Shown: positions 1 to 64,000 of the stretch, one piece after another
How the letters are laid out: every line of letters begins with the position of its first letter
How positions within the stretch are numbered: position 1 is the first letter of the stretch
Source of the DNA: Bacteroidia bacterium 43-41
GTDB lineage: Bacteria > Bacteroidota > Bacteroidia > Bacteroidales > Dysgonomonadaceae
Assembly (NCBI GenBank): GCA_001898165.1
Contig: MKTD01000031.1
Coordinates: 1 to 64,000, forward strand
Length of the DNA stretch: 64,000 nucleotides
Reading direction: 5' to 3'
Program-made: the position numbers and the translations under genes
The notes under the pieces: generated by a model
The model's input: the letters and a program-made list of their open reading frames with translations, nothing else
Database searches by the model: none
Told to the model about the DNA's origin: nothing

Positions 1-20
1 TGTTTTCTTGTCTTTTTCAT
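1..20 (-). CDS. Start of a leftward gene cut by the window edge
   Basis: On the minus strand an ATG at position 20 opens a frame reading MKKTRK before the window ends. The lysine/arginine-rich opening would suit the start of a signal peptide or a small basic protein, but six codons cannot identify it. Two leftward promoter boxes inside a tandem repeat lie 72 and 149 bases upstream, which supports a real leftward gene here. The function is unknown. Confidence 0.35.
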
Positions 21-81
21 ATCACAAAATTAAGCATTTATTTTGGCTTAACCTGTTGTCCTAATTCTTGGGTATATTATA

Positions 82-201
82 TTCCGAATACCAAAGATAC
101 TAATTATTGAAAGCAATTCACAACCCAAGACAAAGGCCACCTGATGCATTATAGGTTGTTCCGAATACCAAAGATACTAATTACTGAAAGGAATTCACAA
201 C
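82..201. repeat. Tandem 43-bp direct repeat carrying leftward promoter boxes
   Basis: Positions 82-124 and 159-201 are near-identical 43-bp copies (two mismatches), offset by 77 bp. Each contains CAAAGATA (92-99 and 169-176), which on the minus strand is TATCTTTG, a Bacteroidota -7 box. The start of a third copy (TTGTTCCGAA) recurs near 233. The duplication therefore gives two leftward promoters in front of the gene that runs off the left end. Confidence 0.7.
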
Positions 202-279
202 AATTCAAAGAATCCGAATTTCAATCGCTCGGTTGTTCCGAAACGACTCACCAATAAAACCGAGTGTTTGAAAAAGAAG

Positions 280-287
280 TACCTTTG
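280..287 (+). promoter_or_regulatory. Bacteroidota -7 box upstream of the small membrane protein
   Basis: TACCTTTG fits TAnnTTTG and lies 14 bases before the ATG at 302. No well-spaced -33 TTTG is obvious. Confidence 0.5.
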
Positions 288-301
288 TAAAAAAATATAC
301 T

Positions 302-541
302 ATGTGGGCAATACTAATTATCATCGTCCTGTCGGCACTCGTGCTTTTCAACCTGATACGAATCATGATATTCGGAAAAAGCATTATTAAACCCGACTTC
401 GAGCGCGTTGACGAAATATTTTCCCGAAAAACAGGTTTTACCTCCCAATGGAACACCTGGTATGGGAAATCAATATACTATATTTTACTTACCGGATTAA
501 TTATAGTAACCTTAATACTTATCTATGCAATGATCTCCTGA
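302..541 (+). CDS. Small two-helix membrane protein, unknown function
   Basis: This 79-residue protein has one hydrophobic helix at about residues 2-22 (before RIMIFGKSIIKPDF) and a second at about 59-78. A soluble loop of roughly 35 residues, containing several charged and aromatic residues, lies between them. The topology suggests a small inner-membrane protein with both ends on the same side. I recognise no family. A TAnnTTTG box sits just upstream and the gene stands alone between the leftward gene at the window edge and a convergent UPF0158 gene. An overlapping antisense frame (205-456) has no independent support. Confidence 0.6.
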   Translation: MWAILIIIVLSALVLFNLIRIMIFGKSIIKPDFERVDEIFSRKTGFTSQWNTWYGKSIYYILLTGLIIVTLILIYAMIS

Positions 542-679
542 TTACAACACAGGATACTTCCAATGTTTTAACGCCGGTGTTTTGTACGGGGCATTTTATA
601 TAACAATGTCACGCGTAGATATCAAATATCAGTATGGAGACCAGGTACGCGATATATTTGGCGTTCAAAACATGAATTC

Positions 680-1267
680 CTACAAACCCAACTCCTTGAG
701 AAGCCGGGCGGCAACGAAATTCTCCAACCATTGTTGTTTAAAATCGAACCATTTCTGACGGTAATCGCTGTTGTGGATAATGTCGTTGAAATTGACAAAC
801 GGTTTGCGATTATTCAGTGCACGAATTAGCCTGTTTTGCAACTTTTCATCTTCTTTTAAACGTTCGGCAAAAGCTTCCATAATGCGAAAACCTTCGTTGG
901 AATCGGGCGGGCTAAATTCAAAATACTTATCCCAATCGAGCACTTTTATATCTTCCCAATCATAAAGGTCCAACAAGTTCTCTTTCACTTCCTTCGGATC
1001 ATCAAACAAATCAATTTCATGCAAGAGGTCTTGCGGATAAGAATCTATTTCCAACGTTTCGGGATTGAGAAAACAAACAAGCCCGGCCTCAATACTATCA
1101 GCAATTTCAACTACGCACAATTTGAACCTTTCGGGTACTCCAATCGTTTTAAAATCAAAATCTTCAACAAATTTTTCTTCAAGGAACCCGAGAACCTGTT
1201 CTAGTTTTCGCTCATCATCCTTTATCGAACGGATGACAGCAAGAATTTGATTTAAAGTGTCTGACAT
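680..1267 (-). CDS. UPF0158 family protein
   Basis: This acidic 195-residue soluble protein has no signal peptide or membrane segment. Its layout matches UPF0158: an N-terminal helical stretch, a central segment on cysteine/valine-rich strands (KLCVVEIADSIEAGLVCFLNPETLEID), an acidic middle, and a C-terminal part with the FRIMEAFAERL and RKPFVNFNDII motifs. The family occurs in many bacteria and its biochemical role is not established. The C-terminal FNDIIHNSDYRQKWFDFKQQW region is typical and looks complete. The gene is single and points away from the glycosidase cluster; the space upstream of it holds an inverted-repeat element. Confidence 0.8.
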   Translation of the reverse strand: MSDTLNQILAVIRSIKDDERKLEQVLGFLEEKFVEDFDFKTIGVPERFKLCVVEIADSIEAGLVCFLNPETLEIDSYPQDLLHEIDLFDDPKEVKENLLDLYDWEDIKVLDWDKYFEFSPPDSNEGFRIMEAFAERLKEDEKLQNRLIRALNNRKPFVNFNDIIHNSDYRQKWFDFKQQWLENFVAARLLKELGL

Positions 1268-1350
1268 AATTTTATGTTATTAATGCTTCGCTTACCCGGT
1301 ATTTGAGAATTTGGTGACGAGAAATAGTAAAGATAGGAAGAAAAATATAA

Positions 1351-1716
1351 AGAATGTGTTTTGAATTTTTTTATGTACTGTTTTATAGAAACTGTTTAAA
1401 TTTCTTACGAAAGAGGATAATAAAGATATCTTCGCCTTCAAAAAGTTTTTTTTTGTACTTTTCTTCCTTTTATTTGACTCAATAGCCCGCTATTATCGCC
1501 AAAACAAGAAAGAACTCTTCTAAAAAATAATTCTTTTTGAATAGCGAAACAAATCTAAACAATTTCTTAGTCATTTTTTGATGGATTTGGATTTTCGTTT
1601 CGCATCGTATAGCGGGCTATACGGAAGAAAGGAAAGTTCAAAGACGCGAAAAAGGGCACAAAACAGCATAAAAGAGAGAAATACAACTATAATTCGTAAA
1701 ATTCAAAACATATTCT
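1351..1716. repeat. 366-bp inverted-repeat element, MITE-like, composite
   Basis: The ends, 1351-1369 and 1698-1716, are inverted copies of AGAAT[G/A]TGTTTTGAATTTT (18 of 19 match). A nested pair of related ends, AGAAACTGTTT at 1387-1397 and AAACAATTTCT at 1557-1567, suggests one element inside another. A perfect 12-bp inverted repeat, ATAGCCCGCTAT (1482-1493) with ATAGCGGGCTAT (1609-1620), gives internal structure. The right part is repeated at 22674-22786 and the inner left part at 58551-58614. No transposase is encoded. It fills most of the 634-bp gap before the glycosidase cluster. Confidence 0.75.
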
Positions 1717-1786
1717 AAAATTCACAAAATAATTTGTATTTTTATTGCGGATTCAATTCTGTCAAATCTCTGACTGATATTCAATG

Positions 1787-1818
1787 AAATATCATTTTTC
1801 ACAGTCTAAATATCATTT
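1787..1818 (+). promoter_or_regulatory. Direct repeat upstream of the glycosidase cluster, possible activator site
   Basis: AAATATCATTT occurs at 1787-1797 and again at 1808-1818, a centre spacing of 21 bp or two helical turns. The pair lies just upstream of a TAnnTTTG box at 1847-1854. This geometry is what a dimeric regulator binding direct repeats would need. The identity of any regulator is unknown. Confidence 0.4.
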
Positions 1819-1846
1819 GCAAGAGGCAGAAGTTATGGGTAAAAGT

Positions 1847-1854
1847 TATTTTTG
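1847..1854 (+). promoter_or_regulatory. Candidate -7 box for the rhamnosidase cluster
   Basis: TATTTTTG fits TAnnTTTG and lies 47 bases before the ATG at 1902. A TTTG at 1816-1819 is farther upstream than the usual -33 spacing, so the assignment is tentative. No stronger box is visible between the inverted-repeat element and the first glycosidase gene. Confidence 0.4.
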
Positions 1855-1901
1855 TTTTTTTACTGATATCGGACATTTTGTCAAATCAAACACATTTTCG
1901 A

Positions 1902-4535
1902 ATGAAACTTATAAAACCGGTAGAAATACTCATCTGCTCACTTATTTTTTTGAGCACCTTCGGATGTTCTCAAAGCAATATTTCAAAAATTACCGATTTG
2001 AAATGTGAAAACCTGCAGGATCCTTTGGGAATAAACACCTTACATCCGCGGTTCAGCTGGAAAAACACTTCGGATAAAGAAGGAACGAACCAGACTGCAT
2101 ATCAAATACTTGTTGCCGGCAGTGTCGGCAACTTAAGTGAAGGAAAGGCCGACTTCTGGAATTCCGGAAAAATTGAATCTCCTTCAACCATTCTGGTCGA
2201 TTATCAGGGAAAGGACCTTCATTCCAGGCAATTACTCTATTGGAAAGTTCGCGTGTGGGATGAAAACAACAACGTTTCGAAATGGAGTGAAACAGGTACC
2301 TTCAGCATCGGCATACTTGATGAAAGCGATTGGGCGGCTTCCTATATTGGTTATCCGACGGAAAACGGATTTCAAAATTGTCCCCAATTCAGGAAGGTAT
2401 TTTCAATAGAAAAGGTGAATAAGGACGAATCGTATTTACTACACATCAACAGCTTAGGGTATCACGAAGTGTATATTAACGGACAAAAGGTCGGCAACGA
2501 TGTTCTCTCACCTGCAGTTTCACAATTTAACAAACGTTCGCTGGTCAATACTTACGACGTTACATCGTACGTAAAAGCGGGTGAAAATAATCTAATGATC
2601 TGGTTAGGCAGCGGCTGGTATTCAAAAGGGCTGCCGGGAGTGATTGGTGAAGGGCCGTTGGTGAAAGCTCAACTGGAAAAGATTTCGGGACAATCATCCG
2701 AAAACATAGTGGTAACCGACGACACCTGGATGGCTCGAAACAGCGAATACACCCGGATCAGCGACTGGATGTCGGGAAGATACGGTGGAGAAGAAGTCTC
2801 TGGAAACCTGGAGACACAGAACCGCCTGTTTACAGAACCAGAAAAGCTAATCTGGAATAAAGCGTCCGTTGTAGAGGTTCCAAAGCACACGGTAACACCT
2901 CAAATGGTTGAACCAAACAGAATTACAAAAGAGATCAAACCCTCTAAGATAGATAAGCTGAACGACAGCACTTTTTTAGTGGATATGGGAACAACCCTTG
3001 CCGGATGGTTCGAGATAACCTTTCCCCAATTAAAAAAGAATCAGAAAGTTGTTTTGGAGTATTCCGACCATCTGGACGAGAACGGACAATTAGTCAATCA
3101 GGGGCAAACAGATCGTTACATAGCATCGGGTAACGGCACTGAATTCTTCAAAAATAAATTCAACTATCACGGGTTCAGGTATGTGAGGATATCAAATCTT
3201 TATGAAGCGCCCAAGCCCGCCTCCATTAAAGCATACCTCATCCGCACCGATTTTGAGCCCATTTCCGGTTTTGAATGCTCCGATACCGACCTGAACCGCA
3301 TTCACGATATGGTGTCTTATACGCTGCAATGCTTGGGGTTAGGCGGTTATCTGGTGGACTGTCCGCAAATTGAAAGGTTGGGCTACGGAGGCGACGGAAA
3401 CGCTTCTACCGTTACTGCCCAAACCATGTTTAACCTTGCTCCGCTTTATAGCAACTGGCTGGATGCATGGTCGGATGTGATCAGGGAAGACGGGAGTATG
3501 CCGCATACCGCCCCCAATCCATATTCAGCCGGAGGAGGGCCATACTGGTGCGGATTCATCATATCGGCCTCGTGGCACACTTACCAGAATTATGGAGACA
3601 TCAACGTGCTGAAAAAGTATTATCCGGTTATGCAGAAATGGCTCGGATACGTTGAAAAACATAGCATTGACGGATTATTGAAACGCTGGCCCAATACGGA
3701 TTACAGAAATTGGTACTTAGGTGATTGGGCTACGCCGGACGGAGTTGGGAATCCGAATCATCTGGATGAAAGGTCGGTTGACCTGGTGAATAATTGTTAC
3801 CTGTCCGTCTGTCTCAGCCAAATAGCGGATATTGCCGGCGTTTTGGGCAAAGAAGACGATAAGAAGCTCTATTCGGAAAAGAAAACTAATCTCAATAAAG
3901 TGATTCATAACACTTTTTTTGATGAACAACGAGGGTACTATTCCACCGGATCGCAAATTGATCTTATTTTTCCAATGCTTGCCGAAGCGGTTCCACAAAA
4001 TCAACACGATAATCTGATAAAGATATTGATGGAAAGAACGGAAAAGGAAGATAACGGACACCTCAATACCGGGCTCGTCGGAATACCCGTAATGATGGAA
4101 TGGGCCACGAAAAATAATCAACCGGAATTCATCTATTCCATGCTGAAAAAGAAAACATACCCCGGATATTTGTATATGCTGGACAATGGAGCCACAACCA
4201 CTTGGGAACACTGGAACGGAGCCAGAAGCAGAATACACAATTGTTATAACGGTGTGGGACAATGGTTCTACCAATCGATTGGAGGAATCCGCCAAATCGA
4301 TGGAAAAGTCGCGTATAGCGAATTTCTTGTCGATCCACAAATCCCGGCCGGGGTAACCTGGGCCAAAACCCGGATTAACACACCCAAAGGATGGATAAGT
4401 GTTCATTGGAAAATTTTGGACAGACGCATGAAAATGGACGTGGAAGTTCCTGTTGGTTCAATCGCCAAAGTAAAGTATTCCGACGGACTAGTTGAATTGC
4501 AGAGCGGAAAACATTCCATTGAATACCCGTTGTAA
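1902..4535 (+). CDS. GH78 alpha-L-rhamnosidase, lipoprotein
   Basis: This 877-residue GH78 enzyme is expected to cleave terminal alpha-L-rhamnose. The ATG at 1902 is preferred to a TTG at 1878 because it opens directly into a lipoprotein signal ending LSTFGC. Domains in order are an Fn3-like Rha_N segment (about 30-140), a carbohydrate-binding beta domain with YHEVYINGQKVG (about 150-330), a concanavalin-like domain, an (alpha/alpha)6 catalytic barrel (about 440-790) and a C-terminal beta-sandwich. The catalytic motif DCPQIERLGYGGD gives D486, E491 (general acid position) and D498; E769 in TTTWEHW is the base position. The usual Arg before E491 is Ile here. It is the first gene of the eight-gene cluster, 12 bp ahead of the next. 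Confidence 0.93.
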   Translation: MKLIKPVEILICSLIFLSTFGCSQSNISKITDLKCENLQDPLGINTLHPRFSWKNTSDKEGTNQTAYQILVAGSVGNLSEGKADFWNSGKIESPSTILVDYQGKDLHSRQLLYWKVRVWDENNNVSKWSETGTFSIGILDESDWAASYIGYPTENGFQNCPQFRKVFSIEKVNKDESYLLHINSLGYHEVYINGQKVGNDVLSPAVSQFNKRSLVNTYDVTSYVKAGENNLMIWLGSGWYSKGLPGVIGEGPLVKAQLEKISGQSSENIVVTDDTWMARNSEYTRISDWMSGRYGGEEVSGNLETQNRLFTEPEKLIWNKASVVEVPKHTVTPQMVEPNRITKEIKPSKIDKLNDSTFLVDMGTTLAGWFEITFPQLKKNQKVVLEYSDHLDENGQLVNQGQTDRYIASGNGTEFFKNKFNYHGFRYVRISNLYEAPKPASIKAYLIRTDFEPISGFECSDTDLNRIHDMVSYTLQCLGLGGYLVDCPQIERLGYGGDGNASTVTAQTMFNLAPLYSNWLDAWSDVIREDGSMPHTAPNPYSAGGGPYWCGFIISASWHTYQNYGDINVLKKYYPVMQKWLGYVEKHSIDGLLKRWPNTDYRNWYLGDWATPDGVGNPNHLDERSVDLVNNCYLSVCLSQIADIAGVLGKEDDKKLYSEKKTNLNKVIHNTFFDEQRGYYSTGSQIDLIFPMLAEAVPQNQHDNLIKILMERTEKEDNGHLNTGLVGIPVMMEWATKNNQPEFIYSMLKKKTYPGYLYMLDNGATTTWEHWNGARSRIHNCYNGVGQWFYQSIGGIRQIDGKVAYSEFLVDPQIPAGVTWAKTRINTPKGWISVHWKILDRRMKMDVEVPVGSIAKVKYSDGLVELQSGKHSIEYPL

Positions 4536-4547
4536 AAGCTAAAAATC

Positions 4548-7241
4548 ATGAATAAAAGTAAAATCATAATCTATTTAATCTTATTTTTTACTCAATCAGG
4601 AGTTTACTCGCAAGTTACCGTAAAAAACCTGAAATGTGAGTATTTGGACAACCCTGTCGGATTAGACGAAACTCATCCCCGTTTTACCTGGCAGATGGAA
4701 TTGTATAAACCGGGAAACCATCAATTAGCATACGAATTGGCAGTAGGGACAACAGAAGCAGACGTCGTGTCAGGAAAAGGTAACGTATGGGAATCGGGTA
4801 TTGTGGACAGTTCCGTAATTCCTGTTGTTTACGGGGGCAGGGAGTTAAATCCGTTTACCCGGTATTTCTGGAGCGTGCGGGTAAAAGACGAACACGAACA
4901 ATGGTCATCGTGGTCTCAACCTCATTTTTTTGAAACCGGCATGATGAGCCAACACAGGTGGAAAGGGAAATGGATTACCGACACGTACAATTTCAACGTG
5001 AAACCGGCGGCCTATTTTCGCAGGGCTTTCAAAACGGATAAAACCGTAAGCTCGGCACGGATTTATATAGCAGCAGCGGGACTTTACGAACTATCCATCA
5101 ACGGAAAACGTATCGGAGACCACCGGCTTGACCCATCCTATACACGCTTCGACCGGCGAAACTTATACGTAACATACGATGTGACCGGCAATCTGCAAAG
5201 AGGCGAGAACGTGCTGGGCGTTCTGTTGGGGAACGGCTGGTACAACCATCAATCCACCGCTGTATGGTATTTCGACAAAGCTCCGTGGCGCGCTCGCCCG
5301 AAATTCTGTATGGACTTACACATAACCTATTCCGACGGTTCAAAAGAGGTCATCGCAACGGATGAAAGGTGGACAACCTCACAAAGCCCCGTAATCTTTA
5401 ACAGCATCTACACGGCCGAGCACTACGATGCCCGAAAAGAACAGCCCGGATGGGACACCCCTGATTTCGATGCAAAGGGCTGGAAAAGCATTTACACCAC
5501 AGGAGCTCCGTCGCAAAACATAGTGGCGCAGGCCCTGCATCCGATTCGCAACGTCAGGGAATATCAGGCGGTGAGCCTGAAAAAAATAGACGAGCAGACG
5601 TGGCTTTACGATTTTGGGCAAAACATGTCGGGAGTAACCCGAATGAAAATAAACGGGCCTCAAGGCACAACAATCCGGTTGAAACATGTGGAGCGGCTCG
5701 ACTCGGCCGGACGCGCGGACATGTCGAACATCGATGTACATTACCGGCCTACGGACGACTCCGATCCTTTTCAAACGGACATCCTTATCCTGAGCGGTAA
5801 AAAAGAAGATGAGTTCATGCCCCGTTTTAACTACAAGGGATTTCAATATGTAGAAGTAACCTCGGATAATCCATTAAATCTGTCAAAAGAAAACCTGACG
5901 GCCTATTTTATGCACAGTGATGTACCGCCGGCAGGGAAAATAAATTCTTCCAACAACACCCTTAATAAAGCCTGGCAAGCCTCCAATGCATCCTATTTAT
6001 CCAATCTGTTCGGCTATCCTACCGATTGCCCTCAACGAGAAAAAAACGGCTGGACAGGTGATGCTCATATCGCCATTGAAACAGGGTTATATAATTTTGA
6101 CGGAATCACCGTTTATGAAAAATGGCTGGCAGACCATCGCGACGAACAACAGCCCAACGGTGTGCTCCCGGCCATTATACCGTCCAGCGGATGGGGTTAC
6201 CAATGGGCAAACGGGCCGGACTGGACAAGCACCATCGCCATTATTCCCTGGAATATCTACCTTTTTTACGGCGATACCCGATTACTGGAATTGTGTTACG
6301 ACAACATCAAACGGTATGTGGATTACATCGATGAACAATACCCATCGGGCATAACCGACTGGGGACTTGGCGACTGGGTACCTGTAAAATCCACAACACC
6401 TAAAGAATACACTTCAAGCGCTTATTTTTATATTGATGCAGTTATCCTTGCCAAAACAGCTAAACTGTTTGGAAAAACGATGGATTTTGAACGATATTCC
6501 GCCCTCGCAGAGAAAATAAAATCGGCCATCAATAAGAAATTCCTCCATTACGAAACGGGAATTTATGGAAGCGGTTTGCAAACCGAATTAAGTGTGGCCT
6601 TACATTGGAATTTAGTACCCGAAGAAATCAGAAATAAAGTAGCCGACAATTTAGCACGCCGCGTGGAACAGGATAACAAACACATCGACGTGGGATTATT
6701 AGGAACTAAGACCATCTTAAACGCATTAAGCGAAAACGGATACGCACAACTGGCCTACGAGGTAGCGTCACAGGAAACTTTTCCGTCGTGGGGCTGGTGG
6801 ATAGTGAACGGAGCAACTACCTTTTACGAGAACTGGCCGCTCGATGCAGGCAGCGATATCTCGTTGAACCACATCATGTTTGGCGAAATAAATGCCTGGT
6901 ACTACAAAGCATTGGGCGGAATTTTCCCAGATGAAAGTCGGCCCGGATTTAAAAATATTATGCTTAAGCCAAACTTTGTTACGGGTTTATCCCATTTTGA
7001 AGCCTCTCACGAAAGCCCTTACGGCAATATCGTTTCCTCATGGCAGAGAAGAGGGAAAACGATAGAATATAAAGTGACGGTTCCTGCAAACAGCACCGCA
7101 ACATTGTATTTAAACGGAAAGAATATCCGGGAAAACAATAAATCTCTCGAAAAAAATCCATTGATCGAGATAGAAAAATCGGATCAGGACCGGCAGGTAT
7201 TGCATTTAAAGGCCGGCTTTTATACGTTTTCCATAAAATAG
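4548..7241 (+). CDS. GH78 alpha-L-rhamnosidase, secreted
   Basis: This 897-residue GH78 enzyme has a cleavable signal peptide ending near GVYSQ, so it is probably periplasmic. The full family layout is present: N-terminal Fn3-like segment (NPVGLDETHPRFTWQ), beta domain with YELSINGKRIGDHRLDPSYT, catalytic (alpha/alpha)6 barrel and C-terminal sandwich with SPYGNIVSSW. The motif DCPQREKNGWTGD supplies D493, E498 and D505, and E761 sits in GATTFYENW, where the usual Trp before the base Glu is Tyr. It follows the lipoprotein GH78 by 12 bp and precedes the third GH78 by 15 bp, so cotranscription is likely. Known GH78 enzymes are inverting rhamnosidases; the linkage cannot be read from sequence. 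Confidence 0.93.
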   Translation: MNKSKIIIYLILFFTQSGVYSQVTVKNLKCEYLDNPVGLDETHPRFTWQMELYKPGNHQLAYELAVGTTEADVVSGKGNVWESGIVDSSVIPVVYGGRELNPFTRYFWSVRVKDEHEQWSSWSQPHFFETGMMSQHRWKGKWITDTYNFNVKPAAYFRRAFKTDKTVSSARIYIAAAGLYELSINGKRIGDHRLDPSYTRFDRRNLYVTYDVTGNLQRGENVLGVLLGNGWYNHQSTAVWYFDKAPWRARPKFCMDLHITYSDGSKEVIATDERWTTSQSPVIFNSIYTAEHYDARKEQPGWDTPDFDAKGWKSIYTTGAPSQNIVAQALHPIRNVREYQAVSLKKIDEQTWLYDFGQNMSGVTRMKINGPQGTTIRLKHVERLDSAGRADMSNIDVHYRPTDDSDPFQTDILILSGKKEDEFMPRFNYKGFQYVEVTSDNPLNLSKENLTAYFMHSDVPPAGKINSSNNTLNKAWQASNASYLSNLFGYPTDCPQREKNGWTGDAHIAIETGLYNFDGITVYEKWLADHRDEQQPNGVLPAIIPSSGWGYQWANGPDWTSTIAIIPWNIYLFYGDTRLLELCYDNIKRYVDYIDEQYPSGITDWGLGDWVPVKSTTPKEYTSSAYFYIDAVILAKTAKLFGKTMDFERYSALAEKIKSAINKKFLHYETGIYGSGLQTELSVALHWNLVPEEIRNKVADNLARRVEQDNKHIDVGLLGTKTILNALSENGYAQLAYEVASQETFPSWGWWIVNGATTFYENWPLDAGSDISLNHIMFGEINAWYYKALGGIFPDESRPGFKNIMLKPNFVTGLSHFEASHESPYGNIVSSWQRRGKTIEYKVTVPANSTATLYLNGKNIRENNKSLEKNPLIEIEKSDQDRQVLHLKAGFYTFSIK

Positions 7242-7256
7242 ATAACATTGTTACAT

Positions 7257-9974
7257 ATGAATAAGTATTGGGTTTTAATTCTGTTTATCGCTGCAATCCA
7301 TCTCAGCTTTAGTCCGGAAAACTCATCTGATCATGTAAAGTTTGCCAGGCTTGTATGCGAGTATGAAGAATCTCCATTATTGGTTGAAGCACAAACTCCC
7401 CGCTTCGGATGGCAATTACAGTCAGCGGAAAATGGACTTGAACAAACAGCTTACGAATTAGAGGTACTCGACAATAAAAACAAAAGCGTTTGGAGATCAG
7501 GAAAAATTCTATCCGACAAAAGTCAACATATTCCGTACACGGGAAAAACCCAATTAAGTGCCGGTGAAAAATATCAATGGCGGGTTCGCATCTGGGACAA
7601 TAAAAACAGAAGCTCGTCGTGGAGTGAAAAAGCCGGTTTTCGTTTGGCCCCTGATAAAAGACAACTCAATGCCCTCTGGATAGGAGCGATAAAGAGAGAG
7701 GATTCTCGTCTTCCGGGCGGAAGAAACTACCATAACATACCCGATTCCTCCGACAAAGGAGAGCTTTGGCGGCAGACAGATCCGCTGTCGAGGAGAAGCA
7801 TTTATTTGCGGAAGTCGTTCTCTACTCAAAGACAAATCAAAGATGCGATGGTTTATATTAGCGGATTGGGGCACTACGAACTCTCGTTAAACGGGAAGAA
7901 AATCGGTAATGATCAATACAATCCGTTGTGGAGCGACTATGACAAGACCGTCTATTACAACGCCTACGACCTTACTGAAGAATTAAGAAGGGGGGACAAC
8001 ACGGTAGGAGTACTTCTCGGAAACGGATTTTACAACGAACAAGGCGGACGGTACAAAAAAATGCAGGTAAGTTTCGGTCCCCCCACCCTGTTTCTGACAA
8101 TATCCATCACCTATGCAGACGGCACAAAAGAAGAAATCATATCCGACAAAAAGTGGAAATATTCTCCCAGCCCCATCGTCTTCAACAGCATGTATGGAGG
8201 AGAAGATTATGACGCCCGTCTTGAACAACCGGGATGGAACACGCCGGGTTTTGATGATTCTCAATGGCTGCCGGTGGTTATTGACAACGCCCCTCATGGA
8301 GAATTAAAACCTCAAACTTCAACTCCGGTAAGGGAGGCGGAGCATTTCACCATCAAAGCGAGCAGGAAAACAGGCGAATCGTATGTGTTGGATATGGGGC
8401 AGAATCTCTCCGGTTACCCCTTGTTCACCGTAAAAGGGAAACGGGGTGATAAAATTCGTTTGACAGTTGCCGAACGAATAAACGACGACGGCACTATCAA
8501 TCAAACACAATCCGGAGGTCCTTATTATTACGAATACACGCTGAAGGGGGAAGGCGAAGAGACCTGGCAGCCCCGATTTTCATATTACGGGTTCAGGTAT
8601 ATTCAGGTAGAAGGAGCAAAACTACCGGAGTCACAAGACAACAGGGATATTCCGGTTATAAAAGATATAAAATCCTGTTTTGTTTACAACTCAGCCGAAC
8701 CGACGGGTAGTTTTCATTCTTCCAACGAGATTTTCAATAACGTGCACAACCTGATTGTAAATGCTATAAAAAGCAATATGCAAGCCGTGTTCACCGATTG
8801 TCCGCACAGGGAAAAACTCGGATGGTTGGAAGAACTTCATCTGAATGGACCCGGATTGTACTACAACTTCAATCTCGCCCGGCTTGCTCCTAAAATCATG
8901 CAGGACATTCGCGATGCACAGTTGCCAAACGGTCTGGTAACAAGTATCGCTCCCGAATATGTGATTTTTGACGGTGGGTTTCGTGACTCTCCCGAATGGG
9001 GAAGCGCCGGTGTGATTTTCCCGTTTATGTATTACGAATTTTACGGGGACAACTCGCTGATTGTTGAGTATTACGATGTCATGAAAAGGTACGTCGATTA
9101 CCTGACTACAACAGCAACGAACCACATCGTTTCACACGGGCTGGGTGATTGGTGCGATTATCGGGAAGATCAGCCTTACGGCGCCTCGCACAATACCCCC
9201 ATTGCATTATCCGCAACGACCCATTATTTTATGGTTATCGATTACTTGGTACAGGCGGCTGAGATGCTCAGTAAAAAAGAAGACATAACATTCTATTCCA
9301 ATCTCCGAGAAAAGGTAAAAACCGCTTTTAACAACGAGTTTTTTAACGAAAAGACCAAACAATACGGAACCGGAAGCCAGGCTTCCAACGCCATGCCTTT
9401 GTTTGCGGGATTGGTTAACCCAAAAGATAAACAGGCAGTCCTCGATAACCTGGTTAAAGATATCGAAGAAAAAGGATACAGGCTTTCCACCGGTGATGTG
9501 GGAAACCGGTATCTGTTTCAGGCACTGGCAATTAACGGGCTGAATGAAGTGATGTACAAAATGCATGATCATAACGAAGTACCGGGTTACGGTTTTCAGC
9601 TCCAGTTTGGCGCAACCACACTGACAGAGCTTTGGGATCCGAGAAAAGGCGCTTCGTGGAATCATTTCATGATGGGGCAGATCGAAGAGTGGTTCTATAG
9701 GTCGCTGGCAGGTATTGATACAGACGAAAACGCCCACACCGGATTCAAGAACTTTAAAATCGCGCCACAAGTTGTAGGAGATTTAAAGTTTGTGAATGCT
9801 GCTTACAACTCGTTGTACGGAATAATCAAGGTGGACTGGAAGGTGGATAACGGGCAGTTTGAAATGGATATCGAAATTCCGGTTAATTGCGAAGCGAAAG
9901 TATATCTGCCTCAGGAAACCCATTATATCCCCGTAAAAAGCGGGAAGTACAGCTTCAAGAAGAGATTGCAGTAA
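7257..9974 (+). CDS. GH78-family alpha-L-rhamnosidase with variant active-site loop
   Basis: The start is placed at ATG 7257 rather than TTG 7248, giving 905 residues with a signal peptide (MNKYWVLILFIAAIHLSFS). GH78 domains are recognisable: Fn3-like N-terminus (TPRFGWQLQ), beta domain (YELSLNGKKIGNDQYNPLW), a jelly-roll segment, catalytic barrel and C-terminal sandwich (NSLYGIIKVDW). The motif is DCPHREKLGWLEE, so D514 and the general acid E519 are retained, but the GW-x-GD ending is replaced by GWLEE, putting E526 where Asp normally binds substrate. The base position is E791 in TLTELW. This points to a distinct GH78 subgroup, perhaps with different subsite specificity. The fourth gene follows after 123 bp. 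Confidence 0.88.
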   Translation: MNKYWVLILFIAAIHLSFSPENSSDHVKFARLVCEYEESPLLVEAQTPRFGWQLQSAENGLEQTAYELEVLDNKNKSVWRSGKILSDKSQHIPYTGKTQLSAGEKYQWRVRIWDNKNRSSSWSEKAGFRLAPDKRQLNALWIGAIKREDSRLPGGRNYHNIPDSSDKGELWRQTDPLSRRSIYLRKSFSTQRQIKDAMVYISGLGHYELSLNGKKIGNDQYNPLWSDYDKTVYYNAYDLTEELRRGDNTVGVLLGNGFYNEQGGRYKKMQVSFGPPTLFLTISITYADGTKEEIISDKKWKYSPSPIVFNSMYGGEDYDARLEQPGWNTPGFDDSQWLPVVIDNAPHGELKPQTSTPVREAEHFTIKASRKTGESYVLDMGQNLSGYPLFTVKGKRGDKIRLTVAERINDDGTINQTQSGGPYYYEYTLKGEGEETWQPRFSYYGFRYIQVEGAKLPESQDNRDIPVIKDIKSCFVYNSAEPTGSFHSSNEIFNNVHNLIVNAIKSNMQAVFTDCPHREKLGWLEELHLNGPGLYYNFNLARLAPKIMQDIRDAQLPNGLVTSIAPEYVIFDGGFRDSPEWGSAGVIFPFMYYEFYGDNSLIVEYYDVMKRYVDYLTTTATNHIVSHGLGDWCDYREDQPYGASHNTPIALSATTHYFMVIDYLVQAAEMLSKKEDITFYSNLREKVKTAFNNEFFNEKTKQYGTGSQASNAMPLFAGLVNPKDKQAVLDNLVKDIEEKGYRLSTGDVGNRYLFQALAINGLNEVMYKMHDHNEVPGYGFQLQFGATTLTELWDPRKGASWNHFMMGQIEEWFYRSLAGIDTDENAHTGFKNFKIAPQVVGDLKFVNAAYNSLYGIIKVDWKVDNGQFEMDIEIPVNCEAKVYLPQETHYIPVKSGKYSFKKRLQ

Positions 9975-9981
9975 ACAGCTC

Positions 9982-10050
9982 ATGAATCGACTGTTTTTCG
10001 CAATTTTCTTAGCTTTAGGGCCTGAACGCTCTAATCGTTTCGTTGGATAG
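9982..10050 (+). pseudogene. Short signal-peptide-like frame, possible gene remnant
   Basis: An ATG at 9982 opens a 22-codon frame, MNRLFFAIFLALG followed by nine residues and a stop. The first half looks like the start of a secretion signal, like those of the neighbouring glycosidases, but nothing continues it in this or another frame before the GH127 start. It may be the stub of a lost secreted gene or chance. Confidence 0.2.
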
Positions 10051-10097
10051 AAGCAGAAAAAAATATATAACTGACATTATAATTAAAATTTATTCTC

Positions 10098-11972
10098 ATG
10101 AAATATTATCTGTTGCTGATCTTGCTTTTCAGCAGTTTTTGTTTATTTCCCCAAAACAAAGTAAAACCGACCGTTCAGGATAAACTTTTACCTGCAACAA
10201 CAGCAAATATTGAAGGTCATATTGGAGAAAAGCTTGACGCATCTTTCAACAACCGGATATTAGCACAGGATGCCTACCGGTTGATCCTTCCGTTCACAAC
10301 CCACGATGAACACAGTTGCTGGCAGGGCGAATTCTGGGGTAAATGGTTCACTTCAGCCATATTGGCCTATAACTACCGTCCTGACCAACAACTTATCGAT
10401 AAGCTCAAAGATGCAGCGTACGAACTGATGGCAACGCAAACCCCGGAAGGCTACATCGGCAATTATGCCCCCGAAAGCCGGCTGAAAGCGTGGGATATCT
10501 GGGGAAGAAAATACGTTATGTTGGGATTAATTGCGTATTACGATGTGTCAAAAGACAAAAGAGTACTGGATGCGGCTGCAAAAGAAGCAGATTTTCTTAT
10601 CAAAGAATTAGCGGATAAACATGCCCTAATTGTAAAAATGGGCAACCACAGGGGTATGGCTGCCTCCTCGGTGTTGGAGCCGATTTGTCAGCTTTACACG
10701 CGAACAGGGAATAAAAGGTACCTGGATTTTGCGGAAGAGATCGTCCGTCAATGGGAAACGCCGGAGGGGCCTCAACTTATCTCCAGAGCATCTATTCCAG
10801 TGGGTCAACGATTTGCAAAACCGGCGGAAAACTGGTACGGCTGGGAACAGGGACAAAAAGCGTACGAGATGATGTCGTGTTACGAAGGGTTGCTCGAGCT
10901 TTACCGGATTACGGGAAAAGAATCGTACAAAAAAGCTGCGGAACAAACCTGGCAAAGCATCGCAGATACCGAAATAAACATTGCAGGCTCGGGTGCGGCT
11001 ATGGAAGCCTGGTTCTCCGGAAAAGAAATTCAGCACGTCCCCATTGCGCATTATCAGGAGACGTGTGTGACCGTTACCTGGATAAAATTCAATCAACAAT
11101 TGCTCAGGCTGACCGGCGAATCAAAATATGCCGACGCCATTGAATGGACATATTACAATGCTTTGCTGGGCGCAATGAGGCCCGATGGGTCCGACTGGGC
11201 AAAATACACACCGCTTTCCGGCCAAAGATTACCCGGGTCGGAGCAGTGTGGAATGGGATTGAACTGCTGCAATGCCAGCGGGCCTCGCGGATTATTCACT
11301 ATTCCCTTAACAGCAGTTATGTCGAGTAACGAAGGCCTGAACATAAATTTTTATATGGAAGGCTCTTATCAAACAACTTCACCCAAAAAAAATGTAATTA
11401 CCGTAAAACAGCATTCGGATTATCCTGTTTCGGGAAAAGTAGAGATATCGCTTGAAATGGAAACGGCTGAAAACATGACGCTGGCCCTAAGGATTCCCTC
11501 GTGGAGTGAGAACGCAACTGTTTTAGTCAACGAACAGCCGATCGAAAAGGTGACACCGGGCAATTACCTGAAGATCAATAAAACTTGGAAAAACGGCGAT
11601 AAGATTCAGATCGGGCTTGATATGAAAGGTAAACTTCATTACACGGGACAAAATCCGGTAAATGTCGCCATCACGCGTGGCCCCGTTGTTTTAACGCGAG
11701 ACGAAAGATTGACCGGCCCTAAACTCGAAGCTATAATCGCTCCAATTAAAGACAAGAACGGGTTCATAGATTTAACTCCCCAAAAAAGCCATAATCCCGA
11801 TATATGGATGGTTTTTTCCGCTAAGTTCCTGCCCGAAGCCTATACCGAATATAACGCAGAACCCGTTGAAGTAGATTTATGCGACTATGCTTCGGCAGGC
11901 AATACAATGACGACCTATCCCTTTTTTAAAGTTTGGATGCCGCAGTTAGTGGATCCAAGAAAAACAAAATAA
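10098..11972 (+). CDS. GH127-type beta-L-arabinofuranosidase (DUF1680)
   Basis: This 624-residue secreted protein (signal MKYYLLLILLFSSFCLFPQ) carries the DUF1680/GH127 (alpha/alpha)6 barrel followed by beta-sandwich domains. Characterised GH127 enzymes use a zinc-bound cysteine nucleophile. The matching residues are E321 and C323 in QETC and the pair C390-C391 in GLNCCNASG; E303 in MEAW is a candidate acid/base. Substrates known for the family are beta-L-arabinofuranosides, and an aceric acid hydrolase involved in rhamnogalacturonan-II breakdown is also known. Related families such as GH146 share the fold, so the exact family needs comparison. It sits between three GH78 genes and a short GH78-like gene, 18 bp ahead of the latter. 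Confidence 0.85.
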   Translation: MKYYLLLILLFSSFCLFPQNKVKPTVQDKLLPATTANIEGHIGEKLDASFNNRILAQDAYRLILPFTTHDEHSCWQGEFWGKWFTSAILAYNYRPDQQLIDKLKDAAYELMATQTPEGYIGNYAPESRLKAWDIWGRKYVMLGLIAYYDVSKDKRVLDAAAKEADFLIKELADKHALIVKMGNHRGMAASSVLEPICQLYTRTGNKRYLDFAEEIVRQWETPEGPQLISRASIPVGQRFAKPAENWYGWEQGQKAYEMMSCYEGLLELYRITGKESYKKAAEQTWQSIADTEINIAGSGAAMEAWFSGKEIQHVPIAHYQETCVTVTWIKFNQQLLRLTGESKYADAIEWTYYNALLGAMRPDGSDWAKYTPLSGQRLPGSEQCGMGLNCCNASGPRGLFTIPLTAVMSSNEGLNINFYMEGSYQTTSPKKNVITVKQHSDYPVSGKVEISLEMETAENMTLALRIPSWSENATVLVNEQPIEKVTPGNYLKINKTWKNGDKIQIGLDMKGKLHYTGQNPVNVAITRGPVVLTRDERLTGPKLEAIIAPIKDKNGFIDLTPQKSHNPDIWMVFSAKFLPEAYTEYNAEPVEVDLCDYASAGNTMTTYPFFKVWMPQLVDPRKTK

Positions 11973-11990
11973 ACATTTAATCATTTACAA

Positions 11991-13757
11991 ATGAAAATCA
12001 AAAGTTTACTATTTTTAACAATTTTGCTTGGTGCAAGTACTCTTTTCTCTCAAAACAATGTTCTAAAAAGCGCTTTCGAAAACAGATTGCAAAAAGATGA
12101 AATAACCAGAAGTCATGTCACGCCCGTGAAAATCATCTGGCAGTCGGACACTGAAGGAAAGCAAGTAACTAACTCGGAAGTACTCCTGACCCGCTTTGAA
12201 GGTCAACTCTCCACCAGCGGCGCGGGAATGTGTATGCTTAGATCGGATGATGACAAGCAGGCCTCTGTCTTGCTGGATTTCGGTACTGAATTATACGGAG
12301 GCATTGAGATCGCGGCAGCAATCAGAGGGGAAAAGAAACCGATCAAGGTCAGGGTTCGCCTGGGTGAATCGGTATCGGAAGCCATGAGTGATGCCATCGA
12401 TAACAGTCATCCCGGGATGCAGTCGGCCACCAACGAGCATTCGCTCAGAGACTTCACGTTGGAAATACCTTGGTTGGGAACCGTAGAGACTGGTAACTCG
12501 GGCTTTCGCTTTGTACGCATCGATCTGCTGGATAAAGAGGTAGAGCTGCCTCTCAGATCTGTCAGAGCAATTGCACGATATAGAGATATTCCCTACCTGG
12601 GATCATTCAAATCCAGTGATGAACGGTTAAACAAAATTTGGGAAACGGGAGCCTATACCGTACATCTCAATATGCAGGATTACCTGTGGGACGGGATAAA
12701 ACGCGACCGGCTGGTTTGGGTAGGTGATATGCATCCCGAGGTCATGACTATCAACAGCGTATTTGGAGACAATGAAGTGATAAGGAAGAGTCTCGACTTC
12801 GCCCAGGATACAACTCCTCTCCCGGGATGGATGAATGGAATCTCCTCCTATTCCTTATGGTGGATCATTATTCACAGGGATTTGTATCTACATCAGGGAG
12901 ACATGGCTTATCTGAAAGCACAACAGGCATATCTCAAAAAACTGATTCCCCAAATTACAGCCAAGGTCGCGGGAGGAAAGGAAAACTTGGATGGAGGTCG
13001 CTTTTTGGACTGGCCAACAGCAGAAAATGAAGAGGTCATCCATTCAGGCTTGCAAGCGCTTACTTTACTAACTATGGAGGCAGGAGCCGATATTGCCACC
13101 TGGCTTGGTGATCAGGAGTTGAAAAACCTCTGCATAGCCACGGCCAAATCACTTAAGAAACACGCCCCTTCCGACCAGGGGAACAAACAGGCGGCAGCGC
13201 TACTCTCACTGGTAAATCTCATGCCGGCGAAAAAAGCGGCAGATGTGATCCTTAAAGACGGCGCAAACGATTTCGCCACTTTTTACGGATATTATATGCT
13301 GGAAGCATTAGCCAAGGCGGGGAAATATCAGGAAGCAATGGATATCATTTCTGACTACTGGGGGGCGATGCTTGACCTGGGCGCCACCACCTTCTGGGAA
13401 AATTTTGTATATGCAGAAAGGGTCAATGCTTCAAGAATCGATGAGTTGTCACTTTCTGACAAGTTCGATATCCACGCCGATGGGGGCGCCCACTGCTACA
13501 TTGGCCTGCGGGGCAGTCTCTGTCATGGGTGGGCTTCCGGACCCACATCGTGGCTTACGGCTTATGTGCTGGGAATAAAGGTTCTGGAGCCGGGGTCCAA
13601 AGTAATCCAAATCCGTCCCAACCTCGGTAATCTTCGATATGCAGAAGGTACATACCCGACACCCTATGGCATTATAAAAGTGAAGCATGTGAAACAGGCG
13701 AACGGGAAAATAAATACCACCGTTCATGCTCCAAAAGAAATAAACGTTATTAAGTAG
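11991..13757 (+). CDS. Short GH78-like rhamnosidase with Asp at the acid position
   Basis: This 588-residue secreted protein (signal ending LFSQ) lacks the Fn3-like and first beta domains of its 880-930-residue neighbours. It keeps a jelly-roll segment (about 55-195), an (alpha/alpha)6 barrel (about 200-490) and a C-terminal sandwich (TYPTPYGIIKVKH). The active-site motif is DGIKRDRLVWVGD: D234 and D246 are kept, but the general-acid Glu of typical GH78 is Asp (D239) and CP is replaced by GI. The base position E470 sits in GATTFWENF. It is likely an active but divergent GH78 relative; specificity is uncertain. The GH106 gene starts 22 bp downstream. Confidence 0.8.
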   Translation: MKIKSLLFLTILLGASTLFSQNNVLKSAFENRLQKDEITRSHVTPVKIIWQSDTEGKQVTNSEVLLTRFEGQLSTSGAGMCMLRSDDDKQASVLLDFGTELYGGIEIAAAIRGEKKPIKVRVRLGESVSEAMSDAIDNSHPGMQSATNEHSLRDFTLEIPWLGTVETGNSGFRFVRIDLLDKEVELPLRSVRAIARYRDIPYLGSFKSSDERLNKIWETGAYTVHLNMQDYLWDGIKRDRLVWVGDMHPEVMTINSVFGDNEVIRKSLDFAQDTTPLPGWMNGISSYSLWWIIIHRDLYLHQGDMAYLKAQQAYLKKLIPQITAKVAGGKENLDGGRFLDWPTAENEEVIHSGLQALTLLTMEAGADIATWLGDQELKNLCIATAKSLKKHAPSDQGNKQAAALLSLVNLMPAKKAADVILKDGANDFATFYGYYMLEALAKAGKYQEAMDIISDYWGAMLDLGATTFWENFVYAERVNASRIDELSLSDKFDIHADGGAHCYIGLRGSLCHGWASGPTSWLTAYVLGIKVLEPGSKVIQIRPNLGNLRYAEGTYPTPYGIIKVKHVKQANGKINTTVHAPKEINVIK

Positions 13758-13779
13758 ATTCATATTTAAGCAAAACATC

Positions 13780-16700
13780 ATGGTAAAGATTTTATGTGGC
13801 CTCTCTCTCTTTCTATTACTTTTTACTTCATGTAAAAAAAATAACACAGAGACCATTCACCAACGATCAAAGTACCTGGAATCCGGTTTTATTTCCCCAC
13901 CCGACTCAGTTCAAACCAGTGTTTACTGGTACTGGATCTCCGATAATATCTCCAAGGAAGGGGTTATTAAAGACCTCCATGCCATGAAAGAGGTGGGAAT
14001 AAACAGGGCTTTTATCGGCAATATCGGACTCAATGACATTCCTTCCGGAAACGTTAAAATGTTTACTGATGAATGGTGGGAAATTATGCATTTAGCTTTA
14101 AAGACAGCCTCGGAATTAGGTATCGAAATAGGGATATTCAACTCTCCCGGGTGGAGTCAGTCGGGTGGGCCATGGATAAAACCCGAAGAATCGATGCGCT
14201 ACCTTACTTCTTCCCGGTTAGAGGTGGAAGGACCCCGAAAAATATCGCAAAAGATTGATTCGCCTGCCGATTTTTTTCAGGATGTAAAAGTATTGGCATA
14301 CCGGATGCCCAGTGCCGTTCAATCGGATGTAAACGACAAGAACGCGACAATAAGCTCGACTCCTTCCCACCAACAGTTGTCGAGGATCGTTGATAAAAAC
14401 GGAACTACCTCCATTCCAATCTCTCCGGTAAGTGAATTTACTATTACGTTTGATACCCGGCAACCCTTTACGGCAAGAAGTGTTACTGTCACACTGGCCG
14501 AAATATCGGCTTCTGTCGAAGCGGTCTTTCAGGCTAAAAACGACAGAGGAGAATACAGAACTGTTTCGGAATTCAGCGTCAACCGCTCGAACATAAATCT
14601 GAACGTAGGTTTCACGCCTTTCGCTCCTGTCGTCATTTCCATACCGGCTACAACATCACAAAGCTTTAAACTGGTTCTTAAAAACATACGCCGACCTTTG
14701 AACCTGGCCGAGGTAGAAATCAGCTGTTTGCCTAAGGTGGAAAGGTACAGTGAAAAAACATTAGCCAAGATGCACCCTACCCCTCTGCCTTACTGGGATG
14801 CTTATCTTTGGCCGGAACAACCCGAAGCGGATGACAGAAGCCTGGCAATCCAAACAAACCAGATAATCGATATTTCGCAATCTCTTTCTGCGGATGGAAC
14901 CTTAAATTGGGAGGTACCTGAAGGAAACTGGATAATCCTGCGGATGGGGATGACGACAACCCGCGTGACAAACAGCCCTGCCTCTCCCGAAGCGACCGGT
15001 CTGGAAGTCGATAAAATGAGCAAAAAGCGGGTAGCTGAACATTTCGACAGGTTTATAGGAGAAATCATAAGACGGGTACCCGAACGGGACAGGAAAACGT
15101 TCAAAGTTGTAGTACAGGATAGTTACGAAACCGGAGGACAAAACTTTACCGACGGGTTCCTCGATGAATTCAGGGAGAGATACGGGTATAACCCTGTGCC
15201 TTTCCTGCCTGTATTCGAAGGAGTGGTAGTAAGCAACCGACTCGAATCAGACCGTTTCCTTTGGGATCTGAGAAGAATGATCGCAGACAAGGTCGCTTAC
15301 GATTATGTAGGAGGCCTGAGAGAAGTAAGTCATCAACACGGTTTAACCACTTGGCTCGAAAATTACGGGCACTGGGGATTTCCGGGTGAGTTTTTGATGT
15401 ACGGTGGCCAGTCGGATGAAATTGGCGGTGAGTTCTGGAGTCAGGGTGAACTGGGCGATATTGAAAATCGCGCGGCCACCTCTGCCGGACATATTTATGG
15501 CAAAAATAAAATCTCCGCCGAGTCAAATACATCAGGAGGACCCGCGTATTCACGGTATCCGGCGATGATGAAACAGCGTACAGACCGCTTTTTCGCTGAA
15601 GGGATCAACAATACGCTCCTGCATGTTTACATCATGCAACCTTACGAAGAAAAAAATCCCGGAGTGAATGCCTGGTTTGGAAATGAATTCGACCGAAAGA
15701 ACACATGGTTCTCACAAATGGATCTCTTTACCCAATACCTGAAGCGGACCAATTTCATGTTGCAACAGGGACTCAATGTTGCTGATGTGGCCTATTTTAT
15801 TGGGGAAGATGCGCCTAAAATGACAGGGATAGCGGATCCTCCTCTTCCGGCAGGTTATCAGTTTGATTACATGAATGCCGAAGTAATCCTGCGGGATATG
15901 ACTGTGAAAGATGGCATCCTTACCCTCCCTCATGGTACTCAGTATCGGATCCTGGCGCTTCCAAAATTAGAAACCATGCGCCCGGAGGTACTTGCAAAGA
16001 TCAAGGAACTGGTATATAACGGAGCTGTGGTACTCGGGCCGGCGCCCGAACGTTCGCCAAGCCTGCAAAACCAGCCTGAGGCCGACAAACAGGTACGTAC
16101 AATGGCGGCAGAACTATGGGGTGAAGTTGACGGAACGAAAGTAAAACAGAGGCAATATGGGAAAGGGAAGATCATGAACGGCCTAACCCTTGAAGAAGCT
16201 TTCGATAAGATTGGACTTCTCCCCGATTGCAAATTGCCGGAAGACAACTCCATTCATTACGGACACCGTACAATGGAAGGAATCGAGATTTATTTCCTTT
16301 CCAACCAGACGGATCAGGAGACAGTAATCCGGCCTGAATTCAGGGTAACCAGTAAACAGCCGGAACTGTGGGAAGCGACAACCGGCTCTATAAGGGATTT
16401 GCCGGCCTATGAGCAAAGGGAAAAAACGACCGTGGTTCCGGTAAAACTGGCACCCTATGAAAGTGTTTTTATCGTATTTAAAGACAAGTCAGGAAATAGT
16501 AAACTGACGGATATCTCGGATAATTATCCTGAACCGGAAATCATTGAAGAGCTGAAAGGGCCGTGGAGTGTTGCATTTGATCCCGCCTTCAGGGGACCTG
16601 CGAATCCGGTGATTTTTGAAACTTTACGCGACTGGACTACCTCCCAAAACGACTCCATAAAGTATTATTCCGGAACTGCCGTTTATTCGATTGCATTCAC

Positions 16701-17034
16701 TGCACCCGGAAACACGGAGAATAAGACCGTTGTGATCGACTTGGGTAAGCTGACGGCAATGGCCAAAGTGAAAATAAACGGCAATGATGCCGGAGGTGTC
16801 TGGACCTATCCCTACAAGCTGGATATCACCCAATGGGTGAACCCGGGTCAAAATGAACTGGAGATAGAGGTAGTAAACAACTGGATGAACCGGTTGATTG
16901 GAGATCAGAATCTGTCTGATGCACAAAGGAAAACTTGGTGTTACGTCAACCCCTATAACGCTCAGAGTGCGTTACAACCTTCAGGGCTGTTCGGACCTGT
17001 TACAATCCAGTTGTTGCATTATCAAAATAAATAA
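13780..17034 (+). CDS. GH106 alpha-L-rhamnosidase, lipoprotein
   Basis: This 1,084-residue protein has a lipoprotein signal ending LFTSC. The N-terminal catalytic part shows GH106 hallmarks: VYWYWISDNISKEGVIKDL, GIFNSPGWSQSGGPWIKPEESM, QDSYETGGQNFTDGF and SAESNTSGGPAYSRYP. E450 in DSYE and E581 in SAES are the best candidates for catalytic acids, by position in conserved motifs only. The C-terminal third ends in a galactose-binding-like beta domain (AMAKVKINGNDAGGVWTYPYKLDIT). Known GH106 enzymes remove alpha-L-rhamnose from rhamnogalacturonans, including RG-II. It lies between the short GH78-like gene and another GH78 in the same orientation, adding a second unrelated rhamnosidase fold to the cluster. 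Confidence 0.9.
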   Translation: MVKILCGLSLFLLLFTSCKKNNTETIHQRSKYLESGFISPPDSVQTSVYWYWISDNISKEGVIKDLHAMKEVGINRAFIGNIGLNDIPSGNVKMFTDEWWEIMHLALKTASELGIEIGIFNSPGWSQSGGPWIKPEESMRYLTSSRLEVEGPRKISQKIDSPADFFQDVKVLAYRMPSAVQSDVNDKNATISSTPSHQQLSRIVDKNGTTSIPISPVSEFTITFDTRQPFTARSVTVTLAEISASVEAVFQAKNDRGEYRTVSEFSVNRSNINLNVGFTPFAPVVISIPATTSQSFKLVLKNIRRPLNLAEVEISCLPKVERYSEKTLAKMHPTPLPYWDAYLWPEQPEADDRSLAIQTNQIIDISQSLSADGTLNWEVPEGNWIILRMGMTTTRVTNSPASPEATGLEVDKMSKKRVAEHFDRFIGEIIRRVPERDRKTFKVVVQDSYETGGQNFTDGFLDEFRERYGYNPVPFLPVFEGVVVSNRLESDRFLWDLRRMIADKVAYDYVGGLREVSHQHGLTTWLENYGHWGFPGEFLMYGGQSDEIGGEFWSQGELGDIENRAATSAGHIYGKNKISAESNTSGGPAYSRYPAMMKQRTDRFFAEGINNTLLHVYIMQPYEEKNPGVNAWFGNEFDRKNTWFSQMDLFTQYLKRTNFMLQQGLNVADVAYFIGEDAPKMTGIADPPLPAGYQFDYMNAEVILRDMTVKDGILTLPHGTQYRILALPKLETMRPEVLAKIKELVYNGAVVLGPAPERSPSLQNQPEADKQVRTMAAELWGEVDGTKVKQRQYGKGKIMNGLTLEEAFDKIGLLPDCKLPEDNSIHYGHRTMEGIEIYFLSNQTDQETVIRPEFRVTSKQPELWEATTGSIRDLPAYEQREKTTVVPVKLAPYESVFIVFKDKSGNSKLTDISDNYPEPEIIEELKGPWSVAFDPAFRGPANPVIFETLRDWTTSQNDSIKYYSGTAVYSIAFTAPGNTENKTVVIDLGKLTAMAKVKINGNDAGGVWTYPYKLDITQWVNPGQNELEIEVVNNWMNRLIGDQNLSDAQRKTWCYVNPYNAQSALQPSGLFGPVTIQLLHYQNK

Positions 17035-17122
17035 ACCATCAGATCCTACTACCCCACATGTCGAGCCGCCCACCGAATATCAGTCAGGATCAGTTTGTAA
17101 TTGATTTTAAATGGAAAATTAT

Positions 17123-19909
17123 ATGAAAACAAGAAACTTACTTTTAACAATCATTTTTTTATCAGCCGTTTTCCCACTGTTTTCTCAGGAACAAGGGGCT
17201 ATATATCCTACGGAATTAACCACCGAATACCTCGTTGATCCGACAGGATTGGATGTGCGGCAACCGCGGTTTAGCTGGAAGCTGGCCGCTGCAAATCCGG
17301 AAGATTTTGGCAAGGCGCAGAGTGCATATCGTATTTTGGTGAGCTCTACAAAACGGGATCTCGATGAGAATAAGGGCAATTTATGGGATACGGGATGGAT
17401 CTCCTCTGATGAGATGCAACTCATTGAGTACAAAGGGAAAGAGTTGGAGTCCGACCAAGGTTGCTTTTGGAAAGTATCGGTAAAGGACGAAAAGGGCAAC
17501 CCGTCAAAATTCAGCGGGACAGCATCCTTCACTACCGGTCTGTTTGATGATGCGGAATGGACAGCAAAATGGATCGGCACCGCCGAAATATATGACCCTT
17601 CAAAAGGTTCCAATAAAATCTACGATCCGTGGTTCAGAAAATCTTTCGATTTAAAGCAGAAACCCTCCAAGGCGACCCTGTTTATTGCTTCGGTTGGTTA
17701 TCACGAAGTGTATGTGAACGGTCAAAAAATTGGTGACCACGTATTGGCGCCGGCTGTGACCGACCACACGCAACGTGCCCGCTACATCGCCTACGACATT
17801 GCTCCGGAGTTAAAACAAGGCAAAAATGTCATCGCTTTGTGGTTGGGAACATCGTGGGCAATTTATGCGCCCTATGCCACCCCCGATAAACCCCGCACAC
17901 CTATCGTGACGGCTCAAACCGATATTTTCGGAAAAAATAACCAAAAGTTGGCAAGGATTGTTACCGATGAGTCGTGGAAAACGCATCCCAGCCCCAATAA
18001 ACTCATCGGAAACTGGGGATTCGGAGTTGGCGGATACGGCGGCGAGATCTGGGATGCCAACAAGGAGATTGGCAACTGGAACCAGGCAACATATAACGAT
18101 CAAACATGGGACAGGGCAACGGTTTACACCCCGGCGCTGAAACTGTCTGCCCAACGTGTGGAAACGAACGTATTGTTCGACGAAATCAGACCCGTTGAAA
18201 TCGAAAGCCGCCCCGATGGAACCTACCGGATAGACATGGGTGTGAATTTTGCGGGATGGACACAGATCGACGTCAACGGAAAACCCGGCGACACTGTCCG
18301 CTTCCAGTTTTCTGAACGCCAACAGGACGATATGACCTTTGGGTTACATAACTTATATGTCATCGGCCCTTCCGGGAAAGGGACTTTCAAAAACAGGTTT
18401 AATTATAGCTCCGGAAGATGGATTACCATTAAAGGCCTGAAATCGGCCCCGAAAAAGGAAGAGATAAAAGGATGGATGGTCCGCACCAATTTCGCGGATG
18501 TCGCTTCGTTTGAATGTTCCAATCCGTTGCAAAACTGGATTTACAACACCGTGAACTGGACCTTCGAGAACCTCTCTCTCGGCGGGTATATCGTTGACTG
18601 CCCGCAACGCGAACGGTTCGGCTACGGCGGTGATGCGCACGCTACATCCGAAACCGGAATGCTTAATTACCAGCTGGGTGCGTTCTACAACAAATGGCTC
18701 GAAGATTGGCGTGATGTACAGGGAACCGAGCCAATGGTCGGAAACATGAACGATCCCGACTGGGCCCATAAACAGGAGGGGAGCGGCAGAAAGCTCGGAG
18801 GAGGCATTTTGCCTCAAACGGCACCCACTTATCACGGCGGAGGCGGACCTGCATGGGGCGGGATTGTGGTTACCCTGCCCTGGTTTATGTACCAATATCA
18901 AGGTGATGTGCGCGTCCTCAAAGAAAATTTTGAGATGATAAAAGGTTGGCTCGCGTTCCTGGATACCCACGTAGAGAACAACCTGCTCCAACGATACGGC
19001 GGCCGATGGGATTTTCTGGGCGACTGGCTTTGGCCCGAGGCAACCGCACAAGGGATGAACAACTACTCCGACGAGAACCTGTTCTTCAACAATTGTTACT
19101 GGATTTATAACTTAAAAACGGGTGCAAAGGTGGCCGAAGTGATCGGAAAAACGGTTGAAGCCCAAAAGTGGAAACGTCAGGCGGAGATCTCAGGCAAGGC
19201 ACTCCACGACAAATATTTTCACGCCGATGATTACAATTACTCCGATAAAACCATGCGAAGCCTTTCCGCCGCGTTATACGGAGATATAATGCCTGCAGAA
19301 CTACGTCCGCGGGTGATTCAACGGCTCGAAGAAGAAATTCTCGTTAACCGCAAAGGCCATATCGATGTGGGAATTACCGGCGGCGCGATGCTTTTCAAGG
19401 TATTGCGCGAAGAAGGCCGCGACGACCTTATCTACTCCATGACATCGCAAACCACCTATCCCGGTTGGGGGCTGATGCGCGAAAACGGTGCCACCACCAT
19501 CTGGGAGATGTGGGAAAAAGATCTGCCCGGACATTCACTGTTGCACAGTTCCTACCTCTATCCCGGCGCATGGTACATCGATGGAGTGGCAGGCATCCGG
19601 AGGAGGGACGATTCGCCCGGATTCAGAAAGTTTGACATCCGCATTCCGAAATTTTCAGAAGAACAGATATCGTGGGCAAAAGCCGATTTTAACTCTCCTG
19701 CCGGGATGATACACTCGCATTGGAGGAGGGAAAACGGGAAAACAACACTTTCCGTAACCGTTCCACCCAATTGCGAGGCAACCGTTTATTTCCCCGATGA
19801 ATCCGGCAGGGAAATCCGTGAAAATTCCGGTTTTGCAAAACAGAAGGGCAAAAAAGAGGGTTACGTACTTTTTGAAATTCCTTCGGGAAAGTATATCTTT
19901 GAGAACTAA
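17123..19909 (+). CDS. GH78 alpha-L-rhamnosidase, secreted
   Basis: The start at ATG 17123 (MKTRNLLLTIIFLSAVFPLFSQ) gives a clean signal peptide and 928 residues; an upstream in-frame ATG at 17111 would add four residues. It has the full GH78 layout: Fn3-like N-terminus with DPTGLDVRQPRFSWKL, beta domain with YHEVYVNGQKIGDHVLAP, catalytic barrel and C-terminal sandwich. The active-site motif DCPQRERFGYGGD gives D492, E497 and D504, and E795 sits in TTIWEMW. It shares the GYGGD version with the first gene of the cluster, and both also have SLGGY/GLGGY before the motif, so these two are probably close paralogs. It follows the GH106 gene by 88 bp. Confidence 0.93.
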   Translation: MKTRNLLLTIIFLSAVFPLFSQEQGAIYPTELTTEYLVDPTGLDVRQPRFSWKLAAANPEDFGKAQSAYRILVSSTKRDLDENKGNLWDTGWISSDEMQLIEYKGKELESDQGCFWKVSVKDEKGNPSKFSGTASFTTGLFDDAEWTAKWIGTAEIYDPSKGSNKIYDPWFRKSFDLKQKPSKATLFIASVGYHEVYVNGQKIGDHVLAPAVTDHTQRARYIAYDIAPELKQGKNVIALWLGTSWAIYAPYATPDKPRTPIVTAQTDIFGKNNQKLARIVTDESWKTHPSPNKLIGNWGFGVGGYGGEIWDANKEIGNWNQATYNDQTWDRATVYTPALKLSAQRVETNVLFDEIRPVEIESRPDGTYRIDMGVNFAGWTQIDVNGKPGDTVRFQFSERQQDDMTFGLHNLYVIGPSGKGTFKNRFNYSSGRWITIKGLKSAPKKEEIKGWMVRTNFADVASFECSNPLQNWIYNTVNWTFENLSLGGYIVDCPQRERFGYGGDAHATSETGMLNYQLGAFYNKWLEDWRDVQGTEPMVGNMNDPDWAHKQEGSGRKLGGGILPQTAPTYHGGGGPAWGGIVVTLPWFMYQYQGDVRVLKENFEMIKGWLAFLDTHVENNLLQRYGGRWDFLGDWLWPEATAQGMNNYSDENLFFNNCYWIYNLKTGAKVAEVIGKTVEAQKWKRQAEISGKALHDKYFHADDYNYSDKTMRSLSAALYGDIMPAELRPRVIQRLEEEILVNRKGHIDVGITGGAMLFKVLREEGRDDLIYSMTSQTTYPGWGLMRENGATTIWEMWEKDLPGHSLLHSSYLYPGAWYIDGVAGIRRRDDSPGFRKFDIRIPKFSEEQISWAKADFNSPAGMIHSHWRRENGKTTLSVTVPPNCEATVYFPDESGREIRENSGFAKQKGKKEGYVLFEIPSGKYIFEN

Positions 19910-19935
19910 TTATATATATAAAACTAATTTTTCAT

Positions 19936-22662
19936 ATGAGACACACCATTTTATTCATCACCGTTTTACTTTCCGTTCTGTTGATCGGATGTAAAGAAGG
20001 GGAGCTGAACATAGCCTCCCTGAAAGTTGAAATGCAGGAAAATCCGGAAGGATTGGGCACGTTGACCCCACGGTTTTCGTGGCAGATTACCTCCGTGTCT
20101 CCCGATCTTATTCAGCAATCGTATCAGATTCAGGTTGCTCAGTCGGAAAATGATCTGAAAAAGGGAGAAAATCTTTTATGGGATTCGGGAATCGTCAGCA
20201 GCGACGAGTCGGTGCTCATTCCCTACCGGGGCCAACCCCTCTCGTCGAGAGGCAAATACTATTGGCGCGTAAAAGTTGACACCAGTCAAGGTAGCGGCAA
20301 TTGGAGCAAAATCAATCATTGGTCGATGGCGCTATTGAACGATTCAGAGTGGCAGGCAAAATGGATTGGCGAGGACTCCCTTTCCAATCCCAACGAAACG
20401 GATAAGGAGAACACCCGATTGGCCGCGCGCTATTTGAGAAAACCTTTCGATGCGAAAAACAGTAAAATCAACCGTGCCATCCTTTACATTGCAGGGCTCG
20501 GTGCACACGAGGCTTACCTGAACGGGAAGCGGGTTTCGGAAGATATCTTTTCTCCGACGGTTTCGTGGTTTCCCAACAGGGTTTATTACAATACGTATGA
20601 CGTAACCCCGCTCCTGCAGAAAAACGAAAACCTGCTGGCCGTTAAACTGGGTAACGGCAGGTATTTTGGAATGAGGGGATCACCCGACCAGATGTTCGGG
20701 TTACCCCGCTTACTGGCTCAATTAGAAATAGAATATTCCGATGGAAGTATGGAGGTGATACCGAGTGATGAATCCTGGAAAGTCACCTCAAAAGGACCGA
20801 TCATCGCCAACAATGAGTTCGACGGAGAAGAATACGATGCCCGGCTCGAACTGACCGGATGGGAAACATCCATCTACGATGATACCGCATGGCAACAAGC
20901 GGATATAATGCCCGCTCCCGGAGGCAAACTCACCCCTCAACCCAACCCCAACATCCGGGTGATGGAAGAGATAAAACCGGTGAAGATCTCCAGACTTGCC
21001 GATGGTAAATTTATCCTCGACATGGGCCAGAACATGGTTGGATGGCTGAAGATAAACAGTTTGAACGGAAAAAAGGATCAACCCGTAACGATGCGTTTTG
21101 CTGAAATATTGAATCCGGACAGCACCCTTTATCTCGCAAACATTCGCTCCGCGAAGGTAACGGATATTTATACTCCCGCCAAAGACGGGGTGTTTACCTG
21201 GGAGCCTTCGTTTGTCTATCACGGTTTCCGTTTTGTTGAGGTATCGGGATTGGATGAACAACCCGAACTATCCAGCTTTACCGGAAAAGTGGTTTACGAC
21301 AGAATGGAAACTACCGGACAGTTCGAGACCTCCAACAGCATCATCAATCAAACGTTTAAAAATGCCTACTGGGGAATTCGCGGAAACTACCGCGGGATGC
21401 CCACCGACTGCCCGCAGCGCGATGAACGTCAAGGCTGGCTGGGTGACCGGGCAACCGGATGCTTCGGCGAAGCTTTTATTTTCAACAACGCCTTGCTGTA
21501 CGGCAAATGGACGCAGGACATAGAGGATTCTCAAAATCCAGAAGGAAGTATCTCAGTAGTTTCGCCCCGTTACTGGACCATTTACAACGACGATGTAACG
21601 TGGCCGGCAGCTTATTTTTATGCAGCGAAGATGCTTTACCATCAATACGGCGATACGGAACCCATCAGAAAGCATTATCCGTCCATGAAACGATACCTGG
21701 AACATATTCAGCAGGTATCCATGCAAGATTTCATCCTTACAAAAGACACCTACGGCGATTGGTGTATGCCCCCCGAAAAACAGGAATTGATCCACTCGCA
21801 GGATCCTTCGCGTAAGACTGCCGGAGCTGTTTTAAGTACTACCATGTATTATAGCCTGCTCAACCTGATGATTGAATTTGCACAATTAACCGGGAACCAG
21901 CAGGACATTCAGGGGTTTAAAGAGCTGGCAAGCCGCATAAAAGAGGCTTACAATACAAAATTCTTCAACGCCGATTCTGCAAAATACGACAATAACACGG
22001 TAACGGCAAACATCCTTTCTCTCCGGCTGGGTTTAGTTCCCGAGGGACAGGAACAGAAAGTGTTTGAAAACATCGTTAAGAAAACGGAAGTTGATTTTAA
22101 CGGGCACGTCAGCACCGGGGTACTCGGAATACAGCAACTGATGCGTGGGCTCACACAGTATGGGAACGTTGATCTGGCCTATAAAATTGCGACAAACGAT
22201 ACCTACCCGAGTTGGGGGTACATGATTAAAAAAGGAGCCACTACCATTTGGGAGCTTTGGAACGGAGATACGGCCGATCCGGCAATGAACTCCGCCAATC
22301 ATGTGATGTTGCTCGGCGACCTTGTCATTTGGTATTACGAAGATTTGGCCGGAATTAAAAACCACCCCGGAAGTGTGGCTTATAAAAAACTATGGATGGA
22401 ACCCATGTTTCCCGAAGGACTTTCGCACGTAAAGGCATCTTATAAATCGGTTTACGGAGAGATCAAAAGCGAATGGACAAAAGAAGACGGCCTGTTCAGC
22501 TGGAACATCACTATTCCGGGCAATACTTCCGCAACAGTAAAATTACCGAAAGGCCTGAATATCGTGAAACCCGATCAAAAAGGAGTCCGGAACTTCAAGG
22601 AAACCGATTCGGGAATTGAAATAGAATTAGGATCCGGCAACTATGTACTATCCGGCCAATAA
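19936..22662 (+). CDS. GH78 alpha-L-rhamnosidase, lipoprotein
   Basis: This 908-residue enzyme has a lipoprotein signal ending LLIGC. Domains follow the GH78 order, with Fn3-like N-terminus (NPEGLGTLTPRFSWQI), beta domain (AHEAYLNGKRVSEDIFSP), jelly-roll, catalytic barrel and C-terminal sandwich (SVYGEIKSEW). The active-site motif is DCPQRDERQGWLGD, the longer version with one extra residue found in Streptomyces avermitilis Rha78A; the acid is E497 and flanking acids are D491 and D504, with E773 in TTIWELW as the base. It is the last gene of the cluster and is followed by an inverted-repeat element rather than an obvious terminator. It represents a GH78 subgroup different from the other five. 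Confidence 0.93.
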   Translation: MRHTILFITVLLSVLLIGCKEGELNIASLKVEMQENPEGLGTLTPRFSWQITSVSPDLIQQSYQIQVAQSENDLKKGENLLWDSGIVSSDESVLIPYRGQPLSSRGKYYWRVKVDTSQGSGNWSKINHWSMALLNDSEWQAKWIGEDSLSNPNETDKENTRLAARYLRKPFDAKNSKINRAILYIAGLGAHEAYLNGKRVSEDIFSPTVSWFPNRVYYNTYDVTPLLQKNENLLAVKLGNGRYFGMRGSPDQMFGLPRLLAQLEIEYSDGSMEVIPSDESWKVTSKGPIIANNEFDGEEYDARLELTGWETSIYDDTAWQQADIMPAPGGKLTPQPNPNIRVMEEIKPVKISRLADGKFILDMGQNMVGWLKINSLNGKKDQPVTMRFAEILNPDSTLYLANIRSAKVTDIYTPAKDGVFTWEPSFVYHGFRFVEVSGLDEQPELSSFTGKVVYDRMETTGQFETSNSIINQTFKNAYWGIRGNYRGMPTDCPQRDERQGWLGDRATGCFGEAFIFNNALLYGKWTQDIEDSQNPEGSISVVSPRYWTIYNDDVTWPAAYFYAAKMLYHQYGDTEPIRKHYPSMKRYLEHIQQVSMQDFILTKDTYGDWCMPPEKQELIHSQDPSRKTAGAVLSTTMYYSLLNLMIEFAQLTGNQQDIQGFKELASRIKEAYNTKFFNADSAKYDNNTVTANILSLRLGLVPEGQEQKVFENIVKKTEVDFNGHVSTGVLGIQQLMRGLTQYGNVDLAYKIATNDTYPSWGYMIKKGATTIWELWNGDTADPAMNSANHVMLLGDLVIWYYEDLAGIKNHPGSVAYKKLWMEPMFPEGLSHVKASYKSVYGEIKSEWTKEDGLFSWNITIPGNTSATVKLPKGLNIVKPDQKGVRNFKETDSGIEIELGSGNYVLSGQ

Positions 22663-22673
22663 CTAATAAATTA

Positions 22674-22786
22674 AGAAACTGTTTTGAATTTTCGTTTCAC
22701 ATCGCATAGCGGGGCTCGAAAAAGGGCAAAAAACAGTATAAAAGAGAGAAGTGCAACTATTATTCGTAAAATTCAAAACAGTTTCT
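22674..22786. repeat. 113-bp inverted-repeat element
   Basis: The ends are a perfect 19-bp inverted repeat, AGAAACTGTTTTGAATTTT at 22674-22692 and its complement at 22768-22786. The interior matches the right-hand part of the 366-bp element at 1351-1716 (for example CGAAAAAGGGCA and AAAAGAGAGAA). It carries no coding capacity. Together the two copies bracket the glycosidase cluster. Confidence 0.8.
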
Positions 22787-22842
22787 AAGATTGAACAAAT
22801 CGTTATTAATGGAATAAACCGACTTTTATGTAAATATTTTCT

Positions 22843-22850
22843 TACTTTTG
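22843..22850 (+). promoter_or_regulatory. -7 box for the DUF3316 gene
   Basis: TACTTTTG fits TAnnTTTG, 25 bases before the ATG at 22876. This position argues against the TTG at 22855 as a start. Confidence 0.55.
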
Positions 22851-22875
22851 TAATTTGAATATCGAAATCATAAGG

Positions 22876-23721
22876 ATGAAAAATTTACCCGCTGAAATTA
22901 AAATAACAGTCTCTTTATTTTTAACGATTTGTTCAATTTCTCTTTATGCGCAGGAAAGTGTGCTAAAATCCACCAACCAGGCTACGCTTCTTGGGATGGG
23001 CAAAGCTTTTCTGACCGACACCTACTTATCCCCTTTAGAATACAGCGGGTTAACCATGTCGTTATTGCACGACCGCATCAGCCCTACCAAACATTTCGAC
23101 GAAAAACTACTGCTGCAGCAGCAGTTCCAAATACAGCTGGCGTTTGCTAAAAATCCGTCTGCCTCCGCATCGGAATATTTCGGCGAAATTTCCTACAACG
23201 TGAACGGGCTTTATCCTTTTTTCAAAAATGAAAAGTTCAGCTTTCTCGGCGGTGGCGGATTGGATGCGTCGCTGGGTGGTATTTACAACGTGCGAAACTC
23301 CAACAACCCGGGTTCACTGAAAACTTCCGTGAATCTTGACCTGTCGGCAATGGCTAGTTACAACTGGCGGGGGGCCACTTTTCGCTGGCAAGTGACCACA
23401 CCGTTTCTGGGACTGTTCTTCTCTCCCGCGTACGGACAATCCTATTACGAGATTTTCTCTCTGGGCAACGGAAAAGGCACGGTAAGGTTTGCATCGTTCC
23501 AGAACCAGCTGGCGCTGCGAAACTATTTCACCGTTGACATTCCCCTCAACAACCTGACCATCCGTACCGGATACCTGTGTGATTTTTACAGAACAGACGT
23601 AAGCGACATTACCACAAAAATTGTTTCGCATCAATTTATGGTCGGGTTGGCCGTCGAATCGCTTAACTTTGGCGGATCTAAGGCAAGAAACAGCAAACAG
23701 ATAAAAAGCAGTTATTATTGA
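22876..23721 (+). CDS. DUF3316 family protein, exported
   Basis: This 281-residue protein starts at ATG 22876, after AAGG, with a signal peptide MKNLPAEIKITVSLFLTICSISLYAQ. The mature part is rich in alternating hydrophobic strands and aromatic residues (YFGEISYNVNGLYPFFKNEKFSFLGGGGLDASLGG), as expected for an outer-membrane-associated beta-barrel. The architecture matches DUF3316, a Bacteroidota family of unknown function. It has its own promoter box and is followed after 9 bp by a MalY/PatB-type lyase gene; the pairing may reflect simple cotranscription. Confidence 0.75.
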   Translation: MKNLPAEIKITVSLFLTICSISLYAQESVLKSTNQATLLGMGKAFLTDTYLSPLEYSGLTMSLLHDRISPTKHFDEKLLLQQQFQIQLAFAKNPSASASEYFGEISYNVNGLYPFFKNEKFSFLGGGGLDASLGGIYNVRNSNNPGSLKTSVNLDLSAMASYNWRGATFRWQVTTPFLGLFFSPAYGQSYYEIFSLGNGKGTVRFASFQNQLALRNYFTVDIPLNNLTIRTGYLCDFYRTDVSDITTKIVSHQFMVGLAVESLNFGGSKARNSKQIKSSYY

Positions 23722-23730
23722 ATTTAAAAT

Positions 23731-24903
23731 ATGAAATATAATTTCGACGAAATCATCGACCGGTCAAAATCGCACAGCGTAAAGTTGAACAGGCTAAAAG
23801 CGGTTTTCGGGCGCGATGACCTCATCCCCCTCTGGGTTGCCGATATGGATTTCTTATCGCCTCCGGCAATTACCGAAGCGCTGATGGAAAGAACCAGACA
23901 CGGTATTTTCGGATATACGATTTCTTACGAAGAATATTACTTGTCCATCATCAACTGGCTCAGGAACAGGCACAATTATCAGGTTTACCGAAACGAAATA
24001 ACTTTCGTTCCGGGTGTGGTGAAAGGCTTTGCCTTCGCTATCGATACGTTTACCCAAAAAAACGACAAGATAATCATTCAGCCACCGGTTTACCATCCGT
24101 TTAGAATTGTCCCTGAAGCGCTCAACAGGCAGGTTATAAACAATCCTTTAATTTTGGAAGACGGAAGATACCGCATCGATTTCGAAGGATTGCAACATAT
24201 CATTGCCGAAAACGATTGCAAGATGCTTATCTTCTGCAGCCCTCACAATCCTGTGGGAAGAGTTTGGAGTGAAGATGAACTGAAGCAACTGGCAGAAATT
24301 TGTTACGACAACAATATCCTGGTTATCTCCGATGAAATTCATTCCGATTTGATCTTGCCGGGGTTCAGGCATATGCCTTTTGCCACTGTCTCGGAAAAAG
24401 CAAAAGAGAACAGCATCACACTGATGGCGCCGAGTAAAACGTTCAACATTGCCGGGATCGTCAGCTCTTTTGCTATCATCCACAACGGGGAGTTAAGGGA
24501 CCGGTATATGAACTACCTGGCCCCACGCGAACTCGACCAGGCAACTATTTACGCGCTGGCGGCTACCGAAGCGGCTTATAATTACGGTGCAGACTGGCTG
24601 GACGAGGCGCTGGCATATATTCAGAAAAATATCGATTTCGTAAAAGATTACCTGAAAGGGAACATTCCGCAAATCAAGGTAATAAACTCCGAAGCGACCT
24701 TTCTCGTTTGGTTAGACTGCAGGGCGTTGAATCTCACGCAGAAGGAATTGGTCCACCTGTTTGTCAACAAAGCGAAACTGGCGCTGAACGACGGCGCTAT
24801 TTTCGGCAGGGAAGGCGAAGGATTTATGCGGATGAACGTGGGTACCCCCCTTTCGAACATCGAGAAAGCGCTCAATAGTCTGAAAAAAGCAATAGACGAC
24901 TAA
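23731..24903 (+). CDS. MalY/PatB-family PLP-dependent C-S lyase or aminotransferase
   Basis: This 390-residue cytoplasmic enzyme belongs to the fold-type I PLP family of MalY/PatB (cystathionine beta-lyase-like). Visible motifs include the N-terminal LIPLWVADMDF, HNPVGRVWS, the aspartate region ISDEIHSDLILPG and the PLP lysine K236 in APSKTFNIAG. Members cleave the C-S bond of cystathionine or cysteine, giving pyruvate, ammonia and a thiol. The length is normal for the family. It is close behind the DUF3316 gene and 40 bp ahead of slyD. Other class I/II aminotransferase activities cannot be excluded. Confidence 0.88.
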   Translation: MKYNFDEIIDRSKSHSVKLNRLKAVFGRDDLIPLWVADMDFLSPPAITEALMERTRHGIFGYTISYEEYYLSIINWLRNRHNYQVYRNEITFVPGVVKGFAFAIDTFTQKNDKIIIQPPVYHPFRIVPEALNRQVINNPLILEDGRYRIDFEGLQHIIAENDCKMLIFCSPHNPVGRVWSEDELKQLAEICYDNNILVISDEIHSDLILPGFRHMPFATVSEKAKENSITLMAPSKTFNIAGIVSSFAIIHNGELRDRYMNYLAPRELDQATIYALAATEAAYNYGADWLDEALAYIQKNIDFVKDYLKGNIPQIKVINSEATFLVWLDCRALNLTQKELVHLFVNKAKLALNDGAIFGREGEGFMRMNVGTPLSNIEKALNSLKKAIDD

Positions 24904-24943
24904 AAATTCAACACAACTCTCAATCATATAAAAAACAAAATCA

Positions 24944-25516
24944 ATGAAAATCTCTGACAGCAAATATGTAACCCTGACATACGATCTCAACGTAGGTGAA
25001 GGCGATGAACGTGAACTCATGGAGCAAGCAACTACCGAGAAGCCGCTCGAATTTATCTTCGGGACAAACTCGATGCTGAAAGCATTCGAAGACAATATTT
25101 ACGGGCTTTCGGAAGGCGATAAATTTAAATTTACACTGAACCCCGAAGAAGCTTATGGCGAATTTGACGAATCAAGAATCATCGATCTCCCTAAAAATAT
25201 TTTCGAAGTTAACGGAAAGATCGACAATGAAATGCTTTTCGAAGGCAATACATTGCCCATGATGGATTCCGAAGGAAACCGGCTGACGGGATCGGTGGTC
25301 TCCATTACCGACGACACGGTAACCATGGACTTCAATCATCCGCTGGCAGGCGAGACCATGCATTTTGAAGGGACCGTGCAGGACGTTCGTGATGCCTCAC
25401 CCGCAGAAATAGCGGCTCTATTCTCCGGCGACGGATGCGGTTGCAGCGGATGCGAAAGCGAAGACGAACCCGGCGGATGCGGCTCCGGCGGATGTGGCGG
25501 CGGTTGTAGCTGTTAG
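24944..25516 (+). CDS. slyD: SlyD-like FKBP peptidyl-prolyl isomerase with Cys-rich tail
   Basis: This 190-residue protein has an FKBP domain split by an insert-in-flap chaperone domain, as in SlyD: N-terminal YVTLTYDLNVGEGDERELME, NPEEAYGEFDE, insert at about 70-130, and return to FKBP strands with DFNHPLAGETMHFEGTV. It assists folding at prolyl bonds in the cytoplasm. The last 26 residues contain seven cysteines separated by glycines (CGCSGCE, GGCGSGGCGGGCSC), a plausible metal-binding tail like the His/Cys tail of E. coli SlyD, here without histidine. It ends 6 bp before the antiporter gene, suggesting an operon. Confidence 0.9.
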   Translation: MKISDSKYVTLTYDLNVGEGDERELMEQATTEKPLEFIFGTNSMLKAFEDNIYGLSEGDKFKFTLNPEEAYGEFDESRIIDLPKNIFEVNGKIDNEMLFEGNTLPMMDSEGNRLTGSVVSITDDTVTMDFNHPLAGETMHFEGTVQDVRDASPAEIAALFSGDGCGCSGCESEDEPGGCGSGGCGGGCSC

Positions 25517-25522
25517 TTTTCC

Positions 25523-27640
25523 ATGTTATTGGCATTAGACCTGACATTACCCATTTCAAATCCAACCGTTCAGTTTCTGGTCCTGTTCACGATCGTTCTG
25601 GTCGCGCCCATTATTTTCAACAAAATAAAAGTGCCGTCGCTTATCGGGCTTATTATTGCCGGAGCTATAATCGGTCCTTTCGGGTTGTCTGTTATGTCGC
25701 GCGACAGCAACATGATCATGCTCGGCAACGCCGGCTTGTTGTACATTATGTTCCTTGCCGGAATCGAAATTGATGTTGCCGAATTTAAGAAAAACAGCTC
25801 CCGGAGTTTGGTTTTCGGGTTGCTCACCTTCACAATCCCGATGGTGATAGGTATTTTTGCCGGATATTATCTGCTTAAATTAAGTATGATCTCTTCGGTG
25901 CTGTTGGCCAGCATGTTTGCATCGCATACGCTCATTGCCTATCCCATAATCAGTAAATTGGGAGCCGGAAAGAACAGAGCCGTGACCGTCGCCATTGGCG
26001 GAACTATGATTACCGATACGCTGGCATTATTGGTGCTGGCAGTCATCATCAGTATGAACGAAGGTCAGGTCACGCCTGCATTCTGGACGCAGCTAACACT
26101 CTCCATCATCGTTTTTACGCTGACAGTCGTTTTTCTCTTCCCCATAATTGGCAGGTGGTTTTTCAAGAAATTCCAGGACAGCGCTTCTCAATTTATTTTC
26201 GTGATGATGATGATCTTTCTGGGTGGCTTTCTGGCAGAGCTGGCAGGGATCGAAGCCATTATCGGAGCTTTTCTTGCCGGATTGGCAATGAACAAGCTTA
26301 TTCCGCACGTTTCGCCGTTGATGAACCGGATCGATTTTGTAGGAAATGCTATTTTCATTCCTATATTTCTCATCAGTGTGGGGATGCTTATTAATTATCG
26401 GGCGTTCGTTACCGGATTCGAGACCATCAAGGTGGCCATCGTGATGACGGTTGTGGCCATTTCAGCGAAATTCCTGGCAGCTTGGGCCACACAAAAAATT
26501 TACGGATACTCCAAAGCCGAGCGGATGCTTATCTTCGGGTTGAGTAACGCTCAAGCCGCTGCCACACTGGCTGCCGTCATGGTAGGGCACCGGGTGGGAT
26601 TACTTGACGACAACATCTTGAACGGGACCATTGTGATGATTCTCATTACATGTACCGTCGCTTCGTTCCGTGCACAAAAAGGCGCCATCGGCCTCTCTTT
26701 TGCCGAAGGCAGCCTGGAAGACGAAGACGCGGCAACCGAAGAACGAATCCTTATTCCCGTCGCCAACAAAGAGACACTGAAAGATTTGGTGGAGCTGAGC
26801 CTTGTCATTAAATCCAAGGCCAACACGCAGGATTTGTATGCCCTCAACATCATCAAAAGTACCGAAACAGCGCCTCAAATAGAGAAAGAGTCGCAGAAAC
26901 TGTTAGACGAAGCCGTCAGGCTGGGTGCAGGCGCCGAAACCATCGTTCAGCCGCTTCGACGGTACGACATGAATGTGCTGAACGGAATTTTGGGCATTGT
27001 GAAAAAATACTCCATCACCGATGTCGTTATGGGGCTGCATGTAAAACAGGAAATATCGGAATCGTTTTTGGGCAGCCTTATCGAAGGCGTTTTGGATAAA
27101 ACACGCTCAACAACCTTTATTTACAAGGCTATTCAACCGCTATCGACAGTTAAAAAGCGATTAGTGATAATCCCGCCCAATGCCGATAAAGAAATCGGAT
27201 TTCCGTTCTGGCTTTCGAAAATATGGAATCTGGGCAGGAACACCGGAGCTAAACTCAGTTTTTACGCCACTGAACATATACTCGATATTTTAAGGCAGAT
27301 CAACAAAACACACCCTATTGATGTTGAATTTAAAGAGTTCAGCGACTGGGATGATTTTTTGGTTTTGTCGAAGGAGATCGGTAAAGATGTGGGGTTGGTC
27401 ATTGTGATGAGCCGTTTGCGCAAAGCTTCGTATCACGAAACCATGAAGCGTATTCCCGATTACATCAACAAATATTTCAAAAGCTCTAATTTTATGCTGC
27501 TTTACCCGATTCAATCGGCTACTCCGGATGATTATCACAACGATATGACCAACGCGTCCCTGCTTGCTTCCATCAGGAACCTCGGCGGATTTGGCGAAAC
27601 CATCCTTTCGACGATAAAGAAAAATAACAAGTTGGAGTAA
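25523..27640 (+). CDS. CPA2-type cation/proton antiporter with C-terminal USP-like domain
   Basis: This 705-residue inner-membrane protein has about 12 helices in residues 10-390, with the Kef/Nha-type core ([73 protein letters not shown]). From about residue 415 a soluble universal-stress-protein-like region follows ([23 protein letters not shown]). The family exchanges Na+ or K+ for protons across the cytoplasmic membrane. It lacks the TrkA-N domain of classical KefB/C. The start overlaps the end of slyD closely (6-bp gap), so the two are probably cotranscribed; the link with the metal-binding SlyD tail is suggestive only. Confidence 0.88.
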
Positions 27641-27692
27641 CGGATGATCTCAACAAATCATGTCAACTTATCTTTTTCACGTTATTTAATCG

Positions 27693-27700
27693 TATTTTTG
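27693..27700 (+). promoter_or_regulatory. -7 box for aroC
   Basis: TATTTTTG fits TAnnTTTG and lies 14 bases before the aroC ATG at 27715. Confidence 0.5.
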
Positions 27701-27714
27701 CAAAAAAGAAATCA

Positions 27715-28788
27715 ATGAACACTTTCGGAAATATTTTCAGGCTTACATCGTTTGGCGAATCACACGGCGAAGCTGTTGGGGGAATTATTGACGGTTGCCC
27801 GCCGGGAATCGAGCTGGATCTGGAATTCATTCAAAGCGAACTCGACAGGCGCCGGCCGGGGCAATCACGTATCACCACGCCACGGGTTGAATCGGATAAA
27901 GTGGCTTTTCTTTCAGGAATCTTTGAAGGTAAAACAACCGGCACATCCATCGGTTTTATAATTAAAAACGAAAATCAGCACTCGGCAGATTACGACAACC
28001 TGAAAGACATTTATCGCCCTTCGCACGCCGATTACACCTATTTTCAAAAATACGGTATCCGCGATCACCGGGGCGGCGGCCGTTCATCGGCACGCGAGAC
28101 CATAGCCCGCGTAGTTGCAGGAGCTGTAGCCAAGTTATACCTGAAACATATCGGCGTATCGGTTACCGCCTACACGTCGCAAGTGGGGGAAATCAAGCTG
28201 GAAAACGACTACAAGCAATACGACCTGGCCACTATTGAAGAGACGCCCGTTCGCTGCCCCGACGCCCAAAAAGCAGATGAAATGATCAAACTCATTAAGG
28301 AGGTTCAATACAAAGGCGATACCATCGGCGGGGTAATTACTTGTGTGATTCAGGGGACGCCTGTCGGCCTTGGCGAGCCGGTTTTCGGGAAACTGCATGC
28401 GGCGCTTGGCTCGGCCATGCTCAGCATTAATGCCGTGAAAGGATTTGAGTACGGACACGGTTTCGATGTAAGCCATCGGGGTTCGGAAATGAATGATTCA
28501 TTTTTCAATGATAACGGGAAGATAAGCACCCGCACCAACCATTCCGGCGGCATACAGGCAGGAATTTCCAACGGACAGGATATTTATTTCCGGGTGGCTT
28601 TCAAACCTGTTTCTACTATCTTGATGGAGCAGCACACCGTGGATATACACGGAAACGATACGACCATCAAAGCCCGCGGGCGACACGACGCGTGTGTTCT
28701 TCCCCGCGCTGTACCCATCGTGGAAGCGATGGCGGCCATGGTTATTCTGGACTATCACCTGTTGGCTCAGTCAAACAAACTCATTTGA
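27715..28788 (+). CDS. aroC: Chorismate synthase
   Basis: This 357-residue enzyme makes chorismate from 5-enolpyruvylshikimate 3-phosphate, the last step of the shikimate pathway, using reduced FMN. Family signatures are clear: [19 protein letters not shown] at the N-terminus, [14 protein letters not shown], the [21 protein letters not shown] loop, and the C-terminal [27 protein letters not shown]. The length is standard. Its last 22 bases overlap the 3' end of the opposing topoisomerase IV subunit A gene, a tail-to-tail overlap with no room for a terminator between them. Confidence 0.97.
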
Positions 28789-31472
28789 CCGGTAATTTCG
28801 TCCAGCAGGTCGGTATCGTTGATGTTGTTGGGCTCTTCCGCCTCGATCTCCACTTCAGAAGGTTTCTCCGTCTCTTCTTCGGGTTCGGGGAAACGTGTAG
28901 GCTCCAACTCCTTCACCTCTTTTACTTCGTAGTTGGATATCCGTTTTCCTTTGGCTTTAAAGCTTTTTATGCCGATGAACTCTTCCACGTCAATCTCAAG
29001 CGGTTCGCGGAAATCATCACCGCCGCCAAAAATTGCTTCCACGCGCGGATAAACCACATCGGTCAGCAAAAACAATTTAGACTCGGTATTCTCGCCCAGG
29101 AAATTGGCTACTTTCTCGGTAGCGTCGAACGTAAAGCGCTTTAAATAAGCAAAACCCTGGTCGGCATCAAAAAGGGCGGCAGACCACACTTTGCCTTCAT
29201 CGTATTTTTCAATGCGGACAAAATCGGGCTCAAAATGGTTGCTCAAATCAAAATTACACGTATAGAAGTCACCTTTTCTGTTGACAACCAGTATCTTGTC
29301 GGTTCCTAAAAATTCACCCAAATAAAATCCCTCTTCATCGTAATTGAGCCGCAGCACATCGGGATCGAACCAAACCTTGCGGCCTCCCAGCGTTGAGTGC
29401 CCCTTCTGTTTGAGCATGATACGGTGCACATCGGCTTTGGTAAGGATATTTCCCATCGCTCCCCTGCCCTTGATGGCAATCTCGCTGAAGTCTTTCTCAA
29501 ACTGCAAAATCCGCTGACGAGGCTTCGGTTTCAGGATAACACGCACCGTCTCGGCTTCGCCGTTGGGATTGGCGCTGAAATAGACGATGCGCGAACCGGC
29601 TTTTCCTTGCGACACATCGTAATCTTTGTCACGCGTAACACCCGTTACCGGAAAACGTTTGATGTAATGTGCACCCGATTTCCCATGGCGGTAAATCACA
29701 TTGTAAATGGTTCTCTTGTCGTTCTTTTTAAAAACGTTGGCGTATAAAATTCCTTTTCCCACGAACATTTTATCGCTTACCTTCACAACCTTATATTTCC
29801 CGTCCCTGAAGAAAACGATAATCTCGTCAATATCGGAACAGTTGCAGACAAACTCGTCCTTCTTCAATCCGGTTCCAATAAATCCCTCTTCGCGGTTGAT
29901 GTATAATTTTTCGTTGGCCTCGGCAACCTTAACGGCCTCGATATTCTCGAAACTGCGAATTTCCGTATGACGCGGATAATTTTTACCGTACTTCTCCTTC
30001 AGCATCAGGTACCACGAGATGGTATAATCGACCAGGTTATCCAAGTTGTGATCAATCTCTTCGATATCGCTCTTGAATTTAGCGATATTCTCGTCGGCCT
30101 TGTCGGAATTAAATTTCAAAATACGCGCCATTTTTATCTCCATCAGCTTCAGGATATCCTCTGAAGTTATTTCACGGATAAATGACGGCTTGTACGGTTC
30201 CAGGCGCTTATCGATATGTGCGACGGCAACCTCCATATTCCCTGCGCCCTCAAACTCCTTGTCCTTGTAAATGCGCTCCTCTATAAATATTTTTTCCAGC
30301 GATGCAAAAAGGAGTGCTTCCTGTTTTTCCTGTTTTTCGATTTCCAGTTCCAGACGAAGCAGTTCTTTGGTGCGATCGGTAGAGATGCGAAGCACGTCGC
30401 TGACAGTCAGGAAATGCGGTTTATCGTTTTCGATAATGCAGCAGTTGGGTGAAATATTAATTTCACAATCGGTAAACGCATAAAGAGCATCGATGGTTCT
30501 GTCGGACGAAACGCCGGGAGCAAGCTGCACATGAATCTCCACATCCTGAGCCGTAATGTCATCCACTCTCCTGATCTTTATCTTTCCCCGATCATTGGCT
30601 TTGATGATGGATTCAACAACGGAAGCCGTTGTTTTCCCATACGGCAGGCTTGTGATAACCAATGTCTTGTTATCGAGCTTTTTTATCGATGCACGTACTT
30701 TTACCGACCCGCCTCGTTCGCCATCGTTATATTTCTCCACATCGATATATCCTCCGGTCTGAAAATCGGGGAAGAGTTTGAATTCCTTTCCCTCCAGATA
30801 AGAGACAGAGGCGTCGCACAGTTCGTTGAAGTTGTGCGGCAGGATTTTAGACGTTAATCCCACGGCAATGCCCTCCGTACCTTGCGTCAGCAGCAGCGGA
30901 AATTTAGCGGGAAGCGTTACGGGTTCTTTATTCCGTCCGTCGTACGACGGTTTCCATTCGGTGGTTTTGGCATTAAAAAGTACTTCGAGAGCAAATTTTG
31001 TCAAGCGGGCTTCAATGTATCGGGGCGCAGCGGCTCCGTCGCCGGTATGCACATTTCCCCAGTTTCCCTGACAATCGATCAGCAGGTCCTTCTGGCCGAG
31101 CTGAACCAACGCATCGCCAATAGAAGCATCGCCGTGCGGGTGAAACTGCATGGTGAAACCGATAATGTTCGCCACCTTATTGTATCTCCCGTCATCCATT
31201 CGCTTCATGGCATGAAGGATGCGTCGCTGAACAGGTTTCAGCCCATCGGTAACGTGCGGGACCGCACGTTCCAGAATCACATACGACGCATAATCCAAAA
31301 ACCAGTCCTGATACATCCGGGAAAGGTTCATGGGGGAGTCTTCTGCTAATCGGGTGATAATTTTAGGATTGGAATGTTGCGAAGAATCGGAGAGGACAAT
31401 ATCTTCCTCTTCCTGATCCATTTGCATCTCTTTATCTTCAAAATTTTCTTCGTTGCTATCTTTTAATGACAT
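28767..31472 (-). CDS. parC: DNA topoisomerase IV subunit A (GyrA/ParC family)
   Basis: The ATG at 31472 ([11 protein letters not shown]) is chosen over an upstream start because a -7 box lies at 31500-31507; this gives 901 residues. After an acidic leader come the breakage-reunion domain ([26 protein letters not shown]), the catalytic tyrosine Y152 in APRYIEARL, a coiled-coil tower (about 370-500) and beta-pinwheel repeats in the C-terminal half. The enzyme decatenates replicated chromosomes with ParE. The ParC assignment over GyrA rests on the divergent C-terminal half and absence of a clean GyrA-box; this is moderately certain. The protein ends in an acidic tail and GQMSLFD, which resembles a sliding-clamp-binding peptide. 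No parE is adjacent. Confidence 0.88.
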
Positions 31473-31499
31473 ATGTTGTTTTAGGTTGAAAAAAACATT

Positions 31500-31507
31500 C
31501 AAAGATA
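31500..31507 (-). promoter_or_regulatory. -7 box for the topoisomerase IV subunit A gene
   Basis: CAAAGATA on the plus strand is TATCTTTG on the minus strand, 28 bases upstream of the ATG at 31472. It lies inside the longer possible reading frame and so decides the start. Confidence 0.6.
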
Positions 31508-31616
31508 TCTTTTTTTTACGTGATTTACAAATGAAAAACGGGGGATTTCCATTTTCCCGTGAACGGATAAACATCAAGAAGATGCATTAAAAAAACAGTT
31601 AGCGTGAATTAGAACC

Positions 31617-31651
31617 GTGAAAAGTGAAAAGTGAAAAGTGAAAAGTGAAAA
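31617..31651 (+). repeat. Five tandem copies of GTGAAAA
   Basis: Five perfect 7-bp units, GTGAAAA, form a 35-bp microsatellite in the space between parC and the M48 peptidase gene. Such repeats can change copy number. Directly after it lies AAACAGTTTCT (31654-31664), the complement of the terminal motif of the dispersed inverted-repeat family. Confidence 0.85.
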
Positions 31652-31706
31652 TTAAACAGTTTCTTAAACTACTTTCAAAAAAAAGTGTTATTAATAACAA
31701 GGTAAT

Positions 31707-31798
31707 TGAACTTTCGCAAGCTATGGGAACCCGTAAAACATATAAGAGTCTCTTCCTTAGGCGTATGCGCTATCCGAGAGAACATGCGAAAGTTGAAT
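31707..31798. mobile_element. 92-bp miniature inverted-repeat insertion with 8-bp duplication
   Basis: The direct repeat AAGGTAAT flanks the unit at 31699-31706 and 31799-31806. Inside it, AACTTTCGCA (31709-31718) is mirrored by TGCGAAAGTT (31785-31794), close to each end. This is the layout of a non-autonomous insertion with a target-site duplication. A third copy of the 10-mer, TGCGAAAGTT, lies at 32787-32796 just after the M48 gene. No transposase is encoded. Confidence 0.55.
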
Positions 31799-31835
31799 AA
31801 GGTAATAATTTTGAAACAACAACAAAACAAGAACT

Positions 31836-32750
31836 ATGGGAAGAAAAACATTTAGCCGGCCGGCAAAATTTACCTTTGTAATGATCAGTACACTGGTTTT
31901 TCTGCAAGCCTGCGGAAGCGTTCCGTTCACTGGAAGAAAACAATTAAGCCTGGTTTCGAACGAACAGGTGGTTGCACTCAGTTTGCAGCAGTATCAGGAA
32001 TTTATACGCTCTGCTCCCCTCGAAAGGAACACCCCTAACGCCGAGATGGTAAAAAGGGTGGGGTCACGGATTGCCAATGCCGTGGAGACGTTTTATAAGA
32101 GTAACGGCTACGAATCTGAACTGCAGTATTATCAGTGGGAATTTAATTTGGTAAAAGACAAAAGTGTGAATGCATTTGCCATGCCCGGTGGTAAAATAGT
32201 TATTTTCAACGGTTTACTTCCGGTAACACAAACAGAAGAAGCCTTGGCTGTGGTGGCAGGTCACGAAATTGCCCACGTTATTGCCCGGCACGCACAGGAA
32301 AGGGTCAGCCAACAGATGGCGTTGCAATACGGTGGAGCGATAGCCGGCGGCCTGTTGGGCAATTCGGCGGGTGCGCAAATTGGGCAAGAGGTGTTCGGGC
32401 TTGGTGCCCAATTTGGGGTAATGATGCCGTATGCACGTAAACAAGAGTACGAAGCCGATGAAATTGGACTCATTGTCATGGCCTTGGCCGGTTATAATCC
32501 TCAAGCCGCTGTTCCTTTCTGGACAAGGATGGCGCAAAGTTCTCAAGGCGGAGCTCCTCCCGAATTCTTAAGCACTCACCCAACGGATGAGAAACGTATT
32601 GCAAGAATTCAGCAAATTATGCCCAATGTACTGCAGTACTATAAAGGGACCGGCGTTCAGAATACTGTAAGCAAGGATCCTATTAAAACCAAAGCTCCTG
32701 TTCCTGCAAAAACAGAAGGTGCAAAAACCTCAAAAGAGTGGACGTTTTAA
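31836..32750 (+). CDS. M48-family metallopeptidase, lipoprotein
   Basis: This 304-residue zinc peptidase has an N-terminal lipoprotein signal (MISTLVFLQAC). The mature part matches the M48 family of LoiP/BepA-type envelope proteases: the zinc motif HEIAH gives H143, E144 and H147, and E206 in YEADEIG is the third ligand. Substrate access features such as NAFAMPGGKIVIFNGLL and STHPTDEKRIARI are typical. It probably degrades or trims misfolded outer-membrane proteins in the periplasm. The C-terminal 40 residues are Lys/Pro/Thr-rich and probably flexible. It stands alone and is followed by a strong terminator at 32818-32840. Confidence 0.92.
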   Translation: MGRKTFSRPAKFTFVMISTLVFLQACGSVPFTGRKQLSLVSNEQVVALSLQQYQEFIRSAPLERNTPNAEMVKRVGSRIANAVETFYKSNGYESELQYYQWEFNLVKDKSVNAFAMPGGKIVIFNGLLPVTQTEEALAVVAGHEIAHVIARHAQERVSQQMALQYGGAIAGGLLGNSAGAQIGQEVFGLGAQFGVMMPYARKQEYEADEIGLIVMALAGYNPQAAVPFWTRMAQSSQGGAPPEFLSTHPTDEKRIARIQQIMPNVLQYYKGTGVQNTVSKDPIKTKAPVPAKTEGAKTSKEWTF

Positions 32751-32817
32751 TTCGGATTTAGTTGCAAGCATTCCATCAGGGGTATTTGCGAAAGTTTAGT
32801 GAATGAAAATATAGAAC

Positions 32818-32848
32818 AGGGATCGCGCGCTGCGATCCCTCTCTTTTT
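32818..32848 (+). terminator. Rho-independent terminator after the M48 peptidase gene
   Basis: Perfect 9-bp stem AGGGATCGC (32818-32826) with GCGATCCCT (32832-32840), 5-base loop, followed by CTCTTTTTT. Confidence 0.9.
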
Positions 32849-32902
32849 TATAGAACTTCTGCTTTGGCGTGGAATTTCGTTTTTTTAAAACAAAATAATA
32901 GC

Positions 32903-32910
32903 TAACTTTG
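32903..32910 (+). promoter_or_regulatory. -7 box for aspA
   Basis: TAACTTTG fits TAnnTTTG and lies 40 bases before the aspA ATG. Confidence 0.6.
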
Positions 32911-32950
32911 CACAAATTAATCTTGAATTACTTTAAATAATCGTTTTATT

Positions 32951-34384
32951 ATGAACAAAACAACCATTAAGCTCAGCGGTAAAACACGCTCCGAGCACGA
33001 TCTTATCGGAGATATGGAAATCCCCGTAGAATATTACTTCGGTATCCAAACCATGCGGGCATTGGAAAACTTCGAGATCAGCCGTTCAAAACTTTACCAT
33101 TACCCACAATTCATCATGGGTTTAGCAGATGTGAAAGCAGCTGCAGCACTGGCTAACAACGACCTTGGATTATTGGATCCGGCCATAACCGCCGCCATTG
33201 TTGAGGCTTGTACCGAAATCAAAAACGGGAAACTTCACGATCAGTTTGTAGTAGATATGGTACAGGGTGGAGCCGGCACCTCAACCAATATGAATGCCAA
33301 CGAAGTAATTGCCAACCGGGCATTGGAAATTATGGGATTCGAAAAGGGGGATTACAAACATTGTCACCCCAACAACCACGTAAATCTTTCGCAATCTACC
33401 AACGACGCTTATCCTACGGCACTGAAAATAGCCATATACCGGAGTATAGGCGAATTGATCAAAGCATTGGAGAGGCTGATCATTGTTTTTCAAGAGAAAG
33501 GGAAAGAGTTCGCTCATGTCATTAAAATGGGACGCACTCAGTTGCAAGACGCTGTTCCCATGACCTTGGGGCAAGAGTTCGATGCGTTTGCCACCACCTT
33601 AAAAGAGGAAGTATCGCGATTGAGCCAAAACCGCCAGTTGCTTCTCGAAATCAATATGGGGGCAACAGCTATCGGGACGGGAATCAATTCCGACCCGGAA
33701 TACACGGCAATCTGTACCCGCCATCTGGCGGAAATTTCGGATATTGCTGTTGTTGCAGCCGACAACTTAATTGAAGCCACCAGTGATACTGGCGTTTTCA
33801 TTATGAACTCATCGGTCATCAAACGGTTAGCGGTAAAATTATCGAAAATCTGCAACGATCTACGGTTGCTTTCGTCTGGGCCAAGAACGGGACTGAACGA
33901 GATAAACTTACCTCCCATGCAGCCCGGTTCTTCCATTATGCCCGGCAAAGTAAACCCGGTTATTCCCGAAGTTGTCAATCAAATAGCTTATAAGGTCATC
34001 GGAAATGATTTAACCGTAACTATGGCATCGGAGGCCGGACAGCTCCAGTTGAACGTTATGGAACCCATTATCGCCTATTCACTGATGGAGAGCATCGAGA
34101 TGCTTATCAACGGCCTAAATACGTTAAGAAGCAAGTGTATTGTCGGAATTACGGCAAACGAAGAGCGCTGCAAAAATATGGTGTTGAACAGCATTGGCCT
34201 GGTTACTGCTTTAAACCCGTATCTGGGATACGAAAACTCCACCAAGGTAGCTGCCGAGGCACTGAAAACAGGCAGGGGCGTTTATGATATCGTGTTGGAG
34301 CACAAACTGATCGACAAGGAGAAGCTGGATGAAATCCTGAAGCCGGAGAACATGATCCAACCCAGGAAAATAGATAAGATTTAA
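32951..34384 (+). CDS. aspA: Aspartate ammonia-lyase
   Basis: This 477-residue enzyme of the aspartase/fumarase superfamily converts L-aspartate to fumarate and ammonia, feeding fumarate respiration in anaerobes. Family motifs include TRSEHDLIGDMEIPVEYYFGIQTMRALENF, GGAGTSTNMNANEVIANRAL, NHVNLSQSTNDAYPTA and the signature loop GSSIMPGKVNP, which holds catalytic S328. The GDMEIP opening and overall length favour aspartase over class II fumarase. The gene has its own promoter box and a bidirectional terminator, so it is probably monocistronic. Confidence 0.95.
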   Translation: MNKTTIKLSGKTRSEHDLIGDMEIPVEYYFGIQTMRALENFEISRSKLYHYPQFIMGLADVKAAAALANNDLGLLDPAITAAIVEACTEIKNGKLHDQFVVDMVQGGAGTSTNMNANEVIANRALEIMGFEKGDYKHCHPNNHVNLSQSTNDAYPTALKIAIYRSIGELIKALERLIIVFQEKGKEFAHVIKMGRTQLQDAVPMTLGQEFDAFATTLKEEVSRLSQNRQLLLEINMGATAIGTGINSDPEYTAICTRHLAEISDIAVVAADNLIEATSDTGVFIMNSSVIKRLAVKLSKICNDLRLLSSGPRTGLNEINLPPMQPGSSIMPGKVNPVIPEVVNQIAYKVIGNDLTVTMASEAGQLQLNVMEPIIAYSLMESIEMLINGLNTLRSKCIVGITANEERCKNMVLNSIGLVTALNPYLGYENSTKVAAEALKTGRGVYDIVLEHKLIDKEKLDEILKPENMIQPRKIDKI

Positions 34385-34391
34385 AAAAATA

Positions 34392-34433
34392 AACCCCAAA
34401 AGTTGTACAAAATACTTTTGGGGTTCTTTTTTT
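34392..34433. terminator. Bidirectional terminator between aspA and the DUF4293 gene
   Basis: A 12-bp perfect stem, AACCCCAAAAGT (34392-34403) with ACTTTTGGGGTT (34414-34425), is followed by CTTTTTTT on the plus strand and preceded by AAAAAAAT, which is a T-run for the minus strand. It serves both convergent genes. Confidence 0.9.
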
Positions 34434-34451
34434 ATTCTATCCGCCTGAAGG

Positions 34452-34907
34452 TTATTTCCTCAGCCGGTTAAAAGATCTGACCAGAACCTCATCGGCGCCA
34501 ATTTTGCGAATGGCCAGATACGTTAAAATAATGGCAATAACCGGCATAATAACGCCTATGCCAATCTTTTGGAACTGCAATCCGGCTTCGGGATTGATAC
34601 GAAAAATCAAAAAACCGAAATAAAGGTAAAAGCCAATCATCAGAAAAATATTAAAAATAGATATTCTGATTTGTACCATTCTTGTTCTGTACAAAAAAAC
34701 AGTTACAATCGATAAAAGACTACTGATTGCTCCAATAACAAAAAGCGCCCATGTAGAACTTTCGAGACTTCCGTCCCGGAACAGCCCCATCGCTTCAAAA
34801 ACTACCGGATTACCGTTGTGGGAAAAAGAAGCCAAAGGCGTTACCGTAGCCATTAGCATACAGACCGACGCAAGCAGTAAAAACAGGGTTTGAATTCTCT
34901 GAAGCAT
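34452..34907 (-). CDS. DUF4293 family membrane protein
   Basis: This 151-residue protein has four predicted membrane helices (about 1-22, 45-70, 75-98, 112-132) and a short basic C-terminus (RSFNRLRK). It opens MLQRIQTLFLLLASVCMLM, the typical start of DUF4293, a Bacteroidota-restricted family of unknown function. It begins 10 bp after rpoZ and shares its operon with bamD and rpoZ, a conserved order in the phylum. Confidence 0.85.
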   Translation of the reverse strand: MLQRIQTLFLLLASVCMLMATVTPLASFSHNGNPVVFEAMGLFRDGSLESSTWALFVIGAISSLLSIVTVFLYRTRMVQIRISIFNIFLMIGFYLYFGFLIFRINPEAGLQFQKIGIGVIMPVIAIILTYLAIRKIGADEVLVRSFNRLRK

Positions 34908-34916
34908 ACTGTTCTG

Positions 34917-35249
34917 TTAAAACTGTTCTTTTTCTTTTGCCGGATTACGATAATAAATTTCACCCTCTTTCCAGTCTTGCAAAGCTATCAGCGCAGGTTT
35001 TGGGAGTTTTTCGTAGAAGCGCGAAATCTCTATCTGCTCGTGATTTTCGAAAACCTCCTCCAGGTTATCTGTATATGAAGCAAACTCCTGAAGTTTGGTA
35101 TCAAGATCCTGCTTCATCTCAACGGAAAGCTGATTGGCTCTTTTACTGATTATGCGGACCATTTCGTAAACATTCCCGACCGGTTCGGCCAGTTTCATAA
35201 TATCACGGGTCTCGGTATTCTGAGGTGCATTTGTTCTTTTGTAATCCAT
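34917..35249 (-). CDS. rpoZ: DNA-directed RNA polymerase omega subunit, Bacteroidota type
   Basis: This 110-residue protein matches the Rpb6/omega fold used in Bacteroidota. The core is GNVYEMVRIISKRANQLSVEMKQDLDTKLQEF, where the VRIISKRANQL helix contacts the beta-prime subunit. The C-terminal half (EISRFYEKLPKPALIALQDWKEGEIYYRNP) is the lineage-specific extension. Omega promotes polymerase assembly. Its place between bamD and DUF4293 supports the assignment. Confidence 0.85.
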   Translation of the reverse strand: MDYKRTNAPQNTETRDIMKLAEPVGNVYEMVRIISKRANQLSVEMKQDLDTKLQEFASYTDNLEEVFENHEQIEISRFYEKLPKPALIALQDWKEGEIYYRNPAKEKEQF

Positions 35250-35295
35250 TTTATATTCTGATTCTAAACTTTTTTAATTTTTTAATTGAATTGAT

Positions 35296-36108
35296 TTATG
35301 ACGGCAGCGCATCTATTTTACTTTGCGCCTTCTTGTAGTATTTGTCGGCTTCCGGCATATGTTTCCCGTTCGGGAAAGTATTCTTGTAGTTGAAATACTC
35401 ATCAAGCACCATACGGTACCGTCCGGGCTGGGTTCCTAATGTACTGCGCTCTGCATACTCGAAACGGGCGCGCAAAATAATCATCTGATACTCTTCGCTG
35501 TATTTCGAAAACGGATAGCTTTTCATCGCTTCACGCGCGGTTATAACCGCCGATTCGTAATTGTTACCCATATAATTTCCCAGATTCAAATAGAGTTGGG
35601 CTGCCAATAACTCCTTATGAGCCAGCTTTTCCTGCAACTCAAACATATAGTTCTTGGCTTGTTCCGATCTTTCGCTTTGAGGATATTCTTCCATATAACG
35701 TTGAAATTCGGCTATGGCCTTATACGTTTTAGTCTGGTCCAGTTTGGCGTCGGGCGAATCAAGATATAAACCGTACGCCGCATAAAACAAAGCCGGCTCG
35801 GCATACTCCCCCTTGGGATACGTGTTGTAGTAAGTAGAAAACATCTCTGTCGCAGAGAGGTAATCCTTCGAATTGTAATAACTTTGCCCCAATAAATACA
35901 ACGATTCCTCAGCCCTGGCAGTTCCCTTGAAAAAGGGTACCAACTCCTCGAGTAAAGTGATAGAGCGACTGTACTTACCTTCTTCGAAATACTTTTTTGC
36001 GTACGTGTATTTCACATCCTTATCGGTACTTTTCAAAATCTTGTTGTATTCTCCGCACGAAGCCAGCAACACAGCAAGCAGTAAAAAATATACAGGTTTT
36101 ACTCTCAT
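35296..36108 (-). CDS. bamD: Outer membrane assembly lipoprotein BamD
   Basis: The start at ATG 36108 gives a 270-residue lipoprotein with signal MRVKPVYFLLLAVLLASC; a longer frame from 36135 would overlap the promoter box at 36133-36140. The mature protein is a run of TPR-like helix pairs (KYFEEGKYSRSITLLEELVPFF, EESLYLLGQSYYNSKDYLSATEMFSTYYNTYPKGEYA, AIAEFQRYMEEYPQSERSEQAKNYM) as in BamD/YfiO. It works with BamA to insert beta-barrel proteins in the outer membrane. It heads the bamD-rpoZ-DUF4293 operon. Confidence 0.93.
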   Translation of the reverse strand: MRVKPVYFLLLAVLLASCGEYNKILKSTDKDVKYTYAKKYFEEGKYSRSITLLEELVPFFKGTARAEESLYLLGQSYYNSKDYLSATEMFSTYYNTYPKGEYAEPALFYAAYGLYLDSPDAKLDQTKTYKAIAEFQRYMEEYPQSERSEQAKNYMFELQEKLAHKELLAAQLYLNLGNYMGNNYESAVITAREAMKSYPFSKYSEEYQMIILRARFEYAERSTLGTQPGRYRMVLDEYFNYKNTFPNGKHMPEADKYYKKAQSKIDALPS

Positions 36109-36132
36109 TTTGTGAAAATCGATTTTAGCGCA

Positions 36133-36140
36133 CAAATTTA
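36133..36140 (-). promoter_or_regulatory. -7 box for the bamD operon
   Basis: CAAATTTA reads TAAATTTG on the minus strand, 25 bases upstream of ATG 36108. Confidence 0.5.
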
Positions 36141-36188
36141 CAGAAACTTTCTCAGTTTTAGCTCATCGAAAATCAATTTTATTCTATT

Positions 36189-37700
36189 TTAGGATTTTAA
36201 ACCCAAAACAGTCAAAACACTTTCAACGTATTTTCTATCGTTCGATAGTTTGGGAACTTTATTTTGTCCTCCCGATTTCTCCCTGGATTTCATCCATTTA
36301 TAAAAATCGCCCGGTTCCAGAACCCGGATAACGGGTTTATTGAGTGACAGGTTATAAGAGCGTTTAGCCTCGTAATCGGAATTTAGTTTTTTCAGATTTT
36401 CATCTAAAACCACTGCAAACTGCCCTAGGTCAGCCGGCTTATTTTCAAACTCGATAAGCCATTCGTGTGCCCCGCCATGATTGTCGCCGAAATATATGGG
36501 AGCTGCCGTATATTCAGTTATTTTTGCGCCGGTAATTCTGCAGGCTTCCGTCAAAGCGCGGTCGGCATTATCCACAATCAGTTCTTCGCCAAAAGCGTTA
36601 ATAAACTGTTTGGTCCGACCTGTAATCCTGAACAAATGCGGGTTGGTGGAAGTAAATTCGATGGTATCGCCGATCTTGTACCGCCACAATCCACCGCTGG
36701 TTGAAATTACCAAAGCATACTGCTTGCCCGCTTCAACATCGGCAAGGGTTACAGCTTGCGAACTCTCTTTATCCCACTCTCCCGCCGGAAGGAATTCGTA
36801 GAAAATCTCATTATCCAGCAACAGCAACATATCCTTGGAGTCACTCGAATACTGCACACCAAAAAAACCTTCCGAGGCGTTGTAGGTCTCCCAATAACGC
36901 ATCTTTTCCGTAGGGATCAGTTTTTCGTATTGTTCGCAAAACGGAGTGAAGCTCACCCCCCCATGAAAGAATACCTCTAAGTTTTTCCACAAATCGGGAA
37001 GCGACTTTCCGGTATCTTCAACAATTTTTTTCAATAAGACCAGCATCCACGACGGAACCCCCAACAGCGCCCTGATATCCTCTTTCACAGCGTAGTCCGA
37101 AAGTTTTTCCAATTTTTCTTCCCAGTCGGGAAGCAGTGCGATCTCTTCGGGTGTTCTGGCCAACTTGACGATAAACGGCAAATTTTTCATTAAAATAGCC
37201 GAAATATCACCGGTGAAAGTACTGTTGCCAATATTATTTATTTGCTGGCTTCCGCCCAATACCAATGTTTTGCCAAGAAAAAACTCCGTGTCGGGGTAGT
37301 TGTTCCCGTACAAGCCAAGCATGTGGTGTCCACACCTGTAATGACAATGCTCCAACGATTCCTGTGTTATAGGAATATATTTGCTCTTGTCTTCGGTTGT
37401 TCCGCTCGACATGGCAAACCACTTCACAGGCGAGTCCCAAAGTACATTTTGCTGCTTGTCAACAATAATTTTATTGAGATAAGGGCGCAAATCTTCGTAA
37501 GTTGAAACAGGAACTCTTTTCTGAAAATCGGAAATGGTTTGTATTCCATCAAATTGATTTTCTGCACCGTAAAGAGTATTTCGTCCGTGTTCCAATAAGT
37601 ATGAGAATGTTTTCTCTTGTATATCGGCAGGATTGTCGATAAATTTTTCGACTGCCTTATAATAAGATCTAAAAACTGCTCTCGTAATTTTTTTTATCAT
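36189..37700 (-). CDS. GH3-family (JAR1-like) acyl-adenylating enzyme
   Basis: This 503-residue cytoplasmic protein belongs to the GH3 auxin-responsive/firefly-luciferase superfamily, related to plant acyl-acid-amido synthetases. ATP-binding motifs are visible: FAMSSGTTEDKSKYIPIT (P-loop-like), YNASEGFFGVQYS, and YKIGDTIEFTS followed by RITGRTKQFINAFGEELI. Plant relatives adenylate jasmonate or auxin and join amino acids to them; the bacterial substrate is unknown. Near-identical genes are common in Bacteroidota. It lies between bamD and a Crp/Fnr regulator gene in the same direction, 20 bp after the latter. Confidence 0.88.
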   Translation of the reverse strand: MIKKITRAVFRSYYKAVEKFIDNPADIQEKTFSYLLEHGRNTLYGAENQFDGIQTISDFQKRVPVSTYEDLRPYLNKIIVDKQQNVLWDSPVKWFAMSSGTTEDKSKYIPITQESLEHCHYRCGHHMLGLYGNNYPDTEFFLGKTLVLGGSQQINNIGNSTFTGDISAILMKNLPFIVKLARTPEEIALLPDWEEKLEKLSDYAVKEDIRALLGVPSWMLVLLKKIVEDTGKSLPDLWKNLEVFFHGGVSFTPFCEQYEKLIPTEKMRYWETYNASEGFFGVQYSSDSKDMLLLLDNEIFYEFLPAGEWDKESSQAVTLADVEAGKQYALVISTSGGLWRYKIGDTIEFTSTNPHLFRITGRTKQFINAFGEELIVDNADRALTEACRITGAKITEYTAAPIYFGDNHGGAHEWLIEFENKPADLGQFAVVLDENLKKLNSDYEAKRSYNLSLNKPVIRVLEPGDFYKWMKSREKSGGQNKVPKLSNDRKYVESVLTVLGLKS

Positions 37701-37720
37701 TTTATGGTTTGTCGATATAG

Positions 37721-38422
37721 CTATCCTATCTTGCTTATTTTCAATAATTTATCTTCATCAATTATCTTTATCTTTCTTCCATCGAGAGAGATGATACGCT
37801 CGTTAACAAAATTAGCGAGCGTCCTGATAGCATTCGCGGTGGTCATATTGGAAAGGTTGGCCAAATCCTCGCGAGCCAGATAAATATTAATGGTTGCACC
37901 GTCTTCTTCCAGGCCGTAACTTTCTTTCAGAAAGATAAGCGACTCGGCAAGCCTGCCCCTGACATGTTTTTGGGTAAGGTTTACCACCCGGTTATCGGCT
38001 ATTCCCAAATCGCAAGACAACATCTGAATGAAAAACAGCGCCAGATTACCGTTCTCCCTCAACATCTCTTCAATCAGCTCCATCGAAATAAAACAGACCG
38101 TAGAGGATTCAAATGCCGAAGCGGCAGTAACATAGGGCTCACGTGCAAAAAAAGCGCGATATCCGAAATACTGGATGGGACGGATCATCCTGATAATCTG
38201 GGTCCTTCCACCCACGCCGCTTTTGTAAATTTTCACCTTACCCTTAAGCAGGCACATCAAATCGCGAGGTTGCTCCTCTTCAATGTAAATAGGTTCGTTT
38301 TTCTTATAATGAACAAACCTCGCATTTTTCTTAATCAGTTCACGCTCCTCTTCCGAGAGAACGCGCCAGATATCTGCCAGAGTGGATGATAAATCGATTA
38401 TTTCCCTTACTTTTCTGCTCAT
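37721..38422 (-). CDS. Crp/Fnr-family transcriptional regulator
   Basis: The start at ATG 38422 gives 233 residues; a longer frame would run into the promoter box at 38452. Residues about 20-135 form a cyclic-nucleotide-binding-type beta-roll (FVHYKKNEPIYIEEEQPRDLMCLLKGKVKIY), then a dimer helix and a C-terminal winged helix (IYLAREDLANLSNMTTANAIRTLANFVNERIISLDGRKIKI). No FNR-type cysteine cluster is seen, so oxygen sensing through Fe-S is unlikely. It precedes the GH3-like enzyme gene and is divergent from the DUF5686 gene; either may be a target. Confidence 0.88.
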   Translation of the reverse strand: MSRKVREIIDLSSTLADIWRVLSEEERELIKKNARFVHYKKNEPIYIEEEQPRDLMCLLKGKVKIYKSGVGGRTQIIRMIRPIQYFGYRAFFAREPYVTAASAFESSTVCFISMELIEEMLRENGNLALFFIQMLSCDLGIADNRVVNLTQKHVRGRLAESLIFLKESYGLEEDGATINIYLAREDLANLSNMTTANAIRTLANFVNERIISLDGRKIKIIDEDKLLKISKIG

Positions 38423-38451
38423 TACATGTTTAAAAACTATGTTATAAAGCA

Positions 38452-38459
38452 CAAAAATA
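38452..38459 (-). promoter_or_regulatory. -7 box for the Crp/Fnr regulator gene
   Basis: CAAAAATA reads TATTTTTG on the minus strand, 30 bases upstream of ATG 38422. Confidence 0.5.
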
Positions 38460-38621
38460 CGAAATTATTCACTCAAAAATTAATGAAACAGACAAAAACT
38501 TAAGGATTAAAGCACAAAATCGGTAATTTTTGACATTATTAGCAACTTGAGCCTGATAAAACCGGGTTACTTTGTGAAAATTAACCCGATTTAAAATCAT
38601 TCTATTTTTAAGGGAAAATAG

Positions 38622-38629
38622 TAACTTTG
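38622..38629 (+). promoter_or_regulatory. -7 box for the DUF5686 gene
   Basis: TAACTTTG fits TAnnTTTG and lies 9 bases before the ATG at 38639, which implies a very short leader. Confidence 0.55.
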
Positions 38630-38638
38630 TAGCTAGAA

Positions 38639-40798
38639 ATGAAAGTTAAACCGGTCATATTAATTTTGTCGTTCCTGATAGCTTCAAGCCTTTTTAGCCA
38701 GACTACGATTCCGCTTGATACGGTTTTAAAAAGATCGATGAGTGCAGCAGAAAAATACAACGGCTTAGTAGAAAATTATACAGCCGATGTTTACATGCGT
38801 ACTTATGTGGAGACCTTGAAAAAGAATTTCCTCTACAAATATACCCACCTTGTGCCCAGATTTGTGCTTCACGATCCAAAATCGGATGAAGCCGTGATTG
38901 AAACACTCAGTACCCTGAAATTTAACTATCCGAATATTTACCTGCAAGACATCAAAAATGTAACCGGAACGCTGACGAGCAAGAAAGATATCGATATGAT
39001 TCCTTTTTACATGCTGAACATCAATGTTTACGGAGAAACAACAAATACCGAAAGTTTCTTTATGCCTGTCCGATTTTCTACCGCCAAGTATTACACTTAT
39101 AATCTGGAACAGACCCAGTTTGAGAACAATAAGACTTATTACACCGTTGAGTTTAACCCGATTTACGACAATCAAAAACTGTTGAGAGGCCATTTTGTTA
39201 TTGAGAGTGGCACCTGGCGTATTGTACATTTCAGCGCCGAAGGCGTAGAGTCTTTTGCGGATTTTTCGTTCGAGATCACGATGGGTGATACATGGATAAC
39301 CAATTATTTACCGGTACATTTTGTGATTTACCACACGGCAAACTACCTGGGCAATGTAGTGGCAAGTCGGCACCTGGCCTCGGTGAAGTATAACGATGTT
39401 GTTCTTCGGGTAAATGAAAAAAAAGAAAAAATGCTGAATATCAGTGATTTTTTCAGGGTAAGATTAGACTCCGTTCCCGTCAATAATGACTCTGCCTTTT
39501 GGGCACAGAACAGGACCATTCCATTACAAGCCAAGGAAATGGAAGTTATAAAAGACTTTGAGAAAATAGAATGGCAAAGATCGGCGGAAAAGAGGGTTAA
39601 CGATTCATTACAAAACGGTAAAAAGGTGCAGCAATTCGCACAGCGAATGGTTATGGACTCACGGTATAAAGTAAAATCCACTATGATCGGGTACAGTGGT
39701 TTGCTGAACCCGTTGATGCTGGGATATTCATCGGTGGACGGAATTACTTACAGGCAAAAGCTGTCTTTCAACTTCGATTTAAAAAAGAGCAGGACTTTCA
39801 AAATAAATGCATTTGCCAGTTATATGTCCAGGCGTAAAGAGTTTCTTGCCGATTTAACCAGTACCTGGAATTACGAACCGTTTTATCACGGCAACATCTC
39901 CTTATCGGCAGGAATAGGGAATCCGGTCTATAGTCCTTTATTTATCAATTATTTACAAGAAGACCTGCGGAACAACAGCATTAAATTCGAAGATATTTCC
40001 GCCAACTATTTTAAAGATTACTACGTGAAATTATTCAACGACTATGAGCTATTCAACGGTTTTGTATCTACCGTCGGAGTTGAATATCACATCCGTCAGC
40101 CCAAAATAAACAATCAAAGGTTGTTATCCGCTGTAACGGAAGAGACGATCCCTTTAGACAATATCCTTGTTACAAAAAAAGCGTTTGCCCCCTACCTGAG
40201 GCTTAGCTGGACTCCGGAACAGTATTACCGTTACGAAGGACGGCAAAAAATTTACGTCCGCTCCCGGTTTCCAACTTTCAAACTTGAACTTTCGAAAAGC
40301 TATCGGGATATTTTTGGCAGCACTTCGCAATACGGGCGGGTGGAATTCGATATGAGCCAGAATATTTCGTTCGGGCTGATGAATTCATTCCGGTATCACA
40401 TTGGTGCAGGGCGGTTTGTAAACCAGAGGACCGAGTATTTTGCCGATTTTTCCTTCTTTGCCAAAAATAATTCCCCCGAGAACTGGCAAGACGGGATAGG
40501 CGGAACATTCAACTTACTTGACCGACATCTGTATAACGCTTCCGACTCTTACGTGCAAGCGCATTTTATGCTTGAAACCCCTTTCCTGATCATCCGGAAC
40601 ATCCCTTTTGTTTCCGATTATATCAACAGGGAACGTTTATACGTAAGTCAGTTATATACACCATATATTGGCTCGTACACTGAGCTTGGATACGGTGTCG
40701 GCAACAATTTTTTCAAAACTGCGAATGCGGCAATTTTCTGCTCATTTCATAAAACCGAATTCTGGGAAATCGGAGTAAAGGCATCGTTTGAGTTGTAA
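38639..40798 (+). CDS. DUF5686 family outer-membrane protein
   Basis: This 719-residue exported protein (signal ending SSLFSQ) matches DUF5686 of Bacteroidota. Features are the N-terminal SAAEKYNGLVENYTADVYMRTYVE segment, FNPIYDNQKLLRGHFVIESGTWRIVHFSAEG, and a C-terminal half of alternating aromatic strands (FKINAFASYMSRRKEFLADLTSTWNYEPFYHG) ending with a C-terminal aromatic/leucine strand (KASFEL), as in outer-membrane barrels. Many family members have an N-terminal carboxypeptidase-like regulatory domain; it is absent here. The function is unknown. The gene is divergent from the Crp/Fnr regulator. Confidence 0.82.
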   Translation: MKVKPVILILSFLIASSLFSQTTIPLDTVLKRSMSAAEKYNGLVENYTADVYMRTYVETLKKNFLYKYTHLVPRFVLHDPKSDEAVIETLSTLKFNYPNIYLQDIKNVTGTLTSKKDIDMIPFYMLNINVYGETTNTESFFMPVRFSTAKYYTYNLEQTQFENNKTYYTVEFNPIYDNQKLLRGHFVIESGTWRIVHFSAEGVESFADFSFEITMGDTWITNYLPVHFVIYHTANYLGNVVASRHLASVKYNDVVLRVNEKKEKMLNISDFFRVRLDSVPVNNDSAFWAQNRTIPLQAKEMEVIKDFEKIEWQRSAEKRVNDSLQNGKKVQQFAQRMVMDSRYKVKSTMIGYSGLLNPLMLGYSSVDGITYRQKLSFNFDLKKSRTFKINAFASYMSRRKEFLADLTSTWNYEPFYHGNISLSAGIGNPVYSPLFINYLQEDLRNNSIKFEDISANYFKDYYVKLFNDYELFNGFVSTVGVEYHIRQPKINNQRLLSAVTEETIPLDNILVTKKAFAPYLRLSWTPEQYYRYEGRQKIYVRSRFPTFKLELSKSYRDIFGSTSQYGRVEFDMSQNISFGLMNSFRYHIGAGRFVNQRTEYFADFSFFAKNNSPENWQDGIGGTFNLLDRHLYNASDSYVQAHFMLETPFLIIRNIPFVSDYINRERLYVSQLYTPYIGSYTELGYGVGNNFFKTANAAIFCSFHKTEFWEIGVKASFEL

Positions 40799-40992
40799 AT
40801 TCCAACTCATGAGTGGCCTCCCACCACTATTCGCATCACTTTAAAACCGATGACAAAAAACCGCACAACCTGGTACAAGATGCAGGTGCGCCAGAATTTT
40901 GTCCAGCCTGTGGGAACCGTGGCGAACGATTCCAAACTATATGGTGTGGTGTGTTTATTATCCATATCCGTATTCTTTAATTGTTCTCTAAA

Positions 40993-42450
40993 TTATTCAG
41001 GAATCAACCACCAAAAAGGTTTAGTTTTTGCCTTGTATAAAAACATATAATGCATGATCAGTTTGAACCAATGTCCGGCAAGTCCTATTTCACCAATGGT
41101 ATAACGGATGTTTCTGCCCCACTTCGGATATTTTTCCCAATCGGGAACGATGGGAAAAACGGTCAGCGACGCAGCTTTCCCTCTTTTTATACCAAATCCG
41201 GCCGAAATAACACAGGCTGCGCCCATACGCGCCATGGAAGCCTTATGTTTGTATTCCCGCTTGCCCGTTTTAATTCTGTTGGCAATGTTTTCAGCCACCA
41301 CCTTCCCGATAACACCCGAAGGCATCCCCGTACGTGGAGCGGTAGCGGTGATCGCCGTTCCTCTCGTGCTCGTCATCGGTTTGGATATGGTATGCGGCGG
41401 AGCAAAAGCAATTCCTGCAGCAAAAATATTGTTGTAAGTAGGGTTTTCGTAGATGGAAGGCCAATCCGATGTTTTCCATTCATTATAAGGCTTTGGCGTA
41501 TAGTCAGCATCTACCTTGAGGAATCCGTTTGCTGCAAACAAAACCGATGTAATGTCTCCATCTTTCTTGTCATACGCTTTTAAGCCAACTCCGGCGAAAC
41601 CGGGAATCAGCATGGCAAAATCGAACCCTTTGGTCAATTCTTCTCCTGCCAGTGTCTCGTAATGGATAATTCCCGGTTCAATTTTCTTGACACCTGCGCC
41701 CACAGTCCAACTTATGCCATACTCCGTGAAAAGCGACTCCGCAAGTATCTTTGTGGGAGTAATGTATCCGCTTCGTTTTACAAAAGCGCCCCCCATACCG
41801 AAATCACCCAATTCATATTCGTTGGAAATCCAACTTATTTCTGCCAGATGATCCAGTTTTCTTCGCTTTACTTCAAAAGCGATGTTTAGCGCAAATTCAA
41901 ATGCCGCTCCCTGGCAAGTTGCCAGTGGATGTCCGGTTCCGATAACCAACCGCTGCCTTTCGCCTTTTTCCATCCTGGCAAAACATTCTTGAAGGTGTTG
42001 CCAAGTCAAAGCGGCATGATGATAAGTACATACGGAATCGGTGTAAAACTCCGGTCCCAAGCCTTCGGTGGCACCAAAATTGAGTTTCGGGCCTGTAGCA
42101 TTGATCAGATAATCGTATTCCACAACTTCTTCCTGATCTTTTTTATCTTCCGAAACGTACTTGATTTTCACGAATCCCTTGTCGGTTTCCGCGTTTCCTT
42201 CGGGATAAATAGAGAGAGCAAGAGCCTGTTTAAAAGTGATGCGGTTCTTTTTGTAAACCGGAGCAAGCTCAAAAATAACCTGTTTAACCTTCATTAAACC
42301 GATCCCAACCCAGATATTGGAAGGGACCCACTGGTAATGCGAATTTGGGCTGACAACCACTACTTCGTGTTCTTTCCCCAATTCCCGCCTTGCCGATAAT
42401 GCCGCTGTGTGACCAGATATCCCGGCGCCTAAGATGAGTAATCTTGCCAT
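40993..42450 (-). CDS. Sulfide:quinone-oxidoreductase-like FAD/NAD(P) flavoprotein
   Basis: This 485-residue protein starts with an FAD-binding Rossmann motif, LILGAGISGHTAALSARREL. It continues with SQR-like features: YDYLINATGPKLNF, a cysteine in SVCTYHHAALTW, a second in ATCQGAAFEFAL and a third in MGAACVISAGFG. The second NAD(P)-type fold and AGIAFAPPHTISKP near residue 340-365 are also typical. SQR enzymes oxidise sulfide and pass electrons to quinone at the membrane surface. In an anaerobe this could mean sulfide detoxification or polysulfide handling. The precise SQR type is not settled. The gene is monocistronic with its own promoter box. Confidence 0.8.
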   Translation of the reverse strand: MARLLILGAGISGHTAALSARRELGKEHEVVVVSPNSHYQWVPSNIWVGIGLMKVKQVIFELAPVYKKNRITFKQALALSIYPEGNAETDKGFVKIKYVSEDKKDQEEVVEYDYLINATGPKLNFGATEGLGPEFYTDSVCTYHHAALTWQHLQECFARMEKGERQRLVIGTGHPLATCQGAAFEFALNIAFEVKRRKLDHLAEISWISNEYELGDFGMGGAFVKRSGYITPTKILAESLFTEYGISWTVGAGVKKIEPGIIHYETLAGEELTKGFDFAMLIPGFAGVGLKAYDKKDGDITSVLFAANGFLKVDADYTPKPYNEWKTSDWPSIYENPTYNNIFAAGIAFAPPHTISKPMTSTRGTAITATAPRTGMPSGVIGKVVAENIANRIKTGKREYKHKASMARMGAACVISAGFGIKRGKAASLTVFPIVPDWEKYPKWGRNIRYTIGEIGLAGHWFKLIMHYMFLYKAKTKPFWWLIPE

Positions 42451-42498
42451 AGTATTCCTTAAATTAGTTAAACATTAAAGAATTAAAATACATCCGTA

Positions 42499-42506
42499 CA
42501 AATGTA
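42499..42506 (-). promoter_or_regulatory. -7 box for the SQR-like gene
   Basis: CAAATGTA reads TACATTTG on the minus strand, 49 bases upstream of the start at 42450. Confidence 0.5.
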
Positions 42507-42553
42507 GAAATAAAACTTTTGTTTATAGCGACTTAAAGACTATTTTTTTATAA

Positions 42554-42702
42554 TTTGACAACAGCAAGTACGAAGTTGATTTTTTTTGTTCAGGCCGAAG
42601 ATGACGAAATAATACCGATTGAAGTGAAATCAAATGAAAAAACAGCCGAAAAATCAATCCCGGCTGCTTTTGAACACATGAAGTTATTAATGCAAAAGTA
42701 GA
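42554..42702 (+). pseudogene. Decayed C-terminal tail of a DUF4143-type AAA ATPase
   Basis: On the plus strand the frame FDNSKYEVDFF runs into a run of eight T, and after a one-base shift continues as QAEDDEIIPIEVKSNEKTAEKSI and on to a stop at 42700-42702. The pattern EVDFxxQ followed closely by IIPIEVKS is the C-terminal signature of DUF4143 (AAA+ ATPases with a PD-(D/E)XK-like tail). Only about 50 codons are left, with no start and a stop at 42551. It is a remnant with one frameshift, lying between the SQR-like and PspC genes, next to a terminal motif of the dispersed repeat family. Confidence 0.6.
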
Positions 42703-42718
42703 ATTTAGAAACTGTTTC

Positions 42719-44707
42719 TTATATAGAGTCTGTAAGTACGACTGTTTTGTTTAAGTTTCCGTTTTCGAGAATGTACTCCTCGCCGTAATTCCAATCGAGT
42801 GCCCCGCCGTTGCGGTTTCTCTTCAATTTCCGGCGGACAGAAGAATTTGAGGTAAAGTTATTGTAATCATCCAACCGCTCATCGATCTCGATCTTTTTGC
42901 CTGTAGGCACGGCAATTTCCACGATCATCCCCTGCACCCTGAATCCCTGAGAGATAGGGGCCGAAAAGAATTCGGGCAAAAGCAACAGGGAATCTTGTTG
43001 TTGCAACGGGTATGTGAACTGTTCAGCATTTTTTTTAGCAACTATCAGATTTCTGCCCGAACTTGATGAAATGGTTCTCACGTGATACAAAGAGTCCTGG
43101 CTTTGAACAATTTGCAGTTTAATGTTTGAGAACAGCAGAGAATCTTCGTTGATGGTATAATAGGGAAAATTATCCAAATCTGAACCCGGCCCGAAATTCC
43201 GGCTGAAAGAGTAGTAATCTGACGGATAAACGGCCATATCCACATACAACTTATCACCTTTAAAGAGAGATAGCGCCCGTACTTTTTCCGTGGATGATTC
43301 TACACTGAATTTCTCCGCAATTTTGAACCCGAGCATGGTAGCTGAAAAGATTCCGACAACCCACAAGATAATGGCCACTATTCCGATTGCCGGACGTGAT
43401 TTTGCCTTCATCAATCGACGTATAATCCAGACTATTACCGCTATAACAGGAACGGCAAAAAGTAATGCTACAGATAACCACAGCATGGTATCCTCATACC
43501 CCCCATCAATAAACAACGATTTCAGAGGAACAAATTTAGTGCCTGCCACAAGAAAGGCGATCAGCATCCCGGTCATTGCCACGACAAAAATTCCAACGAA
43601 TGCGAAGAATATAATTTTAAAGAAAATCCCCAACGCATTCAGGCAGCCTGAATTACCGGAGCCTGCCGCTGCATTCACGGGTGCTTTAGGCGCGTGATAC
43701 CGTGGTGGTTCCGGCGGCATGGAATCCATGGACACTTTCCCCGGACCATCGGCAACACCCGTTGCAACGTACGGCTTGGAGTAATTGTCACCGTCGTCGG
43801 ATTTGCTTTTCACGCTTGCCACATTATCGCTCACGGTTTCCCGTATGGACTTGATATACTCCTCCTCACCCATCATTTCGAGCTTCTGCTTTACAGTGGT
43901 AGCCCTCGGAATAATTACCCAGAGAACGGCATAGATGACAACAACCGACATATTGATGTTCCAGTTGAAATCCACATGGGGAAAAAACCTGTTCCACGGG
44001 AAGAACGGAATAGAGATCATCCCCATTAAATTCAAAAATAACGGTGCGGCAAACAGCAAACGCGGAATCCACGTTTCTATTTTAAAATATGCCGCAATTC
44101 CACCGCAAACACCTCCCAGAAAACGATCGTTGGGGTTTCGGTAAAGCCGTTTGGCGACATTTGTATCCAACGCCTTGGGTTTTAAAACAATCCATAAAAC
44201 AAGGTACACCCAGAACAACACACTGAAAAGCAGTACAAAAATAATGCGTATCCACACCGGATCTGTTTTGAAGTAATGAGCCAGGCCGCTGCATACACCG
44301 GCAATAATTTTATCGTTCTCGTTGCGGTAAAGTTTACGCTGTTCCTCGTTTACTGCAGAATCTTTTTCGGTTTTCGGTTGCTCAGGAGCTGAAGCCGGAT
44401 GGTCCGAAGTTTTTTCGCCATAGGAGTAATCAGCTTCCTGATATTCCGTATCGAAATCTTCAGGCCTTCCTATGCTGGAGATAATAGACAGGACGTCTTC
44501 ATCAGTAATGCAATTGAGACCCAATTTCAACCGGTTTCCAAACAATTCAGCAATACGGCTTTCTATATCGTTCACGATTTCATCTCCGCCCTCTTCACGC
44601 GAAAAATATTTTTTCAAGCTATCTATGTATTGCTTCAAAAGCTCATAAGCAGTTTCTTCGATGGCAATAACTTGCCCTTGAAAATTGATATTAATTACTT
44701 TTTTCAT
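42719..44707 (-). CDS. Tandem PspC-domain membrane protein
   Basis: This 662-residue protein has a cytoplasmic N-terminus (about 1-120) followed by two PspC domains, RKLYRNENDKIIAGVCSGLAHYFKTDPVWIRIIFVL (about 125-185) and KRLYRNPNDRFLGGVCGGIAAYFKIETWIPRLLF (about 188-275). A second group of helices (about 365-475) precedes a long C-terminal domain rich in Ser/Asp and beta strands, probably periplasmic. PspC proteins take part in envelope-stress responses. Its start overlaps the PadR gene stop (ATGA), so the PadR regulator almost certainly controls it. The two PspC copies give it an unusual length for the family. Confidence 0.88.
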   Translation of the reverse strand: MKKVININFQGQVIAIEETAYELLKQYIDSLKKYFSREEGGDEIVNDIESRIAELFGNRLKLGLNCITDEDVLSIISSIGRPEDFDTEYQEADYSYGEKTSDHPASAPEQPKTEKDSAVNEEQRKLYRNENDKIIAGVCSGLAHYFKTDPVWIRIIFVLLFSVLFWVYLVLWIVLKPKALDTNVAKRLYRNPNDRFLGGVCGGIAAYFKIETWIPRLLFAAPLFLNLMGMISIPFFPWNRFFPHVDFNWNINMSVVVIYAVLWVIIPRATTVKQKLEMMGEEEYIKSIRETVSDNVASVKSKSDDGDNYSKPYVATGVADGPGKVSMDSMPPEPPRYHAPKAPVNAAAGSGNSGCLNALGIFFKIIFFAFVGIFVVAMTGMLIAFLVAGTKFVPLKSLFIDGGYEDTMLWLSVALLFAVPVIAVIVWIIRRLMKAKSRPAIGIVAIILWVVGIFSATMLGFKIAEKFSVESSTEKVRALSLFKGDKLYVDMAVYPSDYYSFSRNFGPGSDLDNFPYYTINEDSLLFSNIKLQIVQSQDSLYHVRTISSSSGRNLIVAKKNAEQFTYPLQQQDSLLLLPEFFSAPISQGFRVQGMIVEIAVPTGKKIEIDERLDDYNNFTSNSSVRRKLKRNRNGGALDWNYGEEYILENGNLNKTVVLTDSI

Positions 44708-45072
44708 TGTTCACTGTTGTTAGGTTCATTTTCTTCTTTTTTATAATTGCCTTTGACAACGGCATCAACTCCGGTTGATAATTCCCTCCATGTTGACTCT
44801 AAAAGTTCATAAAATTTTTCACCTTTCTCTGTCAGGATAAAATATTTCCGTGGCGGCCCCGAAGTACTCTCCACCCAGCGGTAAGTTAGTATTTCGGCAT
44901 TCTTCAATCGATTGAGTAACGGATACAGCGTCCCCTCGAGAAGCTGCAAGCCTGCATTTTTCATTTCGTCGATTATATCGCCCGGATACGCTTCGTTCCG
45001 CCTGATAATCGCCAAAATGCAGTACTCCAGTACTCCTTTTCTCATTTGACTTTGGGTATTTTCTATATTCAT
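44704..45072 (-). CDS. PadR-family transcriptional regulator
   Basis: This 122-residue winged-helix protein matches PadR: MRKGVLEYCILAIIRRNEAYPGDIIDEMKNAGLQLLEGTLYPLLNRLKNAEILTYRW, with GTLYPLLNRL as recognition helix, and STSGPPRKYFILTEKGEKF as the wing. PadR proteins are dimeric repressors. The gene overlaps the PspC gene by 4 bp, a common pairing, suggesting autoregulation and control of the envelope-stress protein. The -7 box is distant (45190-45197), so a long leader may exist. Confidence 0.92.
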   Translation of the reverse strand: MNIENTQSQMRKGVLEYCILAIIRRNEAYPGDIIDEMKNAGLQLLEGTLYPLLNRLKNAEILTYRWVESTSGPPRKYFILTEKGEKFYELLESTWRELSTGVDAVVKGNYKKEENEPNNSEQ

Positions 45073-45424
45073 TTTTTTCTAATTATTTGTTCGTTAAATA
45101 ATTTATGTTGTCCGTTGTTTCCTCTAACCGGCGGACTATTTGTTTCCGACGTTAGATACTTTTCACCAGCTGATAAATTATTGACGATGCAAAATTAAAT
45201 TAAACAAAGTAATATGCAATGCAAAGTACCAACGAATTTCTTTATTTTAATTTTATTTAACGTAAAGTGCTTTCAGGACCCCGTCAATGTTGTTTTTCGT
45301 AAAAATTCGACAGCTATTGTCTTCTCTACATACTATAAATTGCTTCAGAAATCAATATTTTGATTGACCTTCTATTGTCGTTTAGCCCTTTTATAAGTAT
45401 GTTTGCAAATCAATGTGCGAATTT
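45073..45424. other. 352-bp divergent intergenic region with promoter boxes on both strands
   Basis: The region lies between the PadR and M23 genes. It is AT-rich and holds CAAAATTA at 45190-45197 (TAATTTTG on the minus strand) and TATGTTTG at 45398-45405 on the plus strand. No gene, repeat or terminator is seen; a regulator site near 45210-45235 is possible but no symmetric motif stands out. Confidence 0.5.
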
Positions 45425-47134
45425 ATGAAGTTCAATAAACTATTCTTATCTGTTTCACTTTTCTTTATCTCAACCGGTTTCTCCGGTTTTTCCGTTTATT
45501 CACAACCATATGCAAGCCCCGTCAATATTCCCCCGGCGCTCAGCGCCAACTTTGGGGAGTTGCGGAGCAATCATTTTCATTCGGGACTTGACTATAAAAC
45601 ACAACAAGTTACAAACAAGCCTGTTATTGCTATTGCCGATGGATATATTTCGCACATTAGTGTTTCACCGGGCGGATACGGACTGGCGCTCTACATCAAC
45701 CATCCCGCCACTGGGCATACCAGCGTTTACGGGCACCTGAACAGTTTCTCTAAACCTATAGCCGATTATGTAAAAGAAAAACAGTACGAGCAGGAAAGTT
45801 ACCGGATAGAGCTTTATCCCGAACCGGGTTTGCTGGCGGTTAAAAAAGGCCAACAAATAGGGTTGAGCGGAAATACGGGCAGCTCCGGCGGCCCTCACCT
45901 GCACTTTGAAGTGCGCGATACCCAAACGCATGACCCTCTGGATCCGTTACATTTTTTCAGCCAAACCATTCCCGATACGCAAAAACCCGATATCCGCGGT
46001 ATTGCATTTTATCCTATCGGGGGGAAAGGTGTTGTGAACGGGAGTAGTGATCCTTTGCGGTTGGATATAGGGAAAAACAACTCCGGGATTCCGCTGGCGC
46101 TGAACCAACCGGTAAATGCATGGGGAAAAATCGGCATAGGCGTAAAAGCATACGATCGGATGAATGGACAATCCAACATCTACGGCGTTAAGCACGTCAG
46201 GTTGTTTGTGGACGAAAAGCAAGTTTTCAGCAGCTCCATCAATAGGTTTTCTTTCAGCAAAACACGTATGCTGAACTCATTTATCGATTTTGAAGAGTGG
46301 CGAAAGCGAAGTTCTTTTTATATGAAATCGTTTGTGGAACCGGGCAACAGGCTCAATTTCTATGATGCTGTCAACAACGGCTATATCGACATCACCGAAG
46401 AGCGGAATTACCGTATGCGCTACGAACTCGAAGACCACCATGGGAATACCCTTATATACTCTTTTGTGGTTAAGGGGCAACAACAACCCATCTCCCAAGC
46501 GGCAACGTGCAACAATTTTATGTCGTGGACGTTGCACAATTCGTTTGTAGATCTCGATTTTATGCTCGATATTCCTCCGGAAAATCTTTACAGCAACTTC
46601 TGTTACACTCATCGGAAAATCAGCTCAGCGGCTTATTATTCCGATATACATCAGGTGAACGAGTCGCCGGTACCGTTACACCATAATGCAACCATCTGGA
46701 TAAAATTAAACGCGGATACGCTGAAGAACAGGAAACAATACGGTATTGTGGAGATCGGGGGAACAGGAAATATCAGCTGGATCGGCGGAACTTATAAACG
46801 GGGCGGCGTGGAAACTTCCATTCGCGAGCTGGGCAGAAGATATGCCATTGACACAGACACCGTACTGCCGAAAATTACTCCTGTAAACCCTGAAAAATGG
46901 GTCACCACACGCAGGATCCAAATCCGGTTGACGGATAACAAAAGCGGAATTTCGAACTTTAAAGGGACCGTTAATGGAAAATTCGTCCTGTTTTCACACG
47001 ATATGAAATCTTCCCTTTACACTTATGTGTTCGATGATTCGAGGCTGGAAAAAGGCAAAACGCAAGAACTTGTATTTACCGCAACAGATGGTGCGGGGAA
47101 TACAACGGAGTACAGGCATGAATTTTTGTACTGA
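45425..47134 (+). CDS. M23-family metallopeptidase, secreted
   Basis: Starting at ATG 45425, which gives the best signal peptide (MKFNKLFLSVSLFFISTGFSGFSVYSQ), the protein has 569 residues. Near the mature N-terminus is a LytM/M23 peptidase domain: HSGLD supplies H52 and D56, and HLH in GPHLHFEVRD supplies H158 and H160. These zinc ligands are complete, so it is probably an active peptidoglycan endopeptidase. The remaining 380 residues form an immunoglobulin-like/other beta-rich region of unknown role (ADTLKNRKQYGIVEIGGTG). It has its own -7 box at 45398-45405. Confidence 0.9.
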   Translation: MKFNKLFLSVSLFFISTGFSGFSVYSQPYASPVNIPPALSANFGELRSNHFHSGLDYKTQQVTNKPVIAIADGYISHISVSPGGYGLALYINHPATGHTSVYGHLNSFSKPIADYVKEKQYEQESYRIELYPEPGLLAVKKGQQIGLSGNTGSSGGPHLHFEVRDTQTHDPLDPLHFFSQTIPDTQKPDIRGIAFYPIGGKGVVNGSSDPLRLDIGKNNSGIPLALNQPVNAWGKIGIGVKAYDRMNGQSNIYGVKHVRLFVDEKQVFSSSINRFSFSKTRMLNSFIDFEEWRKRSSFYMKSFVEPGNRLNFYDAVNNGYIDITEERNYRMRYELEDHHGNTLIYSFVVKGQQQPISQAATCNNFMSWTLHNSFVDLDFMLDIPPENLYSNFCYTHRKISSAAYYSDIHQVNESPVPLHHNATIWIKLNADTLKNRKQYGIVEIGGTGNISWIGGTYKRGGVETSIRELGRRYAIDTDTVLPKITPVNPEKWVTTRRIQIRLTDNKSGISNFKGTVNGKFVLFSHDMKSSLYTYVFDDSRLEKGKTQELVFTATDGAGNTTEYRHEFLY

Positions 47135-47145
47135 GGCCGTGTCAT

Positions 47146-48321
47146 CTATCTCAATCCCAGCGTTTCCTCTGCCAGCCGGATTTCGTTTTCGCTTCCGGTA
47201 TGTTTTCCTTCCACGTCCGATAGTTTCACGCATTCGTGCCATTGCTCCTTAGCGGTCATTTTGCACCGGAAGAGCTTCATCACGATATTCATTCCCTTGA
47301 TGTTGTTGCCCACATCATTGGTGAGGTTTGTCCCTATACCGAAAGTAGCCCCTATGCGCTTCCCGCAATAGTTTTTAATTTTGATGGCTTTGTCCACGTT
47401 CAGGCTGTCGGAAAAGACGATGTATTTAAGTTTGGGGTCTATTCGCAGTTCCTCATACCGGCGAATGACTTTATCGGTAAAAACGAAGGCGTCGCCGCTG
47501 TCGTGCCGGAGGCTAGTGAACAACGCCGCATGCTTTTTGCTGAAGTTACGGAGAAAAACATCGGTGGTATATGTATCGGTAAGAACGGTTCCCAGATCGC
47601 CGTCATAGACGTTTATCCAGTTCTCCATCGACATGTAATTGGCCATCTTATACCCGTAAATGGACCCGTGAAACTGCACCCATTCGTGCGGATGCGTTCC
47701 CGACACGTTCACATTGTGTTTGTACGCCAGGTAAACATTGCTTGTCCCGAAGAGTGAATCTCCGGCGTGTTGTTCAAGCAACCCGGTAACCCGGTCTTCC
47801 ACTTCGAAACTAAACCGGCGACGCATGCCAAAGAGTGAGAACGTGATGTTGTTCTCCTTCAGTTTGAGCGCTTTTTCGATAGCCATCTTTTCCATGTATT
47901 CCGTATCGGGATATTGCTTCATTTCCCTGAAATACAGTTCGGACACCGTAGCGAGAATAGGTGTTTCCCAGAGTGTGACCCGATAAAGCAATCCCGTAGC
48001 ACGGATTTTTAATTTATGGTCTTCGAGAGAAACTTCCACTTCCGACGGATCGAACCGGAACCCTTTCAGAAAATCGATATAAATGGGCGGCAGATAGGGC
48101 ATTTTCTTTCTTACAAACTCCTCTTCTCCCTTCGTCAGGCTCAGCTCCGACATTTTGACCAACTCTTGCCGCACCAGTTCGTCAAATCCGTCAGGATAAT
48201 CGCCGTTGCTCCTGTCCACAAATTCAAACTCGCCGCAGGCGCGGGGAAAAAGTTTGCTGTAGGCGTAGCTGGTAGTAAATTTATACAAATCCGTATCGAG
48301 AATACTTTTGATAATTGCCAT
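47146..48321 (-). CDS. pncB: Nicotinate phosphoribosyltransferase
   Basis: This 391-residue enzyme joins nicotinate to PRPP for NAD salvage. Family motifs are LDTDLYKFTTSYAYSKLFP at the start, FSLFGMRRRFSFEVEDRVTGLLE, GTHPHEWVQFHGSIYG, LTDTYTTDVFLRNF, LRHDSGDAFVFTDKVIRRYEEL and FGIGTNLTNDVG. The length is standard. The lplA gene lies 66 bp upstream on the same strand. Its 3' end is 11 bp from the convergent M23 gene with no terminator visible between them. Confidence 0.95.
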   Translation of the reverse strand: MAIIKSILDTDLYKFTTSYAYSKLFPRACGEFEFVDRSNGDYPDGFDELVRQELVKMSELSLTKGEEEFVRKKMPYLPPIYIDFLKGFRFDPSEVEVSLEDHKLKIRATGLLYRVTLWETPILATVSELYFREMKQYPDTEYMEKMAIEKALKLKENNITFSLFGMRRRFSFEVEDRVTGLLEQHAGDSLFGTSNVYLAYKHNVNVSGTHPHEWVQFHGSIYGYKMANYMSMENWINVYDGDLGTVLTDTYTTDVFLRNFSKKHAALFTSLRHDSGDAFVFTDKVIRRYEELRIDPKLKYIVFSDSLNVDKAIKIKNYCGKRIGATFGIGTNLTNDVGNNIKGMNIVMKLFRCKMTAKEQWHECVKLSDVEGKHTGSENEIRLAEETLGLR

Positions 48322-48387
48322 TTTTTGTAGATAATAACTTTTGTCTTAAAACACTTCACCTGACAATCGGTTCACGCCTGAAAGAGG

Positions 48388-49380
48388 TTATTCCACAATT
48401 GCCTCCGTCAGTTCATCCAACGAAAATCCGGCAAAATAGTGGTTGAATTCTATTCCGGAGAGTGCGTCGCGAACATTTTCCGGAGTGTATTTTACGCCGA
48501 CAAGCGCATTTTCCACCTCCGACAGGTTGCTGTTGTTCCCAAAAAAAGTTCCGTAAAAACGGATCCGGCGGATAACGGAGTTCTCAACATCGGCAAAGAC
48601 CTGGATTTTCCCGGCAGTGTACCGGGATTGCCGTTCGATGCCGAATTTGGGAGAATGCCCGTAATTCCATTCCCAGGTGCCGAATTTTGTGGCGCGCAAA
48701 TGCTCTATGTCCGCTAACTCTTCTTCCGAAAAAGTATATTCTTTCATCTCCGGAAATTTCGACTTCATCTGTTCCAGCAATTTATCGGAAAACTCATTTA
48801 CCGATATCTTTACCGGCAGGTTAGGCAAAATGTTATCCACAACGCTTCGTACGGATTTTACACTTCTGCTTTCAATCTTGTCTTTAGGCACCTCAAGGGC
48901 CTTCGAGAGAACGGTAAGGTCGGTATCAAAAAGCAAGCATCCGTGGTGCATAACCCGTCCATGGATATATGCCTGCGCATTTCCGCAGATTTTTTTTCCG
49001 TCGATAACCAGATCGTTTCGTCCGGTAAACTCGGCCTTAACGCCTAAATCTGCCAATGTATCAATGACCGGCCTGGAAAAGGTTTCGAAGTCGAAATCAG
49101 CACCTTTATCTTCGTTTGAAATAATGGTATAATTGAGATTGTTGTGGTCGTGATATACGGCTCCCCCACCCGATATGCGCCGTACAACGTGGATACCGTT
49201 CTGTTTTACGTATTCTGAATTGATCTCTTCAATCGTATTTTGATGCTTCCCCACGATGATGGCCGGTTCGTTTATCCACAAGATGAACACCTTATCGTGG
49301 TGCAACAGTTTTTTGAAACAGTACTCCTCCAGAGCAATATTATAATCGGGTTTATTGGATTTGTTAACTATATAGATCAT
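48388..49380 (-). CDS. lplA: Lipoate-protein ligase
   Basis: This 330-residue enzyme activates lipoate with ATP and attaches it to lipoyl domains of 2-oxoacid dehydrogenases or glycine cleavage H protein. The N-terminal domain shows NIALEEYCFKKL, FILWINEPAIIVGKHQNTIEEIN, the RRISGGGAVYHDHNNLNYTII lipoate loop and FTGRNDLVIDGKKICGNAQ with the conserved lysine. A smaller C-terminal accessory domain (about 245-330) matches LplA. It has its own -7 box at 49408-49415. Confidence 0.93.
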   Translation of the reverse strand: MIYIVNKSNKPDYNIALEEYCFKKLLHHDKVFILWINEPAIIVGKHQNTIEEINSEYVKQNGIHVVRRISGGGAVYHDHNNLNYTIISNEDKGADFDFETFSRPVIDTLADLGVKAEFTGRNDLVIDGKKICGNAQAYIHGRVMHHGCLLFDTDLTVLSKALEVPKDKIESRSVKSVRSVVDNILPNLPVKISVNEFSDKLLEQMKSKFPEMKEYTFSEEELADIEHLRATKFGTWEWNYGHSPKFGIERQSRYTAGKIQVFADVENSVIRRIRFYGTFFGNNSNLSEVENALVGVKYTPENVRDALSGIEFNHYFAGFSLDELTEAIVE

Positions 49381-49407
49381 TTTTTTTTGCTTTTATTTTT
49401 TGTGTCA

Positions 49408-49415
49408 CAAAGATA
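49408..49415 (-). promoter_or_regulatory. -7 box for lplA
   Basis: CAAAGATA reads TATCTTTG on the minus strand, 28 bases upstream of the start at 49380. Confidence 0.55.
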
Positions 49416-49455
49416 AAGATTTTCTCGAAAATCTGTTCAACAACTTTTTAAACAG

Positions 49456-49487
49456 AACAGCAGCTGCCTTTTGAAGCAACTGCTGTT
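49456..49487. terminator. Hairpin after the toxin-antitoxin genes, possible terminator
   Basis: AACAGCAG (49456-49463) pairs with CTGCTGTT (49480-49487), with further pairing of TGC/GCA inside. The T-run after it on the minus strand is weak (TGTTTAAAAAG), so termination efficiency is uncertain. Confidence 0.5.
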
Positions 49488-49513
49488 TATCGTAAGTTTC
49501 AAAAATTGCAACT

Positions 49514-49825
49514 CTACAACATGGATGCTGTTTTCCTGATTTGCGCAAGACGTTCGGCAAATTTTTTGTCTTTACGTACTATTTGCATATTGTATTTGAG
49601 TTGTAAATTCATAAGCGAATCTGCAGGTATGTCCAATACGGCCTCGAAAAGCATCGCAGTTGTAGCTGTTAGCGGGCGACGACAATTCAGAATATCGTTT
49701 AACATTTTGTACGACATACCCATTTGAGCGGCAATTTTTCCTTGTGTGATACCGCGATATTCTATCTCGTCTTTCAAAACTTCACCCGGATGAGTTGGCG
49801 AAAATCCATATTCTGTTTTTCTCAT
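49514..49825 (-). CDS. higA: HigA-type antitoxin (helix-turn-helix)
   Basis: This 103-residue protein opens with FSPTHPGEVLKDEIEYRGITQGKIAAQMGMSYKMLNDILNCRRPLTATTAMLFEAVLDI, the HigA/VapI pattern of an XRE helix-turn-helix (about residues 23-80). It should neutralise the toxin encoded just before it and repress the shared promoter. It starts 5 bp after the toxin stop, giving the toxin-first order of higBA loci. The promoter carries a palindrome suited to its binding. Confidence 0.88.
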   Translation of the reverse strand: MRKTEYGFSPTHPGEVLKDEIEYRGITQGKIAAQMGMSYKMLNDILNCRRPLTATTAMLFEAVLDIPADSLMNLQLKYNMQIVRKDKKFAERLAQIRKTASML

Positions 49826-49830
49826 ATTTT

Positions 49831-50148
49831 TTATTTGTAATGATTCGATAATTCTAATATATTACATATTGCAACTACCGTTTCGGAAATAACTTGTGTC
49901 ACAGTAAACTCGATACGATATTGGTTGTTGACACGAACAGAAGATATTCCTTTTTTATCGCCTTCTAAAACTTTGTAATTCAAAGAGTGAAATTTATACA
50001 AATCTTCTATTTGAGAAACCGATTCCAATAAGTCAATCGTTTTTCGGTATTTATTTACCACTTGTGGTTGAAAACGATATTTCTTCTCTTTAGTCTTACC
50101 TTTTTCGTAAAGCTCACGCAGATATTCTTTTTCAAACCTTATTTCCAT
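49831..50148 (-). CDS. higB: HigB/RelE-like toxin
   Basis: The start at ATG 50148 (MEIRFEKEYLREL) is chosen because a -7 box at 50172-50179 lies just upstream; a longer frame from 50280 would run across it and into the PG0541 gene. The 105-residue product fits the RelE/ParE fold: FEKEYLRELYEKG, QIEDLYKFHSLNYKVLEGDKKGISSVRVNNQYRIEFTV. HigB toxins cut mRNA on the ribosome. The typical basic residues (R in VRVNNQYRIEF) are present. It is followed by higA. Activity is inferred from family only. Confidence 0.85.
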   Translation of the reverse strand: MEIRFEKEYLRELYEKGKTKEKKYRFQPQVVNKYRKTIDLLESVSQIEDLYKFHSLNYKVLEGDKKGISSVRVNNQYRIEFTVTQVISETVVAICNILELSNHYK

Positions 50149-50171
50149 AAACCGCCGGTTTATATTCGAAA

Positions 50172-50214
50172 CAAAGATAACAATTCTTTTTAATTCCACT
50201 AAAAAAAGTGGAAT
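50172..50214 (-). promoter_or_regulatory. Promoter and palindromic operator of the toxin-antitoxin pair
   Basis: CAAAGATA at 50172-50179 reads TATCTTTG on the minus strand, 24 bases before the toxin ATG. Upstream of it ATTCCACT (50193-50200) and AGTGGAAT (50207-50214) form a perfect 8-bp inverted repeat with a 6-base spacer, overlapping the expected -33 position. This is where a HigA dimer would block transcription. Confidence 0.65.
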
Positions 50215-50255
50215 ACTTTTATTCATTCCCATAAAAAACAAAACGGCTGACTCAT

Positions 50256-50549
50256 TCAAATCATATCTTCCACGTTCCACACAAAAGCACGGAGGCCTAA
50301 GTTTTCGGACTCATTATCCAATTCTTTCAAATAGTTCAGCAACGGAGCAACTCTGTGATCCTCCACCACCGTGAGAACAGCATTGTTCACCGATGGCCAG
50401 GCGTGGCTGCCGTAATGCGGATCACCGGTTTTACTGCCTTTACCGAATACTTCGCGCCACGAAGTAAATCCGCGGATATTAAATTTGGACAGGTCGTTGA
50501 TTATTTGTGAATAATGCGCCTGATCCAGTATAATCATTACTGCCTTCAT
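50256..50549 (-). CDS. PG0541 family protein (PII-like), RND-associated
   Basis: This 97-residue protein has the ferredoxin-like beta-alpha-beta pattern of PII-type proteins (MKAVMIILDQAHYSQIINDLSKFNIRGFTSWREVFGKGSKTGDP, then VNNAVLTVVEDHRVAPLLNYL). It matches the PG0541 transporter-associated family, which is found next to RND pumps in Bacteroidota and whose role is unknown. Its ATG overlaps the RND stop (ATGA). It lacks the PII T-loop Tyr signature. It may be a small-ligand sensor of the pump; that is inference. Confidence 0.82.
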   Translation of the reverse strand: MKAVMIILDQAHYSQIINDLSKFNIRGFTSWREVFGKGSKTGDPHYGSHAWPSVNNAVLTVVEDHRVAPLLNYLKELDNESENLGLRAFVWNVEDMI

Positions 50550-53500
50550 GCTTCAGCTCCTTTTTGATAAATTGATAATTCTTCTTGTTTGTTTTGACTC
50601 TGAATTTTCTCACGATGTTTGCGGCGTTTGCGTTTTACGCCATTCCCTCCAAAAATGGAATACAATGCAGGAACAAGAATAAGGGTTATAATCGTAGAGA
50701 AAGTCATCCCGCCGATAATTGAGACCCCAAGAGATTTCCACATCTCCGAGCCTTGTCCGGTACCGATGGCCAACGGAACCATACCCAAAATGGTAGTAAG
50801 GGTAGTCATCAATACGGGACGCAACCTCGATCTGCCACCGTGCACCACGGCCGTTATGATTGACATGCCGCGCTCGCGGTTCAGGTTGATATAGTCGATA
50901 AGTACAATACCGTTCTTCACTACCATACCCACAAGCATGATCAATCCCACAAATCCCATAATCCCGAGGGGTTCGCCTGTTATCGACAGGAACAGCAACG
51001 AACCGATAAACGCGAACGGAACGGTCAGGATAATAATAAACGGATAGGTAAGCGATTCAAACTGGGACGCCAACACGATATAAACCAGCAACGACACGAT
51101 CATCAGCAATAATCCCAAATCTGCAAAAGACTCCTGCTGGTCTTCGAGCGATCCGCTTATTTCAACCTGTATGCCGGACGGGACGTCGAGGGTGGCAATA
51201 GCCGCATTTACATCTTTCACAATCTCGCTCAAAGCACGTTTATATATTGTACCCTGAACAGTTACTATGCGCTGGCGGTCCTTCCGGTCGATCTGCGGAA
51301 GCGACGAGTTTTCTTCAACCCGTCCCACATCGCGGACACGGATACCAACACCCATAGGATTGTAGATCATTATGTTTTCGATATCTTCTATCGATTGACG
51401 GTATTGCGCATCGTACCGCACACGTATGTCGTACTCCTCACCATCTTCCCGATAGCGCGACATGATAAGCCCGTTTATGCGGTTCCTTACTGAATTTGCC
51501 GCTGTAGCCATATTCAAGCCATTTAACGACAGTTTCTCGCGATCGAAAACAATATTGTATTCCATCCTGTAATCTTTACGTGAGATAGCGATATCGCGTA
51601 ACCCCGCAACAGCCTCCAGCTTAGGTTTCAAATCGGCAGCCAACTTATCGGTTTCAGCCAAATCGTAACCGTATATATCAACAGCCACGTTGCTACCGCC
51701 CGTCATTCCCATTTCCCCACCGCCGGGCAACACTTTAAACCGGTGTACTTCGGGCATGGCAGCCAGTTCGGTACGAAGTTCGTCGGAGACATCGTATATG
51801 GATTTCTTCCTGTTCTTGGCCTCTGTCAATCGTATGTTGTACCTTAAAATGTTGGAGCCGTTATCCTGCATAGCCGCCCACGCATTATCATCACTAGCCT
51901 GCCCTACGGCAAAAGAAACGATTTCCACCTCAGGATGTTGTTTTTCCATCATTTGAGCAATTTTGTGTCCGGTTTCGCGGGCAAGCTCCATTCTTGTTCC
52001 CGTAGGCATCTCAACGGTCATGGATATATCGTTGTTGTCCGATGCAGGCATAAATTCCGTTTTAAGCGTCAGGGCGCTGATAACAACTCCCAGCACAAAT
52101 ACGGCTAAAACAGAGAAGAGGGTAATTCGCCGGTTTGTCGCTACTCTTTTTACCAATCCGGCATAACCTTTATCGAGCTTATCCAGTAAAGGAAGTATTT
52201 TCTTGTTGTACCATTTGTCGAAAGCGCTCATTTTCTTATCCTTATCGGCTCTCATCATTTTTGCACTCATCATCGGCGTAAGTGTCATGGCGATAATAAG
52301 TGAAAGCGAAATAATGATGGTTACCATCCATCCGAGCTGTTTGAACATAACTCCGGCGAAACCACCGACCATTGTCATCGGTAAAAACACAGCCACTATG
52401 GTAAGTGTAGATGCGATAATGGAGAGCGAAACCTCTTCGGTTCCGTAAACAGCAGCTTGTTTGGGACGGCTGCCCCGTTCGATGTGTGTGGTGATGTTTT
52501 CGAGCACCACGATAGCATCGTCAACCACCATTCCGATGGTAATGGACAATGCCGATAACGATATGATATTTATTGAATTACCTGTTATATACAGATAAAT
52601 AAATGAGCCGATCAGCGAGATGGGAATGGAAATCATAATGATAACGGTTGCCCGCCAGCGCCCGAGGAAGAAAAGCACTACCAGCCCTACAATTATTAAA
52701 GCAAGTAAAATAGTTTCGAGCAAACTGTTGATAGAAACCTTCACGTACTCCGATGTATCCATCACGGTTACAATTTTGATGTCGGGCGGAAGATTTTTCT
52801 TCAACTCCACAATCTCTTTTTTTACGGCATCGGCAATTGCCACCGTGTTAGACCCCGATTGCTTTTGTACAACGAGGGAGGCACTTCTTTCCCCATTGGT
52901 ATAATTTTCCATTATATGGTCTTGCAGCGTATCCTTCACAACGGCCAGGTCCCTTAAATAAATGGGGTGCCCCTGATAGTTTCCTACAATAATGTTGTTA
53001 AGTTCGCGGCTTTCGGTAAACTCACCTTCGAGACGAAGCATATACGTTTGCGATCCGATATCGAAATTTCCGGCAGGGACATTCACGTTTTCAGCAGAAA
53101 TGACCTGGGCAATTTGTTCCAGGGAAATGTTGTAGGCTTCTAATTTTTCGGGCATCACATTTACCTGAATCTCACGTTGCGGCGCACCCGATACGGCCAC
53201 GGTCCCCACACCCGGAATACGGTTGAGCGGATTTGCCACCTGCTCATCAAGAATTTTGTACAATGCGCCGGCGCTCTCCCGTGCCGTTGCCGAGAGAATA
53301 ATTACGGGAATCATGTCGGAACTGAACTTCAGGATCATAGGATCTTCAGCCCCGTCGGGAAGGAATCCCGCAATCATATCCACCTTATCCCGGACATCGT
53401 TCATCACGTTATCCATATTCGTCCCGAAATCAAACTCAAGCATTATCATCGACATCCCGTCTCTCGATTGCGAAGTAATCTTTTTGATGCTCTCCGTTGA

Positions 53501-53716
53501 GTTAAGCACATCCTCCAGCGGCCTCGTAACGTTGGCTTCAACGTCGCCTGATCCGGCTCCGGGATACGATGTCATCACCGAAATAATGTTCATGTCTATT
53601 TCGGGATATAAGTCGATGGGAAGTTGGCGGTAAAACATAAATCCGATGATCACCACTCCGATAAATATCAGTGATGTTCCAACGGGATTCTTTACCGCGG
53701 TTTCATATATTTTCAT
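50546..53716 (-). CDS. RND efflux transporter permease (HAE1 type)
   Basis: This 1,056-residue inner-membrane pump has the AcrB architecture: helix 1 (about 10-30), a large periplasmic loop (about 40-330), six helices (about 330-530), a second loop and a final set of six helices (about 850-1025). Proton-relay acids are present as DD in ITIGMVVDDAIVVLENI. The C-terminus is basic. It works with the adaptor and TolC genes immediately upstream to export drugs or metabolites. The operon is likely controlled by the TetR gene at its head. The substrate is unknown. Confidence 0.95.
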   Translation of the reverse strand: MKIYETAVKNPVGTSLIFIGVVIIGFMFYRQLPIDLYPEIDMNIISVMTSYPGAGSGDVEANVTRPLEDVLNSTESIKKITSQSRDGMSMIMLEFDFGTNMDNVMNDVRDKVDMIAGFLPDGAEDPMILKFSSDMIPVIILSATARESAGALYKILDEQVANPLNRIPGVGTVAVSGAPQREIQVNVMPEKLEAYNISLEQIAQVISAENVNVPAGNFDIGSQTYMLRLEGEFTESRELNNIIVGNYQGHPIYLRDLAVVKDTLQDHIMENYTNGERSASLVVQKQSGSNTVAIADAVKKEIVELKKNLPPDIKIVTVMDTSEYVKVSINSLLETILLALIIVGLVVLFFLGRWRATVIIMISIPISLIGSFIYLYITGNSINIISLSALSITIGMVVDDAIVVLENITTHIERGSRPKQAAVYGTEEVSLSIIASTLTIVAVFLPMTMVGGFAGVMFKQLGWMVTIIISLSLIIAMTLTPMMSAKMMRADKDKKMSAFDKWYNKKILPLLDKLDKGYAGLVKRVATNRRITLFSVLAVFVLGVVISALTLKTEFMPASDNNDISMTVEMPTGTRMELARETGHKIAQMMEKQHPEVEIVSFAVGQASDDNAWAAMQDNGSNILRYNIRLTEAKNRKKSIYDVSDELRTELAAMPEVHRFKVLPGGGEMGMTGGSNVAVDIYGYDLAETDKLAADLKPKLEAVAGLRDIAISRKDYRMEYNIVFDREKLSLNGLNMATAANSVRNRINGLIMSRYREDGEEYDIRVRYDAQYRQSIEDIENIMIYNPMGVGIRVRDVGRVEENSSLPQIDRKDRQRIVTVQGTIYKRALSEIVKDVNAAIATLDVPSGIQVEISGSLEDQQESFADLGLLLMIVSLLVYIVLASQFESLTYPFIIILTVPFAFIGSLLFLSITGEPLGIMGFVGLIMLVGMVVKNGIVLIDYINLNRERGMSIITAVVHGGRSRLRPVLMTTLTTILGMVPLAIGTGQGSEMWKSLGVSIIGGMTFSTIITLILVPALYSIFGGNGVKRKRRKHREKIQSQNKQEELSIYQKGAEA

Positions 53717-53739
53717 CTGGTTGATGTTTAAATTTTACG

Positions 53740-54759
53740 TTATTGTACTACCTGAACTTCGGTTCCGTCTATTAAACCTGCGTTTCCTTGTACGATAACC
53801 CTGTCGCCGGCGCTTAAGCCGGAAATAATCTCGTATTTATCTTCAATACGGGTTCCTAATTGCACAAGCGTATAAACAGCTTTGCCCTCTTTTTCAACAA
53901 AAACGTACCTATCATTAGACCCGGTTTGTTTCAACACAGCCATATCACGTACGAGCGGGCGTTCGTTTGTCCCCAAATTCATGGTTACACGGGAAAACAT
54001 TCCCGGGCGGAGGCGCTGATCGGAATTATTGACTTCTATCTCCACCGGAAAAGTATGGGAGACCGGATTAAGCGTGGGGTGAATCAATGAGACCTTTCCT
54101 TCGAAAACCTCGTTTGCAAGCGCGTCCACCTGTACGTTTGCCGACATTCCTTTTGCTACCCGGCTATAGAACGATTCCGAAACATTTACGATAACTTTTA
54201 CAGGATTAATGTTCTCAATGGTGAGGATCGGCAGGCCGGCCACCACATCTCCCGAATCGTAATTCCGCGCAGTTACTATGCCGCTTATCGGGCTTGTCAA
54301 ACGTGTATTTTCATCCAGATTATTCAGTGCCGTTTGCGCCACATCGAGCTGGGTTTTCATCTGGTCGAGCTGTTGTTTTGAGATCCCACCCACGTTGTAG
54401 AGTTCCAAATATCGCTCATAATCTCGTTTAAGCGTGGCCAGTTGCGTTTGCTGCTGCGTATAGCTGGCCGCATCCATAGTGACCACCGTTTGTCCTCTAC
54501 TCACCCGGCTGCCTACATCCACGTGAATGCTTCTGATGCGCCCACCCATGGCCGGTGCAATGTTATTCATCGTGTTAGCCTCAACCGTTGCGGTGAAAGT
54601 CGATAATTGATCGACGGATACTAACCGGACTTCTTCAATCTTTACCTTTTTCCTGGCGGCTTCGAGTGGTATTTCGTTTTTACCGGATCCTCCTCCGCAA
54701 GACGCGAGAAAGAGGAGAGTCGGCAGTATTGCAAATTTTAGAACATTATTCCGTTTCAT
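53740..54759 (-). CDS. RND periplasmic adaptor (membrane fusion) lipoprotein
   Basis: The ATG at 54759 gives a 339-residue lipoprotein (MKRNNVLKFAILPTLLFLASC); a longer frame would reach into the TolC gene. The domains are a barrel-sandwich (NNIAPAMGGRIRSIHVDVGSRVSRGQTVVTMD), a helical hairpin (about 105-150), the second half of the lipoyl-like domain (LTSPISGIVTARNYDSGDVV), and beta-barrel and membrane-proximal domains. It links the RND pump to the outer-membrane channel. It is 23 bp upstream of the RND gene. Confidence 0.94.
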   Translation of the reverse strand: MKRNNVLKFAILPTLLFLASCGGGSGKNEIPLEAARKKVKIEEVRLVSVDQLSTFTATVEANTMNNIAPAMGGRIRSIHVDVGSRVSRGQTVVTMDAASYTQQQTQLATLKRDYERYLELYNVGGISKQQLDQMKTQLDVAQTALNNLDENTRLTSPISGIVTARNYDSGDVVAGLPILTIENINPVKVIVNVSESFYSRVAKGMSANVQVDALANEVFEGKVSLIHPTLNPVSHTFPVEIEVNNSDQRLRPGMFSRVTMNLGTNERPLVRDMAVLKQTGSNDRYVFVEKEGKAVYTLVQLGTRIEDKYEIISGLSAGDRVIVQGNAGLIDGTEVQVVQ

Positions 54760-54781
54760 AATTGAAATTTGTTTGTATATC

Positions 54782-56224
54782 TTAGTTTGTTGCATTAATA
54801 TCGTATCCGAGTATTTTTTCCAAATCGGCTTTAGCAGCCAGATAATCATAAATAGCATTGCGGTACTGCAATTCCGCATTGGTTATGGACAGGGCTGCAG
54901 CAATCACTTCAACAAGGGTGCCCATTCCGGTCTCGTATCGCTTCAGCGAAATTTTATACCCTTTGTGTGCCTGTTCCACCGCCGATTCGGAGGCCACCAC
55001 TTGTTCCATACTTTTTGCCATCAGGTCGTAATTGTTTTTAATGGACAGTTTCAGCCCGCGCTCCACATCTTTACGCTGCTCGTTTAGCTGATAAATCTGA
55101 ATTTCAGACTGTTTCACATTGTTGTACCGCTGTCCGCCGTTAAATAACGGGATGGAGAGCGTGATGCCCAGCATGGAATAGGGATCCCAGCGATAATTAC
55201 CGAATTTAAAATCGTTGTTCTGGCTCATATACATGTAGTTAAACGACGAAACAAGCGTGGGTGAGAATTGCAGTTTTTGTATTTCGTAACCTTTTCGCGC
55301 CATTTCGGCCTGCAGGTCAAACTGTTTGATGTCGCTGTTGTTCATGAGCGACGTATCCGCGGGGATAATAGTGTCAAACAGGGTATTCCTGTAATTATCG
55401 AGCGAACCGATCACTTTCAGCGGTATTTCGCTATCCACTCCCATGAGCATTTTCAATTGCAGTTCGGCAATCCTCATCATGTTCTGCGACTGCAAGATGC
55501 TTGGGATAAGGCTTTTGAGGCGCACATCAGCGGTAACAAGGTCATATTCGGCCACCACGCCCTGTTTAAAATGGTTCCTGATGTTTTCCAAGTTGAGCGA
55601 ATCGGAGGCGTATGTTTTCCTGAAAACATCGTAACTGGCTTGTGCAAGCAACAGGGAATAAAACATTTTTTTCACCTGATTGGCCAAATCGATACGCGAC
55701 GAACGGGCTTTCTCCATAGCGAGTTGGAAATCCACCCGGCTCATCTGGATATTCTTCCACAACGACGGCATCACCAGCGGCATGCTCACGTTAAGGCCGG
55801 CGGTGTAAACGTTCAGGCGCCCCATCTGGATACCTTCCCCGGCTTTTTCGGGATCGGGGGCAAACATTTTACCCACGGTTTCCATAATCTTCAACTCTTC
55901 GGGGGTATATTTAGTCGGGTCGATATTGCCGCCTCCCATTCCGAAACCTTCATCAAAATAGACCGTTTGCCGCTTAATGGCGCGTTGGTACTGTCCGATG
56001 AGATCGAATTGCGGAAGCAACGCACCGTAAGCCGATTTTTTTGCATACTCTTTTTTTATAATTTCCATATCGGCCACTTTTATGTTGGGATTTTCGCTGA
56101 GCGCGATCTCCAAAGCGGTTTTCAAGTCTATCCGCAAACTGTCCGAATGTTGTGCGGCTGCCGTGGATAAATCCAACAACCCGCAAGCCATCATTAGAAC
56201 GATGCTTAATTGCTTAGCTCTCAT
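54782..56224 (-). CDS. TolC-family outer membrane efflux protein
   Basis: This 480-residue exported protein (signal MRAKQLSIVLMMACGLLDLSTAAAQ) has the TolC/OEP repeat: LRIDLKTALEIALSENPNIKVADMEIIKKEYAKKSAYGALLPQFDLIGQY, long helices, and the second half with GYEIQKLQFSPTLVSSFNYMY and LGITLSIPLFNGGQRYNNVKQSE. It forms the outer-membrane channel of the tripartite pump. It lies directly after the TetR gene (9 bp) and before the adaptor. Confidence 0.94.
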   Translation of the reverse strand: MRAKQLSIVLMMACGLLDLSTAAAQHSDSLRIDLKTALEIALSENPNIKVADMEIIKKEYAKKSAYGALLPQFDLIGQYQRAIKRQTVYFDEGFGMGGGNIDPTKYTPEELKIMETVGKMFAPDPEKAGEGIQMGRLNVYTAGLNVSMPLVMPSLWKNIQMSRVDFQLAMEKARSSRIDLANQVKKMFYSLLLAQASYDVFRKTYASDSLNLENIRNHFKQGVVAEYDLVTADVRLKSLIPSILQSQNMMRIAELQLKMLMGVDSEIPLKVIGSLDNYRNTLFDTIIPADTSLMNNSDIKQFDLQAEMARKGYEIQKLQFSPTLVSSFNYMYMSQNNDFKFGNYRWDPYSMLGITLSIPLFNGGQRYNNVKQSEIQIYQLNEQRKDVERGLKLSIKNNYDLMAKSMEQVVASESAVEQAHKGYKISLKRYETGMGTLVEVIAAALSITNAELQYRNAIYDYLAAKADLEKILGYDINATN

Positions 56225-56233
56225 ATAAAGTAA

Positions 56234-56851
56234 TTAATTGTTTTCGTTTGTTTGGTTTGTAAGATAATTATCAATAATTTCAATCCCTTTGTTGGTGGAA
56301 ATCCCGCGGATAAAATTCACCATCATCGTGAAAAATAACTCCTGAAATGAGAATGGCGGTTTTTCGAGATACGATGCACGAATATACGTATATGTGCTTT
56401 CTTCAACCAAAAAGGCGGCCACATCCACGTTCAGGTTCCTGCGGATATAACCCTGCTCGATTCCTTGCTGAAGGTAGTTCCTTATATATACCTTCTTGTC
56501 TTCAACGTCTTCCTGAATTAACTTGTAAATTCGCGGATAATATTTGTAGATATCCTCATAAAATTTTGCGGCAGGCAACTCCTTCTTTTTATGGTATTCA
56601 ATAAAAAAAAGAAAAACCTCAATTATATTTGCCGACCTCCCCATTTCCTCCACAACCTCATTGTTCCTTTCGTCGCGAATAGCGGTTAAATAGGTCAACA
56701 ATACCTCTTCCTTATCCTTAAAATTCTCGTAAAGCGTGCGTTTCGATATTCCTAAAGACGATGCCAAATCATCCATGGAGACACTTTTAATACCGTACTG
56801 GTAAAAAAGGGTACCTGCTTCTTTTATTATTCTTTCTTTTAGTGTCATCAT
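56234..56851 (-). CDS. TetR-family transcriptional regulator
   Basis: The start is placed at ATG 56851 (MMTLKERIIKEAG; ATG 56848 is equally possible), because a promoter box lies at 56872-56879 inside the longer frame. The 205-residue protein has a TetR helix-turn-helix (ERIIKEAGTLFYQYGIKSVSMDDLASSLGISKRTLYENFKDKEEVLLTYL, about residues 5-55) and a helical ligand domain. It heads the TolC-adaptor-RND operon and probably represses it until a ligand binds. Confidence 0.92.
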   Translation of the reverse strand: MMTLKERIIKEAGTLFYQYGIKSVSMDDLASSLGISKRTLYENFKDKEEVLLTYLTAIRDERNNEVVEEMGRSANIIEVFLFFIEYHKKKELPAAKFYEDIYKYYPRIYKLIQEDVEDKKVYIRNYLQQGIEQGYIRRNLNVDVAAFLVEESTYTYIRASYLEKPPFSFQELFFTMMVNFIRGISTNKGIEIIDNYLTNQTNENN

Positions 56852-56871
56852 ATCAAAAAAAAAAAACGCCA

Positions 56872-56879
56872 CAAAGGTA
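56872..56879 (-). promoter_or_regulatory. -7 box of the efflux operon
   Basis: CAAAGGTA reads TACCTTTG on the minus strand, 21 bases upstream of the TetR ATG. Confidence 0.6.
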
Positions 56880-56944
56880 ACCCGGAAAACCGAAAACATC
56901 AAATCGGTTTTCTAAGTTTTAACAAACTTTACAATAAGATTTTG

Positions 56945-57760
56945 TCACAAGCTAAGCCTCTCACGAAGCCGCTTGTATCCGGAAGCACTGATTTTTATCT
57001 TATCGCCGTTACTTAGCGTAAGTTGCTGATTTTGCTTTTCGTATAATTCGATACGGAGTATCTTGACAATGTTTACCAAATAAGAACGATGCACCCTCAC
57101 AAACTGACTTTCAGGCAAATGAAGCTGAAAATACTTCATGGTCTCTTCTTTCAGAAACTTATCGGAATCGGTAAAGATGCGTACATAATCGCCCTCGGCC
57201 TGGAAATAAACAATCTCGGCAACCTTAACAACATTTATTTTTTGTCCGGTCCTGACAACAATGCGTTCAAGCAGCTGAATCTCATCCGTACCGATATCGT
57301 CCGGCTTAGACAAATCTTCTTCCGTCTCCTCATCAATAATCGGTTGCGGTGTTCCGGCCTTAAAAAGCCACATCCGGGAAAACTGCACCATCAGCAGATA
57401 TATTAAAAATGCGATGAAAGCTTTCAACGGCAACATTCTTGTTGCCTCCCCCAGATTTTCCCGTCCAAAGACCAAAAAAGACGAAGCATAGCTCAACCCT
57501 GTCCAAATTGTTATTGTTAAAAATCCGAGTGCAGTGTAATTGATAAAACGCTGATAAACCTCCAACGTTTCAAAATTTCCGTATTTGACAACTTTCCAGA
57601 GCAAAAAATCCAAACCGATAAAAAACAACGCGTTTACCACCCCGTCCAACATCAATTGAAGGAAAGGGAACGCAACAAGCCAACGGAAGGCTAATGCCTG
57701 CAAGAGCGCATACACGATGCACAAAACAAATGCAATTAAAAAACGCGAAATATTATTCAT
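56945..57760 (-). CDS. Membrane-bound LytTR-domain transcriptional regulator
   Basis: This 271-residue protein has four membrane helices in residues 1-130 (FLIAFVLCIVYALLQALAF, LMLDGVVNALFFIGLDFLL, YTALGFLTITIWTGLSYAS, KAFIAFLIYLLMVQFSRMW), a short linker and a C-terminal LytTR DNA-binding domain (about 165-270: VAEIVYFQAEGDYVRIFT, HLPESQFVRVHRSYLVNIVKILRI). There is no receiver domain, so the signal is probably taken directly from the membrane. It shares one base with the preceding LiaF-like gene, suggesting translational coupling and a shared envelope-stress circuit. Confidence 0.9.
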   Translation of the reverse strand: MNNISRFLIAFVLCIVYALLQALAFRWLVAFPFLQLMLDGVVNALFFIGLDFLLWKVVKYGNFETLEVYQRFINYTALGFLTITIWTGLSYASSFLVFGRENLGEATRMLPLKAFIAFLIYLLMVQFSRMWLFKAGTPQPIIDEETEEDLSKPDDIGTDEIQLLERIVVRTGQKINVVKVAEIVYFQAEGDYVRIFTDSDKFLKEETMKYFQLHLPESQFVRVHRSYLVNIVKILRIELYEKQNQQLTLSNGDKIKISASGYKRLRERLSL

Positions 57761-58530
57761 TACCGTATTTCACAACCACCAAAAATAATCTCACCGCTGA
57801 TTAGCAACCTGCGTGATGTGTCGTGATATGTTGATCTTGAGAAATGTTTGTTATCCACACCGCCTAAAACGGTATTTATTTTCGGCACAATCACCCAATC
57901 ATCGGGTAAATATAGTTTTATACCGCCAAATACGGCTTCAACATGGAGATGAGTATCGCCTTCGGGCAGTGATGCCCGGCGCAAATCGAGCTCAACCCCG
58001 CCGAAAACAACTTCAATTTGGCCGCCCCGGAATACAGGTTCCAGAAAAATATCTTCGATCCCGCCGAAAACAACTTCCCGTACATAGATACCGTCCGTGC
58101 CCTCAATTTTATTGACATTAAAAGGCTTCTGGGCATGACGATGGCAGCACGTCTTTTTTCCTTTTCCGAAAAAAAATTTTAGCATGACTCCCGTTCCAAC
58201 TATTATAAGCAGGACAGGCCAGAAGTTTCCGGTAAAATCTTCGTTAATTCCCGGCAAAGCATCGGGATACAGAAGTGCTATGCGGGGCAGCAAAAAGAAT
58301 GCGGCCAATGTTAACCAAAGGAGTGCGAACAGATAGTCCCTCTTAAAAAGAGCAATAAAGGCAAAGACGACAAATAATGCCGGCCAGGAAAATACGATGG
58401 AACGTAGCGCCGGGTCAATCCAGCCAAAATTAAAAGCGAGAAACAGCGTTCCTGCCAAAATCAGTAGAAAACCGAAAAGGCCGCCTTTGGATTTGCCCGA
58501 AAAATTCATTTGTTCTTCATTTTTTTCCAT
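57760..58530 (-). CDS. LiaF-like cell-envelope-stress protein
   Basis: This 256-residue protein has four helices (about 18-145) of the LiaI/LiaF-type transmembrane module (GGLFGFLLILAGTLFLAFNFGWIDPALRSIVFSWPALFVV). The C-terminal part (about 150-256) contains repeated FGG motifs (VVFGGIEDIFLEP, VVFGGVELDLRRA, AVFGGIKLYLPDDW, TVLGGVDNKHF, IIFGGCEIR), the beta-helical LiaF C-terminal domain. LiaF inhibits LiaRS signalling in Firmicutes; here the partner is a LytTR membrane regulator. The overlap is one base. Function in this species is inferred. Confidence 0.87.
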   Translation of the reverse strand: MEKNEEQMNFSGKSKGGLFGFLLILAGTLFLAFNFGWIDPALRSIVFSWPALFVVFAFIALFKRDYLFALLWLTLAAFFLLPRIALLYPDALPGINEDFTGNFWPVLLIIVGTGVMLKFFFGKGKKTCCHRHAQKPFNVNKIEGTDGIYVREVVFGGIEDIFLEPVFRGGQIEVVFGGVELDLRRASLPEGDTHLHVEAVFGGIKLYLPDDWVIVPKINTVLGGVDNKHFSRSTYHDTSRRLLISGEIIFGGCEIR

Positions 58531-58550
58531 AAAATTGATTATTTAATTTT

Positions 58551-58614
58551 AGAAACTGTTTGAATTTCCTATAAAAAAGGATAATAAAGACATCTTCGCC
58601 TTCAAAAAGTTTCT
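58551..58614. repeat. 64-bp copy of the dispersed inverted-repeat family
   Basis: It starts AGAAACTGTTTGAATTT and ends TTCAAAAAGTTTCT, giving imperfect mirrored ends. The interior (ATCTTCGCCTTCAAAAAG) is nearly the same as 1387-1449 inside the 366-bp element. It lies in the 309-bp divergent space between the LiaF-like and OB-fold-like genes, next to the -7 box at 58619-58626. Confidence 0.7.
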
Positions 58615-58618
58615 TACA

Positions 58619-58626
58619 CAAAGATA
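58619..58626 (-). promoter_or_regulatory. -7 box for the LiaF-like/LytTR operon
   Basis: CAAAGATA reads TATCTTTG on the minus strand. It lies 89 bases upstream of the LiaF-like start, so the small repeat at 58551-58614 would be transcribed in the leader. Confidence 0.5.
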
Positions 58627-58802
58627 AGTACAATTGGATGGATCTAACAAGGCAAAATCGATGAAACAGGGTGTTTTTCACGACGAATAAAGTAAAACTC
58701 AGGATGAATATAACATATTCATATTGAAATTAAAAAAAACAGACAGCATTATATACCCAGAAAATTTTTTCCTTAATTTTTCCGTTTCTTCCGAAAAACA
58801 CA

Positions 58803-58810
58803 TATCTTTG
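58803..58810 (+). promoter_or_regulatory. -7 box for the OB-fold-like lipoprotein gene
   Basis: TATCTTTG fits TAnnTTTG, 29 bases before the ATG at 58840. Confidence 0.6.
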
Positions 58811-58839
58811 AGGTTTAATCATTAATTAAATCGTTCAAG

Positions 58840-59415
58840 ATGAAACAAAAAACCTTATTCACAACTATTGCTGTCATTTTCTCATTCCTGGCATTTTCGG
58901 GCTGTACCGGTAATTCACAAAAAGGAACATTAACGGTTGACAATATCCTGTCGAATCCCGGGGAATATGTTGGAAAACCCATCACGGTTGAAGGCCTTGC
59001 CACGCACGTATGTGCAAAAAGTGGCATGAAGCTTTTCTTACAGGGAAGCACCGACGCACAGAGCATTCGTGCGGAATCGAACAGTACACTGGGAAAATTC
59101 AACGAAGAGTGTGTAAACAACAAAGTAGTGGTAAAAGGCACATTAGTGGAAGAGAGGATCACCGAAGCTGATCTTCAGAAAATGGAGAAAGAGATTACCG
59201 AAGGCACAAACGTTACCCACGGTGAGGGCGGTGAAGGTTGCGAAACCGAACAAAAAACCGAAGGCCTGGCCGTAGGCAGTTCCGAAATGGGACGCGTGAA
59301 CGATTTCCGTACACGGATAGCAGAACGCAAAGCTTCTGAAGGGAAAGATTACCTGTCATTCTATCATATTGCTGCCGATTCATACCACATTGTAAAAGAT
59401 AACGCTAAGCGATAG
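58840..59415 (+). CDS. Lipoprotein with predicted OB-fold, unknown function
   Basis: This 191-residue lipoprotein has signal MKQKTLFTTIAVIFSFLAFSGC. Residues about 30-110 form a compact beta domain: VDNILSNPGEYVGKPITVEGLATHVCAKSGMKLFLQG then NNKVVVKGTLVEERITEADLQKM, a pattern that resembles NrfJ/OB-fold proteins. The HVCAKSG segment and a downstream EGGEGCETEQ provide two cysteines that could bind metal or form a disulfide. The C-terminal 50 residues are charged and helical. It has its own promoter and lies 12 bp before ispE. I do not assign a function. Confidence 0.7.
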   Translation: MKQKTLFTTIAVIFSFLAFSGCTGNSQKGTLTVDNILSNPGEYVGKPITVEGLATHVCAKSGMKLFLQGSTDAQSIRAESNSTLGKFNEECVNNKVVVKGTLVEERITEADLQKMEKEITEGTNVTHGEGGEGCETEQKTEGLAVGSSEMGRVNDFRTRIAERKASEGKDYLSFYHIAADSYHIVKDNAKR

Positions 59416-59427
59416 GCTTTTTTATAT

Positions 59428-60240
59428 ATGATCTGTTTCCCTAACGCGAAGATAAATTTAGGACTTAACATCATTTCCAAACGGCCCGACGGTTATCACA
59501 ACCTCGAAACCGTCTTTTATCCTATCGGATTGAAAGATGCGTTAGAAATTGTTCCGTCAGACGATGAAGAAAATTACCGTTTCATCCAAACCGGAATAGA
59601 GGTACGGGGAAATACGGACGATAATCTGGTGATAAAGGCCCTTAGATTGATTTCGGAAGAAAAAGAAATCCCCAACATCGATATTCATTTACTCAAGAAA
59701 ATCCCTTTCGGAGCAGGGTTAGGCGGCGGCTCATCGGATGCGGCATTTATGCTCAAACTGCTCGACTATACATTTTCGCTCAATTACACAACCACGCAGT
59801 TGGAGCAAAAAGCTGCAAAAATCGGTGCCGATTGTGCATTTTTCATCCGCAATAAACCGGCTATTGCCACTGGCATCGGCAACATATTAGAAGAGATCGA
59901 ACTGGATCTGGACAATTATTTTTTCGTATTGGTAAAACCTGATGTAACCGTTTCTACAAAAGATGCTTACGCCACTATTTCTCCCGCAGCGCCGAAAATA
60001 TCACTGAAAGAAATCATCAAAAAACCTGTTTCCGAATGGAAAGAGTTAATGAAAAATGATTTTGAGCCTTCAGTTTTCAAAAAATATCCCGAAATTTGTA
60101 CGATAAAAGAACAATTATACGCCAAAGGTGCATTATATGCATCCATGTCCGGTTCCGGTTCGTCGGTTTTCGGTTTTTTTGAAAAAGAAACGGATGTAAG
60201 GTTCGATAATTGTTTCGTATGGAAAAATAAAAAATTATGA
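59428..60240 (+). CDS. ispE: 4-diphosphocytidyl-2-C-methyl-D-erythritol kinase
   Basis: This 270-residue GHMP kinase phosphorylates CDP-methylerythritol in the MEP isoprenoid pathway. It opens MICFPNAKINLGLNIISKRPDGYHNLETVFYPI, with the ATP-binding glycine motif IPFGAGLGGGSSDAAFML at about 90-107 and the C-terminal ASMSGSGSSVFGFF. The length is typical for Bacteroidota. Its stop overlaps the start of the S9 peptidase gene (ATGA), so they are translationally coupled. Confidence 0.96.
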   Translation: MICFPNAKINLGLNIISKRPDGYHNLETVFYPIGLKDALEIVPSDDEENYRFIQTGIEVRGNTDDNLVIKALRLISEEKEIPNIDIHLLKKIPFGAGLGGGSSDAAFMLKLLDYTFSLNYTTTQLEQKAAKIGADCAFFIRNKPAIATGIGNILEEIELDLDNYFFVLVKPDVTVSTKDAYATISPAAPKISLKEIIKKPVSEWKELMKNDFEPSVFKKYPEICTIKEQLYAKGALYASMSGSGSSVFGFFEKETDVRFDNCFVWKNKKL

Positions 60241-62771
60241 GATTCAACCTCCTCCTTATCACGCTCGGTGCACTTTTACCGCTTTCGGCACAACAAAAAT
60301 TCACGCCATCCCGCGTCTATTCGTTTGTACCCATTACCGTTCAAAAACCGGTTCTGCTGGATAGCGTCGATCTGAAGGAGAGCAAATTTTCGGATGAGAC
60401 ATTGCTCTCCTACTCCATTTCGTTTCCCGGTCAGGAACGGTTTACCACTGAGTTGGAACCCGATACGGCAGGGTTCTTCCATCTTCCGAAACCACAAAAC
60501 GGATACGCGTTTCACCTGATCTCATTCTTCGTCACGGGTGACCGTTACGGGAAAGGGAAACTAACTGTTACCTCACCCAATCCTCTCGAACTCTACGTGG
60601 ACAACGTAAGGCGCGCTACCAAAACGCAGGTAAACGACAGCCTGCATCAATCAGGCTCGGTGGATACTAACCTAAACGGCTTCACAAACAACGCACGGAT
60701 TATCATTAAACTACTGGCATCGGCAGAAAATAAAATAAACCCGGCAGTTAAAATCGAACTTAAGCCCGAAAAGGAAGATTCGCTGCTGAATTTTACGTTT
60801 AACAACATCAACAAACGCCGCATCTCCATTAACGATATACTCGAAGGCACACGGGTAAACAGTTCATCCATCTCTCCCAGCGGACGGTTTGTATTGCTCA
60901 GCTTGCGGGAAACGATGAAAGGCGGAGAGAACCGCAATTACATCGAAATCTACGATGCCCGGCAAAAACGGGTTATATTATCGGAAACAGCCAATCGTTC
61001 GCAGCTCAACTGGATGCCGAAATCCGATATTCTGTATTATGTGGCGGACAATAACGAGGGCAGGATCCTGTATACACTCGATCCGTTAAAATCGGAAACA
61101 AAGATAATCGCTCAAAATCTTCCCAAAGAAAATTTTTACATTGCTCCGGATGAAAAATCGATGTTTTACTCATCCAAAGAGACCATGTCTGTCACTTCGC
61201 CCAGCGGATTAAGAAGACTTATCGGTATCGACGACCGCCTGTCGGATTATCGCGACAGGTTTTATCTTTATCGTTATTTTTTCGAAACGGGATTTGCCCA
61301 GCAACTCACTTTCGGACAGCAAACCGCTTCTCTGAACGATATTACCGACGATGTGAAATACCTGCTTTTCTCCACTTCCGGCGAAGATTTATCGCAACGC
61401 CCGTTTAAAAAAAGCAACCTCTATATGCTGAACCTCCAAACAATGGCAATCGATACCATCTGGAAAGACCAAACTTACACTTACTCGGCTCAATTTTCGC
61501 CCGATGGCAAACAATTGCTTATTCACGGGGCGCCCGAAGCGTTCAACGGTATCGGGCTGAACATCAAAGAAGGGCAGATCGCCAACAGCTACGACACACA
61601 ATCGTTCATCATGGATTTGGCAACAAAGCGTGTTGATCCGGTAACAAAAAAATTCAACCCCACCATCAGCGCCCAGGAATGGAATCCGACGGATAACTTC
61701 ATCTATTACCGCGTGGAAGAAGGGGATCGTGTCAATATGTACCGGTACTCGCCCAAGACCAGAAAATTCGAAAAACTCCCGCTGAAAGAAGACGTTATCC
61801 GCTCGTTCAACATTTCCGAAAATGGACTTTGGGCAACTTACACGGGAGTGAGCGTTTCCAATTCCAACAGAAGTTATTTGCTCAACCTCAAAACAGACGA
61901 ATCCACATTAATTTCCGATCCTTATGCCGAACAACTCAACTCACTGGTGTTAGGCGAGGTGAAAGACTGGAATTTCAAAAGTTCATTCGGCGACCAAATT
62001 GAAGGCAGATATTACCTCCCGCCCAACTTCAACCCCAACAAGAAATACCCGCTTATCGTGTATTATTACGGTGGCACAAGCCCAACTTCCCGCGGATTCG
62101 AAAGCACATATCCGTTACACGTTTATGCTGCTCAAGATTACGTTGTTTATACGCTGCAACCGAGTGGCACAACCGGATACGGACAGGAATTCTCGGCCCG
62201 CCACGTAAATGCGTGGGGAGATCAAACAGCAGAAGAAATTATTGAAGGCGTACAGAAATTTGTTGCCGCACACCCGTTTGTGGATGGCAGGAAAATCGGG
62301 AACATCGGTGCATCGTACGGCGGATTCATGACACAATACCTGATTACTAAAACCGATATGTTCGCCGCATCGGTTTCGCACGCGGGAATCAGTAACATTA
62401 CCAGCTATTGGGGCGAAGGATATTGGGGATATTCCTACAGTGCGGGTGCAAGTGCAGACAGCTACCCGTGGAATAATCCAAAGCTTTACGTAGAACAAAG
62501 CCCGCTCTTCCACGCGGATAAAATAAAAACCCCGCTTTTGTTGCTGCACGGCACAGCCGATACAAATGTCCCTATCGGCGAAAGCATTCAGATGTACACG
62601 GCGCTGAAACTGTTGAACAAACCGGTAGAGTTTATCCAGGTGGAAGGTGAAAATCACGCCATTTACGATTACGATAAACGTATCGCGTGGAACAACGCCA
62701 TTTACGCATGGTTTGCCAAGTGGTTGAAAGATGATTCAAGGTGGTGGGACTCTATGTATGGAAAGAAATGA
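60237..62771 (+). CDS. S9-family (prolyl oligopeptidase/DPP-type) serine peptidase, secreted
   Basis: This 844-residue protein has a signal peptide (MRFNLLLITLGALLPLSAQ), a long beta-propeller region (about 180-600) and a C-terminal alpha/beta hydrolase. The catalytic triad is visible: S693 in GASYGGF, D775 in HGTADTNVP and H807 in GENHAIY. S9 peptidases in Bacteroidota cut peptides in the periplasm, often after proline or other residues. It overlaps ispE by 4 bp and the next gene by 4 bp. The specificity is unknown. Confidence 0.92.
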   Translation: MRFNLLLITLGALLPLSAQQKFTPSRVYSFVPITVQKPVLLDSVDLKESKFSDETLLSYSISFPGQERFTTELEPDTAGFFHLPKPQNGYAFHLISFFVTGDRYGKGKLTVTSPNPLELYVDNVRRATKTQVNDSLHQSGSVDTNLNGFTNNARIIIKLLASAENKINPAVKIELKPEKEDSLLNFTFNNINKRRISINDILEGTRVNSSSISPSGRFVLLSLRETMKGGENRNYIEIYDARQKRVILSETANRSQLNWMPKSDILYYVADNNEGRILYTLDPLKSETKIIAQNLPKENFYIAPDEKSMFYSSKETMSVTSPSGLRRLIGIDDRLSDYRDRFYLYRYFFETGFAQQLTFGQQTASLNDITDDVKYLLFSTSGEDLSQRPFKKSNLYMLNLQTMAIDTIWKDQTYTYSAQFSPDGKQLLIHGAPEAFNGIGLNIKEGQIANSYDTQSFIMDLATKRVDPVTKKFNPTISAQEWNPTDNFIYYRVEEGDRVNMYRYSPKTRKFEKLPLKEDVIRSFNISENGLWATYTGVSVSNSNRSYLLNLKTDESTLISDPYAEQLNSLVLGEVKDWNFKSSFGDQIEGRYYLPPNFNPNKKYPLIVYYYGGTSPTSRGFESTYPLHVYAAQDYVVYTLQPSGTTGYGQEFSARHVNAWGDQTAEEIIEGVQKFVAAHPFVDGRKIGNIGASYGGFMTQYLITKTDMFAASVSHAGISNITSYWGEGYWGYSYSAGASADSYPWNNPKLYVEQSPLFHADKIKTPLLLLHGTADTNVPIGESIQMYTALKLLNKPVEFIQVEGENHAIYDYDKRIAWNNAIYAWFAKWLKDDSRWWDSMYGKK

Positions 62772-63553
62772 ACTTAATGAATATATACACCCAGGTAGAA
62801 CAAATTGCCCGCTCCACCGGAGAATTTCTAAGAGAGGGGCAAGCGCAACTGCGCAAATCGGATATTGAACTGAAAGGAACACGGAATTTTGTGACGCACA
62901 TTGATACGGAGGCCGAAAAGATGCTGGTGGAAAAACTGGGAAAATTAATTCCCGGCGCCACCTTCCTTACCGAAGAAGGTACCGTTACTTATGCCGAAGG
63001 CGAGTATACGTGGATTATTGATCCACTGGACGGGACCACCAATTATGTTCACGGAGACACTCCCTTTTCGGTAAGCATCGCGCTGATGAAAGATAATGAA
63101 ATCATTTTGGGCGTTGTTTACGATCCCGTTGCCGACGAACTGTTTTCCGCCATCGAAAAGGGCAAAGCCACGCTCAACGGGAAACCGGTTAAAATCAGCT
63201 CACACAGTACGCTTACAAACGGATATATCGGGTTAGGGATCCCCTACTCACTCGATGACCGCGGAGAAAAAATACTTAAAAACGCCATGGAGCAATTCCG
63301 AAAATGCAGTTTTCGCATCAAAGGTTCAGCCGCCATTGAAATCTGCTACGTTGCCTGTGGACGAAGCGATGCTTATTTTCATTCCGGTTTATCGCCCTGG
63401 GATGTAGCTGCCGGCACTTTCATCCTGAAATGCGCCGGAGGTATGAGCACCGATTTTTCGGGCGGCAACAATTATATTTTCAACAAAGAATTGGTGGCAA
63501 GCAATGGAAGCATCCACGGGGAATTAATGGATAAAATAATTAATAAAGATTGA
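62768..63553 (+). CDS. Inositol monophosphatase family protein
   Basis: The ATG at 62768 overlaps the S9 stop (ATGA) and is preferred to GTG 62741. The 261-residue enzyme has the Mg-dependent phosphatase motifs: TEEGTV (about residue 70), DPLDGTTNYVHGDTPFSVS (about 87-105) and WDVAAG near the C-terminus. Members hydrolyse inositol-1-phosphate, or in some cases 3'-phosphoadenosine 5'-phosphate. The length and the DGTTNYVHG motif are standard. It is translationally coupled with the upstream peptidase gene; the ZIP transporter gene starts 9 bp after it. Confidence 0.9.
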   Translation: MNLMNIYTQVEQIARSTGEFLREGQAQLRKSDIELKGTRNFVTHIDTEAEKMLVEKLGKLIPGATFLTEEGTVTYAEGEYTWIIDPLDGTTNYVHGDTPFSVSIALMKDNEIILGVVYDPVADELFSAIEKGKATLNGKPVKISSHSTLTNGYIGLGIPYSLDDRGEKILKNAMEQFRKCSFRIKGSAAIEICYVACGRSDAYFHSGLSPWDVAAGTFILKCAGGMSTDFSGGNNYIFNKELVASNGSIHGELMDKIINKD

Positions 63554-63562
63554 CCGACGCCG

Positions 63563-64000
63563 ATGGATAATCAAGTAGTTCTCACCGCATTTCTCCTGAC
63601 GCTCCTCGCCGGGCTTTCAACCGGTATAGGGAGTCTTATTTCCCTCATCGCCAAACACACCAACACCAACTTCTTAAGCTTTTCGTTAGGCTTGTCGGCG
63701 GGAGTAATGATTTACGTCTCTTTTATGGAGATGCTGCCCAAATCGCTGGATATGTTATCTGAATCCTTTGACGGAAAAACAGCAAACCTCTATATGATTC
63801 TGGCGCTTTTTGGCGGAATTGCCTTTATCGCGCTTATCGACTTTCTGGTTCCCAAATCGAGCAACCCGCATGAGATGCACAGCGTGGAAGAGATGAAAAA
63901 CAACAAGCTTCGGTTAAAACACACCGGCATCATTACCGCCCTGACTATCGGAATACATAATTTTCCCGAAGGGATTGCTACGTTTATGACAGCGCTCAAC
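63563..64000 (+). CDS. zupT: ZIP-family metal transporter, cut by window end
   Basis: An ATG at 63563 starts a frame of 146 codons that stays open to the window end. The product opens MDNQVVLTAFLLTLLAGLSTGIGSLISLIAK, then has helices with SLGLSAGVMIYVSFMEMLPKS, and near the end TALTIGIHNFPEGIATFM, the ZIP signature with metal-binding His and Glu in helix 4. It matches bacterial ZupT, an importer of zinc, iron and other divalent metals. It follows the inositol-phosphatase gene by 9 bp, so probably belongs to the same operon. Confidence 0.92.
   Translation, partial: MDNQVVLTAFLLTLLAGLSTGIGSLISLIAKHTNTNFLSFSLGLSAGVMIYVSFMEMLPKSLDMLSESFDGKTANLYMILALFGGIAFIALIDFLVPKSSNPHEMHSVEEMKNNKLRLKHTGIITALTIGIHNFPEGIATFMTALN

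Follow-up and report, generated by a model that had tools for sequence, protein, structure and literature searches.

Glycan loci of Bacteroidota are usually found, and named, by a SusCD pair together with a local sensor. In Bacteroides, the RhaR regulon, which is governed by a regulator of the AraC family, is reported to consist of a rha catabolic operon with RhaT and the AraC-family regulator (PMC3878776, PMC3870299), and one of these reports presents it as a single operon (PMC3878776). In Actinomycetales and Thermotogales, one rhamnose regulator spans both catabolism and the use of rhamnose oligosaccharides; several RhaR regulons of Actinomycetales include rhamnosidases, several include an ABC-type importer, and the regulators belong to the LacI and DeoR families, unlike the AraC-family protein considered here (PMC3870299). 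Within the Dysgonomonadaceae, the family that includes Petrimonas and Proteiniphilum, polysaccharide utilization loci of Petrimonas contain GH78 and GH106 among the pectin-related families, and a Petrimonas genome has GH127 and GH106 as two of its dominant families; those loci are defined by susCD pairs (PMC7768429), of which the unit described here has none.

The genome analyzed here resembles Bacteroides in possessing a rha operon with RhaT and an AraC-family regulator, and differs from the system described there in that the predicted operator is found not only at the rha operon but also upstream of a 21-kb run of rhamnosidase genes and, in relatives, of SusCD loci. We consider it likely, from sequence comparison, that this cluster, g1-g8, is a SusCD-less operon of exported rhamnosidases (plus one GH127-type enzyme) within the L-rhamnose (RhaR) regulon of the genome, and we regard it as probably a battery for harvesting rhamnose in general, not as proof that one exotic glycan is the target. 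Control of g1-g8 by RhaR would enlarge a regulon that is reported as a single operon in Bacteroides (PMC3878776). No report of a RhaR-controlled rhamnosidase operon in Bacteroidota was recognized in open PubMed Central, mostly at the level of titles and abstracts.

Layout and enzymes of the cluster

The window, that is, the whole 64-kb stretch of DNA that was analyzed, begins at the first base of a contig that is 70.5 kb long and belongs to a 3.6-Mb draft genome. A Pfam run on 30 of its larger open reading frames (ORFs) bears out the original prediction of an eight-gene glycosidase run on one strand between 1902 and 22662, with the family order GH78, GH78, GH78, GH127, compact GH78, GH106, GH78, GH78. 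All eight products look exported, and the intergenic gaps are 6-123 nt long. The features of the unit are as follows.

1790-1818, plus strand: predicted RhaR-type operator, TATCATTTTTCACAGTCTAAATATCATTT, with the direct repeat ATCA/ATCA, 21 bp apart
1847-1854, plus strand: TAnnTTTG box (TATTTTTG), which we take to be a Bacteroidota -7 promoter box, 28 nt downstream of the operator
1902-4535, plus strand: g1, GH78 alpha-L-rhamnosidase (Pfam), lipobox-like start (FGC); acid motif DCPQIERLGYGGD, base motif ATTTWEHW
4548-7241, plus strand: g2, GH78 alpha-L-rhamnosidase (Pfam); DCPQREKNGWTGD, base Glu in ATTFYENW
7248-9974, plus strand: g3, GH78 alpha-L-rhamnosidase (Pfam), likely start at 7257; DCPHREKLGWLEE, base Glu in ATTLTELW
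10098-11972, plus strand: g4, GH127-type beta-L-arabinofuranosidase-like enzyme (Pfam E 1.3e-42); ETC and CC motifs
11991-13757, plus strand: g5, compact GH78-like protein of 588 aa (Pfam E 1.9e-17), Asp at the acid position (DGIKRDRLVWVGD)
13780-17034, plus strand: g6, GH106 alpha-L-rhamnosidase (Pfam E 3e-227), lipobox-like start (TSC)
17111-19909, plus strand: g7, GH78 alpha-L-rhamnosidase (Pfam); DCPQRERFGYGGD and ATTIWEMW
19936-22662, plus strand: g8, GH78 alpha-L-rhamnosidase (Pfam), lipobox-like start (IGC); DCPQRDERQGWLGD and ATTIWELW
22843-22850, plus strand: next TAnnTTTG box between genes, upstream of g9 (DUF3316), where the unit probably ends on the right

The presence of three kinds of rhamnosidase and the lack of SusCD in the cluster, both claimed at the outset, stand as well. 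All eight genes encode glycosidases, so that there is no SusC, SusD or regulator inside g1-g8; the unit thus lacks the susC/susD pair that serves as the criterion for a polysaccharide utilization locus, and among its eight genes there is also no backbone-cleaving enzyme or lyase. The claim that no regulator is present holds for the cluster but not for the window, where a Crp-family regulator with no evident link to g1-g8 is encoded 15 kb away (37721-38452). In the plus-strand gaps between genes, from the 5' flank to g8, the only TAnnTTTG box is the one at 1847, and the next one in a gap is that at 22843, so that transcription of g1-g8 as one unit is plausible. Export of the enzymes to the periplasm or the cell surface is suggested by their start sequences, and both the exported look and the lipobox-like Cys of g1, g6 and g8 were judged by eye.

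Five of the six GH78 enzymes that had been claimed (g1, g2, g3, g7 and g8) have the full architecture of the family: the N, concanavalin-like, 6-hairpin and C-terminal domains were all found by Pfam (6-hairpin E 8.6e-74 to 2.9e-107), and the acid and base carboxylates are present in every one of them. Variation within the acid motif consists in the replacement of the last Asp by Glu in g3 and of Trp by Tyr in g1 and g7. The sixth, g5, is a short, divergent member, aligned to 3cih and 2okx, in which the 6-hairpin domain and the acid/base pair were found, with the base in ATTFWENF, and in which Pfam found no N-terminal GH78 domains. In g6, the GH106 domain and both Glu residues of the catalytic region are present in alignment with 6q2f and 5mqm; in g4, a GH127 domain, the Zn/Cys site and the acid Glu were found, and the ETC and CC motifs align with those of solved GH127 enzymes. 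These motifs were detected by pattern in g1, g5, g7 and g8, by alignment with other GH78 proteins of the cluster in g2 and g3, and by alignment with solved relatives in g4 and g6; the catalytic roles of the GH78, GH106 and GH127 residues in g1-g4 and g6-g8 are those presumed for these families. In the case of g5, the Asp at the acid position matches Asp222, which KoRha is reported to use as the acid (PMC4690510). Rhamnogalacturonan-II (RG-II) had been listed among the known targets of such gene sets; for the GH127 enzyme this was not borne out, g4 being rejected as an RG-II aceric acid hydrolase with 149.8 bits against the NCBIfam model NF049879, for which the curated cut-off is 950.

The five full-length GH78 paralogs show only 25-34% pairwise identity, as against 73-91% between the genes of the cluster and their congener orthologs; judging from this comparison, the paralogs are not recent copies, and differing specificities among them are plausible. 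The cluster accounts for all six over-threshold matches to the GH78 6-hairpin domain in the 3.6-Mb genome, a seventh match, on another contig, falling under the cut-off. The second GH106 gene of the genome is located on contig C68, in a separate SusCD locus for which neither the operator pattern nor the matrix described below gave a match.

The predicted operator in the genome and in the family

The rhaB promoters of the family have a common 29-bp element, which recurs before g1 with unchanged register and forms a predicted AraC-type operator of 29 bp with a 21-bp direct repeat there. The operator pattern matches once in the window (0 matches in 100 shuffles) and exactly twice in the entire 3.6-Mb genome, one match being upstream of g1 and the other upstream of rhaB, as against 0 matches to the reversed pattern. 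The g1 site was already known when this pattern, and the half-pattern that selected the training sites of the matrix, were defined, and therefore a matrix made from 11 distinct rhaB-promoter sites of other genomes, with the own genome left out, was used as a check. By this matrix, the g1 site scores 22.9 and ranks first in the window, followed by a site at 11.9, while the highest score in 20 mononucleotide shuffles was 17.3; the g1 site remains well below the genome's own rhaB site, which scores 35.0 and is identical to one of the training sites, from a congener. The rha operon, located on another contig, consists of rhaB, rhaA and rhaT, followed by the AraC-family regulator gene (L182, 12959-13927). 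Thus, the features expected of a member of the RhaR regulon are found together, namely, an operator in common with the rha operon, set at a constant spacing from the -7 box, and an AraC-family gene next to the rha genes. Beside rhaB, there is also a second, inverted operator-like site (L182, 8942-8970) that faces a divergent operon.

Across the family, the operator pattern is matched in 63 of 101 genomes and has no match in the other 38; altogether there are 115 sites, compared with 4 matches to the reversed pattern, and since the genomes are related these counts are not independent events. The largest class comprises 45 sites before rhaB, to which 13 divergent partners of rhaB sites are added. 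Another 13 sites, in 11 genomes and with that of the window included, precede runs with GH78 or GH106 genes, the glycosidase gene being the first in 9 of the 13 runs and SusC being found in two, within the part of each run that was covered. The remaining sites lie before SusC (9), before other genes (11), inside ORFs (12) or with no gene in view, many of these at contig ends (12). A TAnnTTTG box follows 27-30 nt downstream at 43 of the 45 rhaB sites, all 13 divergent sites, 12 of the 13 glycosidase sites, 8 of the 9 SusC sites, 7 of the 11 other-gene sites and 10 of the 12 sites with no gene in view, compared with none of the 12 inside ORFs, which amounts to 93 of the 103 sites outside long ORFs; the chance rate of this box at four offsets, in the window, is about 0.2%.

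Rhamnosidases accompany the catabolic genes themselves in many of these genomes: GH78 or GH106 genes are found in 20 of the 45 rhaB runs, and compact GH78 genes of the g5 type in 11 of the 45, nine of which contain a further GH78 gene. Pfam was also run on 14 unclassified proteins encoded downstream of operator sites, in sets of ten and four. The first set comprised one each of an RGL11 lyase, a PcRGLX-like lyase, a BT_1020-like protein, a protein with a BT_3657-like domain, a GH2 enzyme, a fasciclin-domain protein and a transposase, together with three proteins with no match; the second comprised a GH88 protein, an oxidoreductase, a protein with a 3-keto-disaccharide hydrolase domain and one with a sub-threshold match only. 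Some of the operator-preceded SusCD loci encode rhamnogalacturonan lyases (RGL11, PcRGLX-like), a BT_1020-like protein or a GH88 protein.

An appealing generalization, toward which we lean slightly, is that in the Dysgonomonadaceae the activator of rhamnose catabolism could be a family-wide master switch, set over SusCD-less rhamnosidase batteries and over SusCD loci with rhamnogalacturonan lyases alike. The operator would then join compact GH78 genes, large rhamnosidase operons and rhamnogalacturonan loci across the family into one circuit, and the monosaccharide freed from one glycan, or by a neighbor, would open the attack on all rhamnose-bearing glycans, a departure from the usual logic of one sensor per glycan.

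Probable rhamnose control and competing scenarios

How would such a cluster function without its own import and sensing genes? The regulator of the AraC family whose gene closes the rhaB-rhaA-rhaT operon probably binds 1790-1818 in the presence of rhamnose or a product of it, and the bound regulator would activate the promoter at 1847; given that the candidate activator site lies at the fixed distance from the -7 box, the same protein would switch on both operons. The g1-g8 enzymes would then strip terminal rhamnose from several kinds of glycosides, either at the cell surface or in the periplasm; possible substrates are rhamnogalacturonan fragments, gums and small rhamnosides. The freed rhamnose would enter via RhaT and further induce both operons, and import of oligosaccharides, if needed at all, could proceed via the SusCD pairs of other loci; there are 50 SusD-like_3 matches elsewhere in this genome. 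Wired in this manner to a monosaccharide pathway, the cluster could do without a SusCD pair and a sensor of its own, and the operator held in common with the rha operon would explain why no regulator is found in the cluster. Furthermore, the one other place in this genome where the operator occurs is the rha catabolic operon, so that the regulation suggests rhamnose, and not one particular polymer, as the inducer. Clusters of this type would be missed, or left unexplained, by searches based on SusCD, whereas the operator assigns the cluster to a regulon by sequence alone and predicts the inducer.

The alternative that fares best, although we still judge it to be the less probable account, is that the cluster is a remnant of a former full SusCD polysaccharide locus from which the import and sensing genes were lost. 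Between the same anchors, the congener G048 carries an interval of approximately 63 kb with all eight orthologs in the same order and the same right flank, to which are added two SusCD pairs, a GntR-UTRA regulator, an MFS permease, two isomerase-like genes, and five further GH78-type and four further GH106-type genes. Genome G049 agrees with G048 over the part that was fetched (g2-g8), and a second SusD was detected there as well. Compared with these larger loci with SusCD and GntR, the missing SusCD in the present genome is, on the evidence of gene content, a local variant. Compatible with loss are also the isomerase-like gene located between g2 and g3 in G041, G048 and G049 and absent from the window, and the SusCD pair before g1 in G048, which is 84 and 81% identical to the pair that precedes g1-g2 in G039, a member of another genus. 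However, all eight enzymes retain open frames and motifs, and the predicted promoter and operator are present. In the congener G043, the operator is followed by g1-g2-g3 (79, 85 and 83% identical to those of the window) and, directly after g3 in this operator-led cluster, by the L-rhamnose mutarotase gene rhaM (L259, 8656-8970; E 8.8e-30), with no SusC or SusD in the 9.3 kb examined; the same operator-g1-g2-g3 start makes the SusCD-less arrangement look like a maintained form. No rhaM is found within the g1-g8 run of the window. It is also possible that SusCD was gained in G048.

Gene content differs in other congeners as well. G045 has kept g1, g2 and g5-g8, along with the permease, GntR and one isomerase-like gene, with no SusCD between the anchors, and G041 has kept g1, g2, g3 and g5 and carries other SusC-like genes farther to the right. 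The anchor proteins of G045 and G048 are 93.9% identical, those of the present genome are 89% identical to both, and those of G041 84-87% identical to all. Operators vary as well: a near-match precedes g1 in G045 (matrix score 18.3); in G048, sites that score 23.6 and 24.8 precede a GH106 gene and SusC, respectively, both upstream of g1, the g1 ortholog following the SusCD pair whose operator, scoring 24.8, departs from the exact pattern. In the three stretches around the G041 cluster, the matrix found no operator-like site before g1, the best, at 11.2, being before g2, and in the fragment of G044 no site scored above 14.7. A different motif, approximately GCAATTC-N-TACAGT-N-AAAATATCATTT, occurs before g2 in G041 (L136, 1684) and next to GntR in G048 (L132, 7346) and G045 (L138, 17719); it is related to but distinct from the RhaR-type operator and may be a second operator. 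Also in G045, a frame of 1736 aa (L138, 4403-9613) may represent a fusion of g7 and x864, a GH78-like gene, which are separate in G048.

The history of g5 appears to be distinct: its product is 89% identical to the copy in G052, from another genus, compared with 77% to that of G048 (73-81% among congeners), and a quick tree, for a group chosen after the identities had been seen, rejects the grouping of the genus in one clade (p-AU 0.0003). Given the greater proximity to G052 together with the rejection of this clade, g5 was probably exchanged.

The original prediction was that the cluster could serve one unusually rhamnose-rich glycan with many rhamnosyl linkages, each requiring its own enzyme. 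In its favor, the GH78 paralogs are deeply divergent and are kept at high identity in congeners, and the lyases and the BT_1020-like or GH88 proteins in some of the operator-preceded SusCD loci of the family make pectin rhamnogalacturonans a plausible source. Nevertheless, we regard a single dedicated glycan as unlikely: the unit has no enzyme that cleaves a backbone, no lyase and no SusCD, the genes around the core differ strongly among congeners, and the operator common to the rha operon points to rhamnose itself, a monosaccharide regulator appearing to be in control.

Similarly doubtful, in our opinion, is the view that the enzymes act mainly on small, diffusible rhamnosides (of flavonoid, saponin or glycolipid type) that would need no SusCD. 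In the comparison with the PDB, which among the GH78 proteins of the cluster took in g1, g2, g5 and g8, the best solved relatives of g1, g2 and g8 are 6i60, followed by 3w5m and 6gsz, and that of g6 is 6q2f; these are, as we take it, largely flavonoid- or gum-active enzymes, which fits this view. On the other hand, the substrates of GH78 enzymes are not fixed by sequence similarity, and Pfam revealed no aglycone-handling gene beside the cluster among the larger ORFs of the window that were submitted to it. General harvesting of rhamnose under RhaR control, which is the reading we prefer, allows for small rhamnosides as one possible group of substrates.

The left flank and the contig start

The window begins at the first base of its contig, and extension to either side had been suggested as the way to find SusCD and a regulator. 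Followed to the left through linked contigs, the locus leads to CRISPR-Cas instead. At the contig start there are two CRISPR repeats (73-201 of the window, 77-bp period), and 20 further matching repeats of the array are on contig C73; C73 also holds cas2, an IstB-type transposition gene and three integrase-like genes. The conserved genes of the left anchor (gyrase B, D-Ala-D-Ala ligase and others) are located on contig C76, followed by a cas9 fragment at the contig end. With the repeats split between the contig start and C73, and cas9 following the left anchor, CRISPR-Cas would lie to the left of g1-g8, and the likely order is left anchor, CRISPR-Cas, g1-g8, right anchor. Between the CRISPR repeats and g1, the minus strand contains a 195-aa ORF (680-1267) with no Pfam match.

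Relatives of the extra genes of G048 were sought in the present genome: none was found for its GntR or for one of the isomerase-like proteins at E 1e-20, and the SusD that adjoins g1 in G048, compared with 10 of the 50 SusD loci of the present genome, showed at best 30% identity. It is accordingly highly improbable that the lack of SusCD results from the contig end, notwithstanding the start of the window at contig base 1 and the unassembled stretch from C76 to C73, considering that the CRISPR repeats link the contig start to C73 and the left anchor on C76 leads into cas9, that g1 has its own predicted promoter and is preceded by 1.6 kb of unrelated sequence, and that a search of the genome at E 1e-40 gave no relative of the other G048 SusD. 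At their ends, C73 and C76 carry nearly identical sequence, which suggests that one kind of mobile element is present in both the CRISPR array and cas9.
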